A DNA stretch of 64,000 bases from Terriglobia bacterium (GTDB lineage: Bacteria > Acidobacteriota > Terriglobia > Terriglobales > Acidobacteriaceae). Below, one piece after another: positions 1-64,000 of this stretch (the stretch's first letter is position 1; each line of letters opens with the position of its first letter). The notes beneath the pieces are model-generated. The model worked only from the letters and a program-made list of their open reading frames with translations, had not been told where the DNA came from and ran no database searches. A program made the position numbers and the translations under genes. Location of the stretch: assembly GCA_020072845.1 (NCBI GenBank), contig JAIQGF010000016.1:124001-188000 (forward strand), read 5' to 3'.

Positions 1-1627
1 GGTTCTTCAGGAAATCAGCCAGCCATTTCGCCTGCACCGAGCTGCCCTCCCATGTGAGGTCGGGCGCCATGTCGCCGCCGCGGCCATTGATGGCATGACA
101 ACTGAAGCAGCGCAGGTCGCCCATGAGCTGACCGGCGTGTCCGGCAGGCTTGTAATGCGATGGCTGACGGGAGGCGATGCGCATTGACGCCGGCTGTGAC
201 TGCGCGCGGTCGGTGAGCGCCAGCAGCGCGGTGGTCATGGCATCCACCTGCGGCGGCGTGAGAGTGAACTGCGGCATCTTCAGGCTGGGGCCGAAAGCGC
301 GCGGGTTACGCACCTTGGCGGCGATGTAGTCGGGCAGCGTGTGGGAGACGCCTGGGGCGAACACAAGTTGCGCCAGCGAACGGCTGCCCACGTGGCTGAG
401 GTCGGGCGCGAAGTTGTCGGGCTTGCGCACGCCGTTGATCTCGTGGCAGGACGCGCAGCCGTATTCATTTACCAGTTGCTTGCCGTGCGCGGTCTGCTGC
501 GCCGTGGGATCGGGCAGATGCACGTTGGCGAGGAGGTCCGAATCCGTCTTCGCTTCCAGGAATCTGGCGAGCGTCTTGATTTGCTGCTCACCAAAGCGAT
601 AGTGCGGCATCGCGGTGTCGGGATCGTAGGCGCCGGGATTGCGCAGCCACGCTTCCAGCCACTCCGGCTTCGCCTTGGTGCCGATCCTGGTCAGCTCAGG
701 GCCGACATCGCCACCCACCATTCTGCCGGCGGCGTTCTGCACCGCGTGGCAGGAGGCGCAGAAAGATTCACCGTAAAGCGAAGCGCCGGCGGTGGGGTCG
801 GCCGGGGCGCGTGCTGACGCTGCGGATTTTTCGGCGCCGGGCAGTACGATGGGCGTGCTCTGCGCCATCAGGAACGCCGTGACATCGCGCGCGTCATCGT
901 CGCTCAGGCTGAAGTTCGGCATCGTTGCCGTGGAGGAGTACGCCTGCGGATTCTTGATCCAGGCGTAGACCCACTCGCGCGTGGTCTTCTGGGCGATGTG
1001 CACCAGCGACGGAGGATCGTCCGTCCCCTGCATCAGCACGCCGTCCGGTTGACGAACTGCGTGACAGCGCACGCAACCTTCGCGCGCCAGCAGTTTGCGG
1101 CCGTAGTTGAGTTGCGGCGTTCCGGGCAGGTCTCCGAGATGGCACTGGCCGCAGGAAGACTCGATGTACTTCGCCGGCAGGATCGGCTGTTCCCAGGCCA
1201 GCGTGCTGCGATGCGCTTCTTCCACCGTGGTGGCGGCGCCCTGGCCGCGATGGCACGTGGAACAGCCGAACTCGGTGAGCTTGTGTGGAATCGCCGGATG
1301 CGGGCGGAATGGCTGGGTGCTGACGGTCGAGAGGCTCGTCTCGCGCAACGCGGCATGACAGGTGGTGCAACGGTCCACGACGCCGTATTCGGGAATCCAG
1401 ATCTGCTGAATGCCGGTTTCCAGATGGCGCTGCAGGGTGACGGCGTCGGCGCGCGTGCGGATGAGCTTCACGTACTGCTTCTGATAGTGGCGCCACTCGC
1501 TGAAGTAATTCTTGGCGGGCGCGATGGCGAGCGAGACCAGGAACACCACGCTCATGATGCCGAAGGTGCGGGCGCTGTCGCCGAAGATGCGGCGTCGCAG
1601 CGATGTGAGTATTTCTCGCGCGCTCAT
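1..1627 (-). CDS. Multiheme cytochrome c, partial (3' end beyond left edge)
   Basis: Open frame of about 542 codons from ATG at 1627, still open at base 1. Seven CXXCH heme-attachment motifs are seen in order: CTTCH, CSTCH, CGQCH, CVRCH, CASCH, CASCH and CFSCH. One hydrophobic stretch near residues 20-35 (FGIMSVVFLVSLAIAP) looks like an uncleaved anchor or signal, so the domain should be extracytoplasmic. The middle and C-terminal parts look like repeated mono-heme cytochrome c domains, each with a downstream Met-containing segment such as TMPNFS or KMPQFT. It begins 1 bp after the cytochrome b C-terminal gene and is probably the electron acceptor of that quinol-oxidising complex. Heme number is a minimum because the gene is cut. 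Confidence 0.9.
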   Translation of the reverse strand, partial: MSAREILTSLRRRIFGDSARTFGIMSVVFLVSLAIAPAKNYFSEWRHYQKQYVKLIRTRADAVTLQRHLETGIQQIWIPEYGVVDRCTTCHAALRETSLSTVSTQPFRPHPAIPHKLTEFGCSTCHRGQGAATTVEEAHRSTLAWEQPILPAKYIESSCGQCHLGDLPGTPQLNYGRKLLAREGCVRCHAVRQPDGVLMQGTDDPPSLVHIAQKTTREWVYAWIKNPQAYSSTATMPNFSLSDDDARDVTAFLMAQSTPIVLPGAEKSAASARAPADPTAGASLYGESFCASCHAVQNAAGRMVGGDVGPELTRIGTKAKPEWLEAWLRNPGAYDPDTAMPHYRFGEQQIKTLARFLEAKTDSDLLANVHLPDPTAQQTAHGKQLVNEYGCASCHEINGVRKPDNFAPDLSHVGSRSLAQLVFAPGVSHTLPDYIAAKVRNPRAFGPSLKMPQFTLTPPQVDAMTTALLALTDRAQSQPASMRIASRQPSHYKPAGHAGQLMGDLRCFSCHAINGRGGDMAPDLTWEGSSVQAKWLADFLKN

Positions 1628-1628
1628 C

Positions 1629-2333
1629 TCAGTACCCCTGCCATGGCCAGACCCAGGACCAGCCCGGGCCGCGGAAAAAGGTGCCGACCGCGGTCAGCAC
1701 CACCAGTTCGCACAGGAACCAAGTCATGATCCAGAACGAGATCGGCTTCGCGACCAGCCAACGGCGGAAGCGATCGGGTGGATGGGGCGCAGCCAGCGCA
1801 GCGATCACCATGAAGACCGCCACCACAATCGTCGGCGCCAGCGCGACGAATACGTCGAACACCACCAGAAAAATCGAGAACGCAACCACAACGACGCCGA
1901 CGATCCGGAGCCGGCGCGCTTTATCGTTCAACCACAGCCCTTCCGATTCGATGTTGACGTTGAAGTACGGAATGATGATGAGCGCAATCACCACCAGCGT
2001 GGGAATCATCACGCCGGCGACCACCGGCGGGAAATAGTGGAGAAGCTCCTGCAATCCGAGGAAGTACCAAGGCGCCTTGGCGGGGTTAGGCGTGTGCATC
2101 GGGTCGGCAAGCCCCTCGAGCGGAGCGTCCCACAGCAGCGACATCCAGACGAGCGCGATGGCGCCGACCATGACGGCCACCGCCACCCGGAAGAATACTT
2201 CCGGGTAGGTCATGACCCGCTCTTCGTCCTGCACCACGACGGCCGGCGAGGTGCGGCGCGTGACGAACGCCACCCGCACCGGCGCCTTCCGCGCATCCGA
2301 GTTCATGCCGGCAATGAAATCCTTGTCGCTCAT
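1629..2333 (-). CDS. Cytochrome b C-terminal subunit (subunit IV / PetD-like)
   Basis: 234 aa from an ATG at 2333 that overlaps the stop of the preceding cytochrome b6-like gene as ATGA. The first 60 residues are soluble, followed by at least four membrane helices. The quinol-site loop reads [20 protein letters not shown], which aligns with the PEWY region of cytochrome b but lacks the Glu, giving APWY. An upstream extension in the same frame (to 3032) is a shadow of the petB-like gene and was not used. With the neighbouring Rieske and b6-like genes it forms a split, b6f-type quinol oxidoreductase, probably menaquinol-oxidising (inference). Confidence 0.9.
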
Positions 2334-3082
2334 TTCGCCTCCGGCTCGCGCGGCGCGCCGGCGTAGAGTCCGCCATCCTTGCGAATGCGCCAGAAGTGAA
2401 CCGCGATGAATGCGATTGCCGTCAGCGGCAGGATCATGCAGTGCAGGACATAAAACCGCAGCAGCGCGTTGGCGTTCACCAGGTTGCCCCCGAGCATCAG
2501 GAAGCGGATTTTTGCGCCGAACACAGGAACCGCCGACGCGATGTTGCTGCCCACCGTGACCGCCCAGTACGAAAGCTGGTCCCACGGCAGCAGGTAGCCG
2601 GTGTAACTGAGCAGCAGGGTAATCAGCAGCAGCACCACGCCAATCGCCCAGTTGAATTCGCGCGGCGGCCGGTACGCGCCGCGATAAAAGACCCGGAACA
2701 TGTGTGCGAACACCAGGAACACCATGGCGTGCGCCGACCAGCGGTGCAGGTTGCGCAGAAAAACTCCCGAAGACACTACGAACTGCAAGTCCTTCATGTC
2801 GGCATAGGCCTGCGGCACCGACGGGTGGTAGTACAGCATCAGCAGGATTCCGGTGATCACCAGAATGAGAAACGAGGCGAAGGTCAGCGCCCCCAGATAC
2901 CAGGTGACGCTGAAGTCCAGCGCGCGCCGCCGCGCTTTTGCGGAGAACAGGTGCAGAAAAACGTTCTGCTGGATGGCGAGCACGTCGTGCAGCCGGGTGC
3001 CGCCGCGCCCGCTGCGGAAGATGGAGCGCCACGCGCGGCTGGCGCGAAGGGTTTCGAAATAGGTGCCCAGCGTCTTCGCCAT
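2330..3082 (-). CDS. Cytochrome b N-terminal subunit (cytochrome b6 / PetB-like)
   Basis: 250 aa with four hydrophobic helices. Heme b ligand histidines are visible in helix B ([18 protein letters not shown], His pair 14 residues apart) and in helix D ([19 protein letters not shown]). The motif [16 protein letters not shown] is typical of the family. Length and the separate C-terminal gene make it b6-like rather than a fused bc1 cytochrome b. It starts 2 bp after the Rieske stop and overlaps the next gene by 4 bp, so the three are translationally coupled. The protein sits in the cytoplasmic membrane and carries the two b hemes that link quinol oxidation to the Rieske protein. Confidence 0.94.
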
Positions 3083-3084
3083 AA

Positions 3085-3570
3085 CTAGACCTTCACCAAC
3101 TGCCGCGACGAAAGCAGGACGGCGCGGTCCACCATCAGGTCGCCTTCATCGCTGAGCCACATGCGCAGCCAAGGCAGCGGCCGGGGAGCGGGACCCTCGA
3201 TCTTGGCGCCGTCGCGTTTGAACTTGCTGCCGTGACACGGGCAGGCAATGATGCCGAGTTCCGGCTTCCAGGCGGTCAGGCACCCCAGGTGCGTGCAGGT
3301 GGCCTGCAGGGCGTAGAAACCTTGTGCGCTGTTGACCACGAAAATGCCGGTCTGGGGGTCGAGCGTCACCGAATCCATCGGGTAACGGTCGGGCTTGCCG
3401 GCGTTCACTATCGGGGACGGCTCGTAGAGCACGTTGGGCGAGAGAAACTGGTAGGCAAACGCCGCCGTACCCGCCGCCGCGACCGCAACCGAGCCAAGGC
3501 CGATCTTGACAAAGAACTGGCGCCGGTCGAGGCCCGCCTCTTTTATTTTCTCGTTCTCCGACATAACCAT
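3085..3570 (-). CDS. Rieske [2Fe-2S] protein of a cytochrome bc/b6f complex
   Basis: 161 aa. The N-terminus has a twin-arginine-like signal-anchor ([20 protein letters not shown]). The two cluster-binding boxes are CTHLGC and CPCHGS, each with its Cys and His ligands, and the two non-ligand Cys of the disulfide are present. An alternative start MSENEK lies two codons in. The C-terminal segment [10 protein letters not shown] matches the family. It lies 3 bp after the flavoprotein gene and directly before the split cytochrome b. It transfers electrons from quinol to a cytochrome c or cupredoxin outside the membrane. Confidence 0.95.
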
Positions 3571-3573
3571 CCT

Positions 3574-5538
3574 TCACTTACCTGCGGTTGGCGCGCCGGC
3601 CGGTTTCACGTCCATCGTTTGCAGCGGGATGAGGCCGCTGGGTTCCGCCGATGCCAGCCGGTACGCTTCCATGGTGATGGTGTTCGCCGGGCAGCGCAGC
3701 GCACACAGTCCACAGCGGATGCAGCGCGTCTCGTCCTTAATCATGGCGGAGCCGGTGATGATGCCGAGTTCGTCGGCCGCCACGTCGTCCAGCTCGACTC
3801 CGAAAACCTGGGAGTTGTCGCGAATCGTTTCCAGCACGCCCGGCTCAAAGTCAATGCGGTCGAGCGATACCAGGCTGAGGCAGTTCTCGGGACAAACATC
3901 CACGCAGCCACCGCAGAGAACGCACTCGGTGCCGTCTTCCGGATTGCCTTCGAACACGGTGTTGATCCAGCAGCGCAGGCAGCGGCGCGCCTCGGCCATC
4001 GCCGATTCTTCGTCAAAGCCGATCTCGACCTCGGTGACTCCGGTGCGCCGCTCGATCGGGAGCATGGGCACATCCTGGCGAGCGATGTCCATGAAGTCGG
4101 CAAACATGCGGTGCCGGTCGAGAATGTTGACTTCGATCAGCGGCTCGGGATGCTTGCGGCCGCGCAGGAACTCGTCCATCGCAATCGCGGCTCGCTTGCC
4201 GTCCCCAACGCTGTCGATGATCAGGCGCGGGCCAAACACGCAATCGCCGCCGGCGAAGATTCCGGAAGCGCTCGTCATCAGGGTCTCGCGGTTCACTGCG
4301 ATCAGCCCGCGCGGCGATGTCTGCACGCCATCTTCGGGACGCAGGAAATCGAGGTTGGCCGCCTGCCCGATCGCCATGATGATGGTGTCGCACTCCAACT
4401 GCTTTTCGCTGCCTTCCTCGAACGCGGGATTGAAACGGCCGGACTGGTCGAAGACCCACTTGGTGTCCAGCGTCTCCAGCGCAATCACTTTCCCGTCGCG
4501 GCCGAGGATGCGCTTGGGCCCGAACCCGGGGTGCATGATGATCCCCTCGGTCTCGGCTTCTTCGATCTCCTCCAGGGCCGCCGGCATCTCGTGCCGCTTT
4601 TCCAGGCAGACGATGTGGACCTCGCTGGCGCCCATGCGCAGCGCGGAGAGCGAGACGTCCACCATCTCGCGCGTGGCCACGGCGGCGATGCTGTCGTCCG
4701 ACGGGACAATCTCGCCCTCAACGTGCTGTTTCACCACCTCGCGCGCGGCGGAACGGGCAACGTCCATGGCAACGTTTCCCCCGCCGACCACAATCACTTT
4801 TTTCCCGATGGTGAATTTGTAGCCGAGGTTGACGTTGAGCAGGAAATCGATGCCCTTGTGCACGCCGTCCAGGTCCACGCCCGGGATGCTGAGGTCGCGG
4901 CTGCGGTGGGCGCCCACCGCGATCAGCACCGCGTCGAAACCCTGGCGGCGGAGATCTCCGACTGTGAAATCGCGCCCCGCCGCGTGTTTGAGCTTCAAGG
5001 TAATGTCGCCGGTCTCCAGGATCTCGCGCACCTGCGCTTCCACCACGTCGCGCGGCAGGCGGTACTCGGGAATCCCGAGATACAGCATGCCGCCCGGCAC
5101 GGGCGCGGCCTCGAAGATGGTGACCGAATACCCCAGCAGCGCCAAGTCGTGCGCCGCCGACAGTCCCACCGGCCCGCTGCCGATAATGGCCACCTTGAAA
5201 CCGTTCGGCTCGGCGGCCACCGGCGCCAGGTCGCTGCGATGCCGCGACTCGGGTCCATAGCGCTCGGTGAGAAAACGTTTCAGGGCGCGGATCGCGATCG
5301 GCTTGTCGATCTCGCCCCGCCGGCACGCGGTCTCGCACGGGTGCGCGCAGACGCGGCCGCAGATGGAAGCCATTGGGTTGGGATCGCGGGCGACACGGTA
5401 GGCATCTTCGAACCGGCCTTCGGCGGTCAGCGAGACGTAGCGCCCGGCGTTGGTATGCGCCGGGCACGCCATCATGCACGGGAAATTGGTGTTCAACCAA
5501 TCCCGGTCCACTTTCTTTTCGCTGAATCGCTTTTCCAT
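3574..5538 (-). CDS. GltD-like FAD/NAD(P) oxidoreductase with C-terminal ferredoxin domain
   Basis: 654 aa from MEKRFSEKK at 5538. The frame stays open further upstream, but that stretch is a shadow of the cupredoxin gene. Order of parts: an N-terminal Cys-rich 4Fe-4S region (PCMMACP and CGRVCAHPCETAC); an FAD Rossmann motif (IGSGPVGLSAAHDLALLGYS); a second dinucleotide motif (VVGGGNVAMDVARSAAR); GGDC before the C-terminal FAD box; then two ferredoxin-type clusters (CVLCGGCVDVCPENC and CIRCGLCALRCP). It resembles the small subunit of glutamate synthase and NfnB, but no large subunit is here. Its position 3 bp before the Rieske gene suggests it feeds electrons from NAD(P)H or ferredoxin to, or accepts them from, the b6f-like complex. 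Confidence 0.85.
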   Translation of the reverse strand: MEKRFSEKKVDRDWLNTNFPCMMACPAHTNAGRYVSLTAEGRFEDAYRVARDPNPMASICGRVCAHPCETACRRGEIDKPIAIRALKRFLTERYGPESRHRSDLAPVAAEPNGFKVAIIGSGPVGLSAAHDLALLGYSVTIFEAAPVPGGMLYLGIPEYRLPRDVVEAQVREILETGDITLKLKHAAGRDFTVGDLRRQGFDAVLIAVGAHRSRDLSIPGVDLDGVHKGIDFLLNVNLGYKFTIGKKVIVVGGGNVAMDVARSAAREVVKQHVEGEIVPSDDSIAAVATREMVDVSLSALRMGASEVHIVCLEKRHEMPAALEEIEEAETEGIIMHPGFGPKRILGRDGKVIALETLDTKWVFDQSGRFNPAFEEGSEKQLECDTIIMAIGQAANLDFLRPEDGVQTSPRGLIAVNRETLMTSASGIFAGGDCVFGPRLIIDSVGDGKRAAIAMDEFLRGRKHPEPLIEVNILDRHRMFADFMDIARQDVPMLPIERRTGVTEVEIGFDEESAMAEARRCLRCWINTVFEGNPEDGTECVLCGGCVDVCPENCLSLVSLDRIDFEPGVLETIRDNSQVFGVELDDVAADELGIITGSAMIKDETRCIRCGLCALRCPANTITMEAYRLASAEPSGLIPLQTMDVKPAGAPTAGK

Positions 5539-5563
5539 GGCCGTCGCCCTATCGTCTCGTTTC

Positions 5564-6142
5564 CTACTTGGTGACCGTGAAGTCCGCCTTGGCGTCGCCC
5601 TTGACGGCAACCTGCTTCGAAGCCGGCTTCGCGCCCTCGTGCCAGGCCACCACCTTGTAATCGCCGTCCGGCAGGTTGGCGATTTTGTAGTTGCCCTGCG
5701 CGTCCGTCTCCGCGTAGTACGGAGTCGGCGACACGATGATGTAGCCGGACATTTCCGGGTGGACGTTGCACAGCAGCGGCACCACGCCGACCTTGTCGAA
5801 CTTGAAGGCCTTCTTCTCGCCCTTGGGCCAAGTGCCGAGATTGTGCGTGGCCTTCTTGTCGCCGGAGATGTTAGGCCAGAAAACGTTGTGGGCCACGGTG
5901 TCGCTGTTGAGGAAGTCAACCGTCGTGCCGACCAGCACAACCGCGATGTGCGGCTGGAACATCAACCCTTTCTGATCGATGAGCACGTGTTTTTCCGGTG
6001 CGGGGAATGTCTTGCCCGCGATCGTGTCCACGTAGACAACCGATACGCCGGAGGCGCCGCTCACTTTGCCGCTCAGCGTGCCTGCCAGAGCGACCGCGGA
6101 AACCATCAGGACTGCCAGGAGAGTTGCAAGAGTGCGTTTCAT
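5564..6142 (-). CDS. Secreted cupredoxin-like protein with carboxypeptidase-regulatory-like tail (copy 1)
   Basis: 192 aa. A GGAGG lies 10 nt before the ATG at 6142; the ATG three codons earlier is too close to it. Signal peptide MKRTLATLLAVLMVSAVALA. A plastocyanin-like fold is suggested by the copper ligand set His (VAHNVFW), Cys and His (LLCNVHPEM) and Met. The last 60 residues (ETDAQGNYKIANLPDGDYKV) look like a small transthyretin/CarboxypepD-regulatory domain. It is a paralogue of the protein at 8198-8791. It probably carries electrons in the periplasm between the Rieske/cytochrome b complex and the cytochromes encoded around it. Confidence 0.8.
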   Translation of the reverse strand: MKRTLATLLAVLMVSAVALAGTLSGKVSGASGVSVVYVDTIAGKTFPAPEKHVLIDQKGLMFQPHIAVVLVGTTVDFLNSDTVAHNVFWPNISGDKKATHNLGTWPKGEKKAFKFDKVGVVPLLCNVHPEMSGYIIVSPTPYYAETDAQGNYKIANLPDGDYKVVAWHEGAKPASKQVAVKGDAKADFTVTK

Positions 6143-6206
6143 GCGTGTCATTCCTCCAAATTTTGTGGGAGGTGCGGCGCACGCTGGTGCGTCACACCTC
6201 TGCGGT

Positions 6207-7835
6207 TCAGTACACGAATTCCAGTCCGGCCGTGGCCGTGTTGGTCCGGAACGGAGCAATCGTGACCGGTAAGCCCGTCAAGGGGTTGGTGCCGGCTGCG
6301 ACCTGCTGCTGCGGGCGGAACTGGTATTCAAACGAGGCCTTGATGTTGGCGTGAATCAGGAACTGCACGCCGGGTGTGAAGCGGTTGCGCGTGTGCTGCG
6401 CCGGGCCGAAGAAGTTCCCGCCGGGAATGGACTCCTGCCCGTTGGCAAAATCCGCCCAGGAGTTCACGCCGTCGTAGCGCATGATGAGCATCATCCAGGG
6501 CAGGGGCATGTAATCGGCTTGTATGAAGCCGCCGCTGAAGGTTGCCGGCCTGCTGCGCACGAATCCCACCGGCACCGCTTCTGCTCCCGTCGCCACCGGC
6601 AGCGGGATCAGCGCTCCTTCCGAGTCGAAGGGCAGCAGGTTGTGGTCGCGGCCGTAGAGGTACTGGCCGAAGAGGTTGAAGTTGCGGTAAGTGAAATCGA
6701 AATCACCGCCCACGCGATAAAACGGCTCGCGTGCAGTCAGAGCCACGGCGTTGCCCAGCGCATCCGCGCCCACGAACCGCTGCACCGAGCGCCCGTAGTA
6801 GTAGAGACTGCCAAGCGTGAGATAGGTGTGCGTGCGCGGCCCCGTCGCTCCCGCTGCCTGGATTGCCCGGCGGCTTTCGCGATCCCGCTCCAGGTTGAAC
6901 CGGTACGCGACACGTCCGTAGATGTCCTTGAAGTTGGCATCGGAAAAGAATCCCAGGCCGCCACTGTTCGCGCCCGTCGCCGACGGCACCAGGCCGCTGA
7001 CATCAATCGCCTGTGAACCGGTGGTCTGGTTCACGATCGCCAGCGCCCAGAAGTAGCCGCCGTAGTGATGCCCGCCGCTGAACTCCACCCCCTGGGCGGC
7101 GCTGGACATGGCAAATCCGTTGTTCACGTTGTGCTGACCGAGGTTCGGATTAATGGCCCCGATCGCGGCTTGGTCGTAAATGTCCCACGGGCTGAGGTTC
7201 CAGCTCCGTGCCGGCGAGAAAGGCAGTTCCAGCTCGAACTGGCCAACGCGCATGTGGAGGCTGTCTTTCGGCAGATGCAGGAAGCGCCCGATGTTGACGA
7301 ATTTCAGGTAGCCGTCGCCCAGCCCGCCGTTGCCGCCCGAACCGGCGACACTGAGGTCGTCGTCCACCCAGAAGGCGATGTCGCTGCCGAAGTTGCCCGC
7401 GGTGAAGATGCTGAACAGGCCGGGCTCGAAATCGGTTCGCGGAACAAATCCTGCGCCCACCGGGGCAAGATTCCCGCGATTTTTCCCCACCACCTGGAAG
7501 AAGTTGTTCATCCGCAGTCCGATCGGCGGCATGCCGGGAATCACTCCGGGCCAAACCGTCTTCGGCCAAAGCTCCTTCTGCGCGGGCGCGCCCAGCAGTA
7601 CCGGCGGCACCTTGATGAAGCTCTCGTCATCGGTGGGGAACTTGAATCCCGCATCCTTGAACGCCTTGCCAAAATCGTTTAGGTGCGGAAAGTTATCGTG
7701 GCACGTGGTGCAAGAGGTCTGGTATTTGCGGGCGAACGCCGGGATCCCGTTCGCCTGCGGTGGTGTTACCAGCGCCACGGACAAGAGCAGGGCAAATACG
7801 ACCACAATCATGATTGCCGCAGGTTGTTTGCGCAT
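6207..7835 (-). CDS. Outer-membrane porin-like beta-barrel with N-terminal c-type heme motif
   Basis: 542 aa from MRKQPAAIM at 7835, chosen because GGAGG sits 5 nt before it. There is a signal peptide of about 30 residues, then one CTTCH heme motif near residue 45 in a short mono-heme segment (SCTTCHDNFPHLNDFGKAFK). The remaining 450 residues are rich in alternating aromatic strands and end in Phe-Val-Tyr, as outer-membrane barrels do. The architecture is a porin fused to a heme module. In the operon it could bring electrons or a soluble redox substrate to the outer membrane. The exact substrate cannot be told from sequence. Confidence 0.75.
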   Translation of the reverse strand: MRKQPAAIMIVVVFALLLSVALVTPPQANGIPAFARKYQTSCTTCHDNFPHLNDFGKAFKDAGFKFPTDDESFIKVPPVLLGAPAQKELWPKTVWPGVIPGMPPIGLRMNNFFQVVGKNRGNLAPVGAGFVPRTDFEPGLFSIFTAGNFGSDIAFWVDDDLSVAGSGGNGGLGDGYLKFVNIGRFLHLPKDSLHMRVGQFELELPFSPARSWNLSPWDIYDQAAIGAINPNLGQHNVNNGFAMSSAAQGVEFSGGHHYGGYFWALAIVNQTTGSQAIDVSGLVPSATGANSGGLGFFSDANFKDIYGRVAYRFNLERDRESRRAIQAAGATGPRTHTYLTLGSLYYYGRSVQRFVGADALGNAVALTAREPFYRVGGDFDFTYRNFNLFGQYLYGRDHNLLPFDSEGALIPLPVATGAEAVPVGFVRSRPATFSGGFIQADYMPLPWMMLIMRYDGVNSWADFANGQESIPGGNFFGPAQHTRNRFTPGVQFLIHANIKASFEYQFRPQQQVAAGTNPLTGLPVTIAPFRTNTATAGLEFVY

Positions 7836-7906
7836 GAGCGCCTCCATTTACGACCTGACTCAACCGCTACTTTCGCGCCCCGGGTTGGGCTCGTCGCTTG
7901 CTTGCG

Positions 7907-8185
7907 TTACTTGCTTCCGCTTACGTAGGTGTGCGTCTGTACCGGCGCGCCGTCCTTGCCGTGGCAGGTCCCGGTCGTCTTGCAGCCGCACAATCCGCAC
8001 TCGCCGACACAGCGCGAGCACTGCACTTCCCACACTCCCGGTTGCAGGCGAATGCTGCCCACGTGATGTCCGCAGTCGGGGCAGTACAGGTAATCCACAC
8101 CCGGCAGCAGTTGCTGCGGATTGAGCAAAACCTGCCCCTCGCTTTCGCTATGCAACGCTTCGCGTTTGCGACTCTCCGATGTCAT
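7907..8185 (-). CDS. Small Cys-rich protein, probable metal-binding
   Basis: 92 aa, preceded by AGGAAC 5 nt before the ATG. It contains CPDC near residue 35, then CSRC, CGLCGC and a final Cys-His pair (TGTCHG). There is no signal peptide or membrane helix. The spacing does not give a CXXCH heme motif; the pattern suits zinc ribbons or an iron-sulfur site. It lies 12 bp after the first cupredoxin gene and 71 bp before the porin, so it is co-transcribed with the respiratory operon. A role in metal delivery or assembly is only a guess. Confidence 0.7.
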   Translation of the reverse strand: MTSESRKREALHSESEGQVLLNPQQLLPGVDYLYCPDCGHHVGSIRLQPGVWEVQCSRCVGECGLCGCKTTGTCHGKDGAPVQTHTYVSGSK

Positions 8186-8197
8186 CTCTGTTCCTGC

Positions 8198-8791
8198 TCA
8201 ATCCAGGCGGATCGTTTTCCTGGTTATGCCCGCCGCCGCCACCTCGACGTCGTAGCTGTGCTCGTCCATGGCTTCGTGCCAGATGCGCACCCGATGGCGA
8301 CCCGCCGGCACGTTGTCGATCCGAAAACTTCCGTCGGCCGCCGTGCGCGCGAAATACGGGCTCTTTACCACCACGATGAACGCCGACATCTCCTGGTGCA
8401 CGTTGCACAGCAATTGCACGACACCGGGCTGGTCGAACTTCACGCGCCGGCTCGTTCCGCGTCCGTATAACCCGAGGTTGAAACGTTTCGGGCTGGAGAT
8501 GGAAAACACGTTGTGTGCCAGCGGATCGCTGTTGGCGAATTCCACTGTCGTACCCACCTGGATCGGCAGAACGTGCGGCACAAACCGCAGGCTCTTCTGG
8601 TCCATCAGGACCACCCGGTCAGGGGTAGGAAAGGGCCCTGCAACGTCGTCCACGTACGCTACGAATCCCGCCAAATCGAGCTTCGCATCGTGCGTCTGCA
8701 CGCGGCCCTCGAGGGTCCCGGCGGTGGCGGATCCGGCAGCGAGAATCAGAATCGCTGCCCACCCGAAACCGCGTTGCTGCCCGAATCGCAT
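8198..8791 (-). CDS. Secreted cupredoxin-like protein (copy 2), first gene of the sigma-54 operon
   Basis: 197 aa from MRFGQQRGF at 8791, with AGGAAAGG 5 nt upstream. The frame is open 15 codons further upstream, but that part overlaps the promoter. There is a signal peptide to about residue 26 (GSATAG). Copper-ligand candidates are His in LAHNVFS, Cys and His in LLCNVHQEM, and the Met. A C-terminal regulatory-like domain follows (RTAADGSFRIDNVPAGRHRV). It is clearly homologous to the cupredoxin at 5564-6142. It is the promoter-proximal gene of the operon and about 30 nt downstream of the predicted transcription start. Confidence 0.8.
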   Translation of the reverse strand: MRFGQQRGFGWAAILILAAGSATAGTLEGRVQTHDAKLDLAGFVAYVDDVAGPFPTPDRVVLMDQKSLRFVPHVLPIQVGTTVEFANSDPLAHNVFSISSPKRFNLGLYGRGTSRRVKFDQPGVVQLLCNVHQEMSAFIVVVKSPYFARTAADGSFRIDNVPAGRHRVRIWHEAMDEHSYDVEVAAAGITRKTIRLD

Positions 8792-8830
8792 CCGGCCCTT
8801 TCCTGTAGGGTTGTGTGTCGGGAAAATGAA

Positions 8831-8850
8831 TTGCACGTTGCGTGCCGGGC
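8831..8850 (-). promoter_or_regulatory. Sigma-54 (-24/-12) promoter for the respiratory operon
   Basis: Read on the minus strand, CGGCACG-N4-GTGCA gives the invariant GG at -24 (complement of 8845-8846) and GC at -12 (complement of 8833-8834) with exactly 10 bp between them. This matches the RpoN consensus TGGCACG-N4-TTGCA closely. The expected start near 8821 leaves a leader of about 30 nt before the cupredoxin ATG at 8791. Confidence 0.75.
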
Positions 8851-8940
8851 GGCGCCGCCGAGGAGAACTTAAAAACGGTCTACATTTTCATCAGCTTGCA
8901 GCGATCTTCGGAAGGACGCACTCCTTCCCGACGATGGGAA

Positions 8941-8990
8941 GTGTTACGTGGAGGTAACAGCCCACAGTGGGTGTTACGCGGAGGAAACAC
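8941..8990. promoter_or_regulatory. Two tandem inverted-repeat activator sites (UAS) for the adjacent NtrC-type regulator
   Basis: Site 1 at 8942-8959 is a perfect palindrome, TGTTAC-N6-GTAACA. Site 2 at 8972-8989 is TGTTAC-N6-GAAACA, one mismatch. The two are 30 bp apart (about three helical turns), share their central GGAG, and lie 95-145 bp upstream of the sigma-54 promoter. Site 2 overlaps the stop codon of the regulator gene. This is the usual layout for a bacterial enhancer-binding protein. Confidence 0.75.
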
Positions 8991-10380
8991 TTCGTGCGGG
9001 CGGATCGCTGCCAGGCTGCCGCGGCTCGATCTCGAAGCGGTGCAACAGCTCGTAGAGCGACTTGCGGCTGATCTGCGCCTCGCGCGCGGCCGCCGACACA
9101 TTCCCGTTGTGCCGCTGCAGCAGCGACACCAGGTATTGCCGGCCCTGAACATCAACCCACTGCTCGCGCATCGCCTTGTATCCCGGCCCGGCGTGCGCAT
9201 CCTCGCTGCGCTGACGCAGCGCTTCCGGCAAATCGCGCAGGCGTACCGCGTGGTCCTCGCACATCACGATCGCGCGCTCCACCACGTTGCGCAATTCGCG
9301 CACGTTACCCGGCCAATCGTGATGTTCCAGGGCCTGCAGGGCGTCCGGGCTGATCTGGACCGGACCCTTGTTCGCGGCCTGGCAGAATTTCTGCATGAAA
9401 TGTTGCGTCAGGATGGCGACATCGCCGGCGCGTTCGCGCAGCGGCGGCAGCGCGATGGTGACCACGTTGAGCCGGTACAGCAGGTCCTGGCGGAAACGGC
9501 CCTGGCGCGCTTCCGCTTCCAGATTGCGATTCGTGCAGCAGACGACGCGAATGTTGACCTCGATCAGCTTCTCGCCGCCGACGCGCCGGAACGCGCGCTC
9601 CTGCAGCACGCGCAACAGCTTCGCCTGCAGCTCGGCATTCATTTCGCCGATCTCGTCAAAGAAGACGGTGCCGCCGTTGGCCATCTCCAGCAGTCCGCGC
9701 TTGGCCTGGTTGGCGCCGGTGAAGGCGCCTTTTTCGTGGCCGAACAATTCGCTTTCCAGCAGGTTCGCCGGCAGCGCCGCGCAGTCCACCGGGACAAACG
9801 CCTTGTCGCGTCGCGCGCTGTTGGCATGGATGGCGCGCGCGATCAATTCCTTTCCGGTTCCGCTCGGACCCGTGACCAGTACGTCGGCGTCGGAAGGCGC
9901 TGCTTTGGCCACGGTGGCCAGGACCTTCTGCAGGGCTTCGCTGCGCCCGATGATCTGGTGCAGCGGGCAGCACTGCTCCAGATGCTGCATCTCGGGCGAA
10001 TCGCCCTGCATCCGGCGCCGGTGATCCAGGCCCTTTTCGACCTCCACCAGAAACTGCGCCGACGTGAAGGGCTTGGTGATGTAGTTGAACGCGCCCTTCT
10101 TCACCGCCTCGACCGCCGATTGAAACGTGCCGTGGCCGGTGAACATGATCACCACCAGGCCGGAATCGATCTTGCAGGCGCGCTCCAGCACCTGCAGACC
10201 GCTCATGCCGGGCAGCTTGAAGTCGAGCAGCACCAGATCGAACCTGTTCTCGCGGATCAAGTCCAGCCCCGCTTCCGGCGTGGACGCCAGCGTCACTCGG
10301 TGACCCGCGTCTTCCAATATGGTTGCGCAGGTCTGCAACACGGCTTCGTCGTCGTCAATGATCAACACATGCTGATTCAT
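8974..10380 (-). CDS. NtrC-family sigma-54-dependent response regulator
   Basis: 468 aa with three domains in order. The receiver (1-120) has phospho-acceptor Asp53 in LLDFKLPG and Lys103. The AAA+ domain (about 140-375) has Walker A GPSGTGKE at 171-178, the sigma-54 contact loop GAFTGA at 218-223 and Walker B FFDEIGE. A Fis-type helix-turn-helix sits near 423-448 (NVSAAAREAQISRKSLYELL). It overlaps the upstream histidine kinase by 26 bp. The palindromic sites at its 3' end and the sigma-54 promoter just beyond make the respiratory operon its likely target. Confidence 0.95.
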   Translation of the reverse strand: MNQHVLIIDDDEAVLQTCATILEDAGHRVTLASTPEAGLDLIRENRFDLVLLDFKLPGMSGLQVLERACKIDSGLVVIMFTGHGTFQSAVEAVKKGAFNYITKPFTSAQFLVEVEKGLDHRRRMQGDSPEMQHLEQCCPLHQIIGRSEALQKVLATVAKAAPSDADVLVTGPSGTGKELIARAIHANSARRDKAFVPVDCAALPANLLESELFGHEKGAFTGANQAKRGLLEMANGGTVFFDEIGEMNAELQAKLLRVLQERAFRRVGGEKLIEVNIRVVCCTNRNLEAEARQGRFRQDLLYRLNVVTIALPPLRERAGDVAILTQHFMQKFCQAANKGPVQISPDALQALEHHDWPGNVRELRNVVERAIVMCEDHAVRLRDLPEALRQRSEDAHAGPGYKAMREQWVDVQGRQYLVSLLQRHNGNVSAAAREAQISRKSLYELLHRFEIEPRQPGSDPPARSVSSA

Positions 10381-12382
10381 ACTGATTCACCCCTACGGAG
10401 AGCGAAACCACCACGGTAGTGCCCACTCCCGGCTCACTGCGAGCCCAGATTTCCCCGCCGTGGTCCTTGACGATGCCATGGCTGATGGACAGTCCCAGCC
10501 CGGTACCGCGTCCCGGCGCTTTGGTCGTAAAGAAGGGATCGAAAATTCGAGGCAGGTTCTCGGGCTCGATGCCCGACCCGGTGTCTTGTACCTCGACGCG
10601 TACGGCGCCGTCTTCCGTACAGTGCAGCGCGCGCACCGTAAGCGTGCCTCCTCCCGGCATCGCGTCAACCGCATTCGTAAGCAGGTTGACGAATACTTCC
10701 GTCAGCCGGCTGGCGTCACCTGGCACCGCCGGTAAAGACGGGGGAATTTCGCTCACCACTTTAATGGAGCTGCTCTCGATGCGGAAATGCACCAGGTCGA
10801 GCGCGGTGTCCAGCAACTCACGCACCTGGAGTTCGCCGATGTGCAACTGCGATTGACGCGAAAAACTCAGCAATCCCGCGACCAGGTTCGCAACCCGCTC
10901 CGCCTGCTTGACGATGGTTTGCAGACTCTTTCGGCTGCGCGGCGTCAGGGCGCCATCTTCCCGCTCCGCCATGTGACTGGACAGCGCCAGGATGCTGGTA
11001 ATCGGATTATTGATCTCGTGCGCCATTCCGCCTGCCAGTTCGCCGATCGAGGCCAGTTTCGCCGCCTGCGCCAATTGTTGCTGCGTCTGCTGCAGTTCGG
11101 CATACCGCCGCTTCAATTGACGGTCGGTGTCCACCACGATGATCCCGATGATCACCGTCCCCAGCCCCAGCATCACGGTGAACGCGCAGTAGATGAAGAT
11201 GATGTACTTGCCGATATAGGCGTTCACGTAATCCAGCGTTCCCACAAACTCGATGTGCTCGCGCCTGCCTCCTTCGCGGATCGGCAGCCAGATCATCTGG
11301 AAGCTGTTGCGCAGCGCGCTGTCAGCCTGTGCGCTGGTGGACGCATCGTCGGTGGTGATGGTTTCCTTCACCTCCCAATCCGGCAGGTAGCGAAACGCGG
11401 CGCGCTGTCCGTTCGCATAAACGTTCACCTCGCGCAATTCCGGCAGGCTGCCGAACTCCGCCACCACCCGCCGCAGCACTTCGGGATGATCGAAGATCTG
11501 CGGCATGGTCTCGCCGCGCTCGTGGTAGTAGATGTAGTGGCCGCGCAGGAACTCGGCCAGGTTCACCGACCTTTCTTCCGCCAGCCGGAAGTACTGGTAC
11601 TTTTCCATCCCGGCGGTGATCATCATGATCAGGCTGGCAAGAATGAGGAACGTAAGGTTGAGGCGCACAAACACCCGGTCCAGCAAATGTTGCGAACGCT
11701 CGCCCACCGCCCAAGTAAACCCAAACAGGGAGAGCGACATCAGTTGCTCCTGCAGGTTCCACAGGAACACGCTGTTATTCGCCGGCGCCACCGTCGGCGC
11801 CGCGTGCAGCACGAAGACCATGGTTAGGCTGATCAGCGCCACTAGCCGAAACACGCGGCCGTTCCAACCGACATCGCCGCGCACAACCGCCCGGATGGGA
11901 AGCAGCAGCGCTGCTACAGCGAGGCCATCGCTCACCAGCGTCGCCCAGGAATGTGTGCCGTCAGCCGTGCCGTTTGCGGCCCCAGCCGCCACCAGGTCAA
12001 TCACCACCAAGGCGAGCACCGTCAGCAGTCCGGCAATGAGTCCGGGAAAAACCTTGCGCTTGGCCGCGTCCAGGTAGGCGGCCACCATGATCAGTACGCC
12101 GGCCACCAGCAATCCGTGCGAAAACCGCTCGACGCCTGCCAGCCGCACCTGTTGATGGAGAAAGAATGCCACCGCGAAGCGCAGCGTCAGCAGCGCAAAG
12201 TGCAGTACCAGGGTGGCGAACCCAATCGTGATCAATCGTTCCGGCCGGCCCCGGACCCCCCGGTTGATGCGCTGGTGCACCAGCACCATGAACGCCAACC
12301 CGGCCAGCAGCAGGTGAAAGAGGTTGAAGATGAGCAAGGTTTCGGCTGTGCGGTTGGTCACGTGCCACAGCAGAGATTGCAT
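10355..12382 (-). CDS. Membrane sensor histidine kinase, partner of the sigma-54 regulator
   Basis: 675 aa. The N-terminal 240 residues hold about seven hydrophobic helices. One more helix follows (FLILASLIMMITAG), then an extracytoplasmic region of about 130 residues, and a further helix (IIFIYCAFTVMLGLGTVIIG) leading to a short coiled coil. The kinase core has the H-box GGMAHEINNP (near residue 455), the N-box LLTNAVDAM, G1 DTGSGI and G2 GTGLGLSI. The signal is not recognisable; the 7TM-like start plus periplasmic domain suggests an extracellular or quinone/redox cue. It is co-transcribed with the response regulator, and a CRP-like palindrome lies about 140 bp upstream. Confidence 0.92.
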   Translation of the reverse strand: MQSLLWHVTNRTAETLLIFNLFHLLLAGLAFMVLVHQRINRGVRGRPERLITIGFATLVLHFALLTLRFAVAFFLHQQVRLAGVERFSHGLLVAGVLIMVAAYLDAAKRKVFPGLIAGLLTVLALVVIDLVAAGAANGTADGTHSWATLVSDGLAVAALLLPIRAVVRGDVGWNGRVFRLVALISLTMVFVLHAAPTVAPANNSVFLWNLQEQLMSLSLFGFTWAVGERSQHLLDRVFVRLNLTFLILASLIMMITAGMEKYQYFRLAEERSVNLAEFLRGHYIYYHERGETMPQIFDHPEVLRRVVAEFGSLPELREVNVYANGQRAAFRYLPDWEVKETITTDDASTSAQADSALRNSFQMIWLPIREGGRREHIEFVGTLDYVNAYIGKYIIFIYCAFTVMLGLGTVIIGIIVVDTDRQLKRRYAELQQTQQQLAQAAKLASIGELAGGMAHEINNPITSILALSSHMAEREDGALTPRSRKSLQTIVKQAERVANLVAGLLSFSRQSQLHIGELQVRELLDTALDLVHFRIESSSIKVVSEIPPSLPAVPGDASRLTEVFVNLLTNAVDAMPGGGTLTVRALHCTEDGAVRVEVQDTGSGIEPENLPRIFDPFFTTKAPGRGTGLGLSISHGIVKDHGGEIWARSEPGVGTTVVVSLSVGVNQYESACVDH

Positions 12383-12523
12383 AGCTTCACCTGCTCATTG
12401 GGCGCTTGCGCCGGCCGCGATAGGTCGAGCCGGAGCTGCGGCAGCAGGTGATCTTGATATGGATGGCCTCCACCCTCACCGGCGGCAGCGAGGCCAGTTT
12501 TGCGCACCACTCTCACCTCAGGC

Positions 12524-12539
12524 TGTGATGGACGTCACA
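12524..12539. promoter_or_regulatory. CRP-type palindrome upstream of the histidine kinase gene
   Basis: TGTGA-N6-TCACA is a perfect match to the CRP/FNR-superfamily core. A further TGTGA half-site follows at 12546-12550. It lies in the 299-bp gap (12383-12681) between the kinase gene and the decayed NTPase gene; I see nothing else convincing there. A CRP-family factor could couple the kinase to carbon or redox status. Confidence 0.5.
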
Positions 12540-12681
12540 CATTTCTGTGAGGGCGGTCCTGCCGCGGTTCGGGACGTATTGTCGCCAAAGGAGACCAATC
12601 GGTGACGCCGCACCGGAGTATTTTCAAGATTCTTCTTCCTTCTTCGATTTCCGACACATCTAAGTACCGCGTTTCAGCCCA

Positions 12682-15600
12682 TTGGAGTTGAAGGATATCC
12701 GCACGCAAGCGCCGGAATTGGACCCGGTGTTCGAGTCCGCGACACCTGCGCTTCAAGAGCTGTTGGAGATTCCGTTCAACCTCCGTCTGGTGGCGGAAAT
12801 GCTTTCGAGCGATCTGAGCAATTCGGAGCTCACCGCGATCGAGACGCAGGTCGGGCTACTCAGCCAATACTGGCTGCATCGAGTGGTGAAGTCAGCTAGC
12901 GAAGGCACAGCACGGGAGTTGGTTTTGGTCGATGTGCTTCGGCCCTGGTTCTGGAGCGACGTCTCACCGTTTCCAAACTTCAGTTGCGTGATGCAGCCGC
13001 AACCAAGGAATTCTCGTCGCTTTGCTCAGACGATGTGCTTGTCGAACAAATTGCAAATCTTCACGGTCGCTACATCATTGGTTTCTCGCATCACTTGCTG
13101 TTCGACTATGCGGCGTCTCGTCTCCTTCTCGCCGCAGACTTCGACCGCTTTCTGACGTCCCTGGCGTCGGAGCGGGATCTGTCACTGTTCCTTCGCCCCA
13201 GCATTGATTTGCTCTTCAAAGAAGCGTGGTTGAAGAATCGGGACGCATTCTGGCGTCTGTTGCGGAGTCTTTCTGCTCATGAGAAGGTTCCCGCCATCGC
13301 GAAGATCATTGGTCCTGCGGTCATTCCTGAGCTGGCCGAGAACGAGCAAGATTTGTTGCCGTTGATTGAGGCTCTGAAATCAGCCAATGCGAAAGAAGTT
13401 GATTTGGCGGAACAGTGGATTGTTCACGTTGTAGGTGCCGTGCTTGCCGGCGTACCCACTTCGACTCTCAGCTTGTGGTCCCACTTTTGCCACCGGCTTG
13501 CTTTGTCGAAGTGCTCTCTGCGCGTCGTCGCGGTCTGCCAATCGCTGGTAGACCACATCGTAGAGAGGATGAATGAGGCAAAGACGAACTCGCTCGCAGG
13601 CACGCTCGCTCTCAGCCACGCTGCAGTTCTATTACTAGACCGCTTCCTCGAAATGGAACCTCGCGACGGTTGGCTTGTTGGTCGGGCTATCAGCAATGTC
13701 ATGGACCTGTTTTGGGTAAATCGTGAGGAGTCGGCCCGAGCCGTACGAAAACTCATTGCACCCGAAGAGATCCGCAACAAAGGAGCGGAACAGGGGCACT
13801 GGATTTCACGTAAGGTCTCGCTTCTTTTTGATATCGATCCCCAGCTTGTCGCAGACATCTACATCGCGTTCTTCAGTTACGAAGAGGAATCCGAACAGCA
13901 AACGTCGATGAGCGAAAGCCGCATTATGGCCCTCACTGCCAATAGGCGGCAGGACTACCACCAGACGTACTGGCAGCTCGCCCAGGTATTCCCTCGTTAT
14001 CTGGAAAAGAACTTTGATCGGTGCACTGAGATCGTGCTTGCGGCCGTGAATGACTATATCCCGCGCAAGCACGAGCCGCGTAATGCTGAGCAGGTCATCA
14101 CTTATCAAATCGGGGAACAGGAACACACGGTTCTTGTGGACTATTCGGCAATCTGGGATGGTTCAACCGTTCGTGACGATGTGCTGAATATAGCGGATAC
14201 GTACTTTCGCAAGCTCGAAGAGCTTGCAAGGTCGCCAGAAACCGCTTCGGACGCGGACGAAGCGGTTCTGCGGTTGTTGGACGACGCCAAATACGCATAT
14301 GTGCCGCGCAAGATTCTCACGGTAGCAATGGCGTCCGGTGCTGGCATGACGAAAGTAGTGTATCCGTTGCTGGTCAGCGAATCTGCTTTGCTCTCTTACG
14401 ATCTTTCTTCCGCAATCGGCGATCTGCTCAGCATCGGCTTCGAGGCACTGGACCAGAATCACCGGCGAGAAGTTGAAGCGGCGATTCACCATCTCTCCGA
14501 TGATGCGATCGGTGAGGTTGCTGAGGCGAAAGCGCACTATCGTGACCGGCTGCTCGGCTGCATTCCGAAAGAGCTCTTGATGCTTCCGGAATCGATCGCG
14601 AGAAGGGATGAACTGGCTCGCGCCGGAGGTGCGCCGGAAAATCGCCCCCCTTCGTCTCGCGTGGTGCCCAGGCTTTTCAGTATTCGGACGTGGATCGGAT
14701 GCGGGAGCACGGTGTGCCAGATGATGCTGAACCCAACGCGACGCTGCGCGAAGCGGGAGATAAGCTCTGGAGTTTTGCATCAAGATTCACCAACAGCATC
14801 CCCAAAAGCGGCGATGTGGAAAGTATTATGCCTGGACTGACATTCGTCAGTAACGCGCTCTCCGCGAACGATCCAGGCGTGCACGTAGAAGTGAGAAATT
14901 CTGCCGAAGCACACTGGATTGCTGCGTGTGCAGTCGTGGCGAAATGGAAGGATCTCGATTGTTCCACGTCTCTTGGGGAGACGGTGAAATCGATCTTGTT
15001 TTCTGGCTTAAATAGTCCAGTGCCAGAACACCATCCTGAATACGATGCCCAATTTGATCGCGCGCCGTCGTGGGGGGCACCCCTTCAGCGAATTGAGGCG
15101 GCGGCTGGCATAGGGTGTCTGCTCGCAAACAAGAAATGTCTCAATCCGGAAATCCTCGAAAACGCTCGTCGTGCATTGAACGATCCTGTACCCGCCGTGC
15201 GATTTCAGGTCGTCACGCGGTTGCTGCCTCTTCATGACGCCGATCTCGCCTCGCTCTGGTCGATCCTGCGTGATCTAGCGAGATCTGAGAGAAGCACAGG
15301 CGTCTTGGGCAGCGCGTTGTACGCGGTGGTGAACCCGTTGTCTGGCCGCTGCAAGAGCGAAGTAATTGATCTTCTGAATACAATTCTGTCCAGAAACGAT
15401 CTTCCGAACGACGGCGGTGATGCCACCGAGTGGTGTTACCGCATCGCGACCGGTCTTTACCTCTGGCAGGGAGATGCCTCTGCTTACGCAGTGATTCAGC
15501 CGGTAATCGACGGTGAGGCATTCCGTCCGCGGCGCTCGGCACAATGTCTGAATGACATTCGGGGAGCGCTAACATTTTCGTCAGATGTGCCGAAGGAAAG

Positions 15601-15814
15601 TGACGCTGACATCAGGAAACGGTCCTTTGGCCTGATTGAGACCATCATCCGTTCCGCTTCGGTTCGGATGAACAAGTTGATCCATGGCGTCGCGGTCAAG
15701 GACAGGTCGGAGCAATGGCAGAATGATTTCAAAGAGCTTGCCCGGCTCATTGATTACATCGGGAATCAACTGTATTTCTCGATTAAAGTGCAACGGCCAC
15801 CCGCGCGTTGCTGA
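12682..15814 (+). pseudogene. Decayed STAND/NACHT-type NTPase gene (5'-truncated, two frameshifts)
   Basis: Three consecutive frames make one protein. Frame 1 (12682 to about 12936) begins in the segment that follows the ATPase core of STAND proteins (LLEIPFNLRLVAEML). Adding one G near 12936 joins it to frame 3 as VDVASALVLERRLTVSK, which continues to about 14645. There a run of six Cs (14645-14650) needs a seventh to continue as PPFVSRGAQAF into frame 2, ending at 15814. The rebuilt C-terminal part is about 1,040 residues of helical, repeat-like sequence. The P-loop half is missing and a stop lies in frame at 12661. GC is visibly lower than in neighbours, and an integrase follows 18 bp later. 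The homopolymer site could be a sequencing error; the missing 5' end is not. Confidence 0.6.
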
Positions 15815-15832
15815 ATCGGAGGAAAGAAACTG

Positions 15833-16945
15833 ATGGCAACGCGAGAAACCAATCAAGCAGGTTCCGTGACTTTTGATAAACGAACCCGCACCTGGTACCT
15901 CCGGTGGCGCGACGCCGATGGGCGGCGCCGCGCTTTTCGGATCGGTACACAGGAGCAATACAGCGCCAGAGAGCAAGCCTCACTCTGCCGTGCCGCAGTG
16001 CGCATGCGGGAGAGGATCAATCAGCCGGCGGAGCCAGAGGGTATCACGGTCACGGCGATCGCTGAACGCTACATCGCGGAAAAGCTACCGCCGCATTTCT
16101 CAACCGCAAGTGACTACAAGCGCCTTCTGAAGGCTCGCATTTTACCTCAGTGGGGAGACGCGCTGATTTCTGACCTTCGCCCCGCCCCGGTAGAAGCGTG
16201 GCTGAAGAGCCTCGGGCTCGCGCCCAAAACCCAGGCCAACATCCAAGGCGTTCTCCGAATACTCATCGAGGCCGCACAGTTCTGGGGATATCTCAAGATC
16301 GAACGGAATCCTATGGAACTGGTTAAAATCCGCGGCTGTACCATTCGCCAGAAAGAACCGCAGATTCTGACCGTCGATGAGTTTCATGAATTGCTGTCGA
16401 AGATTTCCGACGAACCACTTCGCACGATGCTGCTGTTCGTTATGTGCCTCGGACTCCGTTTCTCTGAGCTCATCGCGCTGAAGTGGTCGGACTTCGATTG
16501 GAAAAACCTCAAGGTCCACATTCGCCGCGGCGCGGTACGCCAGCGCGTAGGCGAGGTGAAAACCAGCCGCTCACGCAAACCGTTGCCGATGGACCCACAA
16601 CTCGCCGAGCTAATGCTCACCTGGTACCGCGCAACTGCTTTTGCCGGTCCCGAGGATTGGGTGTGGGCATCACCATATCGCAACGGCCGCCAGCCGTACG
16701 CCTACAGCAAGCTCTACCAGGCGCTCAAGGAAGCCAGCAAGAGCGCCGGCCTGGGTGCGATCGGCTGGCATACGATGAGACACACGTACCGCTCATGGCT
16801 GGATGAAACCGGGGCGCCGATGACGGTGCAGCAGAACCTCATGCGGCACTCCGACATCCGCACCACCATGAACATTTATGGAGACGCCATCCCGGATTCA
16901 CTCCGGAGTGCGCACAGCAAGGTGGTCAGGATGGTGATTCAGTGA
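15833..16945 (+). CDS. Tyrosine recombinase / phage-type integrase
   Basis: 370 aa. The N-terminal part has an arm-binding-like segment (RTWYLRWRDADGRRRAFRIG) and a SAM-like core-binding domain near 65-170. The catalytic domain shows Arg in LGLRFSELIAL, Lys in the beta-hairpin region, His-x-x-Arg in WHTMRHTYR, His in LMRHSDI, and the nucleophile Tyr in MNIYGDA. It ends 47 bp from the 3' end of a tRNA-Gly gene, the usual attachment target. It belongs to the same low-GC patch as the decayed NTPase gene and is likely the integrase of a now-eroded element. Confidence 0.92.
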   Translation: MATRETNQAGSVTFDKRTRTWYLRWRDADGRRRAFRIGTQEQYSAREQASLCRAAVRMRERINQPAEPEGITVTAIAERYIAEKLPPHFSTASDYKRLLKARILPQWGDALISDLRPAPVEAWLKSLGLAPKTQANIQGVLRILIEAAQFWGYLKIERNPMELVKIRGCTIRQKEPQILTVDEFHELLSKISDEPLRTMLLFVMCLGLRFSELIALKWSDFDWKNLKVHIRRGAVRQRVGEVKTSRSRKPLPMDPQLAELMLTWYRATAFAGPEDWVWASPYRNGRQPYAYSKLYQALKEASKSAGLGAIGWHTMRHTYRSWLDETGAPMTVQQNLMRHSDIRTTMNIYGDAIPDSLRSAHSKVVRMVIQ

Positions 16946-16992
16946 ACGTGGACTGTGGCAGTCCAAACCGCGTCTGTAACTGATTGAAAACT

Positions 16993-17066
16993 TGGAGCGG
17001 GGTACGGGAGTTGAACCCGTTTCACAGGCTTGGGAAGCCTGGGCACGACCGATATACCAACCCCGC
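16993..17066 (-). tRNA. tRNA-Gly (anticodon CCC)
   Basis: The minus strand folds as a cloverleaf. The acceptor GCGGGGT pairs with ACCCCGC. The D stem is GTAT/GTGC. The anticodon stem CAGGC/GCCTG has loop TTCCCAA, so the anticodon is CCC. The T arm is ACGGG-TTCAACT-CCCGT. CCA is encoded at 16993-16995. The 3' end faces the integrase gene. Confidence 0.95.
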
Positions 17067-17163
17067 TCGTCAAAAAGGCGTCCGCTTCAGAGGTCTCTCG
17101 TCGGCCCTGCGGGCCTCGCTCGGGATTTCGCCTGCGGGCTCACACGCCCGCAAAGCGGCTCAA
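17067..17163. repeat. GC-rich palindromic (REP-like) spacer between tRNA copies
   Basis: This spacer carries several short inverted repeats, such as GCCCTGCGGGC and GCGGGC..GCCCGC. It separates the intact tRNA-Gly from the duplicated tRNA fragment. Confidence 0.4.
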
Positions 17164-17192
17164 CCTGGGCACGACCGATATACCAACCCCGC
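17164..17192 (-). repeat. Duplicated 5' part of tRNA-Gly (29 bp)
   Basis: This is identical to 17038-17066, the first 29 nt of tRNA-Gly (acceptor strand, D arm, start of the anticodon stem), then sequence identity is lost. It is either a remnant of a second tRNA gene lost by recombination or a trace of integration at this locus. Confidence 0.8.
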
Positions 17193-17212
17193 CCGCGCCT
17201 GCAGTACGAAAC

Positions 17213-17255
17213 TCCCCTATTGGCCAACTTTGGGCAGATGTGGGGCGCCTTGCGG
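17213..17255. repeat. Partial copy of the TCTGCC/GGCAGA palindromic repeat
   Basis: It contains TTTGGGCAGATGTGGGGCG, close to one arm of the palindromic element seen in full at 46717-46754 and inside thiD at 63925-63969. The other arm is eroded here. Confidence 0.45.
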
Positions 17256-17317
17256 CACAGTCCGTAGTGTAGCAAAAGGTGGTCTCGCACCCAAGCGCTC
17301 AGGCGGCCGTCCTGCTC

Positions 17318-18148
17318 CTACGACGAAGTTTGCAGCTTGTACTTGCGGCTGGCGGACTTGCCGCGGTGGCTGGCCTGTATGAGCAGCGCGGTAGCGCTGA
17401 GGTCCAGATCCTTGAGGGCGAGCTGTACGTCGGCAACTCCATCGGCGTTGGTGGTCGCATAGAGGTAGTTAGCGTGGGTTTTGCCGGAGGTGATGCGGCA
17501 GCTTATCTGGGCGCCGGCGGCGGGACCGTCTTCATCGCCAATCTCCACGCCGATGGTGAGCGCACTCGCGTCGGCGCCGGCCGCCGGCGGCCGACATTCC
17601 AGCGAGAGGCCTTTTCCCATCAATGTGCCGGCAGGGATCAAGCTCAATCCGGGATCCACCGGCTTGCTGGCTACGGCGGCGGCAAACTGGGCGGCGAGAT
17701 CGTCCACCGGGGCCGTGTCAGGTGCGGCAGCAACCGCCGCCGGCATCATCTCCGGTTCGATCACCACGGTATCGGGCTCCTCCGGTTGAGAGGCGGTGTC
17801 AGCGGCCGCCACAGCCGGTATGGCGAATTCGGCGATGTGCGCCGCGGCTGCGGGCGGTGGCGCTTCCGCCTGCGCATGCTCGGAGCGCTCCCCGAGTTCG
17901 GCTTCGATTCTGCCTTCGCGGACGGCGGCCACGAAGTGCTTGTGCTGATCCTTGAGCATCTCGTGCATGTGCTCTTCGGAAAAGCCGGGCTGCTTGGTTT
18001 GTTCCGCGTAGGAGGCGGTGCGTTTGCCGATACATCGGCCTTTCACGAATACCAGGGTCTGCAGCACGAGTTCGTGCTGTCGAGCTTCGCTCTGCACGTG
18101 GTACACGGTGTCAGCGAACCTGACGTCGGTATTGAAGCCGAAGATCAC
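17318..18148 (-). CDS. Conserved hypothetical protein, acidobacterial type
   Basis: 276 aa with a GTG start at 18148. The N-terminal 90 residues (FGFNTDVRFADTVYHVQSEA, then LVFVKGRCIGKR) form a compact conserved-looking domain. A Pro/Ala-rich linker of about 100 residues follows, then a C-terminal beta-rich segment of about 90 residues (YLYATTNADGVADVQLAL) resembling an Ig-like or carboxypeptidase-regulatory fold. There is no signal peptide and no membrane helix. It is transcribed away from the nuo cluster. I do not recognise a function. Confidence 0.75.
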   Translation of the reverse strand: MIFGFNTDVRFADTVYHVQSEARQHELVLQTLVFVKGRCIGKRTASYAEQTKQPGFSEEHMHEMLKDQHKHFVAAVREGRIEAELGERSEHAQAEAPPPAAAAHIAEFAIPAVAAADTASQPEEPDTVVIEPEMMPAAVAAAPDTAPVDDLAAQFAAAVASKPVDPGLSLIPAGTLMGKGLSLECRPPAAGADASALTIGVEIGDEDGPAAGAQISCRITSGKTHANYLYATTNADGVADVQLALKDLDLSATALLIQASHRGKSASRKYKLQTSS

Positions 18149-18277
18149 GCACGTACCTTAGGAGATTCCTGGCGCTGAACTGCCGCTGATTTTCGGCCTT
18201 GCGGCATGGATGGAACGCCGCACTGAACCCGCTCGCAATGGCTGCAAACCCGCTTCCCACGGCCCTGCCGAGCGTGC

Positions 18278-18307
18278 TTGACACTGCACAGCAACGAAAT
18301 CTATATT
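18278..18307 (+). promoter_or_regulatory. Sigma-70-type promoter of complex I cluster 1
   Basis: A perfect -35 TTGACA (18278-18283) and a -10 TATATT (18302-18307) are separated by 18 bp. The expected start is near 18314, about 40 nt before the nuoA ATG at 18355. This also argues against the longer upstream nuoA starts at 18199 or 18310. Confidence 0.65.
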
Positions 18308-18354
18308 CGATGGTTTATTCCGCGCTTGGGCGCGAATTATATACAGCTCCCCTT

Positions 18355-18837
18355 ATGCCGGACAACTACTTTGCCCGCTACTTGCCGCTCTTGATTCAGC
18401 TAGGAGCCGCTTTGGCGCTGGCGGGCGCGATGGTGATCCTCTCCACCTTCGTCGGCAAACATCGTTACAATCGCGCCAAGATGTCGCCCTATGAATGCGG
18501 CATGACCCCGGTGGGCGACGCCCGCGAACGTTTCTCGGTGAAGTTCTACCTGGTCGCGATGCTGTTCATCCTGTTCGACGTGGAAGCCGTCTTCCTCTAT
18601 CCCTGGGCGGTGCTGCTGCGGGAGCTGAAGATGTTCGGCTTCTGGGAGATGCTGGTGTACATCGGCATCGTGCTGGTGGGGCTTTTCTACGTGTGGAACA
18701 AGGGCGTGCTCGACTGGTCGGGCACAGAGCGCATCGGCGCGAGGGCTGGGCGGACTTCGGCCGTGATGGCCGAACCGGCGGCAGCGCCTGACGCCACGCC
18801 GGTCTTCTCCGGGCCGGTGGAGGGGAGCAGGCCCTGA
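18355..18837 (+). CDS. nuoA: NADH-quinone oxidoreductase subunit A (cluster 1)
   Basis: 160 aa from [13 protein letters not shown], chosen because it follows the predicted promoter. Three membrane helices are visible. The hallmarks [25 protein letters not shown] and [15 protein letters not shown] are both present (first one quoted in two overlapping parts: [10 protein letters not shown] and RFSVKFYL). The C-terminal 35 residues are an Ala/Pro-rich tail not usual for the family. It is the first gene of a collinear complex I cluster, with nuoC 2 bp downstream. The usual nuoB is absent between them. Confidence 0.9.
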
Positions 18838-18839
18838 AC

Positions 18840-19337
18840 ATGCCGCCGACGCCCGCCATCACTGACGTGAGCCAACTGCAGGACCGGCCGGAGTTGGCGC
18901 GGATGCTGGCCTGGCGCGCGGACGCCGTGGAAGGAGCCAAGTTCGACCGCGGCGAACTCAGCATCTACGTCCGGCGCGACGCCATTCGCGAAGCCTGTGC
19001 CATCCTGCGCGACGATCCCGGGCTGCAGTTCAATTTCCTTTCCGATGTCACCTGCGTGGACTGGTATCCGTCGGATCCGCGCTTCGAAGTCGTCTATCAC
19101 CTGTTTTCGATCCCCAAAAAATCCCGGGTGCGCCTGAAGGTCAAATTGGGCGGCGACGACCCGTCGTTGCCCTCGATCACCTCGGTTTGGCCGGCGGCAA
19201 ATTACTTCGAGCGCGAGGTTTTCGACCTGTTTGGCATCCGCTTCGAGGGCCACCCCTACCTGCGGCGCATCCTGATGCCGGAAAACTGGGAAGGCCACCC
19301 GCTGCGCAAGGACTATCCCGTCGAGGGCTACCGCTGA
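18840..19337 (+). CDS. nuoC: NADH-quinone oxidoreductase subunit C (cluster 1)
   Basis: 165 aa, the standard 30-kDa subunit of the peripheral arm. The signature [20 protein letters not shown] is near residue 120, followed by [20 protein letters not shown]. It starts 2 bp after nuoA and its TGA overlaps the nuoD ATG (TGATG). There is no fusion to nuoD. The neighbouring position of nuoB is empty, so this subunit must pair with a NuoB encoded elsewhere. Confidence 0.95.
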
Positions 19338-20542
19338 TGGGCCACCTTCCGCACATCGCCTCGCTGGAGGAAACCAGCGACCGGACCATGGTCCTGAACA
19401 TGGGCCCGCAGCACCCGTCCACCCATGGCGTGCTGCGCCTCATCCTCGAGATCGATGGCGAGAACGTGGTCCGCATGATGCCCGATATCGGCTACCTGCA
19501 TACCGGCATCGAGAAAACCTACGAAGCCAAGTTCTACCAGCAATGCGTGCCGCTGGCCGACCGCATGGATTACCTGGCGCCGTTCAGCAATGAGCTCGGG
19601 TTCGTGCTCGCGGTGGAGAAGTTGCTGGGCATCGAGGCGCCGCCGCGCGCGCAGTGGATCCGCGTGCTGATGAACGAGCTGACCCGCCTGAACTCGCACC
19701 TGGTTTGGCTGGGCACGCACGCCATGGATATCGGCGCGCTCTCCATGATGCTGTATTGCTTCCGCGAGCGCGAAGACATCCTGCGGCTGTTCGAGGCGCT
19801 GGCCGGGCAGCGCATGTTCGATTCTTACTTCCGCGTGGGCGGGCTCAGCCTGGAGCCGCCCATCGGCTTCTTCGACCGGGTGAAGCATTTTGCCGATCGC
19901 TTCCCTTCCAAAGTGGATGAGTACGAAGACTTGTTGACCGGCAATCCCATCTGGGTAGGGCGGACCAAGGGCATCGCGCACATGACCGCCGAGGACGCGA
20001 TCGCGCTCGGCGCCAGCGGCCCGACGCTGCGCGCCAGCGGCGTGGACATTGACCTGCGCCGCGACGCTCCCTACTCCGGATACGAGAAATTCCAATTCAA
20101 GGTCCCGGTGTCCAGCGTTGGCGACGTGTTCGCGCGCTACATCTGCCGCGTGCAGGAGATGCGCGAGTCCACCGGAATCATCCAGCAGTGCCTGGCGGGC
20201 GTGCCCGAGGGGCCGATCAAGGCCGATGCGCCCAAGGTAGTGCTGCCCGACCGCGAGAAGATGAAGACGCAGATGGAAGCCCTGATCTACCACTTCAAGA
20301 TCATCACCGAGGGCTTCACGGTTCCTCCGGGCGAGGTGTACGTGGCGACGGAATCGCCGCGCGGCGAGCTGGGTTTCTACATCGTCAGCGACGGCACTCC
20401 GAAGCCGTATCGCGTGCACGTGCGCGCGCCCTCATTCGCGAATTTGCAGACGCTGCCGAAAATGTGCGAAGGCCGCTTGATCGCGGACGTGGTCGCGGCG
20501 ATCGGAAGCATTGATATTGTGCTCGGCGACGTTGATCGCTGA
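19337..20542 (+). CDS. nuoD: NADH-quinone oxidoreductase subunit D (cluster 1)
   Basis: 401 aa from the ATG at 19337; the upstream open frame is a shadow of nuoC. This is the 49-kDa quinone-site subunit, with [13 protein letters not shown] near residue 25, HTGIEK, NSHLVWLGTHAMDIGA, and the C-terminal FANLQTLPKMCEGRLIADVV and GSIDIVLGDVDR. It is translationally coupled to nuoC. A second, distinct NuoD is encoded at 44158-45315. Confidence 0.95.
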   Translation: MGHLPHIASLEETSDRTMVLNMGPQHPSTHGVLRLILEIDGENVVRMMPDIGYLHTGIEKTYEAKFYQQCVPLADRMDYLAPFSNELGFVLAVEKLLGIEAPPRAQWIRVLMNELTRLNSHLVWLGTHAMDIGALSMMLYCFREREDILRLFEALAGQRMFDSYFRVGGLSLEPPIGFFDRVKHFADRFPSKVDEYEDLLTGNPIWVGRTKGIAHMTAEDAIALGASGPTLRASGVDIDLRRDAPYSGYEKFQFKVPVSSVGDVFARYICRVQEMRESTGIIQQCLAGVPEGPIKADAPKVVLPDREKMKTQMEALIYHFKIITEGFTVPPGEVYVATESPRGELGFYIVSDGTPKPYRVHVRAPSFANLQTLPKMCEGRLIADVVAAIGSIDIVLGDVDR

Positions 20543-20544
20543 TT

Positions 20545-20635
20545 CAGCCCGCGAAGCGGGCGGCATTCGTTAGCCCAGGGCGGAAGCCCTGGGTAAGCGT
20601 GAAGAAAACGACAGAGTCCCGTAGGGACGGCACGA
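20545..20635. repeat. REP-like palindromic element between nuoD and nuoE
   Basis: Three short hairpins follow one another: CCCGCGAAGCGGG, CCCAGGGCGGAAGCCCTGGG and GTCCCGTAGGGAC. This is a dispersed-repeat style intergenic element inside the operon. Confidence 0.65.
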
Positions 20636-20638
20636 ACA

Positions 20639-21127
20639 ATGGTGGTCTCCGAACAACTCGACTCGTTCTTCACCGAGAAGATGAAGGACTATCCGACCCG
20701 CCGCTCTTTCCTCGTCCCGATGTTGCTGTACACGCAAGATGAGCTCGGGTTCTTGTCCGACGAGGCGATCTCATACATTGCGCAAAAGGTTGACCTGAGC
20801 GAGCTCGAGATCCGCAACGTGATCAGCTACTACTCGATGCTGACCACCAAGCCGCGCGGCCGGTACAACGTGCAGGTGTGCCGCAATATCTGCTGCATGC
20901 TGCGCGGGTCCGACGAGATCAGCGCGCACGTCAAGCAGCGCCTCGGCATTCCTCACAAGGGCACCACGGCGGATGGAATGTTCTCGTTCGAAGAGGTGGA
21001 GTGCATCGGCGCTTGCAGTTGGGCGCCGGCCATGCAGGTGAACTACGACTTTCATGAAAAGCTGACGCCGGAGAAGGTGGACGAGGTCCTGGCACGCTAC
21101 AAGGCTGCAAGTGACGAGGCCATCTGA
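20639..21127 (+). CDS. nuoE: NADH-quinone oxidoreductase subunit E (24-kDa [2Fe-2S])
   Basis: 162 aa, thioredoxin-like [2Fe-2S] subunit. Cluster cysteines are seen in VQVCRNICCML and ECIGACSWAPAMQVN. The N-terminal helix bundle (YTQDELGFLSDEAISYIAQK) is typical. It belongs to the NADH-oxidising module with nuoF and nuoG, which exists only in cluster 1. A Zn-ribbon gene separates it from nuoF, an unusual break in this module. Confidence 0.95.
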   Translation: MVVSEQLDSFFTEKMKDYPTRRSFLVPMLLYTQDELGFLSDEAISYIAQKVDLSELEIRNVISYYSMLTTKPRGRYNVQVCRNICCMLRGSDEISAHVKQRLGIPHKGTTADGMFSFEEVECIGACSWAPAMQVNYDFHEKLTPEKVDEVLARYKAASDEAI

Positions 21128-21139
21128 AGGTAGGTACGC

Positions 21140-21652
21140 ATGTCAGAGTTCCTCCCGGAGTATTTGAACTGGGGCTTATCCGACATCGTTGTCGTTGGCC
21201 GCGATGAACGCGAGGAATCCAGCGGATTTCAGAACGAGTACACGACCGAATGGGTTGTCGCTCGCAAGGGCGACGGGTTCGTTCGGGTTGAGCTTCATGA
21301 AAAAAAAGATTTTAGTCCTCGTGGTGGACGAAAGGTTCGCAAGGTTTCGGAACAGCAGATTTCCGAGGCTGAGTACAAGAGCGCGGCGTCTGGAAAGCCA
21401 GCCATCGACACCGACGCTGAGGTACGAAAAGTCGAGCAAGCAGAACACAAGCAGCAGAGGATGGAAGAGCTCTTGGAGCAGGTCAACAAGTTAGCTCCTG
21501 AGTGTCCGGACCACGGCAGCACCATGAAAGCGAAGTCAGGCAAGTACGGTCCCTTCTGGGGCTGCAAGCGGTTTCCGAAATGCAGCTATACGGCGGGAAT
21601 GAGTCCGGATGCAATGGCACTTTATCAGCGGTGGTACAAGGGCGAAGCTTAA
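21140..21652 (+). CDS. Hypothetical protein with C-terminal topoisomerase-type zinc ribbon
   Basis: 170 aa. The C-terminal 45 residues match the zinc ribbon found in type I topoisomerase tails (GKYGPFWGCKRFPKCSYT), with CPDH in place of the first CXXC, giving a C-H-C-C ligand set. The central part (about 80-115) is a charged coiled coil; the first 75 residues are unrecognised. It lies between nuoE and nuoF, 12 bp and 2 bp from its neighbours, with a visibly lower GC, so it looks like an insertion that kept the operon readable. A nucleic-acid-binding role fits the ribbon, but no link to complex I is evident. Confidence 0.75.
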   Translation: MSEFLPEYLNWGLSDIVVVGRDEREESSGFQNEYTTEWVVARKGDGFVRVELHEKKDFSPRGGRKVRKVSEQQISEAEYKSAASGKPAIDTDAEVRKVEQAEHKQQRMEELLEQVNKLAPECPDHGSTMKAKSGKYGPFWGCKRFPKCSYTAGMSPDAMALYQRWYKGEA

Positions 21653-21654
21653 GA

Positions 21655-22971
21655 ATGGCTGACTTGGTATCACATCCCGATGAGGTTCGTGTCGTCTCGC
21701 GGCGCTTCGGGAAGGGTGCGGCCGACATTGACCGCTACATCGAGCTCGACGGCTACAAGGCGCTGCAGAAGGCGCTCGCGCTGGGTGCGGACGGGATCAT
21801 CAACGAGGTCAAGGCGTCGAACCTGCGCGGGCGCGGCGGCGCCGGATTTCCCGCCGGCTTGAAATGGTCGTTCGTGCCCAAGGATTCGCCGAAACCCAAG
21901 TACGTCCTCTGCAACGGCGACGAAAGCGAGCCCGGCACCTGCAAGGACCGTCTGATCCTGGAGCACGATCCGCACGCGGTCATCGAAGGCGTGGTGATTG
22001 CGGGCCTCTCGATTCGGGCGAAGGTCGGGTTTATCTACATCCGCGGCGAATACCGCTACCTGGTCGACATCATGCGCAAGGCCATAGCCGACGCCTACGC
22101 GCGTGGCTGTCTCGGCAAGAACATTTTCGGCAGCGGCGTGGATTTCGACGTCTACTGGCACACCGGCGCCGGCGCGTACGAGGTCGGCGAAGAATCGGCG
22201 CTGATGGAATCCTTGGAAGGCAAACGCGGGGTTCCGCGCATCCGCCCGCCGTTCCCGGCGGTGGTGGGACTCTGGGGCGGGCCAACCATCATTAATAATG
22301 TCGAGACGCTGGCCTGCGTGCCGCACATCATTCATGGCGGCGGTCAACGATTCGCCGACCTGGGCACGCCCAAGAACGGCGGCACGCGCCTGTTCTGCCT
22401 CAGCGGGCACATCAACAAACCCGGCGTGTACGAGCTTCCGCTCGGCTACAACCTGCGCAAGATGATTGACGATGTAGGCGGCGGCATTTGGAAGGGCCGC
22501 AAGGTGAAGGCGGTCACGCCCGGCGGATCGTCCACCCCGGTGCTCACGGCCGCCGAGATTGATGTCGGCATGGATTTCGACCAGCTCATGAAGGCCGGTT
22601 CCATGCTCGGCTCCGGCGGCGTGGTCGTGCTCGATGACCAGACCTGCATGGTCAAGTACGCGCAGCGCATCATGATGTTCTACCAGCACGAGAGCTGCGG
22701 CTGGTGCATCCCGTGCCGCGAGGGGACCGACTGGCTGAAGAAAACCCTGAACCGCTTTCACGCCGGCGGCGGCGTCAAGAAGGACATCGACAACATTCAG
22801 TACCTGGCGGAAAACATGCTTGGCCGCACCTTCTGCCCGCTGGGCGACGCGGCGGCCATGCCGATCATTTCCATCGTGAAGAAATTCCGCGAGGAGTTCG
22901 AAGCGCATTTGGAAGGAAGGCCGTGTCCGTACGAGGCGGCGAGCGTGCAGCAACTTCCGGTGCTGGCGTAG
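21655..22971 (+). CDS. nuoF: NADH-quinone oxidoreductase subunit F (NADH-binding, FMN)
   Basis: 438 aa from MADLVSHPDE at 21655. The glycine-rich NADH/FMN site GRGGAGFPAGLKW, the second FMN segment NGDESEPGTCKDR, and the N3 cluster motif ESCGWCIPCREGTDW are all present, with a further Cys in GRTFCPLGD. It oxidises NADH and passes electrons via FMN to the iron-sulfur chain. Length and order are normal. The intergenic region to nuoG is a heptamer-repeat hairpin. Confidence 0.97.
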   Translation: MADLVSHPDEVRVVSRRFGKGAADIDRYIELDGYKALQKALALGADGIINEVKASNLRGRGGAGFPAGLKWSFVPKDSPKPKYVLCNGDESEPGTCKDRLILEHDPHAVIEGVVIAGLSIRAKVGFIYIRGEYRYLVDIMRKAIADAYARGCLGKNIFGSGVDFDVYWHTGAGAYEVGEESALMESLEGKRGVPRIRPPFPAVVGLWGGPTIINNVETLACVPHIIHGGGQRFADLGTPKNGGTRLFCLSGHINKPGVYELPLGYNLRKMIDDVGGGIWKGRKVKAVTPGGSSTPVLTAAEIDVGMDFDQLMKAGSMLGSGGVVVLDDQTCMVKYAQRIMMFYQHESCGWCIPCREGTDWLKKTLNRFHAGGGVKKDIDNIQYLAENMLGRTFCPLGDAAAMPIISIVKKFREEFEAHLEGRPCPYEAASVQQLPVLA

Positions 22972-22975
22972 CGGG

Positions 22976-23083
22976 ATTGGTAATTTGTAATTGGTAATTT
23001 GCAATTGGGGCCGCTGTGGATGTGGTCGTTGCGGCGCTGGGTTGCAAAGCAAATTGCAAATTACAAATTGCAAATTACAAATC
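22976..23083. repeat. 7-bp-period repeat, two inverted arms (nuoF-nuoG gap)
   Basis: The left arm (22976-23006) is built from GTAATTT/GCAATTT heptamers. The right arm (23050-23083) is its near-complement, AAATTGCAAATTACAAATTG and on. The arms enclose about 45 bp of GC-rich sequence. The right arm runs up to the nuoG ATG and covers its ribosome-binding position. Confidence 0.9.
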
Positions 23084-25486
23084 ATGGCAGACGTAAACAT
23101 CACGGTTGACGGCAAGAAGATCACGGCCCCGGCGGGGACGCTGCTGATCGAGGCCTGCAAGTCCGCCGGCATCGAGGTCCCCTCGTTCTGTTACTACCCG
23201 GGGCTGTCGCTGCAGGGCGCGTGCCGCATGTGCCTGGTGCGGATCGAGAAGATGCCGAAGCTGCAGACCGCGTGTACCACGGTGATCAGCGAGGGCATGA
23301 CGGTCAGCAGCGACAACGACGAGGTGCGGCAGGCGCGCAAGGCGATGCTGGAGATGGTGCTCGGCAATCACCCGCTGGACTGCCCGGTATGCGATGCCGG
23401 CGGTGAGTGCGAGTTGCAGGACATGACGTTCACCTACGGCGCCGCCGAGTCCAAGCTGATTGACATCAAGAACCATCGCGACGAGCAGCAGTGGTCGCCG
23501 GTGGTCTACTTTGACCGGCCGCGCTGCATCATGTGCTACCGCTGCGTGCGCGTCTGCGGCGAAGGTATGGACGTGTGGGCGCTGGGCATCCAGAACCGTG
23601 GCTCCGCGCAGGTAATCGCCCCCAACAAGCAAGATTACCTGTGGTGCGAAGAGTGCGGTATGTGCATTGACATCTGCCCCGTGGGCGCGCTCACCAGCGG
23701 GGCCTACCGCTACAAGACGCGCCCCTGGGAGATGCACCACGTCGGCACCATGTGCGCCCACTGCGGCGACGGCTGCAAGACCACGCTGGGGGTGCGGCGC
23801 GCCGACACCGGCATGGACATCGTGCGCGGCGACAACCGCGACAAGAGCGGCATTAACGGCGATTTCCTGTGCGTCAAGGGACGCTACGCCTTCGATTTTG
23901 CTGACGACCCGCGCCGCCTCAAGCAACCCATGATCCGCCGCGAGGGCAAGCTCCAGCCCGCAACCTGGGAAGAAGCCATCGACCTGATTGGCGAACGATT
24001 CAAGCAGATCAAGGACGCCGACGGCGGCCAGGCATTCGGCGTGATCGGCTCCAATCGCACCACCAACGAAGAAAACTATCTGCTGCAGAAATTCGCGCGC
24101 ACCGTGCTGGGCACCAACAACATTGACCACCAACGCACCGCCGATTTCCCCGGGTTCGTGAGCGCGCTAGCCGGACAACCGGGGTCCCAGACGCGCGCCG
24201 ATTTTGTGCGCGGCGGGGTGGAAGATTGCACCGCCAGCATGCGCGACGTCTTCTCGGCGCCGGCCATCCTGGTGATCGGCAACAACCCCACCGACCAGCA
24301 TCCCCTGCTGGCATGGCAGATTCGCAACAATGTTCGCCTGCACCGCGCGCGCTTGTACGTGGTGAATGCCGCTCCTATCAAGCTGCGCCGCCAGGCGGCG
24401 ATCTTCGCGCAGATTTCCGAAGACAACGGCGAGAGCGCGTTCGCGCATTTCCTCGCCGGTAACGAGGCCGCGCCTTCGGGCTTGGCCGCCGGCGAGACCT
24501 CGGCCGAGATTTTGGCGCAACTGCGCGACAAACTTCGCGGCGAGCAGCAACTGGTGGTGGCCTTCGGCTCGGAATTGCGGGCCGGCGGCATCGCTGAACT
24601 GGTGCGCGCGCTGCCCCAGGCGAAGTTCATCTGCCTGGGCGACTACGCCAACTCGCGCGGCGCCGCCGACATGGGCCTGTATCCCGACCTGTTGCCCGGG
24701 TACGTGCCGGTCGCGAACGCGGCAACGAAGGAAGAGTGGTACGCGTCGGCGCCGAACCAGCCCGGGCTTAACTTGCGCCAGATGTTCGAAGCCGCCAGCG
24801 ACGGACGCATCAAGGCGCTGTACATCGTCGGCTCCAACCCGGTGGCGCGTTACGGAATTGACGCCTTCGTCCTGTCCAAGCCGTTCGTGGTGGTGCAGGA
24901 CATGTTCCTGACCGAGACCGCGTTGCCGGCCGACGTGGTTCTGCCGGCAGCCTGCGCCTACGAAAAATCGGGGACGTTTACCAACACCTGCGGCGATCTG
25001 CAGATGTTGCGCAAGGCCGGCGAGGTCGAGGGCGCCAAGTCGGATTTCGAAATCATCGTGCGCATCGCCGGCAAGATTGGCTACGACATCCGGCAGTTGG
25101 TGCCGTTCGGGCGCCCGCTGCGCGCCGACATGGGACAATCACGCGGCGCTCAATCCGGCGAGGCCGACCGCCACGCCGTCTGGCTGGAGCGTCACGGGCT
25201 GGAGCCGAAAATGAGCCCGTTTGACCCGCTGGCCATGCTCGACGAAATTCAGCGCCTCGTCCCCGGCTACGACGTCTCGCGCCTGAACCTGGTCGCGGGA
25301 AACGATGAGCACACCCGCATCGTGCCGGCGAGCAGTCTGCCGAGCCATCCCGAGTTGATCGTGCCCTCCGAGGACACGCTGTTCACCTCGGGAACGCTGG
25401 GACGATATTCGAAAACGCTGAATGCGGTGGTCGAAAACGAACGCAAGCTGCCGGAGGATGAACAGGATCAGGAAGTGGCGGTGTAG
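23084..25486 (+). CDS. nuoG: NADH-quinone oxidoreductase subunit G (75-kDa iron-sulfur)
   Basis: 800 aa from MADVNITVDGKK. An N-terminal [2Fe-2S] domain (CYYPGLSLQGACRMCLV, Cys in QTACTT) is followed by the His-Cys 4Fe-4S site (HPLDCPVCDAGGECELQD). Two ferredoxin-type clusters follow (CIMCYRCVRVCGE and CEECGMCIDICPVGA). The extra N7-like box CAHCGDGCKTTLGV comes next, then a molybdopterin-oxidoreductase-like body with no cofactor expected. The C-terminus has an acidic tail. The start codon is fixed by the upstream repeat. Confidence 0.96.
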   Translation: MADVNITVDGKKITAPAGTLLIEACKSAGIEVPSFCYYPGLSLQGACRMCLVRIEKMPKLQTACTTVISEGMTVSSDNDEVRQARKAMLEMVLGNHPLDCPVCDAGGECELQDMTFTYGAAESKLIDIKNHRDEQQWSPVVYFDRPRCIMCYRCVRVCGEGMDVWALGIQNRGSAQVIAPNKQDYLWCEECGMCIDICPVGALTSGAYRYKTRPWEMHHVGTMCAHCGDGCKTTLGVRRADTGMDIVRGDNRDKSGINGDFLCVKGRYAFDFADDPRRLKQPMIRREGKLQPATWEEAIDLIGERFKQIKDADGGQAFGVIGSNRTTNEENYLLQKFARTVLGTNNIDHQRTADFPGFVSALAGQPGSQTRADFVRGGVEDCTASMRDVFSAPAILVIGNNPTDQHPLLAWQIRNNVRLHRARLYVVNAAPIKLRRQAAIFAQISEDNGESAFAHFLAGNEAAPSGLAAGETSAEILAQLRDKLRGEQQLVVAFGSELRAGGIAELVRALPQAKFICLGDYANSRGAADMGLYPDLLPGYVPVANAATKEEWYASAPNQPGLNLRQMFEAASDGRIKALYIVGSNPVARYGIDAFVLSKPFVVVQDMFLTETALPADVVLPAACAYEKSGTFTNTCGDLQMLRKAGEVEGAKSDFEIIVRIAGKIGYDIRQLVPFGRPLRADMGQSRGAQSGEADRHAVWLERHGLEPKMSPFDPLAMLDEIQRLVPGYDVSRLNLVAGNDEHTRIVPASSLPSHPELIVPSEDTLFTSGTLGRYSKTLNAVVENERKLPEDEQDQEVAV

Positions 25487-25557
25487 GTTTTAGGTTTTCG
25501 GTGGTCGGTTCTCGGTTTTCTGTAGCTAAAAGCTAAGAGCTAAGAGCTAAAAGCTTC
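25484..25557. repeat. 7-bp-period repeats (nuoG-nuoH gap)
   Basis: Two adjoining arrays are seen: TAGGTTT, TAGGTTT, TCGGTGG, TCGGTTC, TCGGTTT; then AGCTAAA, AGCTAAG, AGCTAAG, AGCTAAA. Both have period 7, with different words. The nuoG stop codon lies at the edge of the first. Confidence 0.9.
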
Positions 25558-25558
25558 T

Positions 25559-26602
25559 ATGCCATCTGGCAATCTCAGCCTCGGAACGTTTCTCCTGATC
25601 TCCGTGATCAAGGTCGCGATCGCGATGGGCCTGCTTTTGACTGTGGTGGCCTACACTGTGTGGCTGGAACGCAAGCTGGTGGGCCACATCCAGAACCGTT
25701 GGGGACCCTCGCGCGTGGGCCCGTTCGGGCTGCTGCAACCGATCGCCGACGGCTTAAAGTTGTTCTTTAAGGAAGACCTCACACCTCCTTATGTTCACAA
25801 GACGTTATACCTGCTGGCGCCGATCCTTTCGCTGGCCCTGGCACTGACTTCGATTGCGGTCATCCCCATCGGCGGCTGGATCACGCTGAACGGCGCGCGC
25901 ATTCCGCTGCAGATCACCGACGTCAACGTCGCGCTGCTCATCATCCTCGGCATCACTTCGATGGGGGTGTACGGCGTGGCGCTGGCGGGGTGGTCGTCCA
26001 ACAGCAAGTACTCCCTGCTGGGTTCGCTGCGTGCCAGCGCGCAGATGGTCAGCTACGAGGTTGCGCTTGGGCTGTCGCTGGTGGGCGTGCTCATCCTCTC
26101 CGGGACCTTCAGCCTGCGCAGCATCGTGGAACACCAGTCCGGCGGATTCTGGCACTGGAATATTTTCGGCGGTGGACAGATCGTGGCCTTCTTCATTTAC
26201 CTGTGCGCCGCGTACGCCGAAACCAATCGCATCCCCTTCGATCTGCCGGAAGCGGAGACCGAACTGGTGGCCGGCTATCACACCGAGTACAGCTCCATGA
26301 AGTTCGCCATGTTTTTCATGTCCGAGTACGCCAACATGGTGACGGTCGCCTGCCTGGCGAGCGTGCTGTTCCTTGGGGGTTGGGGCGGGCCGGTCTTCGG
26401 TCCACCCCTGTTGCGCGCGCTGCTGCCGGTGTTGTGGTTTTTCCTGCGCGTCGTGTTCTTCCTGTTTGTTTATATCTGGGTGCGCGGAACGTTGCCGCGC
26501 TTTCGCTATGACCAGTTGATGGGGTTCAGTTGGAAAGTCCTGCTGCCGCTGTCGGTCGCCAACGTGGTGATCACCAGTCTCGTGGTGGCGTTGCGCTCGT
26601 GA
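25559..26602 (+). CDS. nuoH: NADH-quinone oxidoreductase subunit H (cluster 1)
   Basis: 347 aa, eight membrane helices, normal length. Signatures include ERKLVGHIQNRWGPSRVGP, QPIADGLKLFFKED, the charged quinone-channel loop AETNRIPFDLPEAETELVAG and WVRGTLPRFRYDQLM. It is the membrane-arm subunit beside the quinone chamber. It is followed by a 216-bp gap with REP and heptamer repeats where nuoI would normally lie; no nuoI is present. Confidence 0.96.
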   Translation: MPSGNLSLGTFLLISVIKVAIAMGLLLTVVAYTVWLERKLVGHIQNRWGPSRVGPFGLLQPIADGLKLFFKEDLTPPYVHKTLYLLAPILSLALALTSIAVIPIGGWITLNGARIPLQITDVNVALLIILGITSMGVYGVALAGWSSNSKYSLLGSLRASAQMVSYEVALGLSLVGVLILSGTFSLRSIVEHQSGGFWHWNIFGGGQIVAFFIYLCAAYAETNRIPFDLPEAETELVAGYHTEYSSMKFAMFFMSEYANMVTVACLASVLFLGGWGGPVFGPPLLRALLPVLWFFLRVVFFLFVYIWVRGTLPRFRYDQLMGFSWKVLLPLSVANVVITSLVVALRS

Positions 26603-26684
26603 CGTTGGTACTGGCTGTTCGGTTCTTATGACTGATTGTTCGGTACAACTCGGCACTAGCACTGGTTTCAAGAATCGGTTTTCT

Positions 26685-26765
26685 GGGAAGGGCACGGCTT
26701 CAGCCGTGCCGCTCGAGGCCGCAAGAATGGCGGGCTTTAGCCCCTGAGGGACATTTTTCCTGAGG
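26685..26765. repeat. REP-like element in the nuoH-nuoJ gap
   Basis: It includes the hairpin GGGCACGGCTTCAGCCGTGCC (21 nt, quoted here as GGGCACGGCT and AGCCGTGCC arms), followed by GGCGGGCTTTAGCCCCTGAG. It resembles a dispersed intergenic palindrome and occupies the usual position of nuoI. Confidence 0.65.
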
Positions 26766-26786
26766 CGAAAATGTATTTTTGAAACC

Positions 26787-26815
26787 AGTTCTCGGTACTC
26801 AGTACTCGGTACTCA
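26787..26815. repeat. 7-bp-period repeat upstream of nuoJ
   Basis: Heptamers GTTCTCG, GTACTCA, GTACTCG, GTACTCA end 4 bp before the nuoJ ATG. A single arm is present; no complementary arm is obvious. Confidence 0.85.
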
Positions 26816-26818
26816 AAC

Positions 26819-27316
26819 ATGCTTCACTTCGCAATCTTCGCGTTTTTCGGCGCCATCTGTGTGGCGGGCGCCATCAACCTGCTGGCGCAGCGGCACCCCA
26901 TCAGCAGCGCGCTGTCGCTGATCGTGGTAATGGGCTCGCTGGCGGTCGAGTACATGCTGCTGGGCGCCGAGTTCGTCGCCGTGGTGCAGGTGATCATTTA
27001 CGCGGGCGCGATCATGGTGCTGTTCGTTTTTGTCATCATGCTGCTCAATGCCGGCGAGGAGGAACGCAGCCCCGGAAGCCGCATTGCGCTTATCTTCGGC
27101 GTGCCCGGAATGCTGGTGCTGATGGGACTCATCGCATGGGTGCTGATCCGGCAGAACCCGGCATCGGGCTCGGTTTCCGCCGGAGCGCTGCCCGGCACCC
27201 CGCCGGAGATCGGCCGCTTGCTCTTCCGCGATTTCCTGTTGCCCTTTGAAATCACCTCGGTGCTCATCCTGATCGCCATCATGGGCGCCGTGGTGCTGGC
27301 GAGGAGGGAGCGCTGA
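26819..27316 (+). CDS. nuoJ: NADH-quinone oxidoreductase subunit J (cluster 1)
   Basis: 165 aa, five membrane helices. The motif [20 protein letters not shown] with the pi-bulge region is characteristic. Its TGA overlaps the nuoK ATG. This is a small core subunit at the junction of the quinone chamber and the first proton pathway. Confidence 0.94.
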
Positions 27317-27618
27317 TGGTCCCGCTCGCCTACTACCTGTTGCTCAGCGCGGTGCTGTTCGCCTGCGGCGTCGCCGGCTTTCTGATCAAGCGCAACATCA
27401 TCACCATTTTCATGTGCATTGAGCTGATGCTGAACGGCGTGAACCTGGCGTTTGTCGCCTTCGCCGCCCACTGGCGCCAGCTCAACGGACAGGTGTTCGT
27501 GTTTTTCGTCATGGTGGTCGCGGCCGCGGAAGCCGCCGTCGGACTGGCCATCATCATTTCCGTTTTCCGCACCCGCGAGACGCTGAACGTGGACCGGGTG
27601 AATTTGCTGAAATTGTAA
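27316..27618 (+). CDS. nuoK: NADH-quinone oxidoreductase subunit K (cluster 1)
   Basis: 100 aa, three membrane helices. Conserved Glu residues lie in [15 protein letters not shown] and [17 protein letters not shown]. Length is standard. It is translationally coupled to nuoJ and followed by a heptamer-repeat pair before nuoL. Confidence 0.96.
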
Positions 27619-27621
27619 GAA

Positions 27622-27704
27622 GGGTTTTCGGTTGTCGGTTATCGGTTTTCGGTCTTGCGAGCACATGACTTGCTCGCGACTCGGAACTCGCAACTCAGAA
27701 CTCA
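27622..27704. repeat. 7-bp-period repeats, two arms (nuoK-nuoL gap)
   Basis: The left array is TTTTCGG, TTGTCGG, TTATCGG, TTTTCGG. The right array is GCGACTC, GGAACTC, GCAACTC, AGAACTC. A small hairpin, GCGAGCACATGACTTGCTCGC, lies between them (arms GCGAGCA and TGCTCGC). The right array ends at the nuoL ATG. Confidence 0.9.
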
Positions 27705-27705
27705 A

Positions 27706-29915
27706 ATGAACCTCTGGTTAATTCCGCTGCTGCCGATGGCCGGCGCAATTATCAACGGCCTGTTCGGGCGGCGCTTTTCGAAGAACGTGGTGTCGGCGAT
27801 CGGGCTGGCGTTCCCCGGCGCGGCCATGCTGTGGGCGTGGAAGGCGGCGCTGCAATTCGCGCAACTCCCGGCCGGCGCCATCCCGCACATCGAAAATTAC
27901 GGTCCGTGGCTGAGCGCCGGCGATTTCGTTATCAACTACGGCCTCTACCTCGATCAGCTTTCCCTGCTGATGGCGCTCATCGTCACCGGCGTCGGCTTCC
28001 TCATCCACGTTTATTCCGTCGGCTACATGGCGCACGAAGGCGGCTACTACCGCTTCTTCGCCTACATGAACCTGTTCATGTTCTTCATGCTCACGCTGGT
28101 GCTGGCGAACAACTACCTGCTGATGTTCGTGGGATGGGAAGGCGTGGGCCTGGCGTCGTACCTGCTGATCGGCTTCTTCTTCCTGCGCGATTCGGCCGCC
28201 GCTGCGGGCAAGAAAGCATTCATCGTCAATCGCATCGGCGACTTCGGGTTCCTGATCGCTCTGTTCCTGCTGATCAAGAATTTCGGCACGCTCGACTTTA
28301 CCAGCGTCTTCGAAAAAGTTTCCGGGCTGCCCTCGGAAGCGACCGCCGGCCTGCTGACCACCATCGGGCTGCTGCTGCTGGTCGGCGCCTGCGGCAAGAG
28401 CGCGCAGCTACCGCTGTATGTTTGGCTGCCGGACGCGATGGAAGGCCCCACGCCGGTCTCCGCACTCATCCACGCGGCGACCATGGTGACCGCGGGCGTT
28501 TACATGATCGCGCGCTCGCACGCCATCTTCGACCGCGCACCCATCGCGCTCACCGCGGTTGCCATCATCGGCTGCGCCACTGCGCTGTACTCCGCCACTA
28601 TCGGATGCGTGCAGCACGACATCAAGCGCGTGCTCGCCTATTCCACCATCTCGCAGCTCGGCTACATGGTGCTGGCCTGCGGCGTGGCGGCGTATTCGGC
28701 GGGCATGTTCCACCTGTTGACGCACGCGTTCTTCAAGGCGCTGCTCTTCCTCGCCGCCGGTTCCGTCATCCACGCGCTGGGCGGCGAGCAGGACATGCGC
28801 AAGATGGGCGGCCTGCGGCGTCACATCCCCGGAACTTTCTGGACGATGACGGTCGCCACCTTCGCCATCGCCGGCATCTTCCCGCTCTCCGGCTTCTTCT
28901 CCAAGGACGAAATCCTCTACCGCTCCTGGACAAACCATGGCGGCTGGTGGGGATTCTGGGCGGTCGGCGTCTTCTCCGCCTTCCTGACCGCGTTCTACAT
29001 GTTCCGGCTGTGGTTCCTGACTTTCTTCGGCGAAACCCGCGGCGGGAATAGCGCTCCGCCGGCGGCCCGGCACGACCCCGGGCTCGCGGACATCGATTTG
29101 ATCGTGCCCGAACCCCATGTCGCCGCCGTGTTGAAGGAATTGCAGGAGCGGGGAGCGCACGTCCTCGCCGCCACTCCGCAGGGTGATGGCAAGTCGATCC
29201 GGGCGCAGGTTCCAGCCGCCAAGATGATGTACTTCGAGGCGGAGATCCGCGCCATCACCGAGAACAAGGCTTCCATCAGCGTTCGATATGCAGACCAGGA
29301 GCGTGCCGGCCAGGACGCACATAAAGGTCGCATCCACGAGAGCCCGCGCGTGATGCTGATTCCGCTGGTCGTGCTGGCGGTGCTCTCCTTCGCCGGCGGC
29401 TGGATCGGATGGCCGCAAGCGCTCGGCGGGAGCAATCATTTCGAGCACTTCCTCGCGCCTGTTTTTGAAGCGCACGCCACCGCGCCCGAATCCGCTGCCG
29501 CCGGCCCTGTGGCGGGCCATGCGCCCTCGGAGATCACCCTCACGATGGCCGCCACCGGCGCGGCGCTGCTCGGCATCGCGCTTGCCTGGTTGATGTACTA
29601 CAGGCGCCGCGAATTGCCGGAGAAATTGCGCCAGCGCTTCCAGGGCGTCTATACCGCGCTGGAACACAAGTATTACGTGGACGAAATTTATGACTGGCTG
29701 TTGGTGCGGCCGATTATCGAAGGCTCGCGCAACATCCTGTGGCGGGTGATTGACGCCGGCGCCATCGACGGCACCTTCAACGAATCTGCCGAGGCGGCGC
29801 GCGACGTCTCCAACAGCGTGCGCCGCATGCAGTCGGGCAACATTCGCTCCTACGCCGGTTGGGTGGCGCTGGGCGGCGCCGCCGTGGTCGCGTACATGGT
29901 TTGGCTGGGTGTGAA

Positions 29916-29919
<4 letters not shown>
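27706..29919 (+). CDS. nuoL: NADH-quinone oxidoreductase subunit L (cluster 1) with inserted EF-G domain V-like segment
   Basis: 737 aa. Residues 1-450 are the antiporter-like core, with GWEGVGLASYLLIGFFF, KSAQLPLYVWLPDAMEGPTP, HAATMVTAGVYM and SKDEIL. Residues about 460-531 form a soluble insert that is not part of usual NuoL (DIDLIVPEPHVAAVLKEL, then GKSIRAQVPAAKMMYFEAEI and RAITENKASISVRYADQ). It aligns by eye with the last domain of elongation factor G: VPE start, R-G turn, AxVP, M, the L/I-R-x-(L/I)-T helix, and K/R-AS. The membrane part then resumes at HESPRVMLIPLVVLAVLSF and ends with the lateral helix and C-terminal anchor. The nuoM start overlaps its stop as ATGA. Confidence 0.93.
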
Positions 29920-31420
<1,501 letters not shown>

Positions 31421-31424
<4 letters not shown>

Positions 31425-32851
31425 GCGCCTCCGACTACATCCGCATCCTGCCCGAGTTGGTGCTTACTGTCTTTGGCATGCTCGTCATGCTGATTGACCC
31501 GCTCCTCCCCGAGCACAATGACCGCAAGGGAATAGGCGTTCTGGCGCTCATCGGTTCCCTGCTCGCCATCGCCGCCACGCTTTACCAATCCACTTCTCCG
31601 GGCCAGGCGTGGTTCGGCATGGTGCAGGTGGACAGCTTCAGCATCTTCTTTCACCTGATCGTCGGATTCGTCGTTGCGACCGTCATTCTCGCGTCGTTCG
31701 AGTACCTGGCGGTGCAGGGCATCCGGCTGGGCGAATACTACGGGCTGATCCTGCTCGGCGCGGTCGGCATGATGCTGATGTCGTCGGCCATCGAGTTGGT
31801 GCTGATCTTCATCGCGCTGGAAATTTCCTCGATCTCCACGTACATACTCGCCGGCTTCCGCCGCCACTCCGCCGCCAGCGCCGAATCCTCGCTCAAGTAC
31901 TTCCTGTTGGGTTCGTTCGCGACCGCATTTTTCCTCTACGGCGTTGCGCTCATGTTCGGCGCCACCGGCTCCACCAGCATCTACCCGATCGCCGCCTCGC
32001 TGCGCGCCGGCACGTCCACGCTCGCCTATGCCGGTGTAGCCCTGATGTTCATCGGCCTGGGATTCAAGGTGGCCTCGGCGCCGTTCCATGTCTGGACGCC
32101 CGACGTCTACGAAGGCGCGCCCGCTCCGGTGGTCGCGCTCATGTCCACCGCGCCGAAAGCCGCCGCCTTCGCCGTGCTGCTGCGCATCCTGTTCGCCGCC
32201 GCCGCCCCGGGATGGTTCTGGATCGTGTGGTGCTCGGCCGCGCTCTCCATGACGATAGGCAACCTCGGCGCGCTGGTGCAGACCAACCTCAAGCGCATGC
32301 TCGCTTACTCCTCAATCGCGCACGCCGGATACCTGCTGTGTGCCTTCGCCGCCGCCAAGAACATCGGCATTTCCGCGGCGATCTTCTACGCCGCCTCCTA
32401 CGCCGTGATGAACGCGGGCGCATTCATCGTGATCGCGCACTTCGCCAGCCACAACGAGCGCTACGTCAACGTGGACGACTACTCCGGGCTGGGCCGCCGC
32501 GCGCCCGGACTGGCCGCCGTGCTCACCGTGTTCCTGCTGTCGCTGATTGGAATCCCCATCACCGGCGGCTTCTTCGCCAAGTTCTACGTGTTCAGCGCGG
32601 CGCTGCAAGCCGACCTCGTCGGCCTCACCATCATCGGCGTCGTCAACAGCGCCATCGCCTCCTACTACTACCTGCGCGTGATCGTTGTCATGTACATGCG
32701 CGAGCCCAAGGAAGACGCGCCCATGGTCCCCATGCCATTTGCGCTCGGCGTCTCGCTCACCGCCGCCGTCGTGGTGACCATCTACCTCGGCGTGCTGCCC
32801 GGGCGCGTGCTCAACTACGCGCTGCAGGGCGCAAGGGACTTGGTGCGGTAA
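31421..32851 (+). CDS. nuoN: NADH-quinone oxidoreductase subunit N (cluster 1)
   Basis: 476 aa from MSASDYIRILPELV at 31421. It is an antiporter-like membrane subunit with LVLIFIALEISSISTYILAG, KVASAPFHVWTPDVYEGAPA, LKRMLAYSSIAHAGYLL and GIPITGGFFAKFYVF. It is the last gene of cluster 1. The next gene, 5 bp on, is unrelated and lower in GC. Confidence 0.96.
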
Positions 32852-32856
32852 ATACA

Positions 32857-33384
32857 GTGCGCCGAGTTATACCTGTCGAGCAGCTGTCAGAGGACACGCG
32901 AAAGCTGTTCGATATCGTGAACAGCGGGCCAGATGTGTCTTGTGTAATCATCGGGGCGGCGTTTCTTGACACTGCTCTAGCGAGCTTGCTCAAGCGGCGC
33001 TTGGTCACATCCAGCATCACCGACAAGATACTGTCGCCGAATGGCGCTTTGGGTACTTTCGCTATGCGGGCTGACTTAGCGTACTGCCTTGGATTGATCA
33101 GCAAGTATCATCATCAAGATCTCGGCACAATTGGAAAAATCCGGAATCAGTTCGCACACAGTCATCTGGGTCTAGCGTTCAGCGAACCGCAGGTCCGTCA
33201 ACTTTGTTCCGCACTGCGTCAGTGGCGGATACTCCTCCACGGTGAGGCGGACGATTCGGCCAATAGCTTGACAGAACACCAGTTAACGATGCGGGCCAGG
33301 AATCAATTCAACCTCTCAGTCGTGTTTCTGGCCGATAGGCTGCTGCTGACGACGCTCGGACTGAAGCAGGTCACCACCACGTAA
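32857..33384 (+). CDS. MltR-like (mannitol-repressor family) protein
   Basis: 175 aa with a GTG start at 32857; the longer upstream frame is a nuoN shadow. The body (GAAFLDTALASLLKRRLV, then LGTFAMRADLAYCLGLIS and TIGKIRNQFAHS) matches the pattern of MltR-like proteins: a helical, HEPN-like fold with a conserved RNxFAH. There is no DNA-binding motif and no membrane helix. It sits 5 bp behind nuoN but has lower GC, so it may be a passenger acquired by insertion. A HEPN-type toxin is an alternative reading, but no partner is seen. Confidence 0.6.
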   Translation: MRRVIPVEQLSEDTRKLFDIVNSGPDVSCVIIGAAFLDTALASLLKRRLVTSSITDKILSPNGALGTFAMRADLAYCLGLISKYHHQDLGTIGKIRNQFAHSHLGLAFSEPQVRQLCSALRQWRILLHGEADDSANSLTEHQLTMRARNQFNLSVVFLADRLLLTTLGLKQVTTT

Positions 33385-33399
33385 CAACGCAGGCGTTCG

Positions 33400-33555
33400 C
33401 TACTCAATCGCAACCGCAATATCCCGCCGCGAGAAGACCAGCGTCGCTAGCACCCCGAACAGCAACGCTTGCGCTACCGCCCATCCGGCTGCCGCCCACG
33501 GCGCGTGCCACGCCCGCAGGCTGAAGCGGACCATCGCATCCGCCAGCGCGTTACT
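33400..33555 (-). pseudogene. 3' remnant of an ABC-2-type permease gene
   Basis: The minus strand encodes about 50 residues ending WAVAQALLFGVLATLVFSRR-DIAVAIE and a TAG, the typical last helix and tail of an ABC exporter permease. The frame is cut off upstream by the heptamer repeat at 33561-33600. No start and no other part of the gene is present. Confidence 0.55.
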
Positions 33556-33560
33556 CGGTA

Positions 33561-33600
33561 CGCTAATAGCAAATTGCTAATCGCTAATTGCTAATTGCTC
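33561..33600. repeat. 7-bp-period repeat at the permease remnant
   Basis: Heptamers GCAAATT, GCTAATC, GCTAATT, GCTAATT. It abuts the broken end of the permease remnant and precedes the atpE terminator hairpin. Confidence 0.88.
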
Positions 33601-33609
33601 CAAAAGCAT

Positions 33610-33640
33610 CGCCCCTGTCCGGGAGTTCCGAACAGGGGCG
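33610..33640 (-). terminator. Hairpin downstream of atpE
   Basis: A 13-bp stem (CGCCCCTGTCCGG with CCGAACAGGGGCG, one mismatch) closes a 5-nt loop 20 bp after the atpE stop. On the minus strand it is followed by GATGCTTTTGG, a weak U-run. It probably ends the nuo2-atp transcript. Confidence 0.6.
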
Positions 33641-33660
33641 AAATCTGGTATCGAAAGCGG

Positions 33661-33969
33661 TTATTTCACCTTGGCAAAGATGATCACCAGCGTGTACAGC
33701 GCCAGTGACTCGATCAGCGCCAGGCCCAGAATCAGCGCGAGCTGAATGCCCGGACGGGCGGCAGGGTTGCGGGCCAGCGCCTCGGCGGAAGCCGCGGTGG
33801 CCTTCGCCTGGCCGAGTCCGCAGACGGCGGACGCGATCGCCATGGCAAAGCCGGAGGTGATTGCTACCCAATTCGTACCGGGCGCGGTCGCGGCACCCTG
33901 CGCCAGTACCGGCACGGCGAAGCACATGATCGCCAGCATCAGGAATACGAAGCTCATTGTCTTACGCAT
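33661..33969 (-). CDS. atpE: F0F1 ATP synthase subunit c
   Basis: 102 aa. The N-terminal 24 residues look like a signal or extra helix (SFVFLMLAIMCFAVPVLAQG), as in several acidobacterial c subunits. The hairpin follows: a Gly/Ala-rich helix, the polar loop ARNPAARPG, and a second helix with the proton-binding Glu in LALIESLALY. It forms the rotating c-ring of F0. It lies downstream of atpB. The b, delta and F1 genes are not in the window. Confidence 0.95.
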   Translation of the reverse strand: MRKTMSFVFLMLAIMCFAVPVLAQGAATAPGTNWVAITSGFAMAIASAVCGLGQAKATAASAEALARNPAARPGIQLALILGLALIESLALYTLVIIFAKVK

Positions 33970-34043
33970 GCGTGTTTCTCCTTATCAGTTGCCGCCAGGA
34001 GGTGGTTGACCTCATCCCGTGCAGAGGCCCTCACGCTGCAACG

Positions 34044-34130
34044 GCAGTTTCTAGTTACCAGTTTCTGGTTTCTAGTGCTCACACCGCGACAGCCGACTAG
34101 AAACCAGAAACTCGAAACTAGAAACTAGTG
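34044..34130. repeat. 7-bp-period repeats, two inverted arms (atpB-atpE gap)
   Basis: The left arm is AGTTTCT, AGTTACC, AGTTTCT, GGTTTCT, AGTG. The right arm is ACTAGAA, ACCAGAA, ACTCGAA, ACTAGAA, ACTAGTG. The arms are complementary across about 25 bp. The stop codon of atpB (34125-34127) is formed by the repeat itself. Confidence 0.92.
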
Positions 34131-34862
34131 CTCGGTCGCCACCGCGCCGGACAGATACACGGTCACCAGCAGAACGAAAATGTACGACTGCAGGAACGAA
34201 ACGCCGATATGCAGCCCCATGAAAATTACCGGCACGCCGATCGGCACTAGGGAGAAGAACACCAGCGTGACCATGTCGCCCGCGAACATGTTGGCGAACA
34301 GACGGATGGTCAGCGAGAGCATGCGCGCCAGGTGGCTGATGATCTCGATGGGAATCATCAGCGGCGCCAGCGCCGGCATCGGCCCGGCAAAATGTTTGGC
34401 GTAGTGCAGCACGCCCTGCCGCTTCACGCCCTGAATGTGATAGTAGAGAAACGCGGTAATGGCACAGCCCAGGGGCACGGTCGGACTGAGGCCGGTCGGC
34501 GATTCGAACGCAGGAATCAGGCCGATCAGGTTGCAGGTCAGGATGAACAAGCCGAGCGCAACCAGAAAAGGCGTGTAGCCCTCGCTGTGGTGGCCGATGA
34601 TCTCGCGGCTCTGCTGCGTGATGAATCCGTGCAGCCCTTCGAAGATGTGCTGGATTCCACCGGGATTTTCTACCGACAGCCGCGCCCGCAGCAGCAGGAA
34701 GACCAGAATCAGGAAGCCCACGACCAGCACTTCCATGGCGACGGTATTCGGGATCGGCGCCTGCGAAAACTCCGGCTGAATGTGAAGCGCGCGCAAGAGC
34801 GCGTCCACGGGCCCGGCGAAGATCCGGTTCAGCAGCGCGGTAAACGGAAGCTGTTCAGGCAT
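34125..34862 (-). CDS. atpB: F0F1 ATP synthase subunit a
   Basis: 245 aa, five to six membrane helices. The proton half-channel helix has the essential Arg in LARMLSLTIRLFANMFAGDM. The last helix, FVLLVTVYLSGAVATEH, ends at a stop codon that lies in a heptamer repeat. It is the stator channel subunit of F0. It is followed by atpE and preceded by the subunit I gene, all on the minus strand. Confidence 0.95.
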   Translation of the reverse strand: MPEQLPFTALLNRIFAGPVDALLRALHIQPEFSQAPIPNTVAMEVLVVGFLILVFLLLRARLSVENPGGIQHIFEGLHGFITQQSREIIGHHSEGYTPFLVALGLFILTCNLIGLIPAFESPTGLSPTVPLGCAITAFLYYHIQGVKRQGVLHYAKHFAGPMPALAPLMIPIEIISHLARMLSLTIRLFANMFAGDMVTLVFFSLVPIGVPVIFMGLHIGVSFLQSYIFVLLVTVYLSGAVATEH

Positions 34863-34876
34863 GAAAAGAAGTTATG

Positions 34877-34900
34877 AGTTGCTGGTTTCTAGTTTCTAGA
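34877..34900. repeat. Short 7-bp-period repeat upstream of atpB
   Basis: CTGGTTT, CTAGTTT, CTAG: two and a half heptamers using the same word family as the array at 34044-34130. Confidence 0.7.
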
Positions 34901-34909
34901 AAAAAACGG

Positions 34910-35347
34910 CTACAAACCGCGGCGCAGCGAGACCACAACTTCATATACCGCTTCGCAGAGAATCGCCGCCACGGTCAGAAACAGGCCGCCCAGAAGCCCG
35001 TAGAGGCTGTCCCGGGAAACTCTGAATATAGCATAGCCGGCGAGCGCGATTAAAGCGTAGCGCAGCAGGAAACGCGCCACCACGCCGCCGCTCGACTGCT
35101 TGCGCCCGGTGCTGGTGACGCGGTCGGCGAGCGCGCTCACCGCCTGCTTCAGCCAGTAAAAATTCACCCACGCGATCCCGCACCCCAGCGCCAAGCCGGC
35201 GCCGACCTTCCAGCCGAAGAAGATCGAAACGACCGCGGTGGCGACCACGCCGATGGCGGCCATGAAGCGGCGAATGCGGTCCAGGGCGCCGGAGTAGAAC
35301 CGCTCGGCGGCCGCGTCCGAAGTTGCGGCGCTGGAATCGTTAGACAA
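34910..35347 (-). CDS. ATP synthase subunit I-like protein
   Basis: 145 aa with a TTG start at 35347. Four hydrophobic segments are arranged as two pairs (AIGVVATAVVSIFFGWKVGA, ALGCGIAWVNFYW, then YALIALAGYAIF and LLGGLFLTVAAILCEAVYEV). This matches the small subunit I family encoded ahead of atpB, which helps c-ring assembly and Mg handling in other bacteria. The start codon abuts an 8-bp-period repeat; an internal start is possible. Confidence 0.75.
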   Translation of the reverse strand: MSNDSSAATSDAAAERFYSGALDRIRRFMAAIGVVATAVVSIFFGWKVGAGLALGCGIAWVNFYWLKQAVSALADRVTSTGRKQSSGGVVARFLLRYALIALAGYAIFRVSRDSLYGLLGGLFLTVAAILCEAVYEVVVSLRRGL

Positions 35348-35349
35348 TT

Positions 35350-35462
35350 TGGTAATTTCGTAAGTTCGTAAATTGGTAATTTGAAAATTCGGCGAGCGCC
35401 ATGCCTGCTGATCTCGCCTTGGGTTTTCAAATTACCAAATTACGAATTTACCAAATTACTAA
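35350..35462. repeat. 8-bp-period repeats, two inverted arms (upstream of the subunit I gene)
   Basis: The left arm uses TTGGTAAT, TTCGTAAG, TTCGTAAA, TTGGTAAT. The right arm uses AAATTACC, AAATTACG, AATTTACC, AAATTACT. They are near-complements separated by about 50 bp. Confidence 0.9.
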
Positions 35463-35510
35463 ATCCCTGTTATGCCGTACTTCTCCTCGAAGATGGCAGC
35501 AAATCAGACT

Positions 35511-35801
35511 TCACTGCTTCGATTCCGACGACATGACCGTGCGAATCAGCTCAACAAATCCCGCGGCGATGCCGGCGATCAGGCCCACCAGGTAAATCCA
35601 GGTCGTGTGCAGCCAGTGGTCCAGCGCCACCCCGGCCAGCCATCCGACCACCGTGCACGCCGGCAGCACGAAGGCAAGCTGGCTGTAGCGGGCAACAGCA
35701 ATGAAGAAACTTCTCTTGCCCGCGCGGTCGTCATTAGTCGCTGGTCGTTGGTCGTTGGCCGTGCCGTCGTCGTTAGTCGTTGGTCGTTTGTCGTTGGCCA
35801 T
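35511..35801 (-). CDS. atpZ: AtpZ/AtpI-family F0 accessory protein
   Basis: 96 aa from MANDKRPTTNDDG at 35801; a longer open frame to 35867 exists. Two membrane helices are seen (LAFVLPACTVVGWLAGVALD and TWIYLVGLIAGIAAGFVELI), the usual AtpZ hairpin. The first 25 residues (NDKRPTTNDDGTANDQRPA) are low complexity because they are translated from a 7-bp-period repeat array. The true start could be further inside. It heads the four-gene F0 block downstream of nuoN cluster 2. Confidence 0.75.
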   Translation of the reverse strand: MANDKRPTTNDDGTANDQRPATNDDRAGKRSFFIAVARYSQLAFVLPACTVVGWLAGVALDHWLHTTWIYLVGLIAGIAAGFVELIRTVMSSESKQ

Positions 35802-35858
35802 GCCGAATCCAGTTTCCAGTTTCCGCTTTCCCGTTTCCAGCGGAAAACGAAAACCCCG
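35725..35858. repeat. 7-bp-period repeats overlapping the atpZ start
   Basis: Words such as TTAGTCG, CTGGTCG, TTGGTCG, TTGGCCG, then TTAGTCG, TTGGTCG, TTTGTCG, TTGGCCA, and further CCAGTTT, CCAGTTT, CCGCTTT, CCCGTTT. Part is translated as the N-terminus of AtpZ. Confidence 0.88.
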
Positions 35859-35914
35859 GCTTTGCACCGGGGTCTTGCGCCTTCTTATTCCTCTGTGTCC
35901 TCTGTGGCAAAAAA

Positions 35915-37468
35915 CTACCGCAGGAAGCCGAGCAACCCCGTTCCCACCTGCTGGATTCCGAGCGACCAGCCGGCGGCGCGGATGAAAAATTCCGGGAATA
36001 TTCCGATGCCGACGGTGCCGATGGCAGTCACGGCGAGCGCGACTTGCATGCCCGGGCTGATCACCACCGGCTCGGCATCGGTCGCCGGGCGCATGAACAT
36101 CGCGTTTGCGATCCGCATGTAGTAATAGAGCCCGAGCACCGCGTACAGCACGGCCAGGCTGGCGAGCACATAATGCTGCGTCTGGATCAGGCTGAGGAAG
36201 ATGAAGTACTTGCCGTAGAAGCCCGCCAGCGGCGGGATTCCGGCCAGCGACAGCAGGAACAGCAGCATGAGCACGGCTTCTGTGGGCGCCTTGAAGTAGA
36301 GGCCGGCGATGTCGTCAATCTCGTCGCCGATGATGGCGCGACGCCGCAGCGATGTAACCACCGCGAACGCGCCCAGGTTCATGAACGTGTACACCAGCAG
36401 GTACACCAGGATGCCCTGGATGCCGGTCTTGTTGGTGATGTTGTCGCTGGCGATCAGGCCGAGCAGCATGTAGCCGACGTGCGAGATGGAGCTGTAGGCG
36501 AGCAGGCGCTTGAGGTTGGTCTGGGTGAGCGCGGCGAAGTTGCCGCCGGTCATGGTGGCGATGGCGACAAACACCAGCAGCGGCAGGTACACCGGGCGCA
36601 GCGGATACAGTCCCCAAAGGAAAATCCGCAGCAGCATCGCCCAGGCCGCCGCCTTCACCGCCACGGACATGTAGCCGGTGACGCTGGTGGGCGCCCCTTC
36701 ATAGGCGTCGGGCGCCCATTGATGGAACGGGACAGCGGCGATCTTGAACAGCAGCCCGGTCGCGGTGGTAATCATGGCGACGATGGCGATCGGGTCCCTG
36801 GGATTCACGTTGTAGTGCCGCTGCAGCGCCTGCGCGATCACGTGCAGGTTGGTGCTGCCGGAAAGCCCGTAGAGCAGCGAGAGCCCGTAGGCGAAGATGC
36901 CGCTGGAGAACGCGCCCAGCAGCAGGTACTTCAGCGCGGCTTCATTGGACCGCTTGTCGCGGCGCAGGAATCCGACCAGAACGTAGGTGGAGATGGCCAT
37001 CAGTTCCAGGCCGATGAACAGCAGCACCACGTCGTAGCCGCTGGCCATGCACATCATGCCGACCACGGAGAACAGGATGAGCGCGTAGAACTCGCCGTGG
37101 TGCTCGTGCTCGATTTCCAGGTAATGCGCCGACATCAGGATGGCGATCGCGGCGCCCACCAGGAACAGGTAGAAGAAATAAATGGCGAAGCCGTCCATCA
37201 GCACCGATCCGACCACCTGGCCGCCCACGTTGGACAGGTAAGCGAAGCTGCCGACCAGCGAACGTCCGTCGGCGAAGTGGCCAAGGTGAATGCGAATCAC
37301 CGCCGCGGTCGAGAAGCCGATGCCGAGCAGCGCGGTGATGGCGTTCCAGCGCTTCCACTCGGCGGGCAGCATGAGGTCGATGATCAGCACGCCGAGGCCG
37401 AACAGCGAGAGCAAAATCATGGGCAGCGACAGCGCGTAGTCGGTGCCGGTAAAGAATGAGGTAGGCAC
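35915..37468 (-). CDS. nuoN: NADH-quinone oxidoreductase subunit N (cluster 2)
   Basis: 517 aa, an antiporter-like membrane subunit. Markers are DVVLLFIGLELMAISTYVLV, KIAAVPFHQWAPDAYEGAPT, LKRLLAYSSISHVGYMLLG and GIPPLAGFYGKYFIFL. It is distinct from cluster 1 NuoN in sequence and is slightly longer. It is the last nuo gene of cluster 2. The F0 genes follow on the same strand after 113 bp. Confidence 0.96.
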   Translation of the reverse strand: MPTSFFTGTDYALSLPMILLSLFGLGVLIIDLMLPAEWKRWNAITALLGIGFSTAAVIRIHLGHFADGRSLVGSFAYLSNVGGQVVGSVLMDGFAIYFFYLFLVGAAIAILMSAHYLEIEHEHHGEFYALILFSVVGMMCMASGYDVVLLFIGLELMAISTYVLVGFLRRDKRSNEAALKYLLLGAFSSGIFAYGLSLLYGLSGSTNLHVIAQALQRHYNVNPRDPIAIVAMITTATGLLFKIAAVPFHQWAPDAYEGAPTSVTGYMSVAVKAAAWAMLLRIFLWGLYPLRPVYLPLLVFVAIATMTGGNFAALTQTNLKRLLAYSSISHVGYMLLGLIASDNITNKTGIQGILVYLLVYTFMNLGAFAVVTSLRRRAIIGDEIDDIAGLYFKAPTEAVLMLLFLLSLAGIPPLAGFYGKYFIFLSLIQTQHYVLASLAVLYAVLGLYYYMRIANAMFMRPATDAEPVVISPGMQVALAVTAIGTVGIGIFPEFFIRAAGWSLGIQQVGTGLLGFLR

Positions 37469-37479
37469 TCTTGCTTCCC

Positions 37480-39123
37480 CTAATTCGTCCTGACCGCCGC
37501 AATCGCGGGGGGCAGGGGCTTGGAGCTGGTTGTCGCCGGAGCGGCCGGCTTGCTTGCCGGAGCTGGCTCAATTTTTGCCGGAGCCGGTTGGACCGCCAGC
37601 ACCGGCTTCATCTCATCCGGACGAACCGTCTGCACCAGTTGCGCCACCGGCTGCTGCAGGATCTGGAACATCGGCTTGGGATAAATTCCGATAAACAGCG
37701 CGGCGGCGATCAGCGGAGCGAACGTCAGGATTTCGCGCGGCGTCAGGTCCTGCAGCTTCTCGTTTTTCGGATTCGTCACCGCTCCGAAGAAGACGCGCTG
37801 GTACAGCCAGAGCAGGTACGCGGCCGCCAGGATCACGCCCGGCACCGCCCACGCCGCCCACGCCTTGCTCTCGATAAACGTTCCTTGCAGGATGGTGAAC
37901 TCGCCGATGAACCCGTTGAGCAGCGGCAGGCCCATCGAGGACAGGAACATGATCATGGTGATGGTGGCGTACACCGGCATGACGTTGGAAATGCCGCCGT
38001 ACTCCGAGATCTCGCGGGTGTGGCGCCGCTCGTAAAGAATGCCGACGATCAAGAACAGCGCGCCGGTCGAGATGCCGTGATTGATCTGCTGAATCACCGA
38101 CCCGGCCAGCCCCGCCTGGTTCACCACGAAAATTCCCAGCGTGCAGAAACCGAGGTGGCTCACCGAGCTGTACGCCACCAGCTTCTTCATGTCTTTCTGC
38201 ATCAGGGAGACGAGCGCGCCGTAGATGATGCCCACGATCGACAGCCCAATCACAAAGCTTCGCACCTTGGGTTGCATGGCGACGCCGGGGAAGAACGGCA
38301 GCGAGAAGCGGATGAAGCCGTACGTTCCCATCTTCAGCAGGACGCCCGCCAGGATCACCGAGCCCGCGGTGGGCGCCTCCACGTGCGCGTCCGGAAGCCA
38401 GGTATGGAAGGGGAACATCGGCACCTTAATGGCGAAGCCGACGAAGAAGGCGAAGAACAGTACGATGGCGGCCGTACCCGTGATCTGCGGCGCCGTCTTG
38501 TACAGCTCAGGAATGGCAAAGGTGTACACGCCGGTGACGGTGTGGTGGTGGAAGTAGAGGAACAGGATGCCCAACAGCATCAGCACCGAGCCGAACAACG
38601 TGTACAAAAAGAACTTGATCGCCGCGTAGAGCTTGCGCGGGCCGCCCCAGATGCCGATCAGCAGGTACATCGGGACCAGCATCGCTTCCCAGAAGACGAA
38701 GAACAGGAACATGTCCAGCGCCATGAAGACGCCGAGCATGCCCGTCTGCAGCAACAGGAACCAGATGTAGTATTCCTTCACCCGGTCCTGAATCGCTTCC
38801 CACGAAGACAGGATGGAAATCCATCCCAGCAGCGTGGTCAGGATGATCAGCAGGAAGCTGATGCCGTCGATGCCCAGGTAATAGCCGGCGCCGATGGACG
38901 GAATCCAGGTGTTGGCCGCGCCCTCGATGAACTTGAACCCCGGCTGGTCTTTGACCGCCCAGAACATCGGGATCAGCGGAATGGACACCGCCAGCCCGGC
39001 CAGCGCGAAGATATTCGCCACCCAGCGGATGGCATTCTTGTTCTCCTTAGGCATGAACAGGAGAACGACGGCGCCCACCGCGGGCGTGAACAGAATGATG
39101 GAGAGGATGTGGTCGTTAAACAT
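37480..39123 (-). CDS. nuoM: NADH-quinone oxidoreductase subunit M (cluster 2), Ala/Pro-rich tail
   Basis: 547 aa. The 14-helix antiporter core has FFVFWEAMLVPMYLLIGIWG, IKVPMFPFHTWLPDAHVEAP and LVAYSSVSHLGFCTLG. About 55 residues after the last helix (QTVRPDEMKPVLAVQPAPAK and on) are an Ala/Pro/Lys-rich extension not seen in cluster 1 NuoM. It is followed by nuoN 11 bp later. Confidence 0.95.
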   Translation of the reverse strand: MFNDHILSIILFTPAVGAVVLLFMPKENKNAIRWVANIFALAGLAVSIPLIPMFWAVKDQPGFKFIEGAANTWIPSIGAGYYLGIDGISFLLIILTTLLGWISILSSWEAIQDRVKEYYIWFLLLQTGMLGVFMALDMFLFFVFWEAMLVPMYLLIGIWGGPRKLYAAIKFFLYTLFGSVLMLLGILFLYFHHHTVTGVYTFAIPELYKTAPQITGTAAIVLFFAFFVGFAIKVPMFPFHTWLPDAHVEAPTAGSVILAGVLLKMGTYGFIRFSLPFFPGVAMQPKVRSFVIGLSIVGIIYGALVSLMQKDMKKLVAYSSVSHLGFCTLGIFVVNQAGLAGSVIQQINHGISTGALFLIVGILYERRHTREISEYGGISNVMPVYATITMIMFLSSMGLPLLNGFIGEFTILQGTFIESKAWAAWAVPGVILAAAYLLWLYQRVFFGAVTNPKNEKLQDLTPREILTFAPLIAAALFIGIYPKPMFQILQQPVAQLVQTVRPDEMKPVLAVQPAPAKIEPAPASKPAAPATTSSKPLPPAIAAVRTN

Positions 39124-39127
39124 TTCT

Positions 39128-39166
39128 TTTTAGCTCTCAGCTATCAGCTACCAGCCTTCAGCCGTT
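39128..39166. repeat. 7-bp-period repeat (nuoL-nuoM gap, cluster 2)
   Basis: AGCTCTC, AGCTATC, AGCTACC, AGCCTTC, AGCCG: one arm, the same word family as the array at 41382-41446. Confidence 0.88.
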
Positions 39167-39190
39167 GACTTCATCGTTGCCCGCCGCCAA

Positions 39191-41380
39191 TCAGCGGGCG
39201 ACGTAATAAATCACGAAACCGACAACGCCGCCGACCATGACCAGCGCGTACCACTGCACCAGGCCCCATTGCACCAGGCGCACCGGGTAGGAAAGCAGTC
39301 GCGTCAAGATCGCCGGGCCGTTGACCAGCAAGCCGTCAATGATCCATGTGTCCCACCACTTCGAAACTGTCCCCATGGCGCGCGTCAGCCAGCCCGCGCC
39401 GTTGACGCCGCCGTCAATCACGTTGGCGTCGAACTTGAATGACGCCTCCCCGAGACCCATCGCGCCCAGGCGTATGGGCCCGATCGGACGGCGGCCGGTG
39501 AAGGCATAATCGTAGGCTTCGTCCACGTAATACTTGTTCAGCAACAGCGCATACGCCGGCGGAGCGACCGCGTTGATGGGCTCGACAAATCCCTTCTCAG
39601 CCTTCTTGTAAAAGTACTTCGCGACCCCCCACCCAATGAATCCGAGCGCCACCGAAAGCGCCATCAGGATGTACTCGATTGCCTCGGTCTTTTCTTCCTT
39701 GCCTTCGGGTTTGGGCATGGCAGCGGCGGTCTCGGCTGTGCGCGCGCCGGCCTGCTCGGCATGCTCGCTCAGCGCAGGAAGTGCATGCCCGGCTTCGGCG
39801 GTGACGCTTTCGGTTGCGAACACCGGCTCCAGGAAACGCTCGAAGGCGTTGGTTCCGCCCAGCGCCTTGGGGACCCCGAGCCACCCCGCGGTAACGGAGC
39901 CGATGGCGAGGATGATCAGTGGCACGGTCATGGTTTTCGGCGACTCGTGCACGTGGTGCTCGACCTCGTGGGTCATCCGGCTGGGGCTCCAGAACGTCAG
40001 GTAAATCAGCCGGAACATGTAGAACGCGGTCATCAGCGCGGCGAAAAAGCCGACATACCACAGCGCGCGGAAGCCGCCGCCGTGCGACGAGTACGCCTGC
40101 CACAGAATTTCGTCTTTCGAGAAGAAGCCCGCCAGCGGCGGAATGCCGGCAATGGCCAGCGTTCCGATGAGCATGGTTTTGTACGTCGTCGGAATGCGCT
40201 TCGACAGGTCGCCCATGTTGCGCATGTCCTGCTCGCCGCTGAGCGCGTGGATCACCGAGCCGGAACCGAGGAACAGCAGCGCCTTGAAGAAGGCGTGCGT
40301 GAACACGTGGAACACGCCGGCGGCAAACGCACCCACGCCCAGCGCCAGGAACATGTATCCGAGCTGCGACACGGTGGAGTAGGCGAGCACGCGCTTGATG
40401 TCGTTCTGCACCAGGCCGATGGAGGCGGCGAAGATGGCGGTCAGCGCGCCGATGATGGCCACGGTCTTCATGCTGGTCGGCGCCAGCATGAACAGCGCGT
40501 TGGAACGCGCCACCATGTACACGCCCGCGGTCACCATCGTGGCCGCGTGGATGAGCGCGGAAACCGGCGTTGGGCCTTCCATGGCATCGGGCAGCCAGAC
40601 ATAAAGAGGAAACTGCGCCGATTTGCCGCAGGCGCCGATGAACAGCATCAGAGTGGCGAAAGTAATCACCGGATCGCCCACCGCGAAGTGGCTGGTCTGC
40701 AGCGTGTGCGTGATGTCGGTGAAGCGCACCGAGCCGAAGTACCAGGCCAGGGTCAGCATGCCCATCAGGAACCCGGCGTCGCCGATGCGGTTGACGATGA
40801 ATGCCTTGTTGGCGGCGGTCGAAGCGGAATGTTTCTTGAACCAGAACCCGATCAGCAGGTACGAGCATAGGCCCACGCCTTCCCACCCGACGAACAGCAT
40901 CGTGTAGTTGTTCCCCAGGACGAGCGTGAGCATGGAGAACATGAACAGGTTCATGTAGCCGAAGAAGCGGTAGTAGCCGCCTTCGTGGGCCATGTAGCCG
41001 ATGGAGTAGATGTGGATCAGCATGCCCACGCCGGTCACAAACAGCAGCCAGATGGCGGAGAGCGGGTCGAGCAGGAAGCCGGCGTCGGCGTTGAACTGGA
41101 ATGGCCCATGCGCGCCGGGCAGCAGGATTGGGTGCTGCGCATCGCCGCTGCCGAGCCAGGTGTAGAGGATGGTTTGGTACGGCCCGTTATTGTGCGCCGG
41201 CTGCCAGGTCTGCGTGTACTGCCATACCGCCAGGCACGACCAGGCGAAGGCGATCACGACCGTGCCGACGCAGAAAGCGTTCACCGCTTTCTTGTCCAGC
41301 TTGCGGCCGACGAAGAACATCACCGCCGCGCTGAAGATCGGCAGCAGCGGAATGACCCAGATGTGATCGAGAAAGAACAT
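39191..41380 (-). CDS. nuoL: NADH-quinone oxidoreductase subunit L (cluster 2)
   Basis: 729 aa. The core has FVGWEGVGLCSYLLIGFWFK, KSAQFPLYVWLPDAMEGPTP, HAATMVTAGVYMVARS and FSKDEILW. The loop where cluster 1 NuoL has its EF-G-like insert is short here (WSPSRMTHEVEHHVHESPKT), the ordinary form. The region before the lateral helix holds a charged Ala/Glu linker (residues about 550-590). It ends with a C-terminal anchor helix. Confidence 0.96.
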   Translation of the reverse strand: MFFLDHIWVIPLLPIFSAAVMFFVGRKLDKKAVNAFCVGTVVIAFAWSCLAVWQYTQTWQPAHNNGPYQTILYTWLGSGDAQHPILLPGAHGPFQFNADAGFLLDPLSAIWLLFVTGVGMLIHIYSIGYMAHEGGYYRFFGYMNLFMFSMLTLVLGNNYTMLFVGWEGVGLCSYLLIGFWFKKHSASTAANKAFIVNRIGDAGFLMGMLTLAWYFGSVRFTDITHTLQTSHFAVGDPVITFATLMLFIGACGKSAQFPLYVWLPDAMEGPTPVSALIHAATMVTAGVYMVARSNALFMLAPTSMKTVAIIGALTAIFAASIGLVQNDIKRVLAYSTVSQLGYMFLALGVGAFAAGVFHVFTHAFFKALLFLGSGSVIHALSGEQDMRNMGDLSKRIPTTYKTMLIGTLAIAGIPPLAGFFSKDEILWQAYSSHGGGFRALWYVGFFAALMTAFYMFRLIYLTFWSPSRMTHEVEHHVHESPKTMTVPLIILAIGSVTAGWLGVPKALGGTNAFERFLEPVFATESVTAEAGHALPALSEHAEQAGARTAETAAAMPKPEGKEEKTEAIEYILMALSVALGFIGWGVAKYFYKKAEKGFVEPINAVAPPAYALLLNKYYVDEAYDYAFTGRRPIGPIRLGAMGLGEASFKFDANVIDGGVNGAGWLTRAMGTVSKWWDTWIIDGLLVNGPAILTRLLSYPVRLVQWGLVQWYALVMVGGVVGFVIYYVAR

Positions 41381-41381
41381 T

Positions 41382-41446
41382 TTAGCTCTCAGCTATCAGC
41401 TATCAGCTTTCGGCCGTCGACTGCCGACCGTCGACCGTCGACCGAT
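41382..41446. repeat. 7-bp-period repeats (nuoK-nuoL gap, cluster 2)
   Basis: Two word families follow each other: AGCTCTC, AGCTATC, AGCTATC, AGCTTTC, then GTCGACT, GCCGACC, GTCGACC, GTCGACC. Confidence 0.9.
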
Positions 41447-41751
41447 TACCACTTCAGCAAATCCACCTCGTCCACGTTGACCGTCTCCTTATTGCGGAAG
41501 AAGGCGATCAAAATGCCCAGCCCGACGGCGGCCTCGGCGGCAGCGTCGGTAATCACGAAAATCGAGAAGATCTGCCCGTTCAGGTTCCACAGGCGCGAGA
41601 ACGCCACCAGGTTCAGGTTCACCGCGTTCAGGATCAGCTCGATGGACATCAGGATGATGACCACGTTGCGGCGCGTGACCACGCCGATGGTGCCGATGAC
41701 GAACAGCGCCGCCGCGACTACCAAGTAATGCAAAGTGCCAATAGGAGCCAT
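41446..41751 (-). CDS. nuoK: NADH-quinone oxidoreductase subunit K (cluster 2)
   Basis: 101 aa from [12 protein letters not shown] at 41751; 15 further in-frame codons upstream are translated from a heptamer repeat and are unlikely to be used. Three helices with the conserved Glu residues in [16 protein letters not shown] and [18 protein letters not shown]. Standard length without the extension. Confidence 0.94.
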
Positions 41752-41762
41752 CTTTTTCTCAT

Positions 41763-41844
41763 TTGTCGACGGTCGACAGTCGACGGTCGACTTCAAAATC
41801 CTTGCCTTGGCGGCCGCCGGCCGTAGACCGTCGACCGTAGACCG

Positions 41845-41846
<2 letters not shown>
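41763..41846. repeat. 7-bp-period repeats (nuoJ-nuoK gap, cluster 2)
   Basis: GTCGACG, GTCGACA, GTCGACG, GTCGACT on the left; GTAGACC, GTCGACC, GTAGACC on the right. Each word is largely self-complementary (GTCGAC). The nuoJ stop codon is inside the right array. Confidence 0.9.
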
Positions 41847-42350
<504 letters not shown>

Positions 42351-42354
<4 letters not shown>

Positions 42355-42812
42355 CGTGTGTACACCGTCGGTTCCGAGCCGCGTTCCAGCCTCGCGCGAT
42401 CGAGCACCAGGCCCTCGCGGCTGTAGAGAGCCATTTCATAGTCCTGGCTCAGCTCCAGGCAATCGGTAGAGCAGGCCTCGACGCACAAGCCGCAGAACAT
42501 GCAGCGGCTGACGTCGTAAGAGAAGCTGGTCATTTCCTTGCGCTTGGTCACCGGGTTGCGCTCGCTCTGCACCACGATCAGGTGCTCGGGGCAGGCGGTG
42601 GCGCACAGGTTGCACGCGATGCACAGCGTCTCGCCGGTGTCCGGGTTCACGTTCAGGCGCGGCAGCCCGCGGTAGCGTTCCGCGATCGCCGGACGCTCCA
42701 GCGGGTACTGCTCCGTGTAAACCTCGTTCGGGTTCTGGTATTTGAACGTGACCTTCAGGCCCTTGATCAAATCCATCATGAAGACCTTATTCAGCAGGGG
42801 AGCGATGCTCAC
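42351..42812 (-). CDS. nuoI: NADH-quinone oxidoreductase subunit I (two [4Fe-4S])
   Basis: 153 aa from a GTG at 42812 that overlaps the nuoH stop by one base; a longer frame to 42833 lies inside nuoH. Two ferredoxin motifs, CIACNLCATACPEHL and CMFCGLCVEACSTDC, bind clusters N6a and N6b. This is the only nuoI in the window, so cluster 1 must rely on this copy or on one elsewhere. Confidence 0.95.
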
Positions 42813-44158
42813 TACACCACCCCTTTCAGCCACGCGAGAATCTCCGGGCCCAGGCCGATGATTCCGGTCACCAGCAGGACGCCAAGTCCCAGCGGCAGAA
42901 GAACTTTCCAGCCGACCTTCATCAACTGGTCGAAGCGGTAGCGCGGCCAGGTGGCGCGGTACCAGATGTACATGTACATGAAGCAGGCGATCTTGAACAC
43001 GAACCAGAAAATGTCCTGGATGCGGTCGCGCACCGGCGGCGCCAGCAGGATCAGGCCAACTCCGCCCAGCACCAGGCCGAACCCGTACAGGCCCATGGTT
43101 TGGATTTTCAGCAGTGGGTGTTTCGGCATGCGCACCGCATTAAAAAAGCAGAAGAAGGCGAGCGCGAACAGCACCATCGCCGGCGCGAAGGAGAACACGA
43201 AGTCAACGGCGCCGAGTTCCGGATGCTCCCAGAAAAATGGGATGTTGATTGCCGGGCCGTGCACGCTGGGGAAGGGCCGCAGCCAGCCGCCGAGCCAGAG
43301 CGTGATTGCGATGGAACTGACCGCCACCATCGCCGCATATTCGCCGAGCATGAATAAGGACCAGCGCAGCCCGCTGTACTCGGTGTGGAAACCGGCGACC
43401 AGTTCCGACTCCGCTTCCGGTAGGTCGAAAGGCGCGCGGTTGGTCTCCGCGACCATCGCCACGGCGAAAATGAAGAATGCCACCAGACCGACCGGGAAGA
43501 ACTTGAAGATGAACCACACGTGCTGTTGCGCCTGCGCCTGCACGATGCCGATCATGCTCAGCGTGCCGCTGGCCGAGGCGTCGCCGATGCCGTACGCTCC
43601 CAGGCCGGTGAAGCCGGTCATCACCACCGCCGAAATCACCGCCAGTCCCATGGCGATTTCGTAACTCACCATCTGCGCGCTGGAGCGCAGCGCGCCCATC
43701 AGCGGAAAGTGCGAGTTCGATGCCCAGCCCGCCATCACCACTCCAAGCACGCCCAGCGACGATACGCCGAGCATGAACAGGATGCCGATGTTCATGTCGG
43801 TGACGGCGTGCGTCGGGCCGAAAGGCACCACGATGAACACGCTGAAGGCGATCATCACCACCCAAACCGGCGCCATCCAGAAGATGGGCTTGTCCGCTTC
43901 CGAGGGCATGATGTCTTCTTTGGTGAGCAGCTTGATGGCATCGGCGATGGGTTGCATCAGGCCGTGCGGGCCCACGCGCATCGGGCCCAGCCGCACCTGC
44001 ATGTGCGCCAGCGCCTTGCGCTCGCCCCAGTTCATTACGATGACGATGCCGGAGACGCCCGCGAAAATCAGCAGAATGTAAATCAGGGCCCACAGCCAAT
44101 TGCCCGCCTGGCCCGGCGTAACGCTCGAATGCAGATAAGAGGTGACGTAATCCAGCAT
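42812..44158 (-). CDS. nuoH: NADH-quinone oxidoreductase subunit H (cluster 2), enlarged
   Basis: 448 aa, about 100 longer than cluster 1 NuoH. Core signatures are ERKALAHMQVRLGPMRVGPH, QPIADAIKLLTKEDIMP, AETNRAPFDLPEAESELVAG and YRATWPRYRFDQLMKVGWK. The extra residues (about 285-385) fall before the penultimate helices and add at least two hydrophobic segments (VFSFAPAMVLFALAFFCFFN and MGLYGFGLVLGGVGLILLAP). The start overlaps the nuoD stop (TAATG). Confidence 0.94.
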   Translation of the reverse strand: MLDYVTSYLHSSVTPGQAGNWLWALIYILLIFAGVSGIVIVMNWGERKALAHMQVRLGPMRVGPHGLMQPIADAIKLLTKEDIMPSEADKPIFWMAPVWVVMIAFSVFIVVPFGPTHAVTDMNIGILFMLGVSSLGVLGVVMAGWASNSHFPLMGALRSSAQMVSYEIAMGLAVISAVVMTGFTGLGAYGIGDASASGTLSMIGIVQAQAQQHVWFIFKFFPVGLVAFFIFAVAMVAETNRAPFDLPEAESELVAGFHTEYSGLRWSLFMLGEYAAMVAVSSIAITLWLGGWLRPFPSVHGPAINIPFFWEHPELGAVDFVFSFAPAMVLFALAFFCFFNAVRMPKHPLLKIQTMGLYGFGLVLGGVGLILLAPPVRDRIQDIFWFVFKIACFMYMYIWYRATWPRYRFDQLMKVGWKVLLPLGLGVLLVTGIIGLGPEILAWLKGVV

Positions 44159-45315
44159 TAGCGGTCCACCTCGCCCAAAACGATGTCCAGAGTTCCGATG
44201 ACGGCGACCACGTCGGCAACCAGCGAGCCGCGCACCATCTTGTCCAGCGCCTGCAGATTGACGAACGAGGGCGGACGCACGCGCACGCGGTAGGGCTGCG
44301 TCGAACCGTCGCTCACCACGAAGTAGCCGAGTTCGCCCTTGGGCGCCTCGATGGAAACATAAACCTCGCCGACCGGCGGCTTCATCACTTTCGGCACTTT
44401 GGCCATGATCGGCCCTTCGGGAATCGAGTTCACCGCCTGGTCAATGATGCGCAGCGACTGGCGCATCTCCGCGATGCGCACGATATATCGGTCGTAGGTG
44501 TCGCCGTTTTCGCCGGTGGGAATTTCGAAATCGAACTTCTCGTACATCGAGTACGGCTGCGCTTTGCGCAGGTCCCACTTCACGCCGCTGGCGCGCAACA
44601 CTGGCCCGGTGACGCCGAAGTCTTTGCAATCCGGCCCGCTCAGAATGCCGACGCCCTTGGTGCGCTCCACCCAGATGCGGTTGGTGGTCAGCAGCTCTTC
44701 GTATTCGACGATCTTCGGCGTGACGAACTTCACGAAGTTGTTGACCTCTTGCTCAAAACCTTCGTAGGTCTCGTACTGCGTGCCGCCGATGCGAAAGGCG
44801 TGCGTGGTCAGGCGGGCGCCACAATACTTTTCGAAGATTTTCAGGATCTCTTCGCGGTCGCGGAAGGTATAGAACAGCGGCGTCATGGCGCCGATGTCGA
44901 GCGCGTGCGTGCCCAGCCAGAGCTGGTGGCTCGCCATCCGGTTCAGCTCGGCAAGGATCACCCGGATGTAGGCGGCGCGCGGCGGCGCTTCCACGTTCAG
45001 CAGCTTCTCGACGGCCAGACAATAGCCCAGCCCGTTGGACACCGCGGCGACGTAATCCATGCGGTCCACATACGGATTGAACATCGCGTAGGTGCGGTTC
45101 TCGGCGATCTTCTCCACGCCGCGATGCAGGTAGCCGATCACGCACTCCGTGCCCAGCACCTTTTCGCCATCCAGCTTGAGAATGACGCGCAACACGCCGT
45201 GCGTGGACGGGTGTTGCGGGCCCATGTTGAGCACCAGCTCGTTTGCGTCGAGGAAGGTCTGGTCCTTGCCAGGGGCGGTTTCCTCGTAAAAACCTGATTT
45301 GGTCGAATCCGTCAT
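44158..45315 (-). CDS. nuoD: NADH-quinone oxidoreductase subunit D (cluster 2)
   Basis: 385 aa, the 49-kDa quinone-site subunit. [15 protein letters not shown] sits near residue 32; [13 protein letters not shown] and [20 protein letters not shown] follow; [20 protein letters not shown] and [12 protein letters not shown] end it. The start overlaps the nuoC stop (ATGA). It is clearly diverged from cluster 1 NuoD, for example [13 protein letters not shown] against GIEKTYEAKFYQQ, so the two sets are not a recent duplication. Confidence 0.96.
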
Positions 45316-45992
45316 TGGCCGCTCTCAATGCCGAGGTTGATCTTCACCCACTCCGTATCCTGCTGCAGGATCGGGTAGTCCTTGCGCAGCGGGTAGCCCT
45401 TCCAGCCGTCCGGGAGCAGGATGCGCCGCAGGTCGGGATGACCTTCGAAGCCGATGCCGAACATGTCGAACACTTCCCTCTCCAGCCAGTTCGCCGTGGA
45501 CCATAGCGCGGTCACCGTCGGGGCTGATGCGCCGTCCTTGAGCAGCGTCTTCACGCGAATGCGCTGGTTGTGCGGGAAGGAATAAAGGATCCAGACAATG
45601 TCGAACTGCTCCTCGCGCTTGGGGTAGTGGACCGCGGTGATGTCCACGCAGTAGTCGAAGCCCTCATCGTCATGCAGGACCTGCAGGACCTGGTAGACCA
45701 CCGAGGCGTCCACCACCATGTACGGCTGGCCCACGTAGGTGCTGGCCTCGCGCACGCCGGAGCCGAAGCGCGCCTTGAACTTGGCCACCATCTCCGATTC
45801 CCACGGCTGTGGGGTCGGGCCGGCCGGCTTCGGTGGCGCCGCCGGAGTGGCAGCTGCGGGCTTGGCCGCCGGTGGCGGCGCGGCCGCGGGCGGCTTGGCG
45901 GCTGCCGCCGGTGGTGGCGCCGCGGGCTTTTCTGCCGCCGGCTTGGTCTCCGGCGGCTTGGGCGAGTCTTTGGGGGTTGTCTCGTCGGCCAT
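45312..45992 (-). CDS. nuoC: NADH-quinone oxidoreductase subunit C (cluster 2), Ala/Pro-rich N-terminus
   Basis: 226 aa. Residues 1-62 are a low-complexity Ala/Pro/Lys region. Then comes the normal 30-kDa subunit with the signature [20 protein letters not shown] and [20 protein letters not shown]. It is translationally coupled to nuoD. No nuoB is found in the 227 bp towards nuoA; that gap carries a CRP-like palindrome, so nuoC may start its own transcript. Confidence 0.93.
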
Positions 45993-46095
45993 GAATTTCC
46001 CTGCTCAGTCCTCACCGGTGCGCTTGCAATTTGCTGGAAGACTTTCTTGTAACAGTCCGGCAGCGGCCCTGCAACGTGCACCGCTCACATCAAGT

Positions 46096-46111
46096 TGTGA
46101 CCAAAATCACT
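46096..46111. promoter_or_regulatory. CRP-type palindrome upstream of nuoC (cluster 2)
   Basis: TGTGA-N6-TCACT, with flanking T and T extending the symmetry (TTGTGA/TCACTT), in the 227-bp gap between nuoA and nuoC where nuoB is missing. It is a close match to the CRP/FNR-superfamily core and a second instance after 12524-12539. Confidence 0.45.
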
Positions 46112-46219
46112 TTCCGGCTGGAACCGCCTCCGCGCAAACCATGCCCGGTGCGCTACCTCGCGCCTGCAAGGTTTACCCTATGGACAAGCGGCAGACGGCG
46201 GGACATCCAGCGGCGGCGC

Positions 46220-46576
46220 CTACACCCACTCCAGCGCGCCCTTTTTCCAGATCCACACGTATCCCACGATCAGGATGGCCAGGAACACCAGCATCTCCAC
46301 CAGCCCAAACAGTCCCAGCGCCCGGTACTGTACCGCCCACGGAAACAGGAAAATGGTCTCCACGTCGAAGACCACGAACAGGATGGCGACGATGTAAAAC
46401 CGCACCGTGTAGCGCCCGCGGGCGTTGTCCACCGGGTCAATGCCGCACTCGTAGGGCATCAGCTTGGCTTTTTCCGGGTTATTCGGCCGCACCAGCTTGG
46501 CGACCATGAGCGTCGCCGGGATGGCAATGGCGACAAGGGCAACGAACAGAAAAATTGGGACGTAATTTTGCGGCAT
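46220..46576 (-). CDS. nuoA: NADH-quinone oxidoreductase subunit A (cluster 2)
   Basis: 118 aa from MPQNYVPIFLFV; a longer frame starts at 46621. Three helices. KLMPYECGIDPVDNARGRYT and FVVFDVETIFLFPWAV are the family hallmarks. It is the first gene of cluster 2 and lies divergently from lysS. The next gene in order is nuoC, not nuoB. Confidence 0.94.
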   Translation of the reverse strand: MPQNYVPIFLFVALVAIAIPATLMVAKLVRPNNPEKAKLMPYECGIDPVDNARGRYTVRFYIVAILFVVFDVETIFLFPWAVQYRALGLFGLVEMLVFLAILIVGYVWIWKKGALEWV

Positions 46577-46716
46577 GATTCCCTGGACCCACCTGGCGTA
46601 CTTTTCAGTTCTGGAAAACACAACATACTACAGCCGTTTGCGCCGCCGGACAAGCGAGGCGCGCAGCGGTCCCAGCAATTTGTGACCGATAAACGCTGGC
46701 GATGTTCGCCATTCCG

Positions 46717-46754
46717 CGGTGCCCCACATCTGCCCGCCTTTGGCAGATGTGGGT
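46717..46754. repeat. TCTGCC/GGCAGA palindromic repeat, full copy
   Basis: GGTGCCCCACATCTGCCCG, then CC, then TTTGGCAGATGTGGGT. The arms CCCACATCTGCC and GGCAGATGTGGG are perfect complements. Nearly the same element lies inside thiD at 63925-63969. It occupies the nuoA-lysS divergent region (46577-46875), which otherwise shows only a possible lysS -10 box, TATAAT, at 46839-46844. Confidence 0.75.
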
Positions 46755-46875
46755 TGTTTTCATCGTGAGGTGATTCCCTGCCCATGCATCAGGCGCGCAT
46801 GTGACATCCTGAGAAAGGGGGCGACCACGGCCTTCCTTTATAATCGTTGTTTCCTGCGCAGAAGGTTGAACCGCC

Positions 46876-48495
<1,620 letters not shown>

Positions 48496-48514
48496 CAACC
48501 ATTCCCGTCCATTT

Positions 48515-48602
48515 TCACCACCGAGCCACCGAGATCACCGCGGCGCGCCGAGAAGAAGGAATTCTCGGTGAATCTCGGTGCCCTCGGTGACTCGGTGGTG
48601 AA
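48515..48602. repeat. 9-bp-period inverted repeat after lysS
   Basis: The left arm CACCACCGAGCCACCGAGAT, with CACCG, is complementary to the right arm built on ATCTCGGTG, CCCTCGGTG, ACTCGGTGG. The distal half of the 282-bp gap (48603-48777) shows nothing recognisable. Confidence 0.8.
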
Positions 48603-48777
48603 AACGCAAATAATTTCGCCTTCCTCCCAATTCCGTTCGCCACACCATTTTCCCATTCGCTGCTCGCTGGTTCCGGTTCGGTCCCGCTTTTCGCACCTCG
48701 TGTGATCCCGCCTCACAGGAGTAGGTGAGCACGGTCACAGACCCTGGAGACATGCGGGGTTTAACTCCTTATCTTGC

Positions 48778-51700
48778 ATGGGCATCAACATCGGACTGGA
48801 CATCGGCGCCGTCAGCCTCAAGCTGGCCGCCATCGGCGCCGCGGGCGACCATGAGTTGCTCGGTCGCCTGACCACGAAAAACCCGGACGGCTTCTTCCAC
48901 GCCGAGTTCCCTGCCGCCACCGCGCTGGCCGGACGCCCGCTCGCGCTCTCGCGTTATCGCCGCATCCAGGGCAGCCCGATGCAGTCCACCTTCGACCTGC
49001 TCAAGGAGTTCTACGAGCACGTGCCGGAAGAAAAGGTGGAAGGCATCCGCGTCACCGGCTCGGGCAGCGAGTTGATCGCCAAAGTCCTGGGCATCTATTT
49101 CGAGAACGAATTCCGCGCCGTCGCCAAGGGCGTGCGCGAGTTCTATCCCGGCGTGCGCACCGTTTTCGAGATGGGCGGCGAGACCTCGAAGTACATCCGC
49201 CTGGAGCCCAGCGCGCAATCGAAATACCTCGGCATCGTGGATTACCAGTCGAGCGGCGATTGCGCCGCCGGCACCGGATCGTTCATTGACCAGCAGGCCA
49301 CGCGTCTTCTCTATAACGTCGAAGAAGTCGGGCCGGCGGCGTGCGGCGCCAGTTGCGCGGCGCGGATCGCCGGACGCTGCTCGGTTTTTGCCAAGTCGGA
49401 CATGATCCACGCGCAGCAAAAGGGCTACACCACCGACCAGATCCTGCGCGGCCTGTGCGACGCGGTGGCGCGCAATTTCAAATCGGCAATCGTGAAGGGC
49501 AAGCAGGTAATGCCGCCGGTGGCATTCGTCGGCGGCGTCGCGCTCAATCAGGGCGTGCGCAACGCCATGCGCGATGCCTTCCAACTCAGCGACGACGATT
49601 TCATTGTCCCCGAGTACTACTGCTGGCTGGGCGCGCTGGGCGCCGCCATCTTCGAGAGCGTCGAGGTGCGCAAGCGTTCCTTCAAGCGCATTCACCAACT
49701 GCGCCAGCACGCCGGCAAACAGACCTTCGCCTGCTCCGAAGTGCTGTCCATGGACAACGTCCTGCTGCTTCGCGATCGCGTCGCCGATGTGGCACTGCCC
49801 GCCGAAGGAAAGATTGACGCCTACCTCGGCATTGATATCGGCTCCGTCAGCACCAACCTGGTCGCCATCGACACGCATGGCAACCTGCTGCACGAAATTT
49901 ATCTGCGCACCCAGGGCCGCCCCATTGAGGTTGTGAACGCCGGACTCGCGGAAATCGAGCAGGTGCTCGGCGACCGCCTCAACATTCTCGGCGTGGGCAC
50001 CACCGGGTCGGGTCGCGAATTGATCGGCGAACTGGTCGGCGCCGACACTGTCAACGATGAAATCACCGCCCACAAGACCGGCGCCATGCACGTCTCCGAT
50101 CGCCTCGGCATGGAGCGCGTGGACACCATCTTCGAAATCGGCGGCCAGGATTCCAAGTTCATCCGCATTGACGACGGCGTGGTCGTGGACTTCACCATGA
50201 ACGAAGCGTGCGCCGCCGGCACCGGATCGTTCCTGGAAGAGCAGGCGGAGAAGCTCGGCATCTCGATCAAGGATGAGTTCGCGCAGATGGCGCTGGCTTC
50301 CAGCAAGCCGGCGCGGTTGGGCGAGCGCTGCACCGTGTTCATGGAGCGCGACGTCACCAGCCTGCTGCTGAAAGGCGCCGAAGTTGGCGATCTGGCGGCG
50401 GGCCTGGCCTACTCGGTCGCGCTGAATTACCTGAACCGCGTGGTGCGCGGCCGCAAGATCGGCGGCGTCATCTTCTTCCAGGGCGGCACCGCTTACAACG
50501 ACGCGGTCGCCGCCGCGTTTTCGCAAATTCTCGCCAAACGCATCATCGTGCCGCCGCACAACGGCGTGATCGGCGCCATCGGCATGGCCCTGATCGCGCA
50601 GGAGGTCATGCAGCAGCGCGGCCGGCCGGCCAGCAAATTCCGCGGCTACCACCTCGACCGGGTGGACTACAAAACCCGCGAGTTCGTTTGCAAGGCTTGC
50701 TCCAATTTCTGCGACATCAAGGAATTCAACGTCGAGGGCCAGCGCACCTACTGGGGCGACAAGTGTTCCGACAAATTCCGCAAGCGCGCCCGCACCGACC
50801 GCAAACCGGTGGTCGCTGACCTGGTCGAATACCGCGACAAAGTCCTCGAGCAGGTCCTCAAGCCGCCCGCCGGCAACCGCAAGAAAGTCGGCGTGCCGCG
50901 CACCATGTTCTTCTACGACAAGTTTCCCTTCTGGTGCGCGTACCTCCAGGAGCTGGGGTTTGACGTGGTGGTCTCGCCGCGCACCGACCCGGTGATCGCG
51001 GCCAGCGGCGATGAACTGGCCATCGCGCAGCCCTGCTTCCCGGTGAAGGTGGCGCACGGGCACGTGCAGAAGCTGCTGGAAACCGGCGTGGATTACGTTC
51101 TGCTGCCCAACGCGCTCAACGAATATTCCGAGCAGCCGGCGCAAGAATCGCACCTCTGCCCGTGGAGCCAGACGCTGCCCTTCGTGGTGCGCGCCATCCC
51201 GCAGATGGAGGCCGCGCGCGCCAAGTTCCTGGTGCCCACCGTCAACTTCCGTTACGGGCGCAAGCACGTGGAAAAGGAACTGGCAGAGTTCGCCAAGACG
51301 CTCGGTATTTCGCGCCGCATGTCCGACCGCGCCGTTACCGCCGCCTACGCGGCTCAGGGCGCGTTTACCGACCAGTTGCTGGAAGCGGGTGCGCACGCGC
51401 TCCGCGAAGTCGAGCGCACCGGCGAACCCGCGCTGGTGCTGGTCGGACGCTCCTACAACCTCTACGACCGCAGCATCAACTGCGACATCCCGCGCAAGCT
51501 GCGCGCGCAGTACGGCGCCAATGTCATTCCCATGGATTTCCTCCCCCTGGAACAGGAGGACATCACCGAAGTCAACCCGAACATGTACTGGAACTCCGGG
51601 CGCAGGATTCTGGCCGCGGCGCGCATCACCCGCCGCCGCCGCAACCTGCACGTGGTGTACATCTCGAATTTCAAGTGCGGCCCCGATTCCTACATCAAGT

Positions 51701-51840
51701 CGTTCATGAACGACGCCGCCGGAAAACCCGGCCTGGTGCTGCAATTCGACGGGCACTCCAACGACGCCGGCTTCATCACCCGTTGCGAAGCCTATCTCGA
51801 CAGCAAAGGATTCCTGCGATGCTCCGCCATCACCACCTAA
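48778..51840 (+). CDS. BadF/HgdC-type ATPase, double activase domain plus DUF2229-like domain
   Basis: 1020 aa. There are two tandem ASKHA-fold ATPase domains of the 2-hydroxyacyl-CoA dehydratase activase family. Domain 1 starts INIGLDIGAVSLKLAAIG, with GGETSKYI and CAAGTGSFIDQQA. Domain 2 starts near residue 347 with YLGIDIGSVSTNLVAID, then GVGTTGSGREL, EIGGQDSKFIRI and ACAAGTGSFLEEQAEKLGI. From about 630 a dehydratase-like region begins (CKACSNFCDIKEFN, VGVPRTMFFYDKFPFWCAYL). It pairs with the next gene, overlapping it by 22 bp. ATP-driven electron activation of a partner iron-sulfur protein is the family role; the substrate here is unknown. Confidence 0.85.
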   Translation: MGINIGLDIGAVSLKLAAIGAAGDHELLGRLTTKNPDGFFHAEFPAATALAGRPLALSRYRRIQGSPMQSTFDLLKEFYEHVPEEKVEGIRVTGSGSELIAKVLGIYFENEFRAVAKGVREFYPGVRTVFEMGGETSKYIRLEPSAQSKYLGIVDYQSSGDCAAGTGSFIDQQATRLLYNVEEVGPAACGASCAARIAGRCSVFAKSDMIHAQQKGYTTDQILRGLCDAVARNFKSAIVKGKQVMPPVAFVGGVALNQGVRNAMRDAFQLSDDDFIVPEYYCWLGALGAAIFESVEVRKRSFKRIHQLRQHAGKQTFACSEVLSMDNVLLLRDRVADVALPAEGKIDAYLGIDIGSVSTNLVAIDTHGNLLHEIYLRTQGRPIEVVNAGLAEIEQVLGDRLNILGVGTTGSGRELIGELVGADTVNDEITAHKTGAMHVSDRLGMERVDTIFEIGGQDSKFIRIDDGVVVDFTMNEACAAGTGSFLEEQAEKLGISIKDEFAQMALASSKPARLGERCTVFMERDVTSLLLKGAEVGDLAAGLAYSVALNYLNRVVRGRKIGGVIFFQGGTAYNDAVAAAFSQILAKRIIVPPHNGVIGAIGMALIAQEVMQQRGRPASKFRGYHLDRVDYKTREFVCKACSNFCDIKEFNVEGQRTYWGDKCSDKFRKRARTDRKPVVADLVEYRDKVLEQVLKPPAGNRKKVGVPRTMFFYDKFPFWCAYLQELGFDVVVSPRTDPVIAASGDELAIAQPCFPVKVAHGHVQKLLETGVDYVLLPNALNEYSEQPAQESHLCPWSQTLPFVVRAIPQMEAARAKFLVPTVNFRYGRKHVEKELAEFAKTLGISRRMSDRAVTAAYAAQGAFTDQLLEAGAHALREVERTGEPALVLVGRSYNLYDRSINCDIPRKLRAQYGANVIPMDFLPLEQEDITEVNPNMYWNSGRRILAAARITRRRRNLHVVYISNFKCGPDSYIKSFMNDAAGKPGLVLQFDGHSNDAGFITRCEAYLDSKGFLRCSAITT

Positions 51841-53135
51841 CCCGCAAGATCGGCGCCGCCAATCCGCTGGCCGGAAAAAAAGTCTACATTCCCGCCATGG
51901 CGCAGGGCAGCGTGGAGGCCTTTGCGAGCGTGTTCCGCTGGCTCGGTATTGACGCCGCCCCCACGCCGCCCTCCAACGAGCGCACGCGCGAACTGGGCGC
52001 CAAGCACACCGCGGGCGACGAATGTTACCCGGCGAAAGTCACCGTTGGTGACTTCCTGCGCATTGTCGAGCAGCCCGCCTTCGATCCGCGCCAGACCGTG
52101 TTCTTCATGGCCACCGCCGACGGCCCCTGCCGCTTCGGCCAGTACGCGCCCTTCCTGCGCAAGCTCCTGGACGAGGCCGGCTACCCCGACGTGCAGGTCT
52201 TTTCGCCGACCAGCAAGAACGGCTACAGCGACATCGGCGATATCGCGGGTGCTTTCATGCGCGCGTCGTGGCGGGCGCTGGTGGCGGCCGACCTGCTGCG
52301 CAAGGCGCTGCTCAAAGCGCGCCCGTACGAAGTCACCGCCGGCGACGCCGACCGCGCCTTCGACCAATCCCTGGCCGACCTCTGCACCACCATCGAGAAC
52401 AGTTGCGCCGACACCAAGTGCCAGCTCAAGCAGATCGTGGCCTCGATGGAACGCGCCCGCGAACGCTTCCGCCGCGTTCCCGCCCGTTACGAGCGCAACC
52501 TGCCGCTGATCGGAGTGGTCGGCGAAATCTTTTGCCGGCTGAATAATTTCAGCAACGACGACCTGGTTCGCAAATTGGAGAGCTACGGGGCCGAGTCCTG
52601 GCTGAGCGACATCATGGAGTGGATCGCCTACACCAACTCCGAACAGGCGCGCCACCTCAAGCTGTGCGGCCGCAACTGGTCCCTGGAAATGGGCAAGACG
52701 CTGCTGCGCGATCACATCCAGATGGGTGACGAGCACGCCCTCGCCGCGCCCTTCCATGAGGACGGCATCGGCTACGAAGAGCCGCCGATCGACGAAGTGC
52801 TGCGCCTCGCCGAGCCCTACCTGCCCGTTTCCGGCGTCATGGGCGAAATGGTGCTGAGCGTCGGCAAGGCCGCCTACCTGGCCAAGCACGGCGCCGACGG
52901 CATCATCGACATCAGCCCCTTCACCTGCATGAACGGCATCGTCAGCGAAGCCATCTACCCTAAACTGAGCAAGGACTACGGCGGGATTCCCATCCGCAAC
53001 TTCTATTTCGATGGCACCCAATCCGATCTTGATCGCGACCTCGGCATCTACATGGAGCTGGCGCGCTCCTATCGCGAGAAGAAAAAATGGGCGCGCCGCT
53101 ATCCCGCCTACTTCGGCGCCGCCGCCGCCGACTAG
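51819..53135 (+). CDS. 2-hydroxyacyl-CoA dehydratase-like protein (COG3581 type), activase partner
   Basis: 438 aa from ATG 51819, overlapping the activase gene by 22 bp. It resembles the D-component-like part of activase/dehydratase systems. Conserved Cys residues lie in GDECYPAKVTVGDF, DGPCRFGQYAPFLRKLL, CADTKCQL and FTCMNGIVSEA, and could hold an iron-sulfur cluster. GVVGEIFCRLNNFSNDDLV is another family-type segment. There is no membrane segment. Coupling to the 1020-aa ATPase suggests a two-protein redox enzyme. No CoA-pathway genes lie nearby, so the reaction is not assignable. Confidence 0.8.
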   Translation: MLRHHHLTRKIGAANPLAGKKVYIPAMAQGSVEAFASVFRWLGIDAAPTPPSNERTRELGAKHTAGDECYPAKVTVGDFLRIVEQPAFDPRQTVFFMATADGPCRFGQYAPFLRKLLDEAGYPDVQVFSPTSKNGYSDIGDIAGAFMRASWRALVAADLLRKALLKARPYEVTAGDADRAFDQSLADLCTTIENSCADTKCQLKQIVASMERARERFRRVPARYERNLPLIGVVGEIFCRLNNFSNDDLVRKLESYGAESWLSDIMEWIAYTNSEQARHLKLCGRNWSLEMGKTLLRDHIQMGDEHALAAPFHEDGIGYEEPPIDEVLRLAEPYLPVSGVMGEMVLSVGKAAYLAKHGADGIIDISPFTCMNGIVSEAIYPKLSKDYGGIPIRNFYFDGTQSDLDRDLGIYMELARSYREKKKWARRYPAYFGAAAAD

Positions 53136-53162
53136 CGCCCGCTAAATTCCACGATGGCGTCG

Positions 53163-53195
53163 TCCTGAGCACGCCCGGGTTTGGCGTGCTCAGGA
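53163..53195. terminator. Perfect 13-bp hairpin after the activase operon
   Basis: TCCTGAGCACGCC and GGCGTGCTCAGGA pair perfectly around a 7-nt CGGGTTT loop. Only ATCTATGCTTTTCC follows, so the U-tract is weak. It acts as a terminator or is a small palindromic repeat. Confidence 0.55.
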
Positions 53196-53284
53196 TCTAT
53201 GCTTTTCCGCGTTCCACACCGGATCCTTACATCGTGCGCTGCTATAATCGCGCTTCTTTTTTGCCCCTCAGAGGAGAAGCTCCC

Positions 53285-56200
53285 GTGAACAAACTGGCCG
53301 CCTTGTTGTTCGCCATCGCCATCATTGCTGCACCCGCCGCCGCGCAGCGGCAGAAAAAAACGCCCGCGCCGAACGCCCCGTCGGCAAAGGCGCAAGCCCC
53401 GCAACCACAGTTCAGCGAAACCCTTTACGACGGCATGAAGTGGCGGCTGATCGGCCCCTTCCGCGGCGGGCGCGTGCTGGCGGTGACCGGCGTTCCCGGC
53501 CAGCCCAACACCTACTACTTCGGCGCGGTCGCCGGCGGCGTGTGGAAGACCACTGATGGCGGCGCTAGCTGGCAGCCAATGTCCGACAAAGAACCGTTCT
53601 GGTCGGTGGGCGCAATCGCGGTCGCGCCCTCGAATCCAAGCATGCTGTACGTTGGCACCGGCGAAGCCTGCATTCGCGGCGACATCACTTACGGCAACGG
53701 CGTCTGGAAGTCGCTCGACGGCGGCCGCACCTGGCAGCATGTCGGCCTCGAAGACACGCGCCAGATCGGCCGCATCTTTGTCGATCCGCACAATCCCAAC
53801 ATCGTCTTTGTCGCCGCCCTCGGTCACGCGTTTGGTCCCAACGCGGAGCGCGGCGTCTTTCGCACCACCGACGGCGGCGCTACCTGGCAGAAGGTCCTCT
53901 ATAAGGACGACAAGACCGGCGCGATTGACCTTTCCTTCGATCCCAACAATCCCAACCTGATCTTTGCCGCCCTGTACGAAGCCCGCCGCTCTCCCTGGGA
54001 ACTGGTCAGCGGCGGCCCGGGCAGCGGCCTGTATCGCTCCAGCGACGGCGGCACAACCTGGAAGCAGCTCACCGGAAACGGGCTGCCGAAGGGCGTTTTG
54101 GGGCGCATCGGCGTCGTCGTGTCGGGCGCGAACTCCGATCGCATTTACGCCGTCATCGAGGCCGAGCAGGGCGGCATCTATCGTTCCGACAACGGCGGCG
54201 AAAACTGGACCAAGGTCTCGGGCGACGCGCGTTTCACCCAGCGCTCCTGGTACTACGGCCACATTTTCGCCGACCCGAAAAACGCCGACACCGTCTACAT
54301 GCTCAACGTCGGCATGTTCCGCTCCGCCGACGCCGGCAAGACGTGGACGCAAATCCGCGCGCCCCACGGCGACACGCACGGCCTGTGGATCGATCCTGAC
54401 AATCCGCAGCGCATGATCGAGGGCAATGACGGCGGCGCCACCATCTCCACCGACTTTGGGAAAACCTGGACCACGCTCAATAACCAGCCGACGGCGCAGT
54501 TCTACCACGTTGCCACCGACAACCGCTTCCGTTACTACGTCTACGGCGCGCAGCAGGACAATTCCACCGTCGCCATCGCCAGCAGCACAGATCGTGGCAC
54601 GATAGATCGTGAGGACTGGTACGCCGTCGGCGGCGGCGAGGCCGGCTTCGTGGTTCCCTACCCGCCCGATCCCAACATCGTCTTTGCCGGCTCCTACGAC
54701 GGCCTGATCACGCGCTACAACAAATCCACGGGCGCATTGCAGGACGTGAATCCCTGGCCCGACAATCCCATGGGCTGGGGCGCGGCGCAACTGAAGTACC
54801 GTTTCCAGTGGACCGCGCCCATCGCGCTCTCGCCGCACGATGCCAACGTGCTTTATCACGGCGCCAACGTGCTCTTCCGCAGCACCAACATGGGCCACAG
54901 TTGGACGGCCATCAGCCCCGACCTCACCCGCAACGACAAGACCCGGCAAGGCCCTTCCGGCGGCCCCATCACCAAGGACAACACCAGCGTCGAGTATTAC
55001 GGCACCATCTTTGCCGTCGCCGAATCGCCGCTGCAGAAGGGTGTCATCTGGGCCGGCAGCGACGACGGCCTCCTCCACCTCACCCGCGACGACGGCGGCG
55101 CCTGGCAGAACGTCACGCCCAAAGACCTGCCCGAGTGGGGCACCGTCAGCCTGATTGACGCCTCGCCCAGCGACGCCGCCACCGCCTATGTCGCGGTGGA
55201 CCGCCACCGCCTCGACGACCTCGCGCCCTACATCTTCGCCACCCACGACTTCGGCAAGACCTGGACGAGGATCGTCAGCGGCATTCCTGCCGGGTCCTTC
55301 GTCCACGCCGTTCGCCAGGACCCGGTCAACAAGGACATGCTCTACGCCGGCACCGAGAGCGGCCTATTTATATCGTGGGACGATGGGTCGCACTGGCAGC
55401 CGCTGAAGCTCAACCTGCCGGACGTCCCGGTTCACGACCTGGTGGTCAAGAACAATGACCTGGTGATCGCCACCCATGGCCGCGCCTTCTGGAGCCTGGA
55501 CGACATTGCCCCGCTGCGCGAACTCGCGTCCGCGGCCCATGCCGACGTGTACCTCTACAAGCCCGCTCCGGCATTTCGCCAGCGCGGCCGCGGTTTCCAG
55601 ATTCCTTCGCAGGCGCCCGTAGGCCACAACCCGCCCTCGCCGGTCGTGCTCGATTACTTCCTCAAGTCCGCGCCGCAGGGCGAGGTAACGCTGGAAATTC
55701 TCGATGCGCAAGGCAAGCTGGTGCGCAAGTATTCCAGCCAGGAAGAGAAAAAGAAGCGCCAAGCCGCCGAAACCGAAAGCGAGTTCGAGGAGTTCACGCC
55801 CCCCGCTTCGCCCAAGCTGCCGGTCAAGGCCGGCATGAATCGCTTCACCTGGGACCTGCGTTACGCAGCTCCTGCCAACGTACCCGGGCTGGCGCAATGG
55901 GGAGGGCGTCCGCGCGGTCCGCTGGCAATTCCCGGTACGTACACGGCGCGGCTTACGGTCGCGGACAAGCCGTACTCCGTCCCGCTGGAAGTCAAGCCCG
56001 ATCCGCGCGTGCCGGCCACGCCCGCCGACCTCGCGAAGCAGTTTGAACTGGCCACCGAGATCGCGCGCCGCACCCGCCAGGCCAACGACGCGGTCAACCA
56101 GATGCGCGACCTGCGCACGCAATTGGCGGAGCTGAAAGAGCGCTACGAAAAAGACGCTCGCGCCAAGGAATTGCTCGCCGCAGCCGAGGCGCTGGAGAAG

Positions 56201-56497
56201 AAGGTCACGCCCGTCGAAGAGGAGATCGCGCAGACCAGATCAAAGGCCAGCGAAGACCCGCTGAACTACCCGGTCCGGGTCAACAACAAGCTGCTGCTGT
56301 TGCAGCAGACCGTCGAAAGCGCCGACGCCGCGCCCACGCAGCAGTCTTATGCCGTGTTCGACGAACTCAGCCGGCAGCTCGACGCCGCGCTGGCGCAATG
56401 GAGGCAGATTCTGAACACCGACGTGCCCGCGCTGAACGCGCTCATCCAGAAATCGAACCTGCCGGTGATTTTCCTGACCTCGGGCGCACAAAAGTGA
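53285..56497 (+). CDS. Secreted VPS10/BNR-repeat (sortilin-like) protein
   Basis: 1070 aa. GTG start at 53285 with AGGAGA upstream; TATAAT at 53243-53248 fits a -10 box. There is a signal peptide of about 21 residues (LAALLFAIAIIAAPAAA). Then come multiple BNR/Asp-box repeats, S/T-x-D-x-G-x-T-W, such as TTDGGASW, SLDGGRTW, SSDGGTTW, SADAGKTW and STDFGKTW, forming one or two beta-propellers to about residue 740. After that are an Ig-like segment and a C-terminal coiled coil (about 915-1070). Such proteins are common in Acidobacteria. The ligand or catalytic activity is unknown. Confidence 0.85.
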   Translation: MNKLAALLFAIAIIAAPAAAQRQKKTPAPNAPSAKAQAPQPQFSETLYDGMKWRLIGPFRGGRVLAVTGVPGQPNTYYFGAVAGGVWKTTDGGASWQPMSDKEPFWSVGAIAVAPSNPSMLYVGTGEACIRGDITYGNGVWKSLDGGRTWQHVGLEDTRQIGRIFVDPHNPNIVFVAALGHAFGPNAERGVFRTTDGGATWQKVLYKDDKTGAIDLSFDPNNPNLIFAALYEARRSPWELVSGGPGSGLYRSSDGGTTWKQLTGNGLPKGVLGRIGVVVSGANSDRIYAVIEAEQGGIYRSDNGGENWTKVSGDARFTQRSWYYGHIFADPKNADTVYMLNVGMFRSADAGKTWTQIRAPHGDTHGLWIDPDNPQRMIEGNDGGATISTDFGKTWTTLNNQPTAQFYHVATDNRFRYYVYGAQQDNSTVAIASSTDRGTIDREDWYAVGGGEAGFVVPYPPDPNIVFAGSYDGLITRYNKSTGALQDVNPWPDNPMGWGAAQLKYRFQWTAPIALSPHDANVLYHGANVLFRSTNMGHSWTAISPDLTRNDKTRQGPSGGPITKDNTSVEYYGTIFAVAESPLQKGVIWAGSDDGLLHLTRDDGGAWQNVTPKDLPEWGTVSLIDASPSDAATAYVAVDRHRLDDLAPYIFATHDFGKTWTRIVSGIPAGSFVHAVRQDPVNKDMLYAGTESGLFISWDDGSHWQPLKLNLPDVPVHDLVVKNNDLVIATHGRAFWSLDDIAPLRELASAAHADVYLYKPAPAFRQRGRGFQIPSQAPVGHNPPSPVVLDYFLKSAPQGEVTLEILDAQGKLVRKYSSQEEKKKRQAAETESEFEEFTPPASPKLPVKAGMNRFTWDLRYAAPANVPGLAQWGGRPRGPLAIPGTYTARLTVADKPYSVPLEVKPDPRVPATPADLAKQFELATEIARRTRQANDAVNQMRDLRTQLAELKERYEKDARAKELLAAAEALEKKVTPVEEEIAQTRSKASEDPLNYPVRVNNKLLLLQQTVESADAAPTQQSYAVFDELSRQLDAALAQWRQILNTDVPALNALIQKSNLPVIFLTSGAQK

Positions 56498-56592
56498 CAG
56501 AATCACACGAACCACTTGCGGCAGCGAGTCGCAGGATCGATATATTGATCATTGGGGCGGGCGAAGGTAGTTTTTCGGCCCGACGCGAGTAG
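56494..56592 (+). pseudogene. Truncated start of a flavoprotein/oxidoreductase gene
   Basis: A GTG overlapping the previous stop as GTGA opens a 32-codon frame, VTESHEPLAAASRRIDILII-GAGEGS. It reads like the N-terminal Rossmann motif of an FAD or NAD enzyme and then stops at 56590-56592. The rest of the gene is absent. Confidence 0.4.
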
Positions 56593-56626
56593 GCGCTACT
56601 TGCGAAGCAGCCGTGGGGACACAACG

Positions 56627-56839
56627 GTGCGGGGTCCAGCAAAAGTCGCAACTATCTTCACGAATTGTCCGCTCCCGCAATGTGCAAAGCGGGTGAGGAT
56701 ACAGTGGAAGCCGGAGGAATTGAGGACCACATTGGGCCGTGACGAAGTAGCCTTTTCGTGCCCTTACTGCGGCGGGACTTGGAAGCCCGGCGCAGCGGAA
56801 AAGGCCAGCCTGCGAATGCTCCTCACCTATTTATTCTAG
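56627..56839 (+). CDS. Possible small zinc-ribbon protein
   Basis: 70 aa from a GTG at 56627; a TTG at 56552 would give 95 aa. Two Cys pairs, NCPLPQC and SCPYCGGTW, are spaced about 35 residues apart, as in zinc ribbons. No ribosome-binding site is convincing and the protein is short, so this could be non-coding. It lies in the 56498-56968 stretch, which otherwise holds only the oxidoreductase remnant. Confidence 0.4.
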   Translation: MRGPAKVATIFTNCPLPQCAKRVRIQWKPEELRTTLGRDEVAFSCPYCGGTWKPGAAEKASLRMLLTYLF

Positions 56840-56968
56840 GCCCCACCTTAGGGGGTAATCCCGTCCGGCCTGCGTTGCGGCCAATGCCCTCCGGGGGCTG
56901 TGAGTTTCTAGTTGCACTCTTTCCGGGCAGGTGTATGATGCACACGTTCTGGTGCATGGAGTGCCCCG

Positions 56969-57325
56969 ATGTTTGCCCGTGTGGTTGAGTACGCGCCCGC
57001 ATCCGACGCCGCTTCACAGTTCGTACGGGCCGTGGAAGAGACTGTGCTTCGCATCGTTAAAGCGCAGGCGGGATGCGTTACGGCGTTCGTAGAACTGCGA
57101 GGTCAGGTGGTGTTGGGCGTGAGCGTCTGGGAATCCACAGCAGATGCTGCGAGGTTTAACCGGGAGTGTTACCCGGAAATCAAAGCCATGCTCCGACCCA
57201 TCCTCAAATGCGACCCGGAGCTCCACACTTTCGAGGTGCGAGAGATTGGAAGTGTCGTGGTGCGAGCGCGTGCCATGGTGCGCGACATATCGGGACCGCA
57301 GGGGCTAGGTTTCAGCTTGCAGTAG
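56969..57325 (+). CDS. Small ABM-like (dimeric alpha/beta barrel) protein, hypothetical
   Basis: 118 aa. The pattern of a strand, a helix with AVEETVLRIVKAQAGCVTAF, VLGVSVWESTADAARF and a closing helix, then FEVREI, resembles antibiotic-biosynthesis-monooxygenase-type domains. These often oxidise or bind small aromatic or heme-like ligands, but many have no known role. There are no membrane segments. It is followed 78 bp later by a cyclic-nucleotide-binding domain protein. Confidence 0.6.
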   Translation: MFARVVEYAPASDAASQFVRAVEETVLRIVKAQAGCVTAFVELRGQVVLGVSVWESTADAARFNRECYPEIKAMLRPILKCDPELHTFEVREIGSVVVRARAMVRDISGPQGLGFSLQ

Positions 57326-57403
57326 AACCCGCCATCCAGCCGCCGGCTTCCTACCCCGCTCCGGCCTGCAGCAGCCGCATTGCCAATTGGAAAGGGATTG
57401 CGC

Positions 57404-57853
57404 ATGCTAAAGGATCAGCGAGCGGAAACGAAGGAATTTCTTGCTGTTCTGCAGGCGGCAAGAAACCGGTTGGAGTTCGTTACGCCGAACGACTGGGCTC
57501 TGATCCTGGATAAGGCCACGCGCCGGTCCTTCGCCCAAGGCGACCACCTGATCGAGCTCAACAAACAGAATCCCAACGTCATCTTCGTGGTTAAGGGGTC
57601 GGCCAGCATCGTCAGTTCTCGTGGCTGGCAAATCGCGTCGGTTTGCGCCGGCGAAATCCTTGGCGAGATGGCTTTCCTGGAAGGAGCCAAGCCGAGCGCC
57701 ACCGTGGTGGCCGATGAGGCTGGCGAGGTCTATTCGATCTCGTGGGCCGCCTTGCACGAGCTGTTCGATCTCTACCCGCACCTCGGAGCGCGCTTCTATC
57801 GTTCCGTCGCCGTCAGCCTCTCGCGTCGCCTCCGCCAACAGATTTCCGAGTAG
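57404..57853 (+). CDS. Stand-alone cyclic nucleotide-binding domain protein
   Basis: 149 aa from ATG 57404, with GGAAAGGG upstream. The single domain shows FVVKGSASIVS, the phosphate-binding-cassette-like GEILGEMAFLEGAKPSATVV and VYSISWAALHELF. It ends at the last helix without a helix-turn-helix, so it is not itself a CRP-type transcription factor. The cassette lacks the usual Arg-Thr/Ser-Ala pair in canonical form (KPSATVV), so nucleotide affinity is uncertain. Confidence 0.75.
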   Translation: MLKDQRAETKEFLAVLQAARNRLEFVTPNDWALILDKATRRSFAQGDHLIELNKQNPNVIFVVKGSASIVSSRGWQIASVCAGEILGEMAFLEGAKPSATVVADEAGEVYSISWAALHELFDLYPHLGARFYRSVAVSLSRRLRQQISE

Positions 57854-57855
57854 CG

Positions 57856-57960
57856 TGAGGCGCGGAGCGGGTGCAACCCGGAGCGCAGCGAGGGGGCGAG
57901 CCCGCGGAGCCTGCCCTGAGCGAAGGCGAAGGGAAATCCTGAGCGCTCCGGCGCGAAGGA
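57856..57960. repeat. REP-like intergenic element before tRNA-Lys
   Basis: GC-rich sequence with GCGGAGCGGG, CGGAGCGCAGCGAGGG and CCTGAGCGAAGGCGAAGGG words, a style seen in dispersed bacterial repeats. No coding frame of interest is present. Confidence 0.5.
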
Positions 57961-57989
57961 CCTCAATAAACAAGTAACTCAATTATGAG

Positions 57990-58065
57990 TGGTGAGCGCG
58001 GCAGGATTCGAACCTGCGACCCATGCCTTAAAAGGGCATTGCTCTACCAACTGAGCTACGCGCCC
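57990..58065 (-). tRNA. tRNA-Lys (anticodon TTT)
   Basis: Cloverleaf on the minus strand. The acceptor is GGGCGCG/CGCGCTC. The D arm contains AGCTCAGTTGGTAGAGC. The anticodon stem ATGCC/GGCAT has loop CTTTTAA. The T arm is GCAGG-TTCGAAT-CCTGC. The encoded CCA is at 57990-57992. Confidence 0.97.
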
Positions 58066-58129
58066 ACGCTGCTATCAGTCTAGCAGAAACATTTCGCGCC
58101 AAGGCGGGCGCCGGCAGCAGCGCCTCCGG

Positions 58130-59416
58130 CTAGCGCTGGGTAATTTTCTCCAGCGCTTCGAAGAACTCCGGATACGAGATCCGCGCCGCTTCCGCCCCGT
58201 GAATGATGGTCTCTCCCTCGGCGCGCAAGGCGGCGATGGCGAACGCCATGGCGATGCGATGGTCGCCGTGCGACTCGATCTCCGCGCCATGCAGCGTTTG
58301 TCCGCCGGGCACCAGCAGTCCGTCCTCGCGCTCTTCCACGCGAGCGCCCATGGTGCGCAGATTCGAGGCCACGGCGGCGATGCGGTCGCTTTCCTTTACC
58401 CGCAACTCGCGCGCGTCGCGGATCTCGATGCCGTCTTCCGTGTAAGGCCCGATCGCGGCCAGCACCGGCAGCTCGTCAATCAGCGCCGCCGTGTCCGCAC
58501 CGTCAATGATGGTGCCGCGCAATCGGCCGCCCAGCGCGCGAATCGTGCCGCTCAGTTCCCCGTGGCGGTCCTCGGCATCGAGCAGCAGCGTTCGCAGGCC
58601 CAGCAGGTTGAGCACGTCAATCACCGCCGTGCGCGTCGGGTTCAGCAGCGCGCGCTCCACGATCAGCTCCGACTCCGGAAACAGCGCTGCGGCGCAGAGA
58701 AAAAAAGCGGCCGAGGAAACATCGCCGGGCACTTCCGCCTCGATCGCCTTTAGCTGTTGCCCGCCGGTGATGGCGGCGCGATTCTCCGCTCGCCGCAGCT
58801 TCGCGCCGAATGCCTCCAGCGCCACTTCGGTGTGGTCCCGCGTCGGCAGCGGCTCCTCGACCCAGGTTTCGCCCTCGGCAAACAGGCCGGCCAGCAGCAC
58901 CGCCGATTTCACCTGCGCGCTGGCCACCGGCACCTGGTATTCGATCGCATGCAAGCCCCCACCATGAATCCGCAGCGGCGCGCAGCCATCGCGCGAGTCA
59001 ATGCGCGCGCCCATTCGTTGCAGCGGCTCGATCACGCGGCGCATCGGCCGGCGCGACAGCGATTCGTCGCCCACCATTTCGCTGGTGAAATCCTGTCCGG
59101 CTAAAATGCCGGAGAGCATGCGCATGGTGGAGCCGGAATTCCCGCAGTCCAACGCCTGCCTGGGCTCGCGCAGCGCGCCGCCGTTGATCTCGACCGCGCC
59201 CTCGGCGCCGCGCTCGATCCCCGCGCCCAGCGCTGCCATGCAGGCCAGCGTGCTGGCACAGTCGGCGCCCGAGGAAAAGTTTTTCAATCGCGTCTGTCCC
59301 CGGGCGATGGCGCCCAGCATGGCGTAGCGGTGGGAAATGGACTTGTCGCCGGGCGGGGCTACGCTGCCGCGGATGTTGCGCGCCGGACGGACGATCACTG
59401 GATTTTCGTTTTTCAT
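58130..59416 (-). CDS. aroA: 3-phosphoshikimate 1-carboxyvinyltransferase (EPSP synthase)
   Basis: 428 aa from MKNENPVIVRPA at 59416; 16 more in-frame codons exist upstream. The substrate-binding boxes are PPGDKSISHRYAMLG and CGNSGSTMRMLSG, with RPMRRVIEPLQRMGA, DVSSAAFFLCAA, KESDRIAAV and DHRIAMAFAIA. It joins shikimate-3-phosphate and PEP in aromatic amino-acid synthesis, in the cytoplasm. It stands alone, with no other shikimate genes nearby. The small gene at 59472 lies upstream on the same strand. Confidence 0.97.
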   Translation of the reverse strand: MKNENPVIVRPARNIRGSVAPPGDKSISHRYAMLGAIARGQTRLKNFSSGADCASTLACMAALGAGIERGAEGAVEINGGALREPRQALDCGNSGSTMRMLSGILAGQDFTSEMVGDESLSRRPMRRVIEPLQRMGARIDSRDGCAPLRIHGGGLHAIEYQVPVASAQVKSAVLLAGLFAEGETWVEEPLPTRDHTEVALEAFGAKLRRAENRAAITGGQQLKAIEAEVPGDVSSAAFFLCAAALFPESELIVERALLNPTRTAVIDVLNLLGLRTLLLDAEDRHGELSGTIRALGGRLRGTIIDGADTAALIDELPVLAAIGPYTEDGIEIRDARELRVKESDRIAAVASNLRTMGARVEEREDGLLVPGGQTLHGAEIESHGDHRIAMAFAIAALRAEGETIIHGAEAARISYPEFFEALEKITQR

Positions 59417-59471
59417 CGTGCTGCCGCTCGCGCCCGTGGTCACGCGAGTTGCCTGCCGCCGCACCCCGGCA

Positions 59472-59870
59472 TCAGGATTTCGCGCCCGCGGTCTCCCGCA
59501 ACACGTTTGCCGGGACTTCTTTCACCGCCACCGCGAACTCGAACATCGGCGTCTCCACGCCGCGCCCCCAGCGGTTCACTTCCCAATGCGCACGCAGGAA
59601 TTTGACCTCCGCCTGCTGCGTCAGGTCGAGCAGCAGCGGGTGCTGCCCGCGATAAAACTTTTGCGGGAACGCGCCCAGCGCCTTGGCGCCCCAGGTGGTG
59701 CCGTCGCTGGAGCCGAAAATGCTGAGATCGAGCGACTCCTGCTCGATCACGTTGCTGATGTTCAGCGTCACCAGGAAGACGCGGCTTTGCGCCGCGCTGA
59801 TGTCCACGGCGGCGCCGTCGCCCTTGGCGGTGACCGTGGTGTTTGCGGGAACGAGAAAGGCTTCCACCAT
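59472..59870 (-). CDS. Hypothetical protein (beta-rich)
   Basis: 132 aa, starting MVEAFLVPANTTVTAKGDG. Beta-strand-rich, with SRVFLVTLNISNVIEQESLD and LSIFGSSDGTTWGAK. There is no signal peptide, membrane helix or known motif. It lies 55 bp upstream of aroA on the same strand and may share its transcript. I do not recognise a family; it could be a structural or surface-assembly protein. Confidence 0.65.
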   Translation of the reverse strand: MVEAFLVPANTTVTAKGDGAAVDISAAQSRVFLVTLNISNVIEQESLDLSIFGSSDGTTWGAKALGAFPQKFYRGQHPLLLDLTQQAEVKFLRAHWEVNRWGRGVETPMFEFAVAVKEVPANVLRETAGAKS

Positions 59871-59881
59871 GATGGGGGGAA

Positions 59882-59966
59882 TTCTAACATTGCCGAATTG
59901 CGGTACTGCCGAATTGCCGAATTGATATTCAACGACAATTCCGCAATTCTGCAGTTCCGCAATCAG
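59882..59966. repeat. 8-bp-period repeats, two inverted arms
   Basis: The left arm is GCCGAATT, GCGGTACT, GCCGAATT, GCCGAATT. The right arm is AATTCCGC, AATTCTGC, AGTTCCGC, AATC. The arms are complementary around ATATTCAACGAC. The right arm ends at the stop of the hydrolase gene. Confidence 0.92.
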
Positions 59967-60757
59967 TGTGACTGCGAGTCCAGAAACTGCCGCAGCACTC
60001 TCGCCACTTCCTCATGCTGCTCGAAGACGGCGTAGTGTCCGGCGCGCGGAATCACCGTCATCGCGCTGCCGTGAATGTGCCGCTGCATCAACTCGGCCTC
60101 TCCGGCGCCGGTCAGCACGTCTTCATCGCCGGTGATCAGCAGCGTGGGAACATCGATCGTGGCCAGCGTCGCCACCGAATCAGGACGCGCCGCCATGCCG
60201 CGCTGCCCCGCCGCCACGCCGGCGGGCGTCATCTTCATCATCATCGCGCGCGCCGTCTCCACCAGGTCCGGGCGGTTGCTGCGCGTCGTCTGCCCGAGCA
60301 GTTTCGGAATCATGCTTTCGATGAACGGCTCGACGCCGCGTTTTTCCACGTCCTCGGCCGATCGCAGCCGGTTGGTGCGCGCTTCTTCGTTGTCCGCGCC
60401 GGCTTTGGTGTTGCACAGTATCAGCGCCGAGACCCGCTCCCGATGCCGCCGCCAGAATTCAAACAGGATGTATCCCCCGATGGACTCGCCGGCAAAAACC
60501 GCCTTCCGCATCCCGAGGTCATCGATCAGGCGCGCGATATCGGCGGCGTGCTTCTCCATGCTCGCCGGGCCTTCGCCCACGCCCGATTCGCCGTGCCCGC
60601 GCAGGTCGGGCAGAACCAGCCGGTAGCGCGACGCCAGCAACAACGCCGCCGGCGCCCACACCCCGTGATGAGCGGGAAAAGGATGCAGCAGGACCACGTC
60701 CGGGCCCTTGCCCATGACATGGTAAGAAATTTCGGTGTCGGAGCTTCGTACGCGCAT
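59963..60757 (-). CDS. Alpha/beta hydrolase
   Basis: 264 aa, a single alpha/beta-hydrolase fold. The oxyanion region is VVLLHPFPAHHGVWAP. The nucleophile elbow is FAGESIGGY with Ser near residue 94. The acid is likely Asp in LLITGDEDVL and the His is in IPRAGHYAVFEQHE. A lid region (about 120-190) has REARTNR-like charged helices. Esterase or 3-oxoadipate enol-lactonase-type relatives are the nearest by pattern, but the substrate is not assignable. No signal peptide. Confidence 0.85.
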   Translation of the reverse strand: MRVRSSDTEISYHVMGKGPDVVLLHPFPAHHGVWAPAALLLASRYRLVLPDLRGHGESGVGEGPASMEKHAADIARLIDDLGMRKAVFAGESIGGYILFEFWRRHRERVSALILCNTKAGADNEEARTNRLRSAEDVEKRGVEPFIESMIPKLLGQTTRSNRPDLVETARAMMMKMTPAGVAAGQRGMAARPDSVATLATIDVPTLLITGDEDVLTGAGEAELMQRHIHGSAMTVIPRAGHYAVFEQHEEVARVLRQFLDSQSH

Positions 60758-60763
60758 GAAATA

Positions 60764-60845
60764 GAAAGGCGTTAGGTTTTAGGCTTTGGGTTTTGGGTTC
60801 AACGTTTTACGCCACAAGCCTAACGCCTAAGGCCCAAAGCCTGGA
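60764..60845. repeat. 7-bp-period repeats, two inverted arms
   Basis: The left arm is TTAGGTT, TTAGGCT, TTGGGTT, TTGGGTT. The right arm is AAGCCTA, ACGCCTA, AGGCCCA, AAGCCTGG. Complementary across about 20 bp. It fills the gap between the PspC-type gene and the hydrolase gene. Confidence 0.92.
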
Positions 60846-60847
60846 GG

Positions 60848-61171
60848 TCAACCCTGCTGGGTCGACACGGGCGCTCCCGCCGGCACGATCGCGACCAGCT
60901 CCGGCGCTTCCGGAACCACGATCCACGCGACAATGTATCCGATCACCCAGAACGGCAGCATCAGAATGCCCGCGATCAGCCACACCAGCCGGATCAGGGT
61001 CACGTCGAGATCGAAATATTCCGCGAACCCGGCGCACACTCCGGCGATCTTACGGCCCGTTCTCGGCCGCACCAGTTTCCGCCGCGCCACCACCGCGCCC
61101 ACGCGTTTGCCGCAGTAGGCGCAGACATTGGCGTCATCCTGAATGACTTTTCCGCAATAGTTGCAGTACAT
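60848..61171 (-). CDS. PspC-domain protein with N-terminal zinc ribbon
   Basis: 107 aa. The N-terminal zinc ribbon has CNYCGK and CAYCGKRV. The PspC domain follows (IAGVCAGFAEYFDLDVTLIR, then a membrane helix LVWLIAGILMLPFWVIGYIV and the ending WIVVPEAPE). PspC proteins sit in the inner membrane and respond to envelope stress in other bacteria. It stands alone, with no PspA or PspB nearby. It probably uses one membrane segment. Confidence 0.88.
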   Translation of the reverse strand: MYCNYCGKVIQDDANVCAYCGKRVGAVVARRKLVRPRTGRKIAGVCAGFAEYFDLDVTLIRLVWLIAGILMLPFWVIGYIVAWIVVPEAPELVAIVPAGAPVSTQQG

Positions 61172-61235
61172 GGCGCGCTCCCCAAACTTTCCCTCTATGG
61201 AATAGATACGACTCCGTTGCGCAAAAGGTTCCCGC

Positions 61236-61352
61236 AGCAGTCTTCAGTCGTCAGTCTTCAGTCGTCAGCAACAGCCAATTCCGAAAGTCCTCTGGGAAAA
61301 CAAATTCGAGCGCCACACGCCTGAAGACTGACGACTGAAGACTGACGACTAC
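61236..61352. repeat. 7-bp-period repeats, two inverted arms
   Basis: The left arm is AGTCTTC, AGTCGTC, AGTCTTC, AGTCGTC. The right arm is CTGAAGA, CTGACGA, CTGAAGA, CTGACGA. They are exact complements over about 28 bp with 60 bp between them. It is the cleanest example in the window; the stop codon of the TPR gene abuts it. Confidence 0.95.
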
Positions 61353-62597
61353 TTATTCCCGGTACGGCTGCTTGATCCTCTTCCGCGCCAGTTCCGCCCG
61401 TTCCGGGTCTCCCGCCGCCGCGATCGCCGCCTGGTAGCGCCGCAGGGCCTGTTCGCGGTTGTGCAGGATGTCGTACATCTCACCCGCCGCCAATTCGGCG
61501 CGCTGCCGCAGATCGGGATCGGCGGCGCTGTACTCTTGCACCGTGTCGTAGGCCTCGGCCGCGCGTTGAAAATCGTGTTGTCCGCGCAGCGCCTCGCCCA
61601 TGCCGTAGTAGGCCATCTCCATCCTCGACTCGGCAAACATCCCCGCCTTGCTGTCGTCCAGCAGCTTGCGGTAGGCGGCCACCGCGTCCGCTCCATGCCC
61701 GGCCGCATTCATCAGGTTGGCGTTTTCCAGGCGGAAAAGAAAATTCCTCGGGAACTCCGACTCCAGTTGCCCCACCAGCTTCAGCGCCTCCGGATATCTC
61801 TGCTCGCGCCGCAAAAACAACGACAGCGCGATGCGCGCGTCCACCGAGGTCTCTCCGCCGCCCTGCCCGGCCGCGTACAGGTACTCGATTCCCTTGTGCT
61901 TGTTGCCGCTCAGCCCCACGATCGAGGCCGCCAGCTTGATCGCAAAATTAATGCTGCCGATCACGTAATTGTGGATCCCGACCACCATCTTCGCGTCGGT
62001 GAACTTGGGGTCCAGCTCCAGTACGCGCTCGTGATCGCGTCGCGCTCCCACTGCGCTCCGCAGCGCCGCGAACCACGCCTTCTCCACCAGCCCGATATAC
62101 AGTGCCCTCGTCGCCCGCGTGACGCCGCGCGCGTACAACGCGTCCGCGTCGTTAGGGTTGGCCTTCAGCCGCACGTCTTCCAATTGGAACGCCCGCTCCA
62201 TCAGGCTCTTGATTTGCGCCTGGATTTTCGGGTCCATCGGAAATTGCTTGCTGGTCAGAAAGCTGTTCTTGGAATATAGCTCGGTGTCCAGCGCCCCAAT
62301 CCGGAACAGTTCGCGGAACAGCACACTTGACAACAGGTGATTGGTGGTAAACGCGTCGTCCGGGTGCGCCTTCAGGGCCAGCTCGAACTCACGTACCGCC
62401 TGGTCATATTCCAGGTTGTAGAGATGTTCGAAGCCGCTGCGCGTGTTGGCGTCGTCAGGCCGGAATTTCAGGTTGGCAATGCCCGAGGGCGCGCTGCCGG
62501 CCCGTGCCGCGCCCGCCGTAACCAACAGAATAATGGCGATCGTGCAGAGCTTGCCCCCGATATCGCGAGCGCCGCACGGGCGCCAATAAGGTCTCAT
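61353..62597 (-). CDS. Secreted TPR-repeat protein
   Basis: 414 aa from MRPYWRPCG at 62597. A signal peptide of about 35 residues (LCTIAIILLVTAGAARA) precedes repeated tetratricopeptide-like helices: HLYNLEYDQAVREFELALKA, then pairs such as LYARGVTRATRALYIG and AVAAYRKLLDDSKAG, and the final EQALRRYQAAIAAAGD. A protein-interaction scaffold outside the cytoplasmic membrane is likely. No partner is recognisable from the neighbours. Confidence 0.85.
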   Translation of the reverse strand: MRPYWRPCGARDIGGKLCTIAIILLVTAGAARAGSAPSGIANLKFRPDDANTRSGFEHLYNLEYDQAVREFELALKAHPDDAFTTNHLLSSVLFRELFRIGALDTELYSKNSFLTSKQFPMDPKIQAQIKSLMERAFQLEDVRLKANPNDADALYARGVTRATRALYIGLVEKAWFAALRSAVGARRDHERVLELDPKFTDAKMVVGIHNYVIGSINFAIKLAASIVGLSGNKHKGIEYLYAAGQGGGETSVDARIALSLFLRREQRYPEALKLVGQLESEFPRNFLFRLENANLMNAAGHGADAVAAYRKLLDDSKAGMFAESRMEMAYYGMGEALRGQHDFQRAAEAYDTVQEYSAADPDLRQRAELAAGEMYDILHNREQALRRYQAAIAAAGDPERAELARKRIKQPYRE

Positions 62598-62789
62598 CGC
62601 TGTGGCCTTTGCGCAGTTTACCTGATGGGCGCCGCCGGCCAAAAGCAGGTACAAACGTCCCCGCTTCGCAGAGGTACTAAAACGGCATGCTTCAGTTCTG
62701 AGTTTCGAATTCCGGAATCCCGCCTTTTGCATTTCGTTGCGACGAATCGGGCCTCTTCACCCTGCCGTACTCCGGCTTTCGCTCACAAC

Positions 62790-62818
62790 TCGCAACTCGC
62801 AACTCGCAACTCACTCAG
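62790..62818. repeat. 7-bp-period repeat in the 62598-62966 gap
   Basis: ACAACTC, GCAACTC, GCAACTC, GCAACTC, then ACTCAGTACTC. The rest of this 369-bp gap holds no gene; the segment 62850-62900 could carry the promoter of the next gene, but no clear boxes are seen. Confidence 0.85.
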
Positions 62819-62966
62819 TACTCCTTTCGACCTCCGCGTAAATTCTGCTTGAGCGCAATTTTTTCCCGGTTGCAGCGCTGCCGCAGCTCATTGATAAACA
62901 GCAGGTTCCTGTCCTGCCACTTTGGTGCGTCAGTTGCCAGCAAATTAATTGGGGATGGAGGATGTG

Positions 62967-63407
62967 ATGTCGGAAGCAGTACACAACGTCGAGCACGAAT
63001 ATTGGCGCCGACCGGCGCAGCCCACCAACGCCATGGAAGCGCCGTCGGCCATGCGCGGCCAGCTTACCTGTGCTCAGTGCGGCAGCGAATTCATCATGGG
63101 GTCCCGGTTCTGCCATGTCTGCGGCTCCGAGCGCGAAACGCTGGCCGGCTCCGGCACGACCGGCCGCTGGGCCCAGATTCTGGATTTCACCCGCATTCGT
63201 GAAGCCCTGGGCCTGTCCCCCGGTTCCCTGATCGCCTTCATCGCCGGCATGGGGTGCGTCATCGCCGCTATCGTCACCGGCTTCATGTTCACCGCTGCGA
63301 CCTTCCAGGACTGGCAGGCCGTCCAGATCTGGCGCATCGAGTGGCTGCTCGCGGGCGCTGCCGCGTTCCTGGCCGGCATCCTGCTCAAGAAAACCGACGC
63401 GCGCTAA
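62967..63407 (+). CDS. Zinc-ribbon membrane protein, hypothetical
   Basis: 146 aa from the ATG at 62967, chosen for GGAGGA four bases before it; earlier starts exist. A zinc ribbon CAQCGSEFIMGSRFCHVCGS lies near residues 35-54. It is followed by a loop and two membrane helices (LIAFIAGMGCVIAAIVTGFM and WLLAGAAAFLAGILLKKTDA). This resembles the many small zinc-ribbon-plus-helix proteins of Acidobacteria. Function is unknown. Confidence 0.75.
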   Translation: MSEAVHNVEHEYWRRPAQPTNAMEAPSAMRGQLTCAQCGSEFIMGSRFCHVCGSERETLAGSGTTGRWAQILDFTRIREALGLSPGSLIAFIAGMGCVIAAIVTGFMFTAATFQDWQAVQIWRIEWLLAGAAAFLAGILLKKTDAR

Positions 63408-63432
63408 CCGCGTGCGCTGGGGCTCACAACTC

Positions 63433-64000
63433 TCACGCCTCTCTCATCCCATACAGATGATTGATCGGCCCCTTCCCCCGCCCCACCGGATACGCCCGCG
63501 CGATCGCCCGGCGCACATACTGTCCCGCCGCCCGCACTGAATCCTTCAGATCAATTCCGCGCGCCAGGTTGCACGCCAGCGCCGTCGCAAACGCGCACCC
63601 CGTGCCGTGGGTTGCGTTGGACTCGATCCGCTTCCCCGCAAACTCCATCTGTTTTCGCCCGACGCTCAGCAAATCCACCGGCTCCTTCAGGTGCCCGCCC
63701 GTAATCACGACCGCCCGTGCTCCCATTTCCTGCAGCTTCGCCGCCGCCTTCTTCATCCCAAACAGGCTTTGTACCTTCACTCCACTGAGCGCTGCCGCTT
63801 CCTCCATATTTGGGGTCACCACGTCCGCCAGTTGGATCAGCCTGGTCCGCACCACCTCGATTCCCCGCTCATCCAGCAAATCCGTCCCCGACGACGACCG
63901 CAAAATCGGGTCCAGCACCACCCACGGTGCCCCATATCTGCCCGAATTTGGCAGAGGTGGGTCGGGCACATTTTGAAGCCGCGCTCGCCCCAGAAACTCC
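63433..64000 (-). CDS. thiD: Hydroxymethylpyrimidine kinase / phosphomethylpyrimidine kinase, partial
   Basis: The frame is open to the right edge, so the N-terminus is missing. Visible signatures are VVLDPILRSSSGTDLL, TPNMEEAAALSG, GARAVVITGGHLKEPVDLL, and the anion-hole/catalytic segment SNATHGTGCAFATALA with its Cys-containing GTGC. It phosphorylates HMP and HMP-P in thiamin synthesis. About 15 residues (PDPPLPNSGRYGAPW) between EFLGRARLQN and VVLDPILRS are encoded by a palindromic repeat and are foreign to the family. Confidence 0.9.
   Translation of the reverse strand, partial: EFLGRARLQNVPDPPLPNSGRYGAPWVVLDPILRSSSGTDLLDERGIEVVRTRLIQLADVVTPNMEEAAALSGVKVQSLFGMKKAAAKLQEMGARAVVITGGHLKEPVDLLSVGRKQMEFAGKRIESNATHGTGCAFATALACNLARGIDLKDSVRAAGQYVRRAIARAYPVGRGKGPINHLYGMREA
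63925..63969. repeat. TCTGCC/GGCAGA palindromic repeat inside thiD
   Basis: GGTGCCCCATATCTGCCCG, then AA, then TTTGGCAGAGGTGGGT. It matches the intergenic copy at 46717-46754 at nearly every position. It lies in frame inside thiD. Confidence 0.8.

What the first reader, a model, noticed from the sequence alone, without database searches (positions are those of the whole stretch)
22976..62818. About 17 boundary loci made of degenerate 7-bp-period repeats, each with its own word and often two inverted arms
Arrays with a 7-bp (sometimes 8 or 9) period appear at 22976, 25484, 26787, 27622, 33561, 34044, 34877, 35350, 35725, 39128, 41382, 41763, 48515, 59882, 60764, 61236 and 62790. Words differ per locus, for example GTAATTT, AGCTAAA, GTACTCG, GTCGACC and AGTCTTC. 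Many loci carry a second arm that is the reverse complement with the same period. Most lie inside operons, so they are not simply terminators. Several provide stop codons (atpB, nuoJ) or abut or extend start codons (nuoG, nuoL, nuoK, atpZ). They recall the heptamer STRR repeats of filamentous cyanobacteria. A mechanism that builds locus-specific heptamers and copies them as an inverted arm would be new to me.
Basis: seen in the sequence. Interest (0 to 1): 0.8.

Follow-up and report, generated by a model that had tools for sequence, protein, structure and literature searches.

The report
Paired heptamer arrays at gene boundaries
This Acidobacteria-like bacterium carries hundreds of short seven-letter repeat arrays wedged between its genes, often as matching inverted pairs that can form hairpins; related species keep arrays at about half of the same junctions but often with a different repeated word, so the arrays seem to be rewritten rather than simply inherited.

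Summary
In detail: all 17 sites hold period-7 or period-8 arrays, 8 of 17 with a same-word inverted partner. In 1.2 Mb of the same genome 208 period-7 and 59 period-8 arrays lie between genes; Markov controls give almost none. Words are not private to a locus: 250 period-7 arrays use 88 of 1172 word classes under one degenerate grammar (core RRYY kept, linker free). Lengths favour whole cores, mode five; the exact 7n+4 steps were not reproduced in congeners. Within 30 nt of a gene end arrays read outward are keto-rich (74:18 at stops, 34:12 at starts); farther away 22:27. A same-word inverted partner exists for 76 of 204 arrays (control 3%). In 29 of 56 junction comparisons congeners also have an array, and 16 of those 29 share no word; in some, both arms and the period changed. 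Arm mismatches show no G-U preference, and variant order is not mirrored between arms. Best reading: array pairs regenerated at DNA level by core-primed slippage plus inverted template switching, filtered by neighbouring genes. Heptamer arrays, even inverted pairs, are published for Xanthomonas and Nostoc; the many-word grammar and word replacement look new. Function unproven.

The parts
22976..23008 (+). keto-type arm after nuoF stop, word GTAATTK, period 7 (14)
23049..23082 (+). inverted amino-type arm, touches nuoG ATG; RNA fold z -7.1 for the pair
25484..25520 (+). keto-type array GGTTTTC/AGGTTTT, holds the nuoG stop
25524..25555 (+). AGCTAAR array before nuoH; different word, pair does not fold better than shuffles (z -0.19)
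26786..26815 (+). single array GTACTCR before nuoJ; a dispersed MITE-like repeat lies just upstream
27623..27653 (+). keto-type array GGTTNTC after nuoK
27673..27703 (+). ACTCGSA array touching nuoL start; different word, part-complementary (z -2.7)
33562..33599 (.). single array GCTAATT in a convergent region
34046..34076 (-). arm AGTTTCT, atpB-atpE junction
34096..34128 (-). inverted arm that holds the atpB stop codon; pair folds at z -8.7
34877..34899 (-). single array before atpB start
35346..35382 (-). period-8 arm AATTTCGT beside ORF 34910-35347 (no family match; atpI/atpZ by position only)
35428..35464 (-). period-8 inverted arm CAAATTAC; pair folds at z -9.5
35716..35805 (.). long array GTCGTTR with 39-bp higher-order unit
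35808..35840 (.). array CCAGTTT, another word
39132..39155 (-). single array AGCTATC, nuoL2-nuoM2 junction
41384..41408 (-). array AGCTATC before nuoL2
41410..41444 (-). array TCGACCG after nuoK2, next to the former
41765..41791 (-). arm GTCGACG
41821..41849 (-). inverted arm CCGTAGA with the nuoJ2 stop; pair folds at z -4.0
48518..48542 (+). second class (CCACCGAG, period 8), amino-rich arm first
48564..48597 (+). second class, inverted arm CTCGGTG
59889..59924 (-). period-8 arm ATTGCCGA
59936..59963 (-). period-8 inverted arm; pair folds at z -6.5
60767..60799 (-). arm AGGTTTT/AGGCTTT
60816..60842 (-). inverted arm AAGCCTA; pair folds at z -3.2; T-rich stretch follows on the transcript strand
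61238..61268 (-). arm CAGTCKT
61317..61350 (-). inverted arm GACTGAMG; pair folds at z -6.8
62782..62812 (.). single array CTCGCAA in a divergent region

Best explanation
These are regenerating array pairs. Shown: arrays are strings of a kept core of about 4 nt (RRYY, its first three letters most strictly) set 7 (or 6, 8) nt apart by a freer linker, mostly about five cores long, at gene junctions; more than a third have a same-word inverted partner; congeners also have arrays in about half of the junction comparisons, and in about half of those with another word or period, both arms changed in the clearest cases. Inferred: a DNA-level process writes them. During replication or repair a 3' end realigns through the core (slippage), which adds one linker plus one core each time and lets the linker drift; now and then the end switches to the opposite strand and starts the same word inverted. 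Repeated rounds keep units alike in both arms and can replace the word. Arrays inside genes are lost through frameshift; next to genes, selection keeps the orientation that fits a stop codon (TRR) or leaves an A/C-rich leader before a start. The stem-loops may then be useful in mRNA, but this is not shown.
For: Core kept, linker free: change rates between neighbouring units for M N R R Y Y R are .235 .33 .14 .113 .117 .202 .252; in three congeners, with the matrix learned in G000.224 .303 .191 .142 .101 .23 .299. Max/min ratio 2.92, random phases at most 1.73 in 300. Copies peak at 4.5 (109 of 323; 3.5: 57; 5.5: 27); lengths have clear peaks at 24-25 and 30-32 nt and a weak one near 37-39; array ends start and stop at the core more than simulated random ends (p 5.6e-6, 5e-4; length mod 7 p 1.9e-6). 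Same-word inverted partner 76 of 204, control 3.1%, direct copy 5 of 204. Retention: 29 of 56 comparisons where G000 has an array, 5 of 42 where it has none (Fisher p 3.7e-5). Of the 29, 13 share a word, 12 differ in word, 4 in period. Arms are more alike within a genome than between genomes in 5 of 6 loci or 6 of 8. atpB-atpE: GTTTCTA in both arms in two species, GTTGTCA in both arms of a third. L116:16215 goes from period 7 to two different period-8 pairs. Arm mismatches G-U 29, A-C 24 on the mRNA strand. Polarity only near genes: 108:30 within 30 nt, 22:27 beyond.
Against: The order of linker variants is not mirrored between arms (score 19.35, unit-permuted 18.79, p 0.26, 26 pairs), so single-event copying of an arm is not seen. 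The 7n+4 steps were not reproduced in 52 arrays of congeners (length mod 7 p 0.53), although 30-33 nt is again the commonest length (20 of 52). 128 of 204 arrays have no inverted partner at the laxest threshold. In the fourth species the atpB-atpE arms share only the AGTT/AACT core, and with G001 this locus is kept (second arm identical), not replaced. A kept core could equally mark selection for binding. Congeners are so diverged that replacement in place cannot be told from loss plus new gain. No enzyme was identified: SbcD, whose absence would permit hairpins, is over the cut-off in none of 41 genomes, array-poor ones included, and the model passes its cut-off in only 8 of 14 controls.
Confidence: 0.42

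Rival explanations
1. Selected RNA stem-loops between genes, working like REP/BIME elements: the hairpin blocks exonucleases, or couples translation of neighbouring genes because the first arm follows the stop and the second touches the next start.
For: 7 of 9 window pairs tested fold far better than shuffles (z -3.2 to -9.5); 114 of 192 arrays lie within 12 nt of a gene end, expected 58.5 sd 5.5; fewer array regions per kb between divergent genes (0.65 against 1.28 and 1.31).
Against: No G-U over A-C preference (29:24, modest power). Convergent stop-stop regions have as many arrays as co-directional ones. Most arrays have no partner. The nuoG-nuoH pair does not fold (z -0.19).
Confidence: 0.21
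2. Binding-site arrays (iterons) for a DNA- or RNA-binding protein that reads an RRYY-type core and needs about five sites.
For: Core conserved and linker freer; mode of about five cores and phased ends in G000.
Against: 88 word classes in one genome and word or period change at the same junction in congeners are hard for one protein; arms share the locus word rather than one genome-wide word; phasing not reproduced in congeners.
Confidence: 0.17
3. Small mobile elements whose inverted ends are heptamer arrays, inserted at gene ends.
For: Shared vocabulary genome-wide; inverted ends; in many two-array regions arm-spacer-arm fills the intergenic region.
Against: Only 6 of 37 spacers have a similar stretch elsewhere in 1.2 Mb, part of them other repeats. 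Y1/RAYT-type transposases are in 33 of 41 genomes, including array-poor ones.
Confidence: 0.08
4. Ordinary passive slippage: microsatellites with no further mechanism.
For: Heptamer excess in bacterial SSRs is known (Mrazek 2007, seen only as cited in PMC4692102).
Against: Uneven change rates within the unit, outward polarity near genes and inverted partners; copy number peaked at 4.5 rather than falling off.
Confidence: 0.12

Closest known systems
GGGAATC / GGGGA(C/T)T heptamer repeats of Xanthomonas and Nostoc (PMC4692102; passages and Discussion seen)
   Different: One word family studied per genome, tied there to G-quadruplexes; here 88 word classes, most without G runs, and words replaced between congeners. 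That paper too reports length and sequence variation between close relatives.
TAACTGA direct repeats of Beggiatoaceae, Cyanobacteria, Bacteroidetes (PMC4679880; abstract and sections 8 and 10 read)
   Same: Period 7, intergenic, close before start codons, fits the grammar (AACTGAT; matrix score above 96.8% of heptamers). Mixed heptamers are mentioned for Microcystis.
   Different: One dominant word, similar words rare as repeats in the Beggiatoa genome, one indirect repeat reported; translational regulation proposed.
STRR repeats of heterocystous cyanobacteria (recalled; only a mention of three Calothrix heptanucleotides in PMC4692102 seen)
   Same: Tandem heptamers.
   Different: Words and arms not compared here; not tested.
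REP/BIME and REPIN elements (search listings only: PMC3116915, PMC3733652; features recalled)
   Same: Intergenic inverted arms, likely mRNA hairpins.
   Different: No tandem unit there, fixed palindrome families; here no common palindrome.
Template-switch mutation that creates and maintains hairpins (PMC8794818, abstract read)
   Same: Can create an inverted arm and keep arms alike.
   Different: Studied in RNA genes; no tandem heptamer units.

Membership tests
Intergenic heptamer arrays (Xanthomonas/Nostoc/Beggiatoa kind) | Tandem 7-nt units, over-represented against other periods | tested here: met
Intergenic heptamer arrays (Xanthomonas/Nostoc/Beggiatoa kind) | Intergenic placement | tested here: met
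   208 of 250 period-7 arrays outside called genes, which cover about 87%
Intergenic heptamer arrays (Xanthomonas/Nostoc/Beggiatoa kind) | One dominant word per genome | tested here: not met
   88 word classes in 250 arrays; largest class 15
Intergenic heptamer arrays (Xanthomonas/Nostoc/Beggiatoa kind) | G-quadruplex-forming G runs | tested here: not met
   most listed words lack GGG or CCC; quadruplex folding itself not tested
Cyanobacterial STRR | Same words as the published STRR types | not tested
   words only recalled; 150 kb of a Trichormus plasmid held 5 period-7 arrays
REP/BIME | Conserved palindromic unit in high copy | tested here: not met
   88 word classes; spacers with a similar stretch elsewhere 6 of 37
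REP/BIME | RAYT (Y1) transposase linked to the repeat | tested here: inconclusive
   9 Y1 matches in this genome but also many in array-poor relatives; linkage to arrays not examined
Intrinsic terminators | Stem followed by a T run | tested here: not met
   7 of 8 same-word pairs of the window have at most 4 T in 8 bases after the second arm, 1 (60767) has 6; the pattern scan takes only loops of 3-8
Known structured RNA | Rfam match at gathering score | tested here: not met
   only a tRNA in 21000-64000

The most novel reading that the evidence does not exclude
A dedicated array-writing activity, telomerase-like in logic (analogy recalled, not tested): an enzyme extends 3' ends at gene junctions by repeated realignment through a core of about 4 nt, writes GT-rich heptad arrays from both sides of a gap (hence convergent keto-rich arms of about five cores), and rewrites them with new words in each lineage. 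The same activity would underlie the heptamer arrays of Xanthomonas, Nostoc and Beggiatoa: all 5 published words I tried hold RRYYR, as 33% of heptamers do, though only TAACTGA scores high on the matrix (96.8th percentile; the other four lie at the 69th to 75th). The lack of polarity far from genes speaks against it.
Probability: 0.09. Interest if true: 0.88.

Novelty: new variant of a known kind. Interest (0 to 1): 0.6.

Why it matters
Heptamer excess in bacterial intergenic DNA has been noted since 2007 (as cited in PMC4692102) without an accepted explanation. This genome has about one intergenic array per 4 kb with many words, which makes rules visible: core and linker, a preferred size, outward polarity near genes, and replacement of the word, in places in both arms, at kept junctions. 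Together they turn an old curiosity into a testable question: which replication or repair process writes seven-letter units, and do the resulting hairpins shape operon expression?

Tried and rejected
Unique word per locus: rejected. Mirrored copying of an arm: not supported. RNA-pair selection through G-U tolerance: no sign (only 53 G-U or A-C mismatches in co-directional pairs). Terminators: no T run in 7 of 8 window pairs; the scan (17 found, shuffles 16.7) cannot see long loops. Known RNA: none. Dispersed mobile unit: spacers mostly unrelated. Polarity as a property of the hairpin itself: rejected, because two-array regions with both arms over 8 nt from genes are 3 KM, 3 MK and 1 MM. Arrays seeded from stop codons: among keto-type arrays within 14 nt of a stop, 27 of 71 use the stop's RR as the core (10 expected), but none of the non-overlapping ones among the 24 examples printed is locked, so this may only follow from having to hold a stop. 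Exact 7n+4 steps as a general rule: not reproduced in congeners. Universal grammar: strong in this genus (57 of 80 and 30 of 35 distinct words hold RRYYR, null 33%), weak elsewhere (18 of 37; 11 of 18; 5 of 10; 3 of 4). Missing SbcD and Y1 transposases as specific cause: no association seen. Breadth: 62 of 80 named nuoL loci have no period-7 array; an AATTNG-type pattern matches in 15 of 61 genomes, this one included, its reversed control in none. The pattern AGTCNTC x3 matches 86 times here (reversed control 1) and in 6 other genomes, but its reversed control matches in 10 of 61 genomes, more often than the pattern itself in some (G001, G026, G056), so beyond this genome it is no clean marker. 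SARP-type heptamer operators (PMC5930380, listing only) were considered, not tested. Literature: four terms, no paper; one paper, on REPs; 28 papers with two of five terms, 8 listed; none of what was listed describes such arrays in Acidobacteria.

Dropped rows: in polarity counts 17 of 204 arrays with under 1 bit between orientations; 4 of 208 intergenic arrays without a called gene on both sides. The grammar was learned on all 250 period-7 arrays, 42 of them inside called genes. Genes were called by my own codon-usage script. In the 1.2 Mb scan 25 of 49 period-6 and 15 of 17 period-9 arrays lie inside called genes and are likely coding repeats.
Full report
Where it is. The window is contig C16, 124001-188000, of an unnamed 4.23-Mb genome. 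Named matches of its NuoL are mostly Acidobacteriota, up to 70% identical. Genes around the arrays are two nuo clusters, atp genes, a lysS-like gene and others. Three genomes of the same genus (G001-G003, NuoH 91, 87, 87%) were available.

Is it real. All 17 places show 7- or 8-bp arrays. A stricter self-match scan finds 17 period-7 and 2 period-8 segments in the window, on 12 of the 17 places, and none for periods 4-6, 9-13, 15 and 17-19; lags 14 and 16 give 10 and 2. In 400 kb of the genome the counts are 91, 23 and 17 for periods 7, 8 and 6; Markov controls, run for periods 6, 7, 8, 9 and 11 only, give 0-1. A laxer scan of 1.2 Mb finds 250, 67, 49 and 17 arrays of period 7, 8, 6 and 9. By their middle, 208 of 250, 59 of 67, 24 of 49 and 2 of 17 lie outside called genes (about 13% of the sequence): 293 intergenic arrays, about one per 4 kb.

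Words. The 250 period-7 arrays fall into 88 of 1172 classes (rotations and strands merged). Aligning all by phase and strand gives one degenerate unit, M N R R Y Y R, at 5.13 bits against 3.61 (sd 0.08, maximum 3.73 of 20) for letter-shuffled words. RRY changes least between neighbouring units (.14.113.117), the next Y .202 and R .252, M .235, and N most (.33), without transition bias (100 transitions, 202 transversions). In G001-G003 the same matrix gives .191 .142 .101 for RRY and .303 for N, and 30 of 35 distinct words hold RRYYR (null 33%). Farther away the grammar is weak (18 of 37, 11 of 18, 5 of 10, 3 of 4).

Size. Copy number is 4.5 in 109 of 323 lax intergenic arrays, 3.5 in 57, 5.5 in 27; lengths peak at 24-25 and 30-32 nt, weakly at 37-39. 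Simulated arrays with random ends do not give this phasing. In 52 arrays of congeners 30-33 nt is again commonest (20 of 52), but length mod 7 is flat (p 0.53). So the preferred size is repeated, the whole-core steps are not.

Arms. 76 of 204 intergenic arrays have an inverted partner of the same word within 200 nt of the same region; arrays of other loci match there in 3.1% of trials, direct copies occur for 5. In 37 regions with two arrays the words differ by 0-1 base in 26; random K/M pairs 7.8%. In inverted pairs the first arm is keto-rich in 84 of 103 (17 amino-rich, 2 ties), in congeners 27 of 32 (4, 1 tie), in other genera of the family 7 of 9, in the named loci 20 of 26, in G062 5 of 8, in G063 2 of 2; none were found in G061 or the Trichormus stretch. 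Two of the three G062 exceptions are of a second word class (CACAAAG/CACCAAG) with the opposite order.

Polarity. Read outward from the nearest gene end, arrays within 30 nt are keto-type 74:18 at stops and 34:12 at starts; beyond 30 nt 22:27 (one search agrees). Of 34 typed two-array regions 29 are KM, 3 MK, 1 KK, 1 MM; in congeners 11 of 11 are KM. Regions with both arms over 8 nt from genes show no order (3 KM, 3 MK, 1 MM). Arrays lie within 12 nt of a gene end in 114 of 192 cases, 58.5 expected. Regions with a period-7 array: 103 of 471 co-directional, 29 of 121 convergent, 24 of 146 divergent, or 1.28, 1.31 and 0.65 per kb.

Turnover. In 98 orthologous junction comparisons, where G000 has an array the congener also has one in 16 of 23 (G001), 10 of 24 (G002) and 3 of 9 (G003); where G000 has none, in 3 of 14, 2 of 25 and 0 of 3 (29 of 56 against 5 of 42, p 3.7e-5). 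Of the 29 with arrays in both, 13 share a word, 12 have another word of the same period, 4 another period. Where hairpins were found in both, arms are more alike within than between genomes in 5 of 6, or 6 of 8 with a laxer search. At atpB-atpE two species have GTTTCTA in both arms, a third GTTGTCA in both, and in the fourth the arms share only the AGTT/AACT core.

Against my reading. Linker variants are not mirrored between arms. G-U and A-C mismatches are about equal (29:24), which weakens the RNA rival but has modest power. More than half of the arrays are unpaired. The nuoG-nuoH pair does not fold. The size steps do not repeat in congeners. Congeners are too far apart to see single events.

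Known and new. Heptamer arrays with convergent inverted pairs and the same outward orientation are published for Xanthomonas and Nostoc (PMC4692102, passages and Discussion seen), a one-word type for Beggiatoaceae (PMC4679880, abstract and two sections), and template switching as a maker of hairpins is described (PMC8794818, abstract). In three searches I saw no paper on such arrays in Acidobacteria. New here, as far as these searches go: many words under one purine-pyrimidine grammar, core-linker structure, loss of polarity away from genes, and replacement of words and periods at kept junctions.

Mechanism. I favour a DNA-level writer: realignment through the core gives the units, template switching gives the inverted arm, neighbouring genes filter orientation. 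The patterns are shown; the process is inferred.

Noticed in passing
window 26655-26790: Dispersed MITE-like repeat (ends GGTTTC.../...GAAACC) just upstream of the nuoJ array; one full-length copy at 92% and partial copies in the 1.2-Mb sample, 10 matches in all; one match, L130:18100-18186, lies in the spacer of an array pair.
   Followed up: partly
window 48518-48597; L245 and L246: A second array class (CACCGAG/CACAAAG, period 8; TCCTCTGTG, period 9, at window 35889 may belong to it) with the opposite arm order, amino-rich first.
   Followed up: partly
L115:8111-8250, L118:2797, L124:8352 and others: Hexamer arrays AGTTTC/GAAACT in several places, kept at one junction in G001 (L186:12972).
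   Followed up: no
window 21502-31424 and 35915-45992: Two nuo gene clusters in opposite orientation with F0 ATP synthase genes between them.
   Followed up: no
G000 and 40 relatives: No SbcD match over the family cut-off in any of 41 genomes (8 have weak matches, G000 none); of 14 control genomes 13 ring, 8 over the cut-off.
   Followed up: no
L116:19218 and its orthologs: A hairpin AAAGGGGCACATCGCTGTGCCCC stays nearly unchanged in G001 and G002 beside arrays that differ.
   Followed up: no
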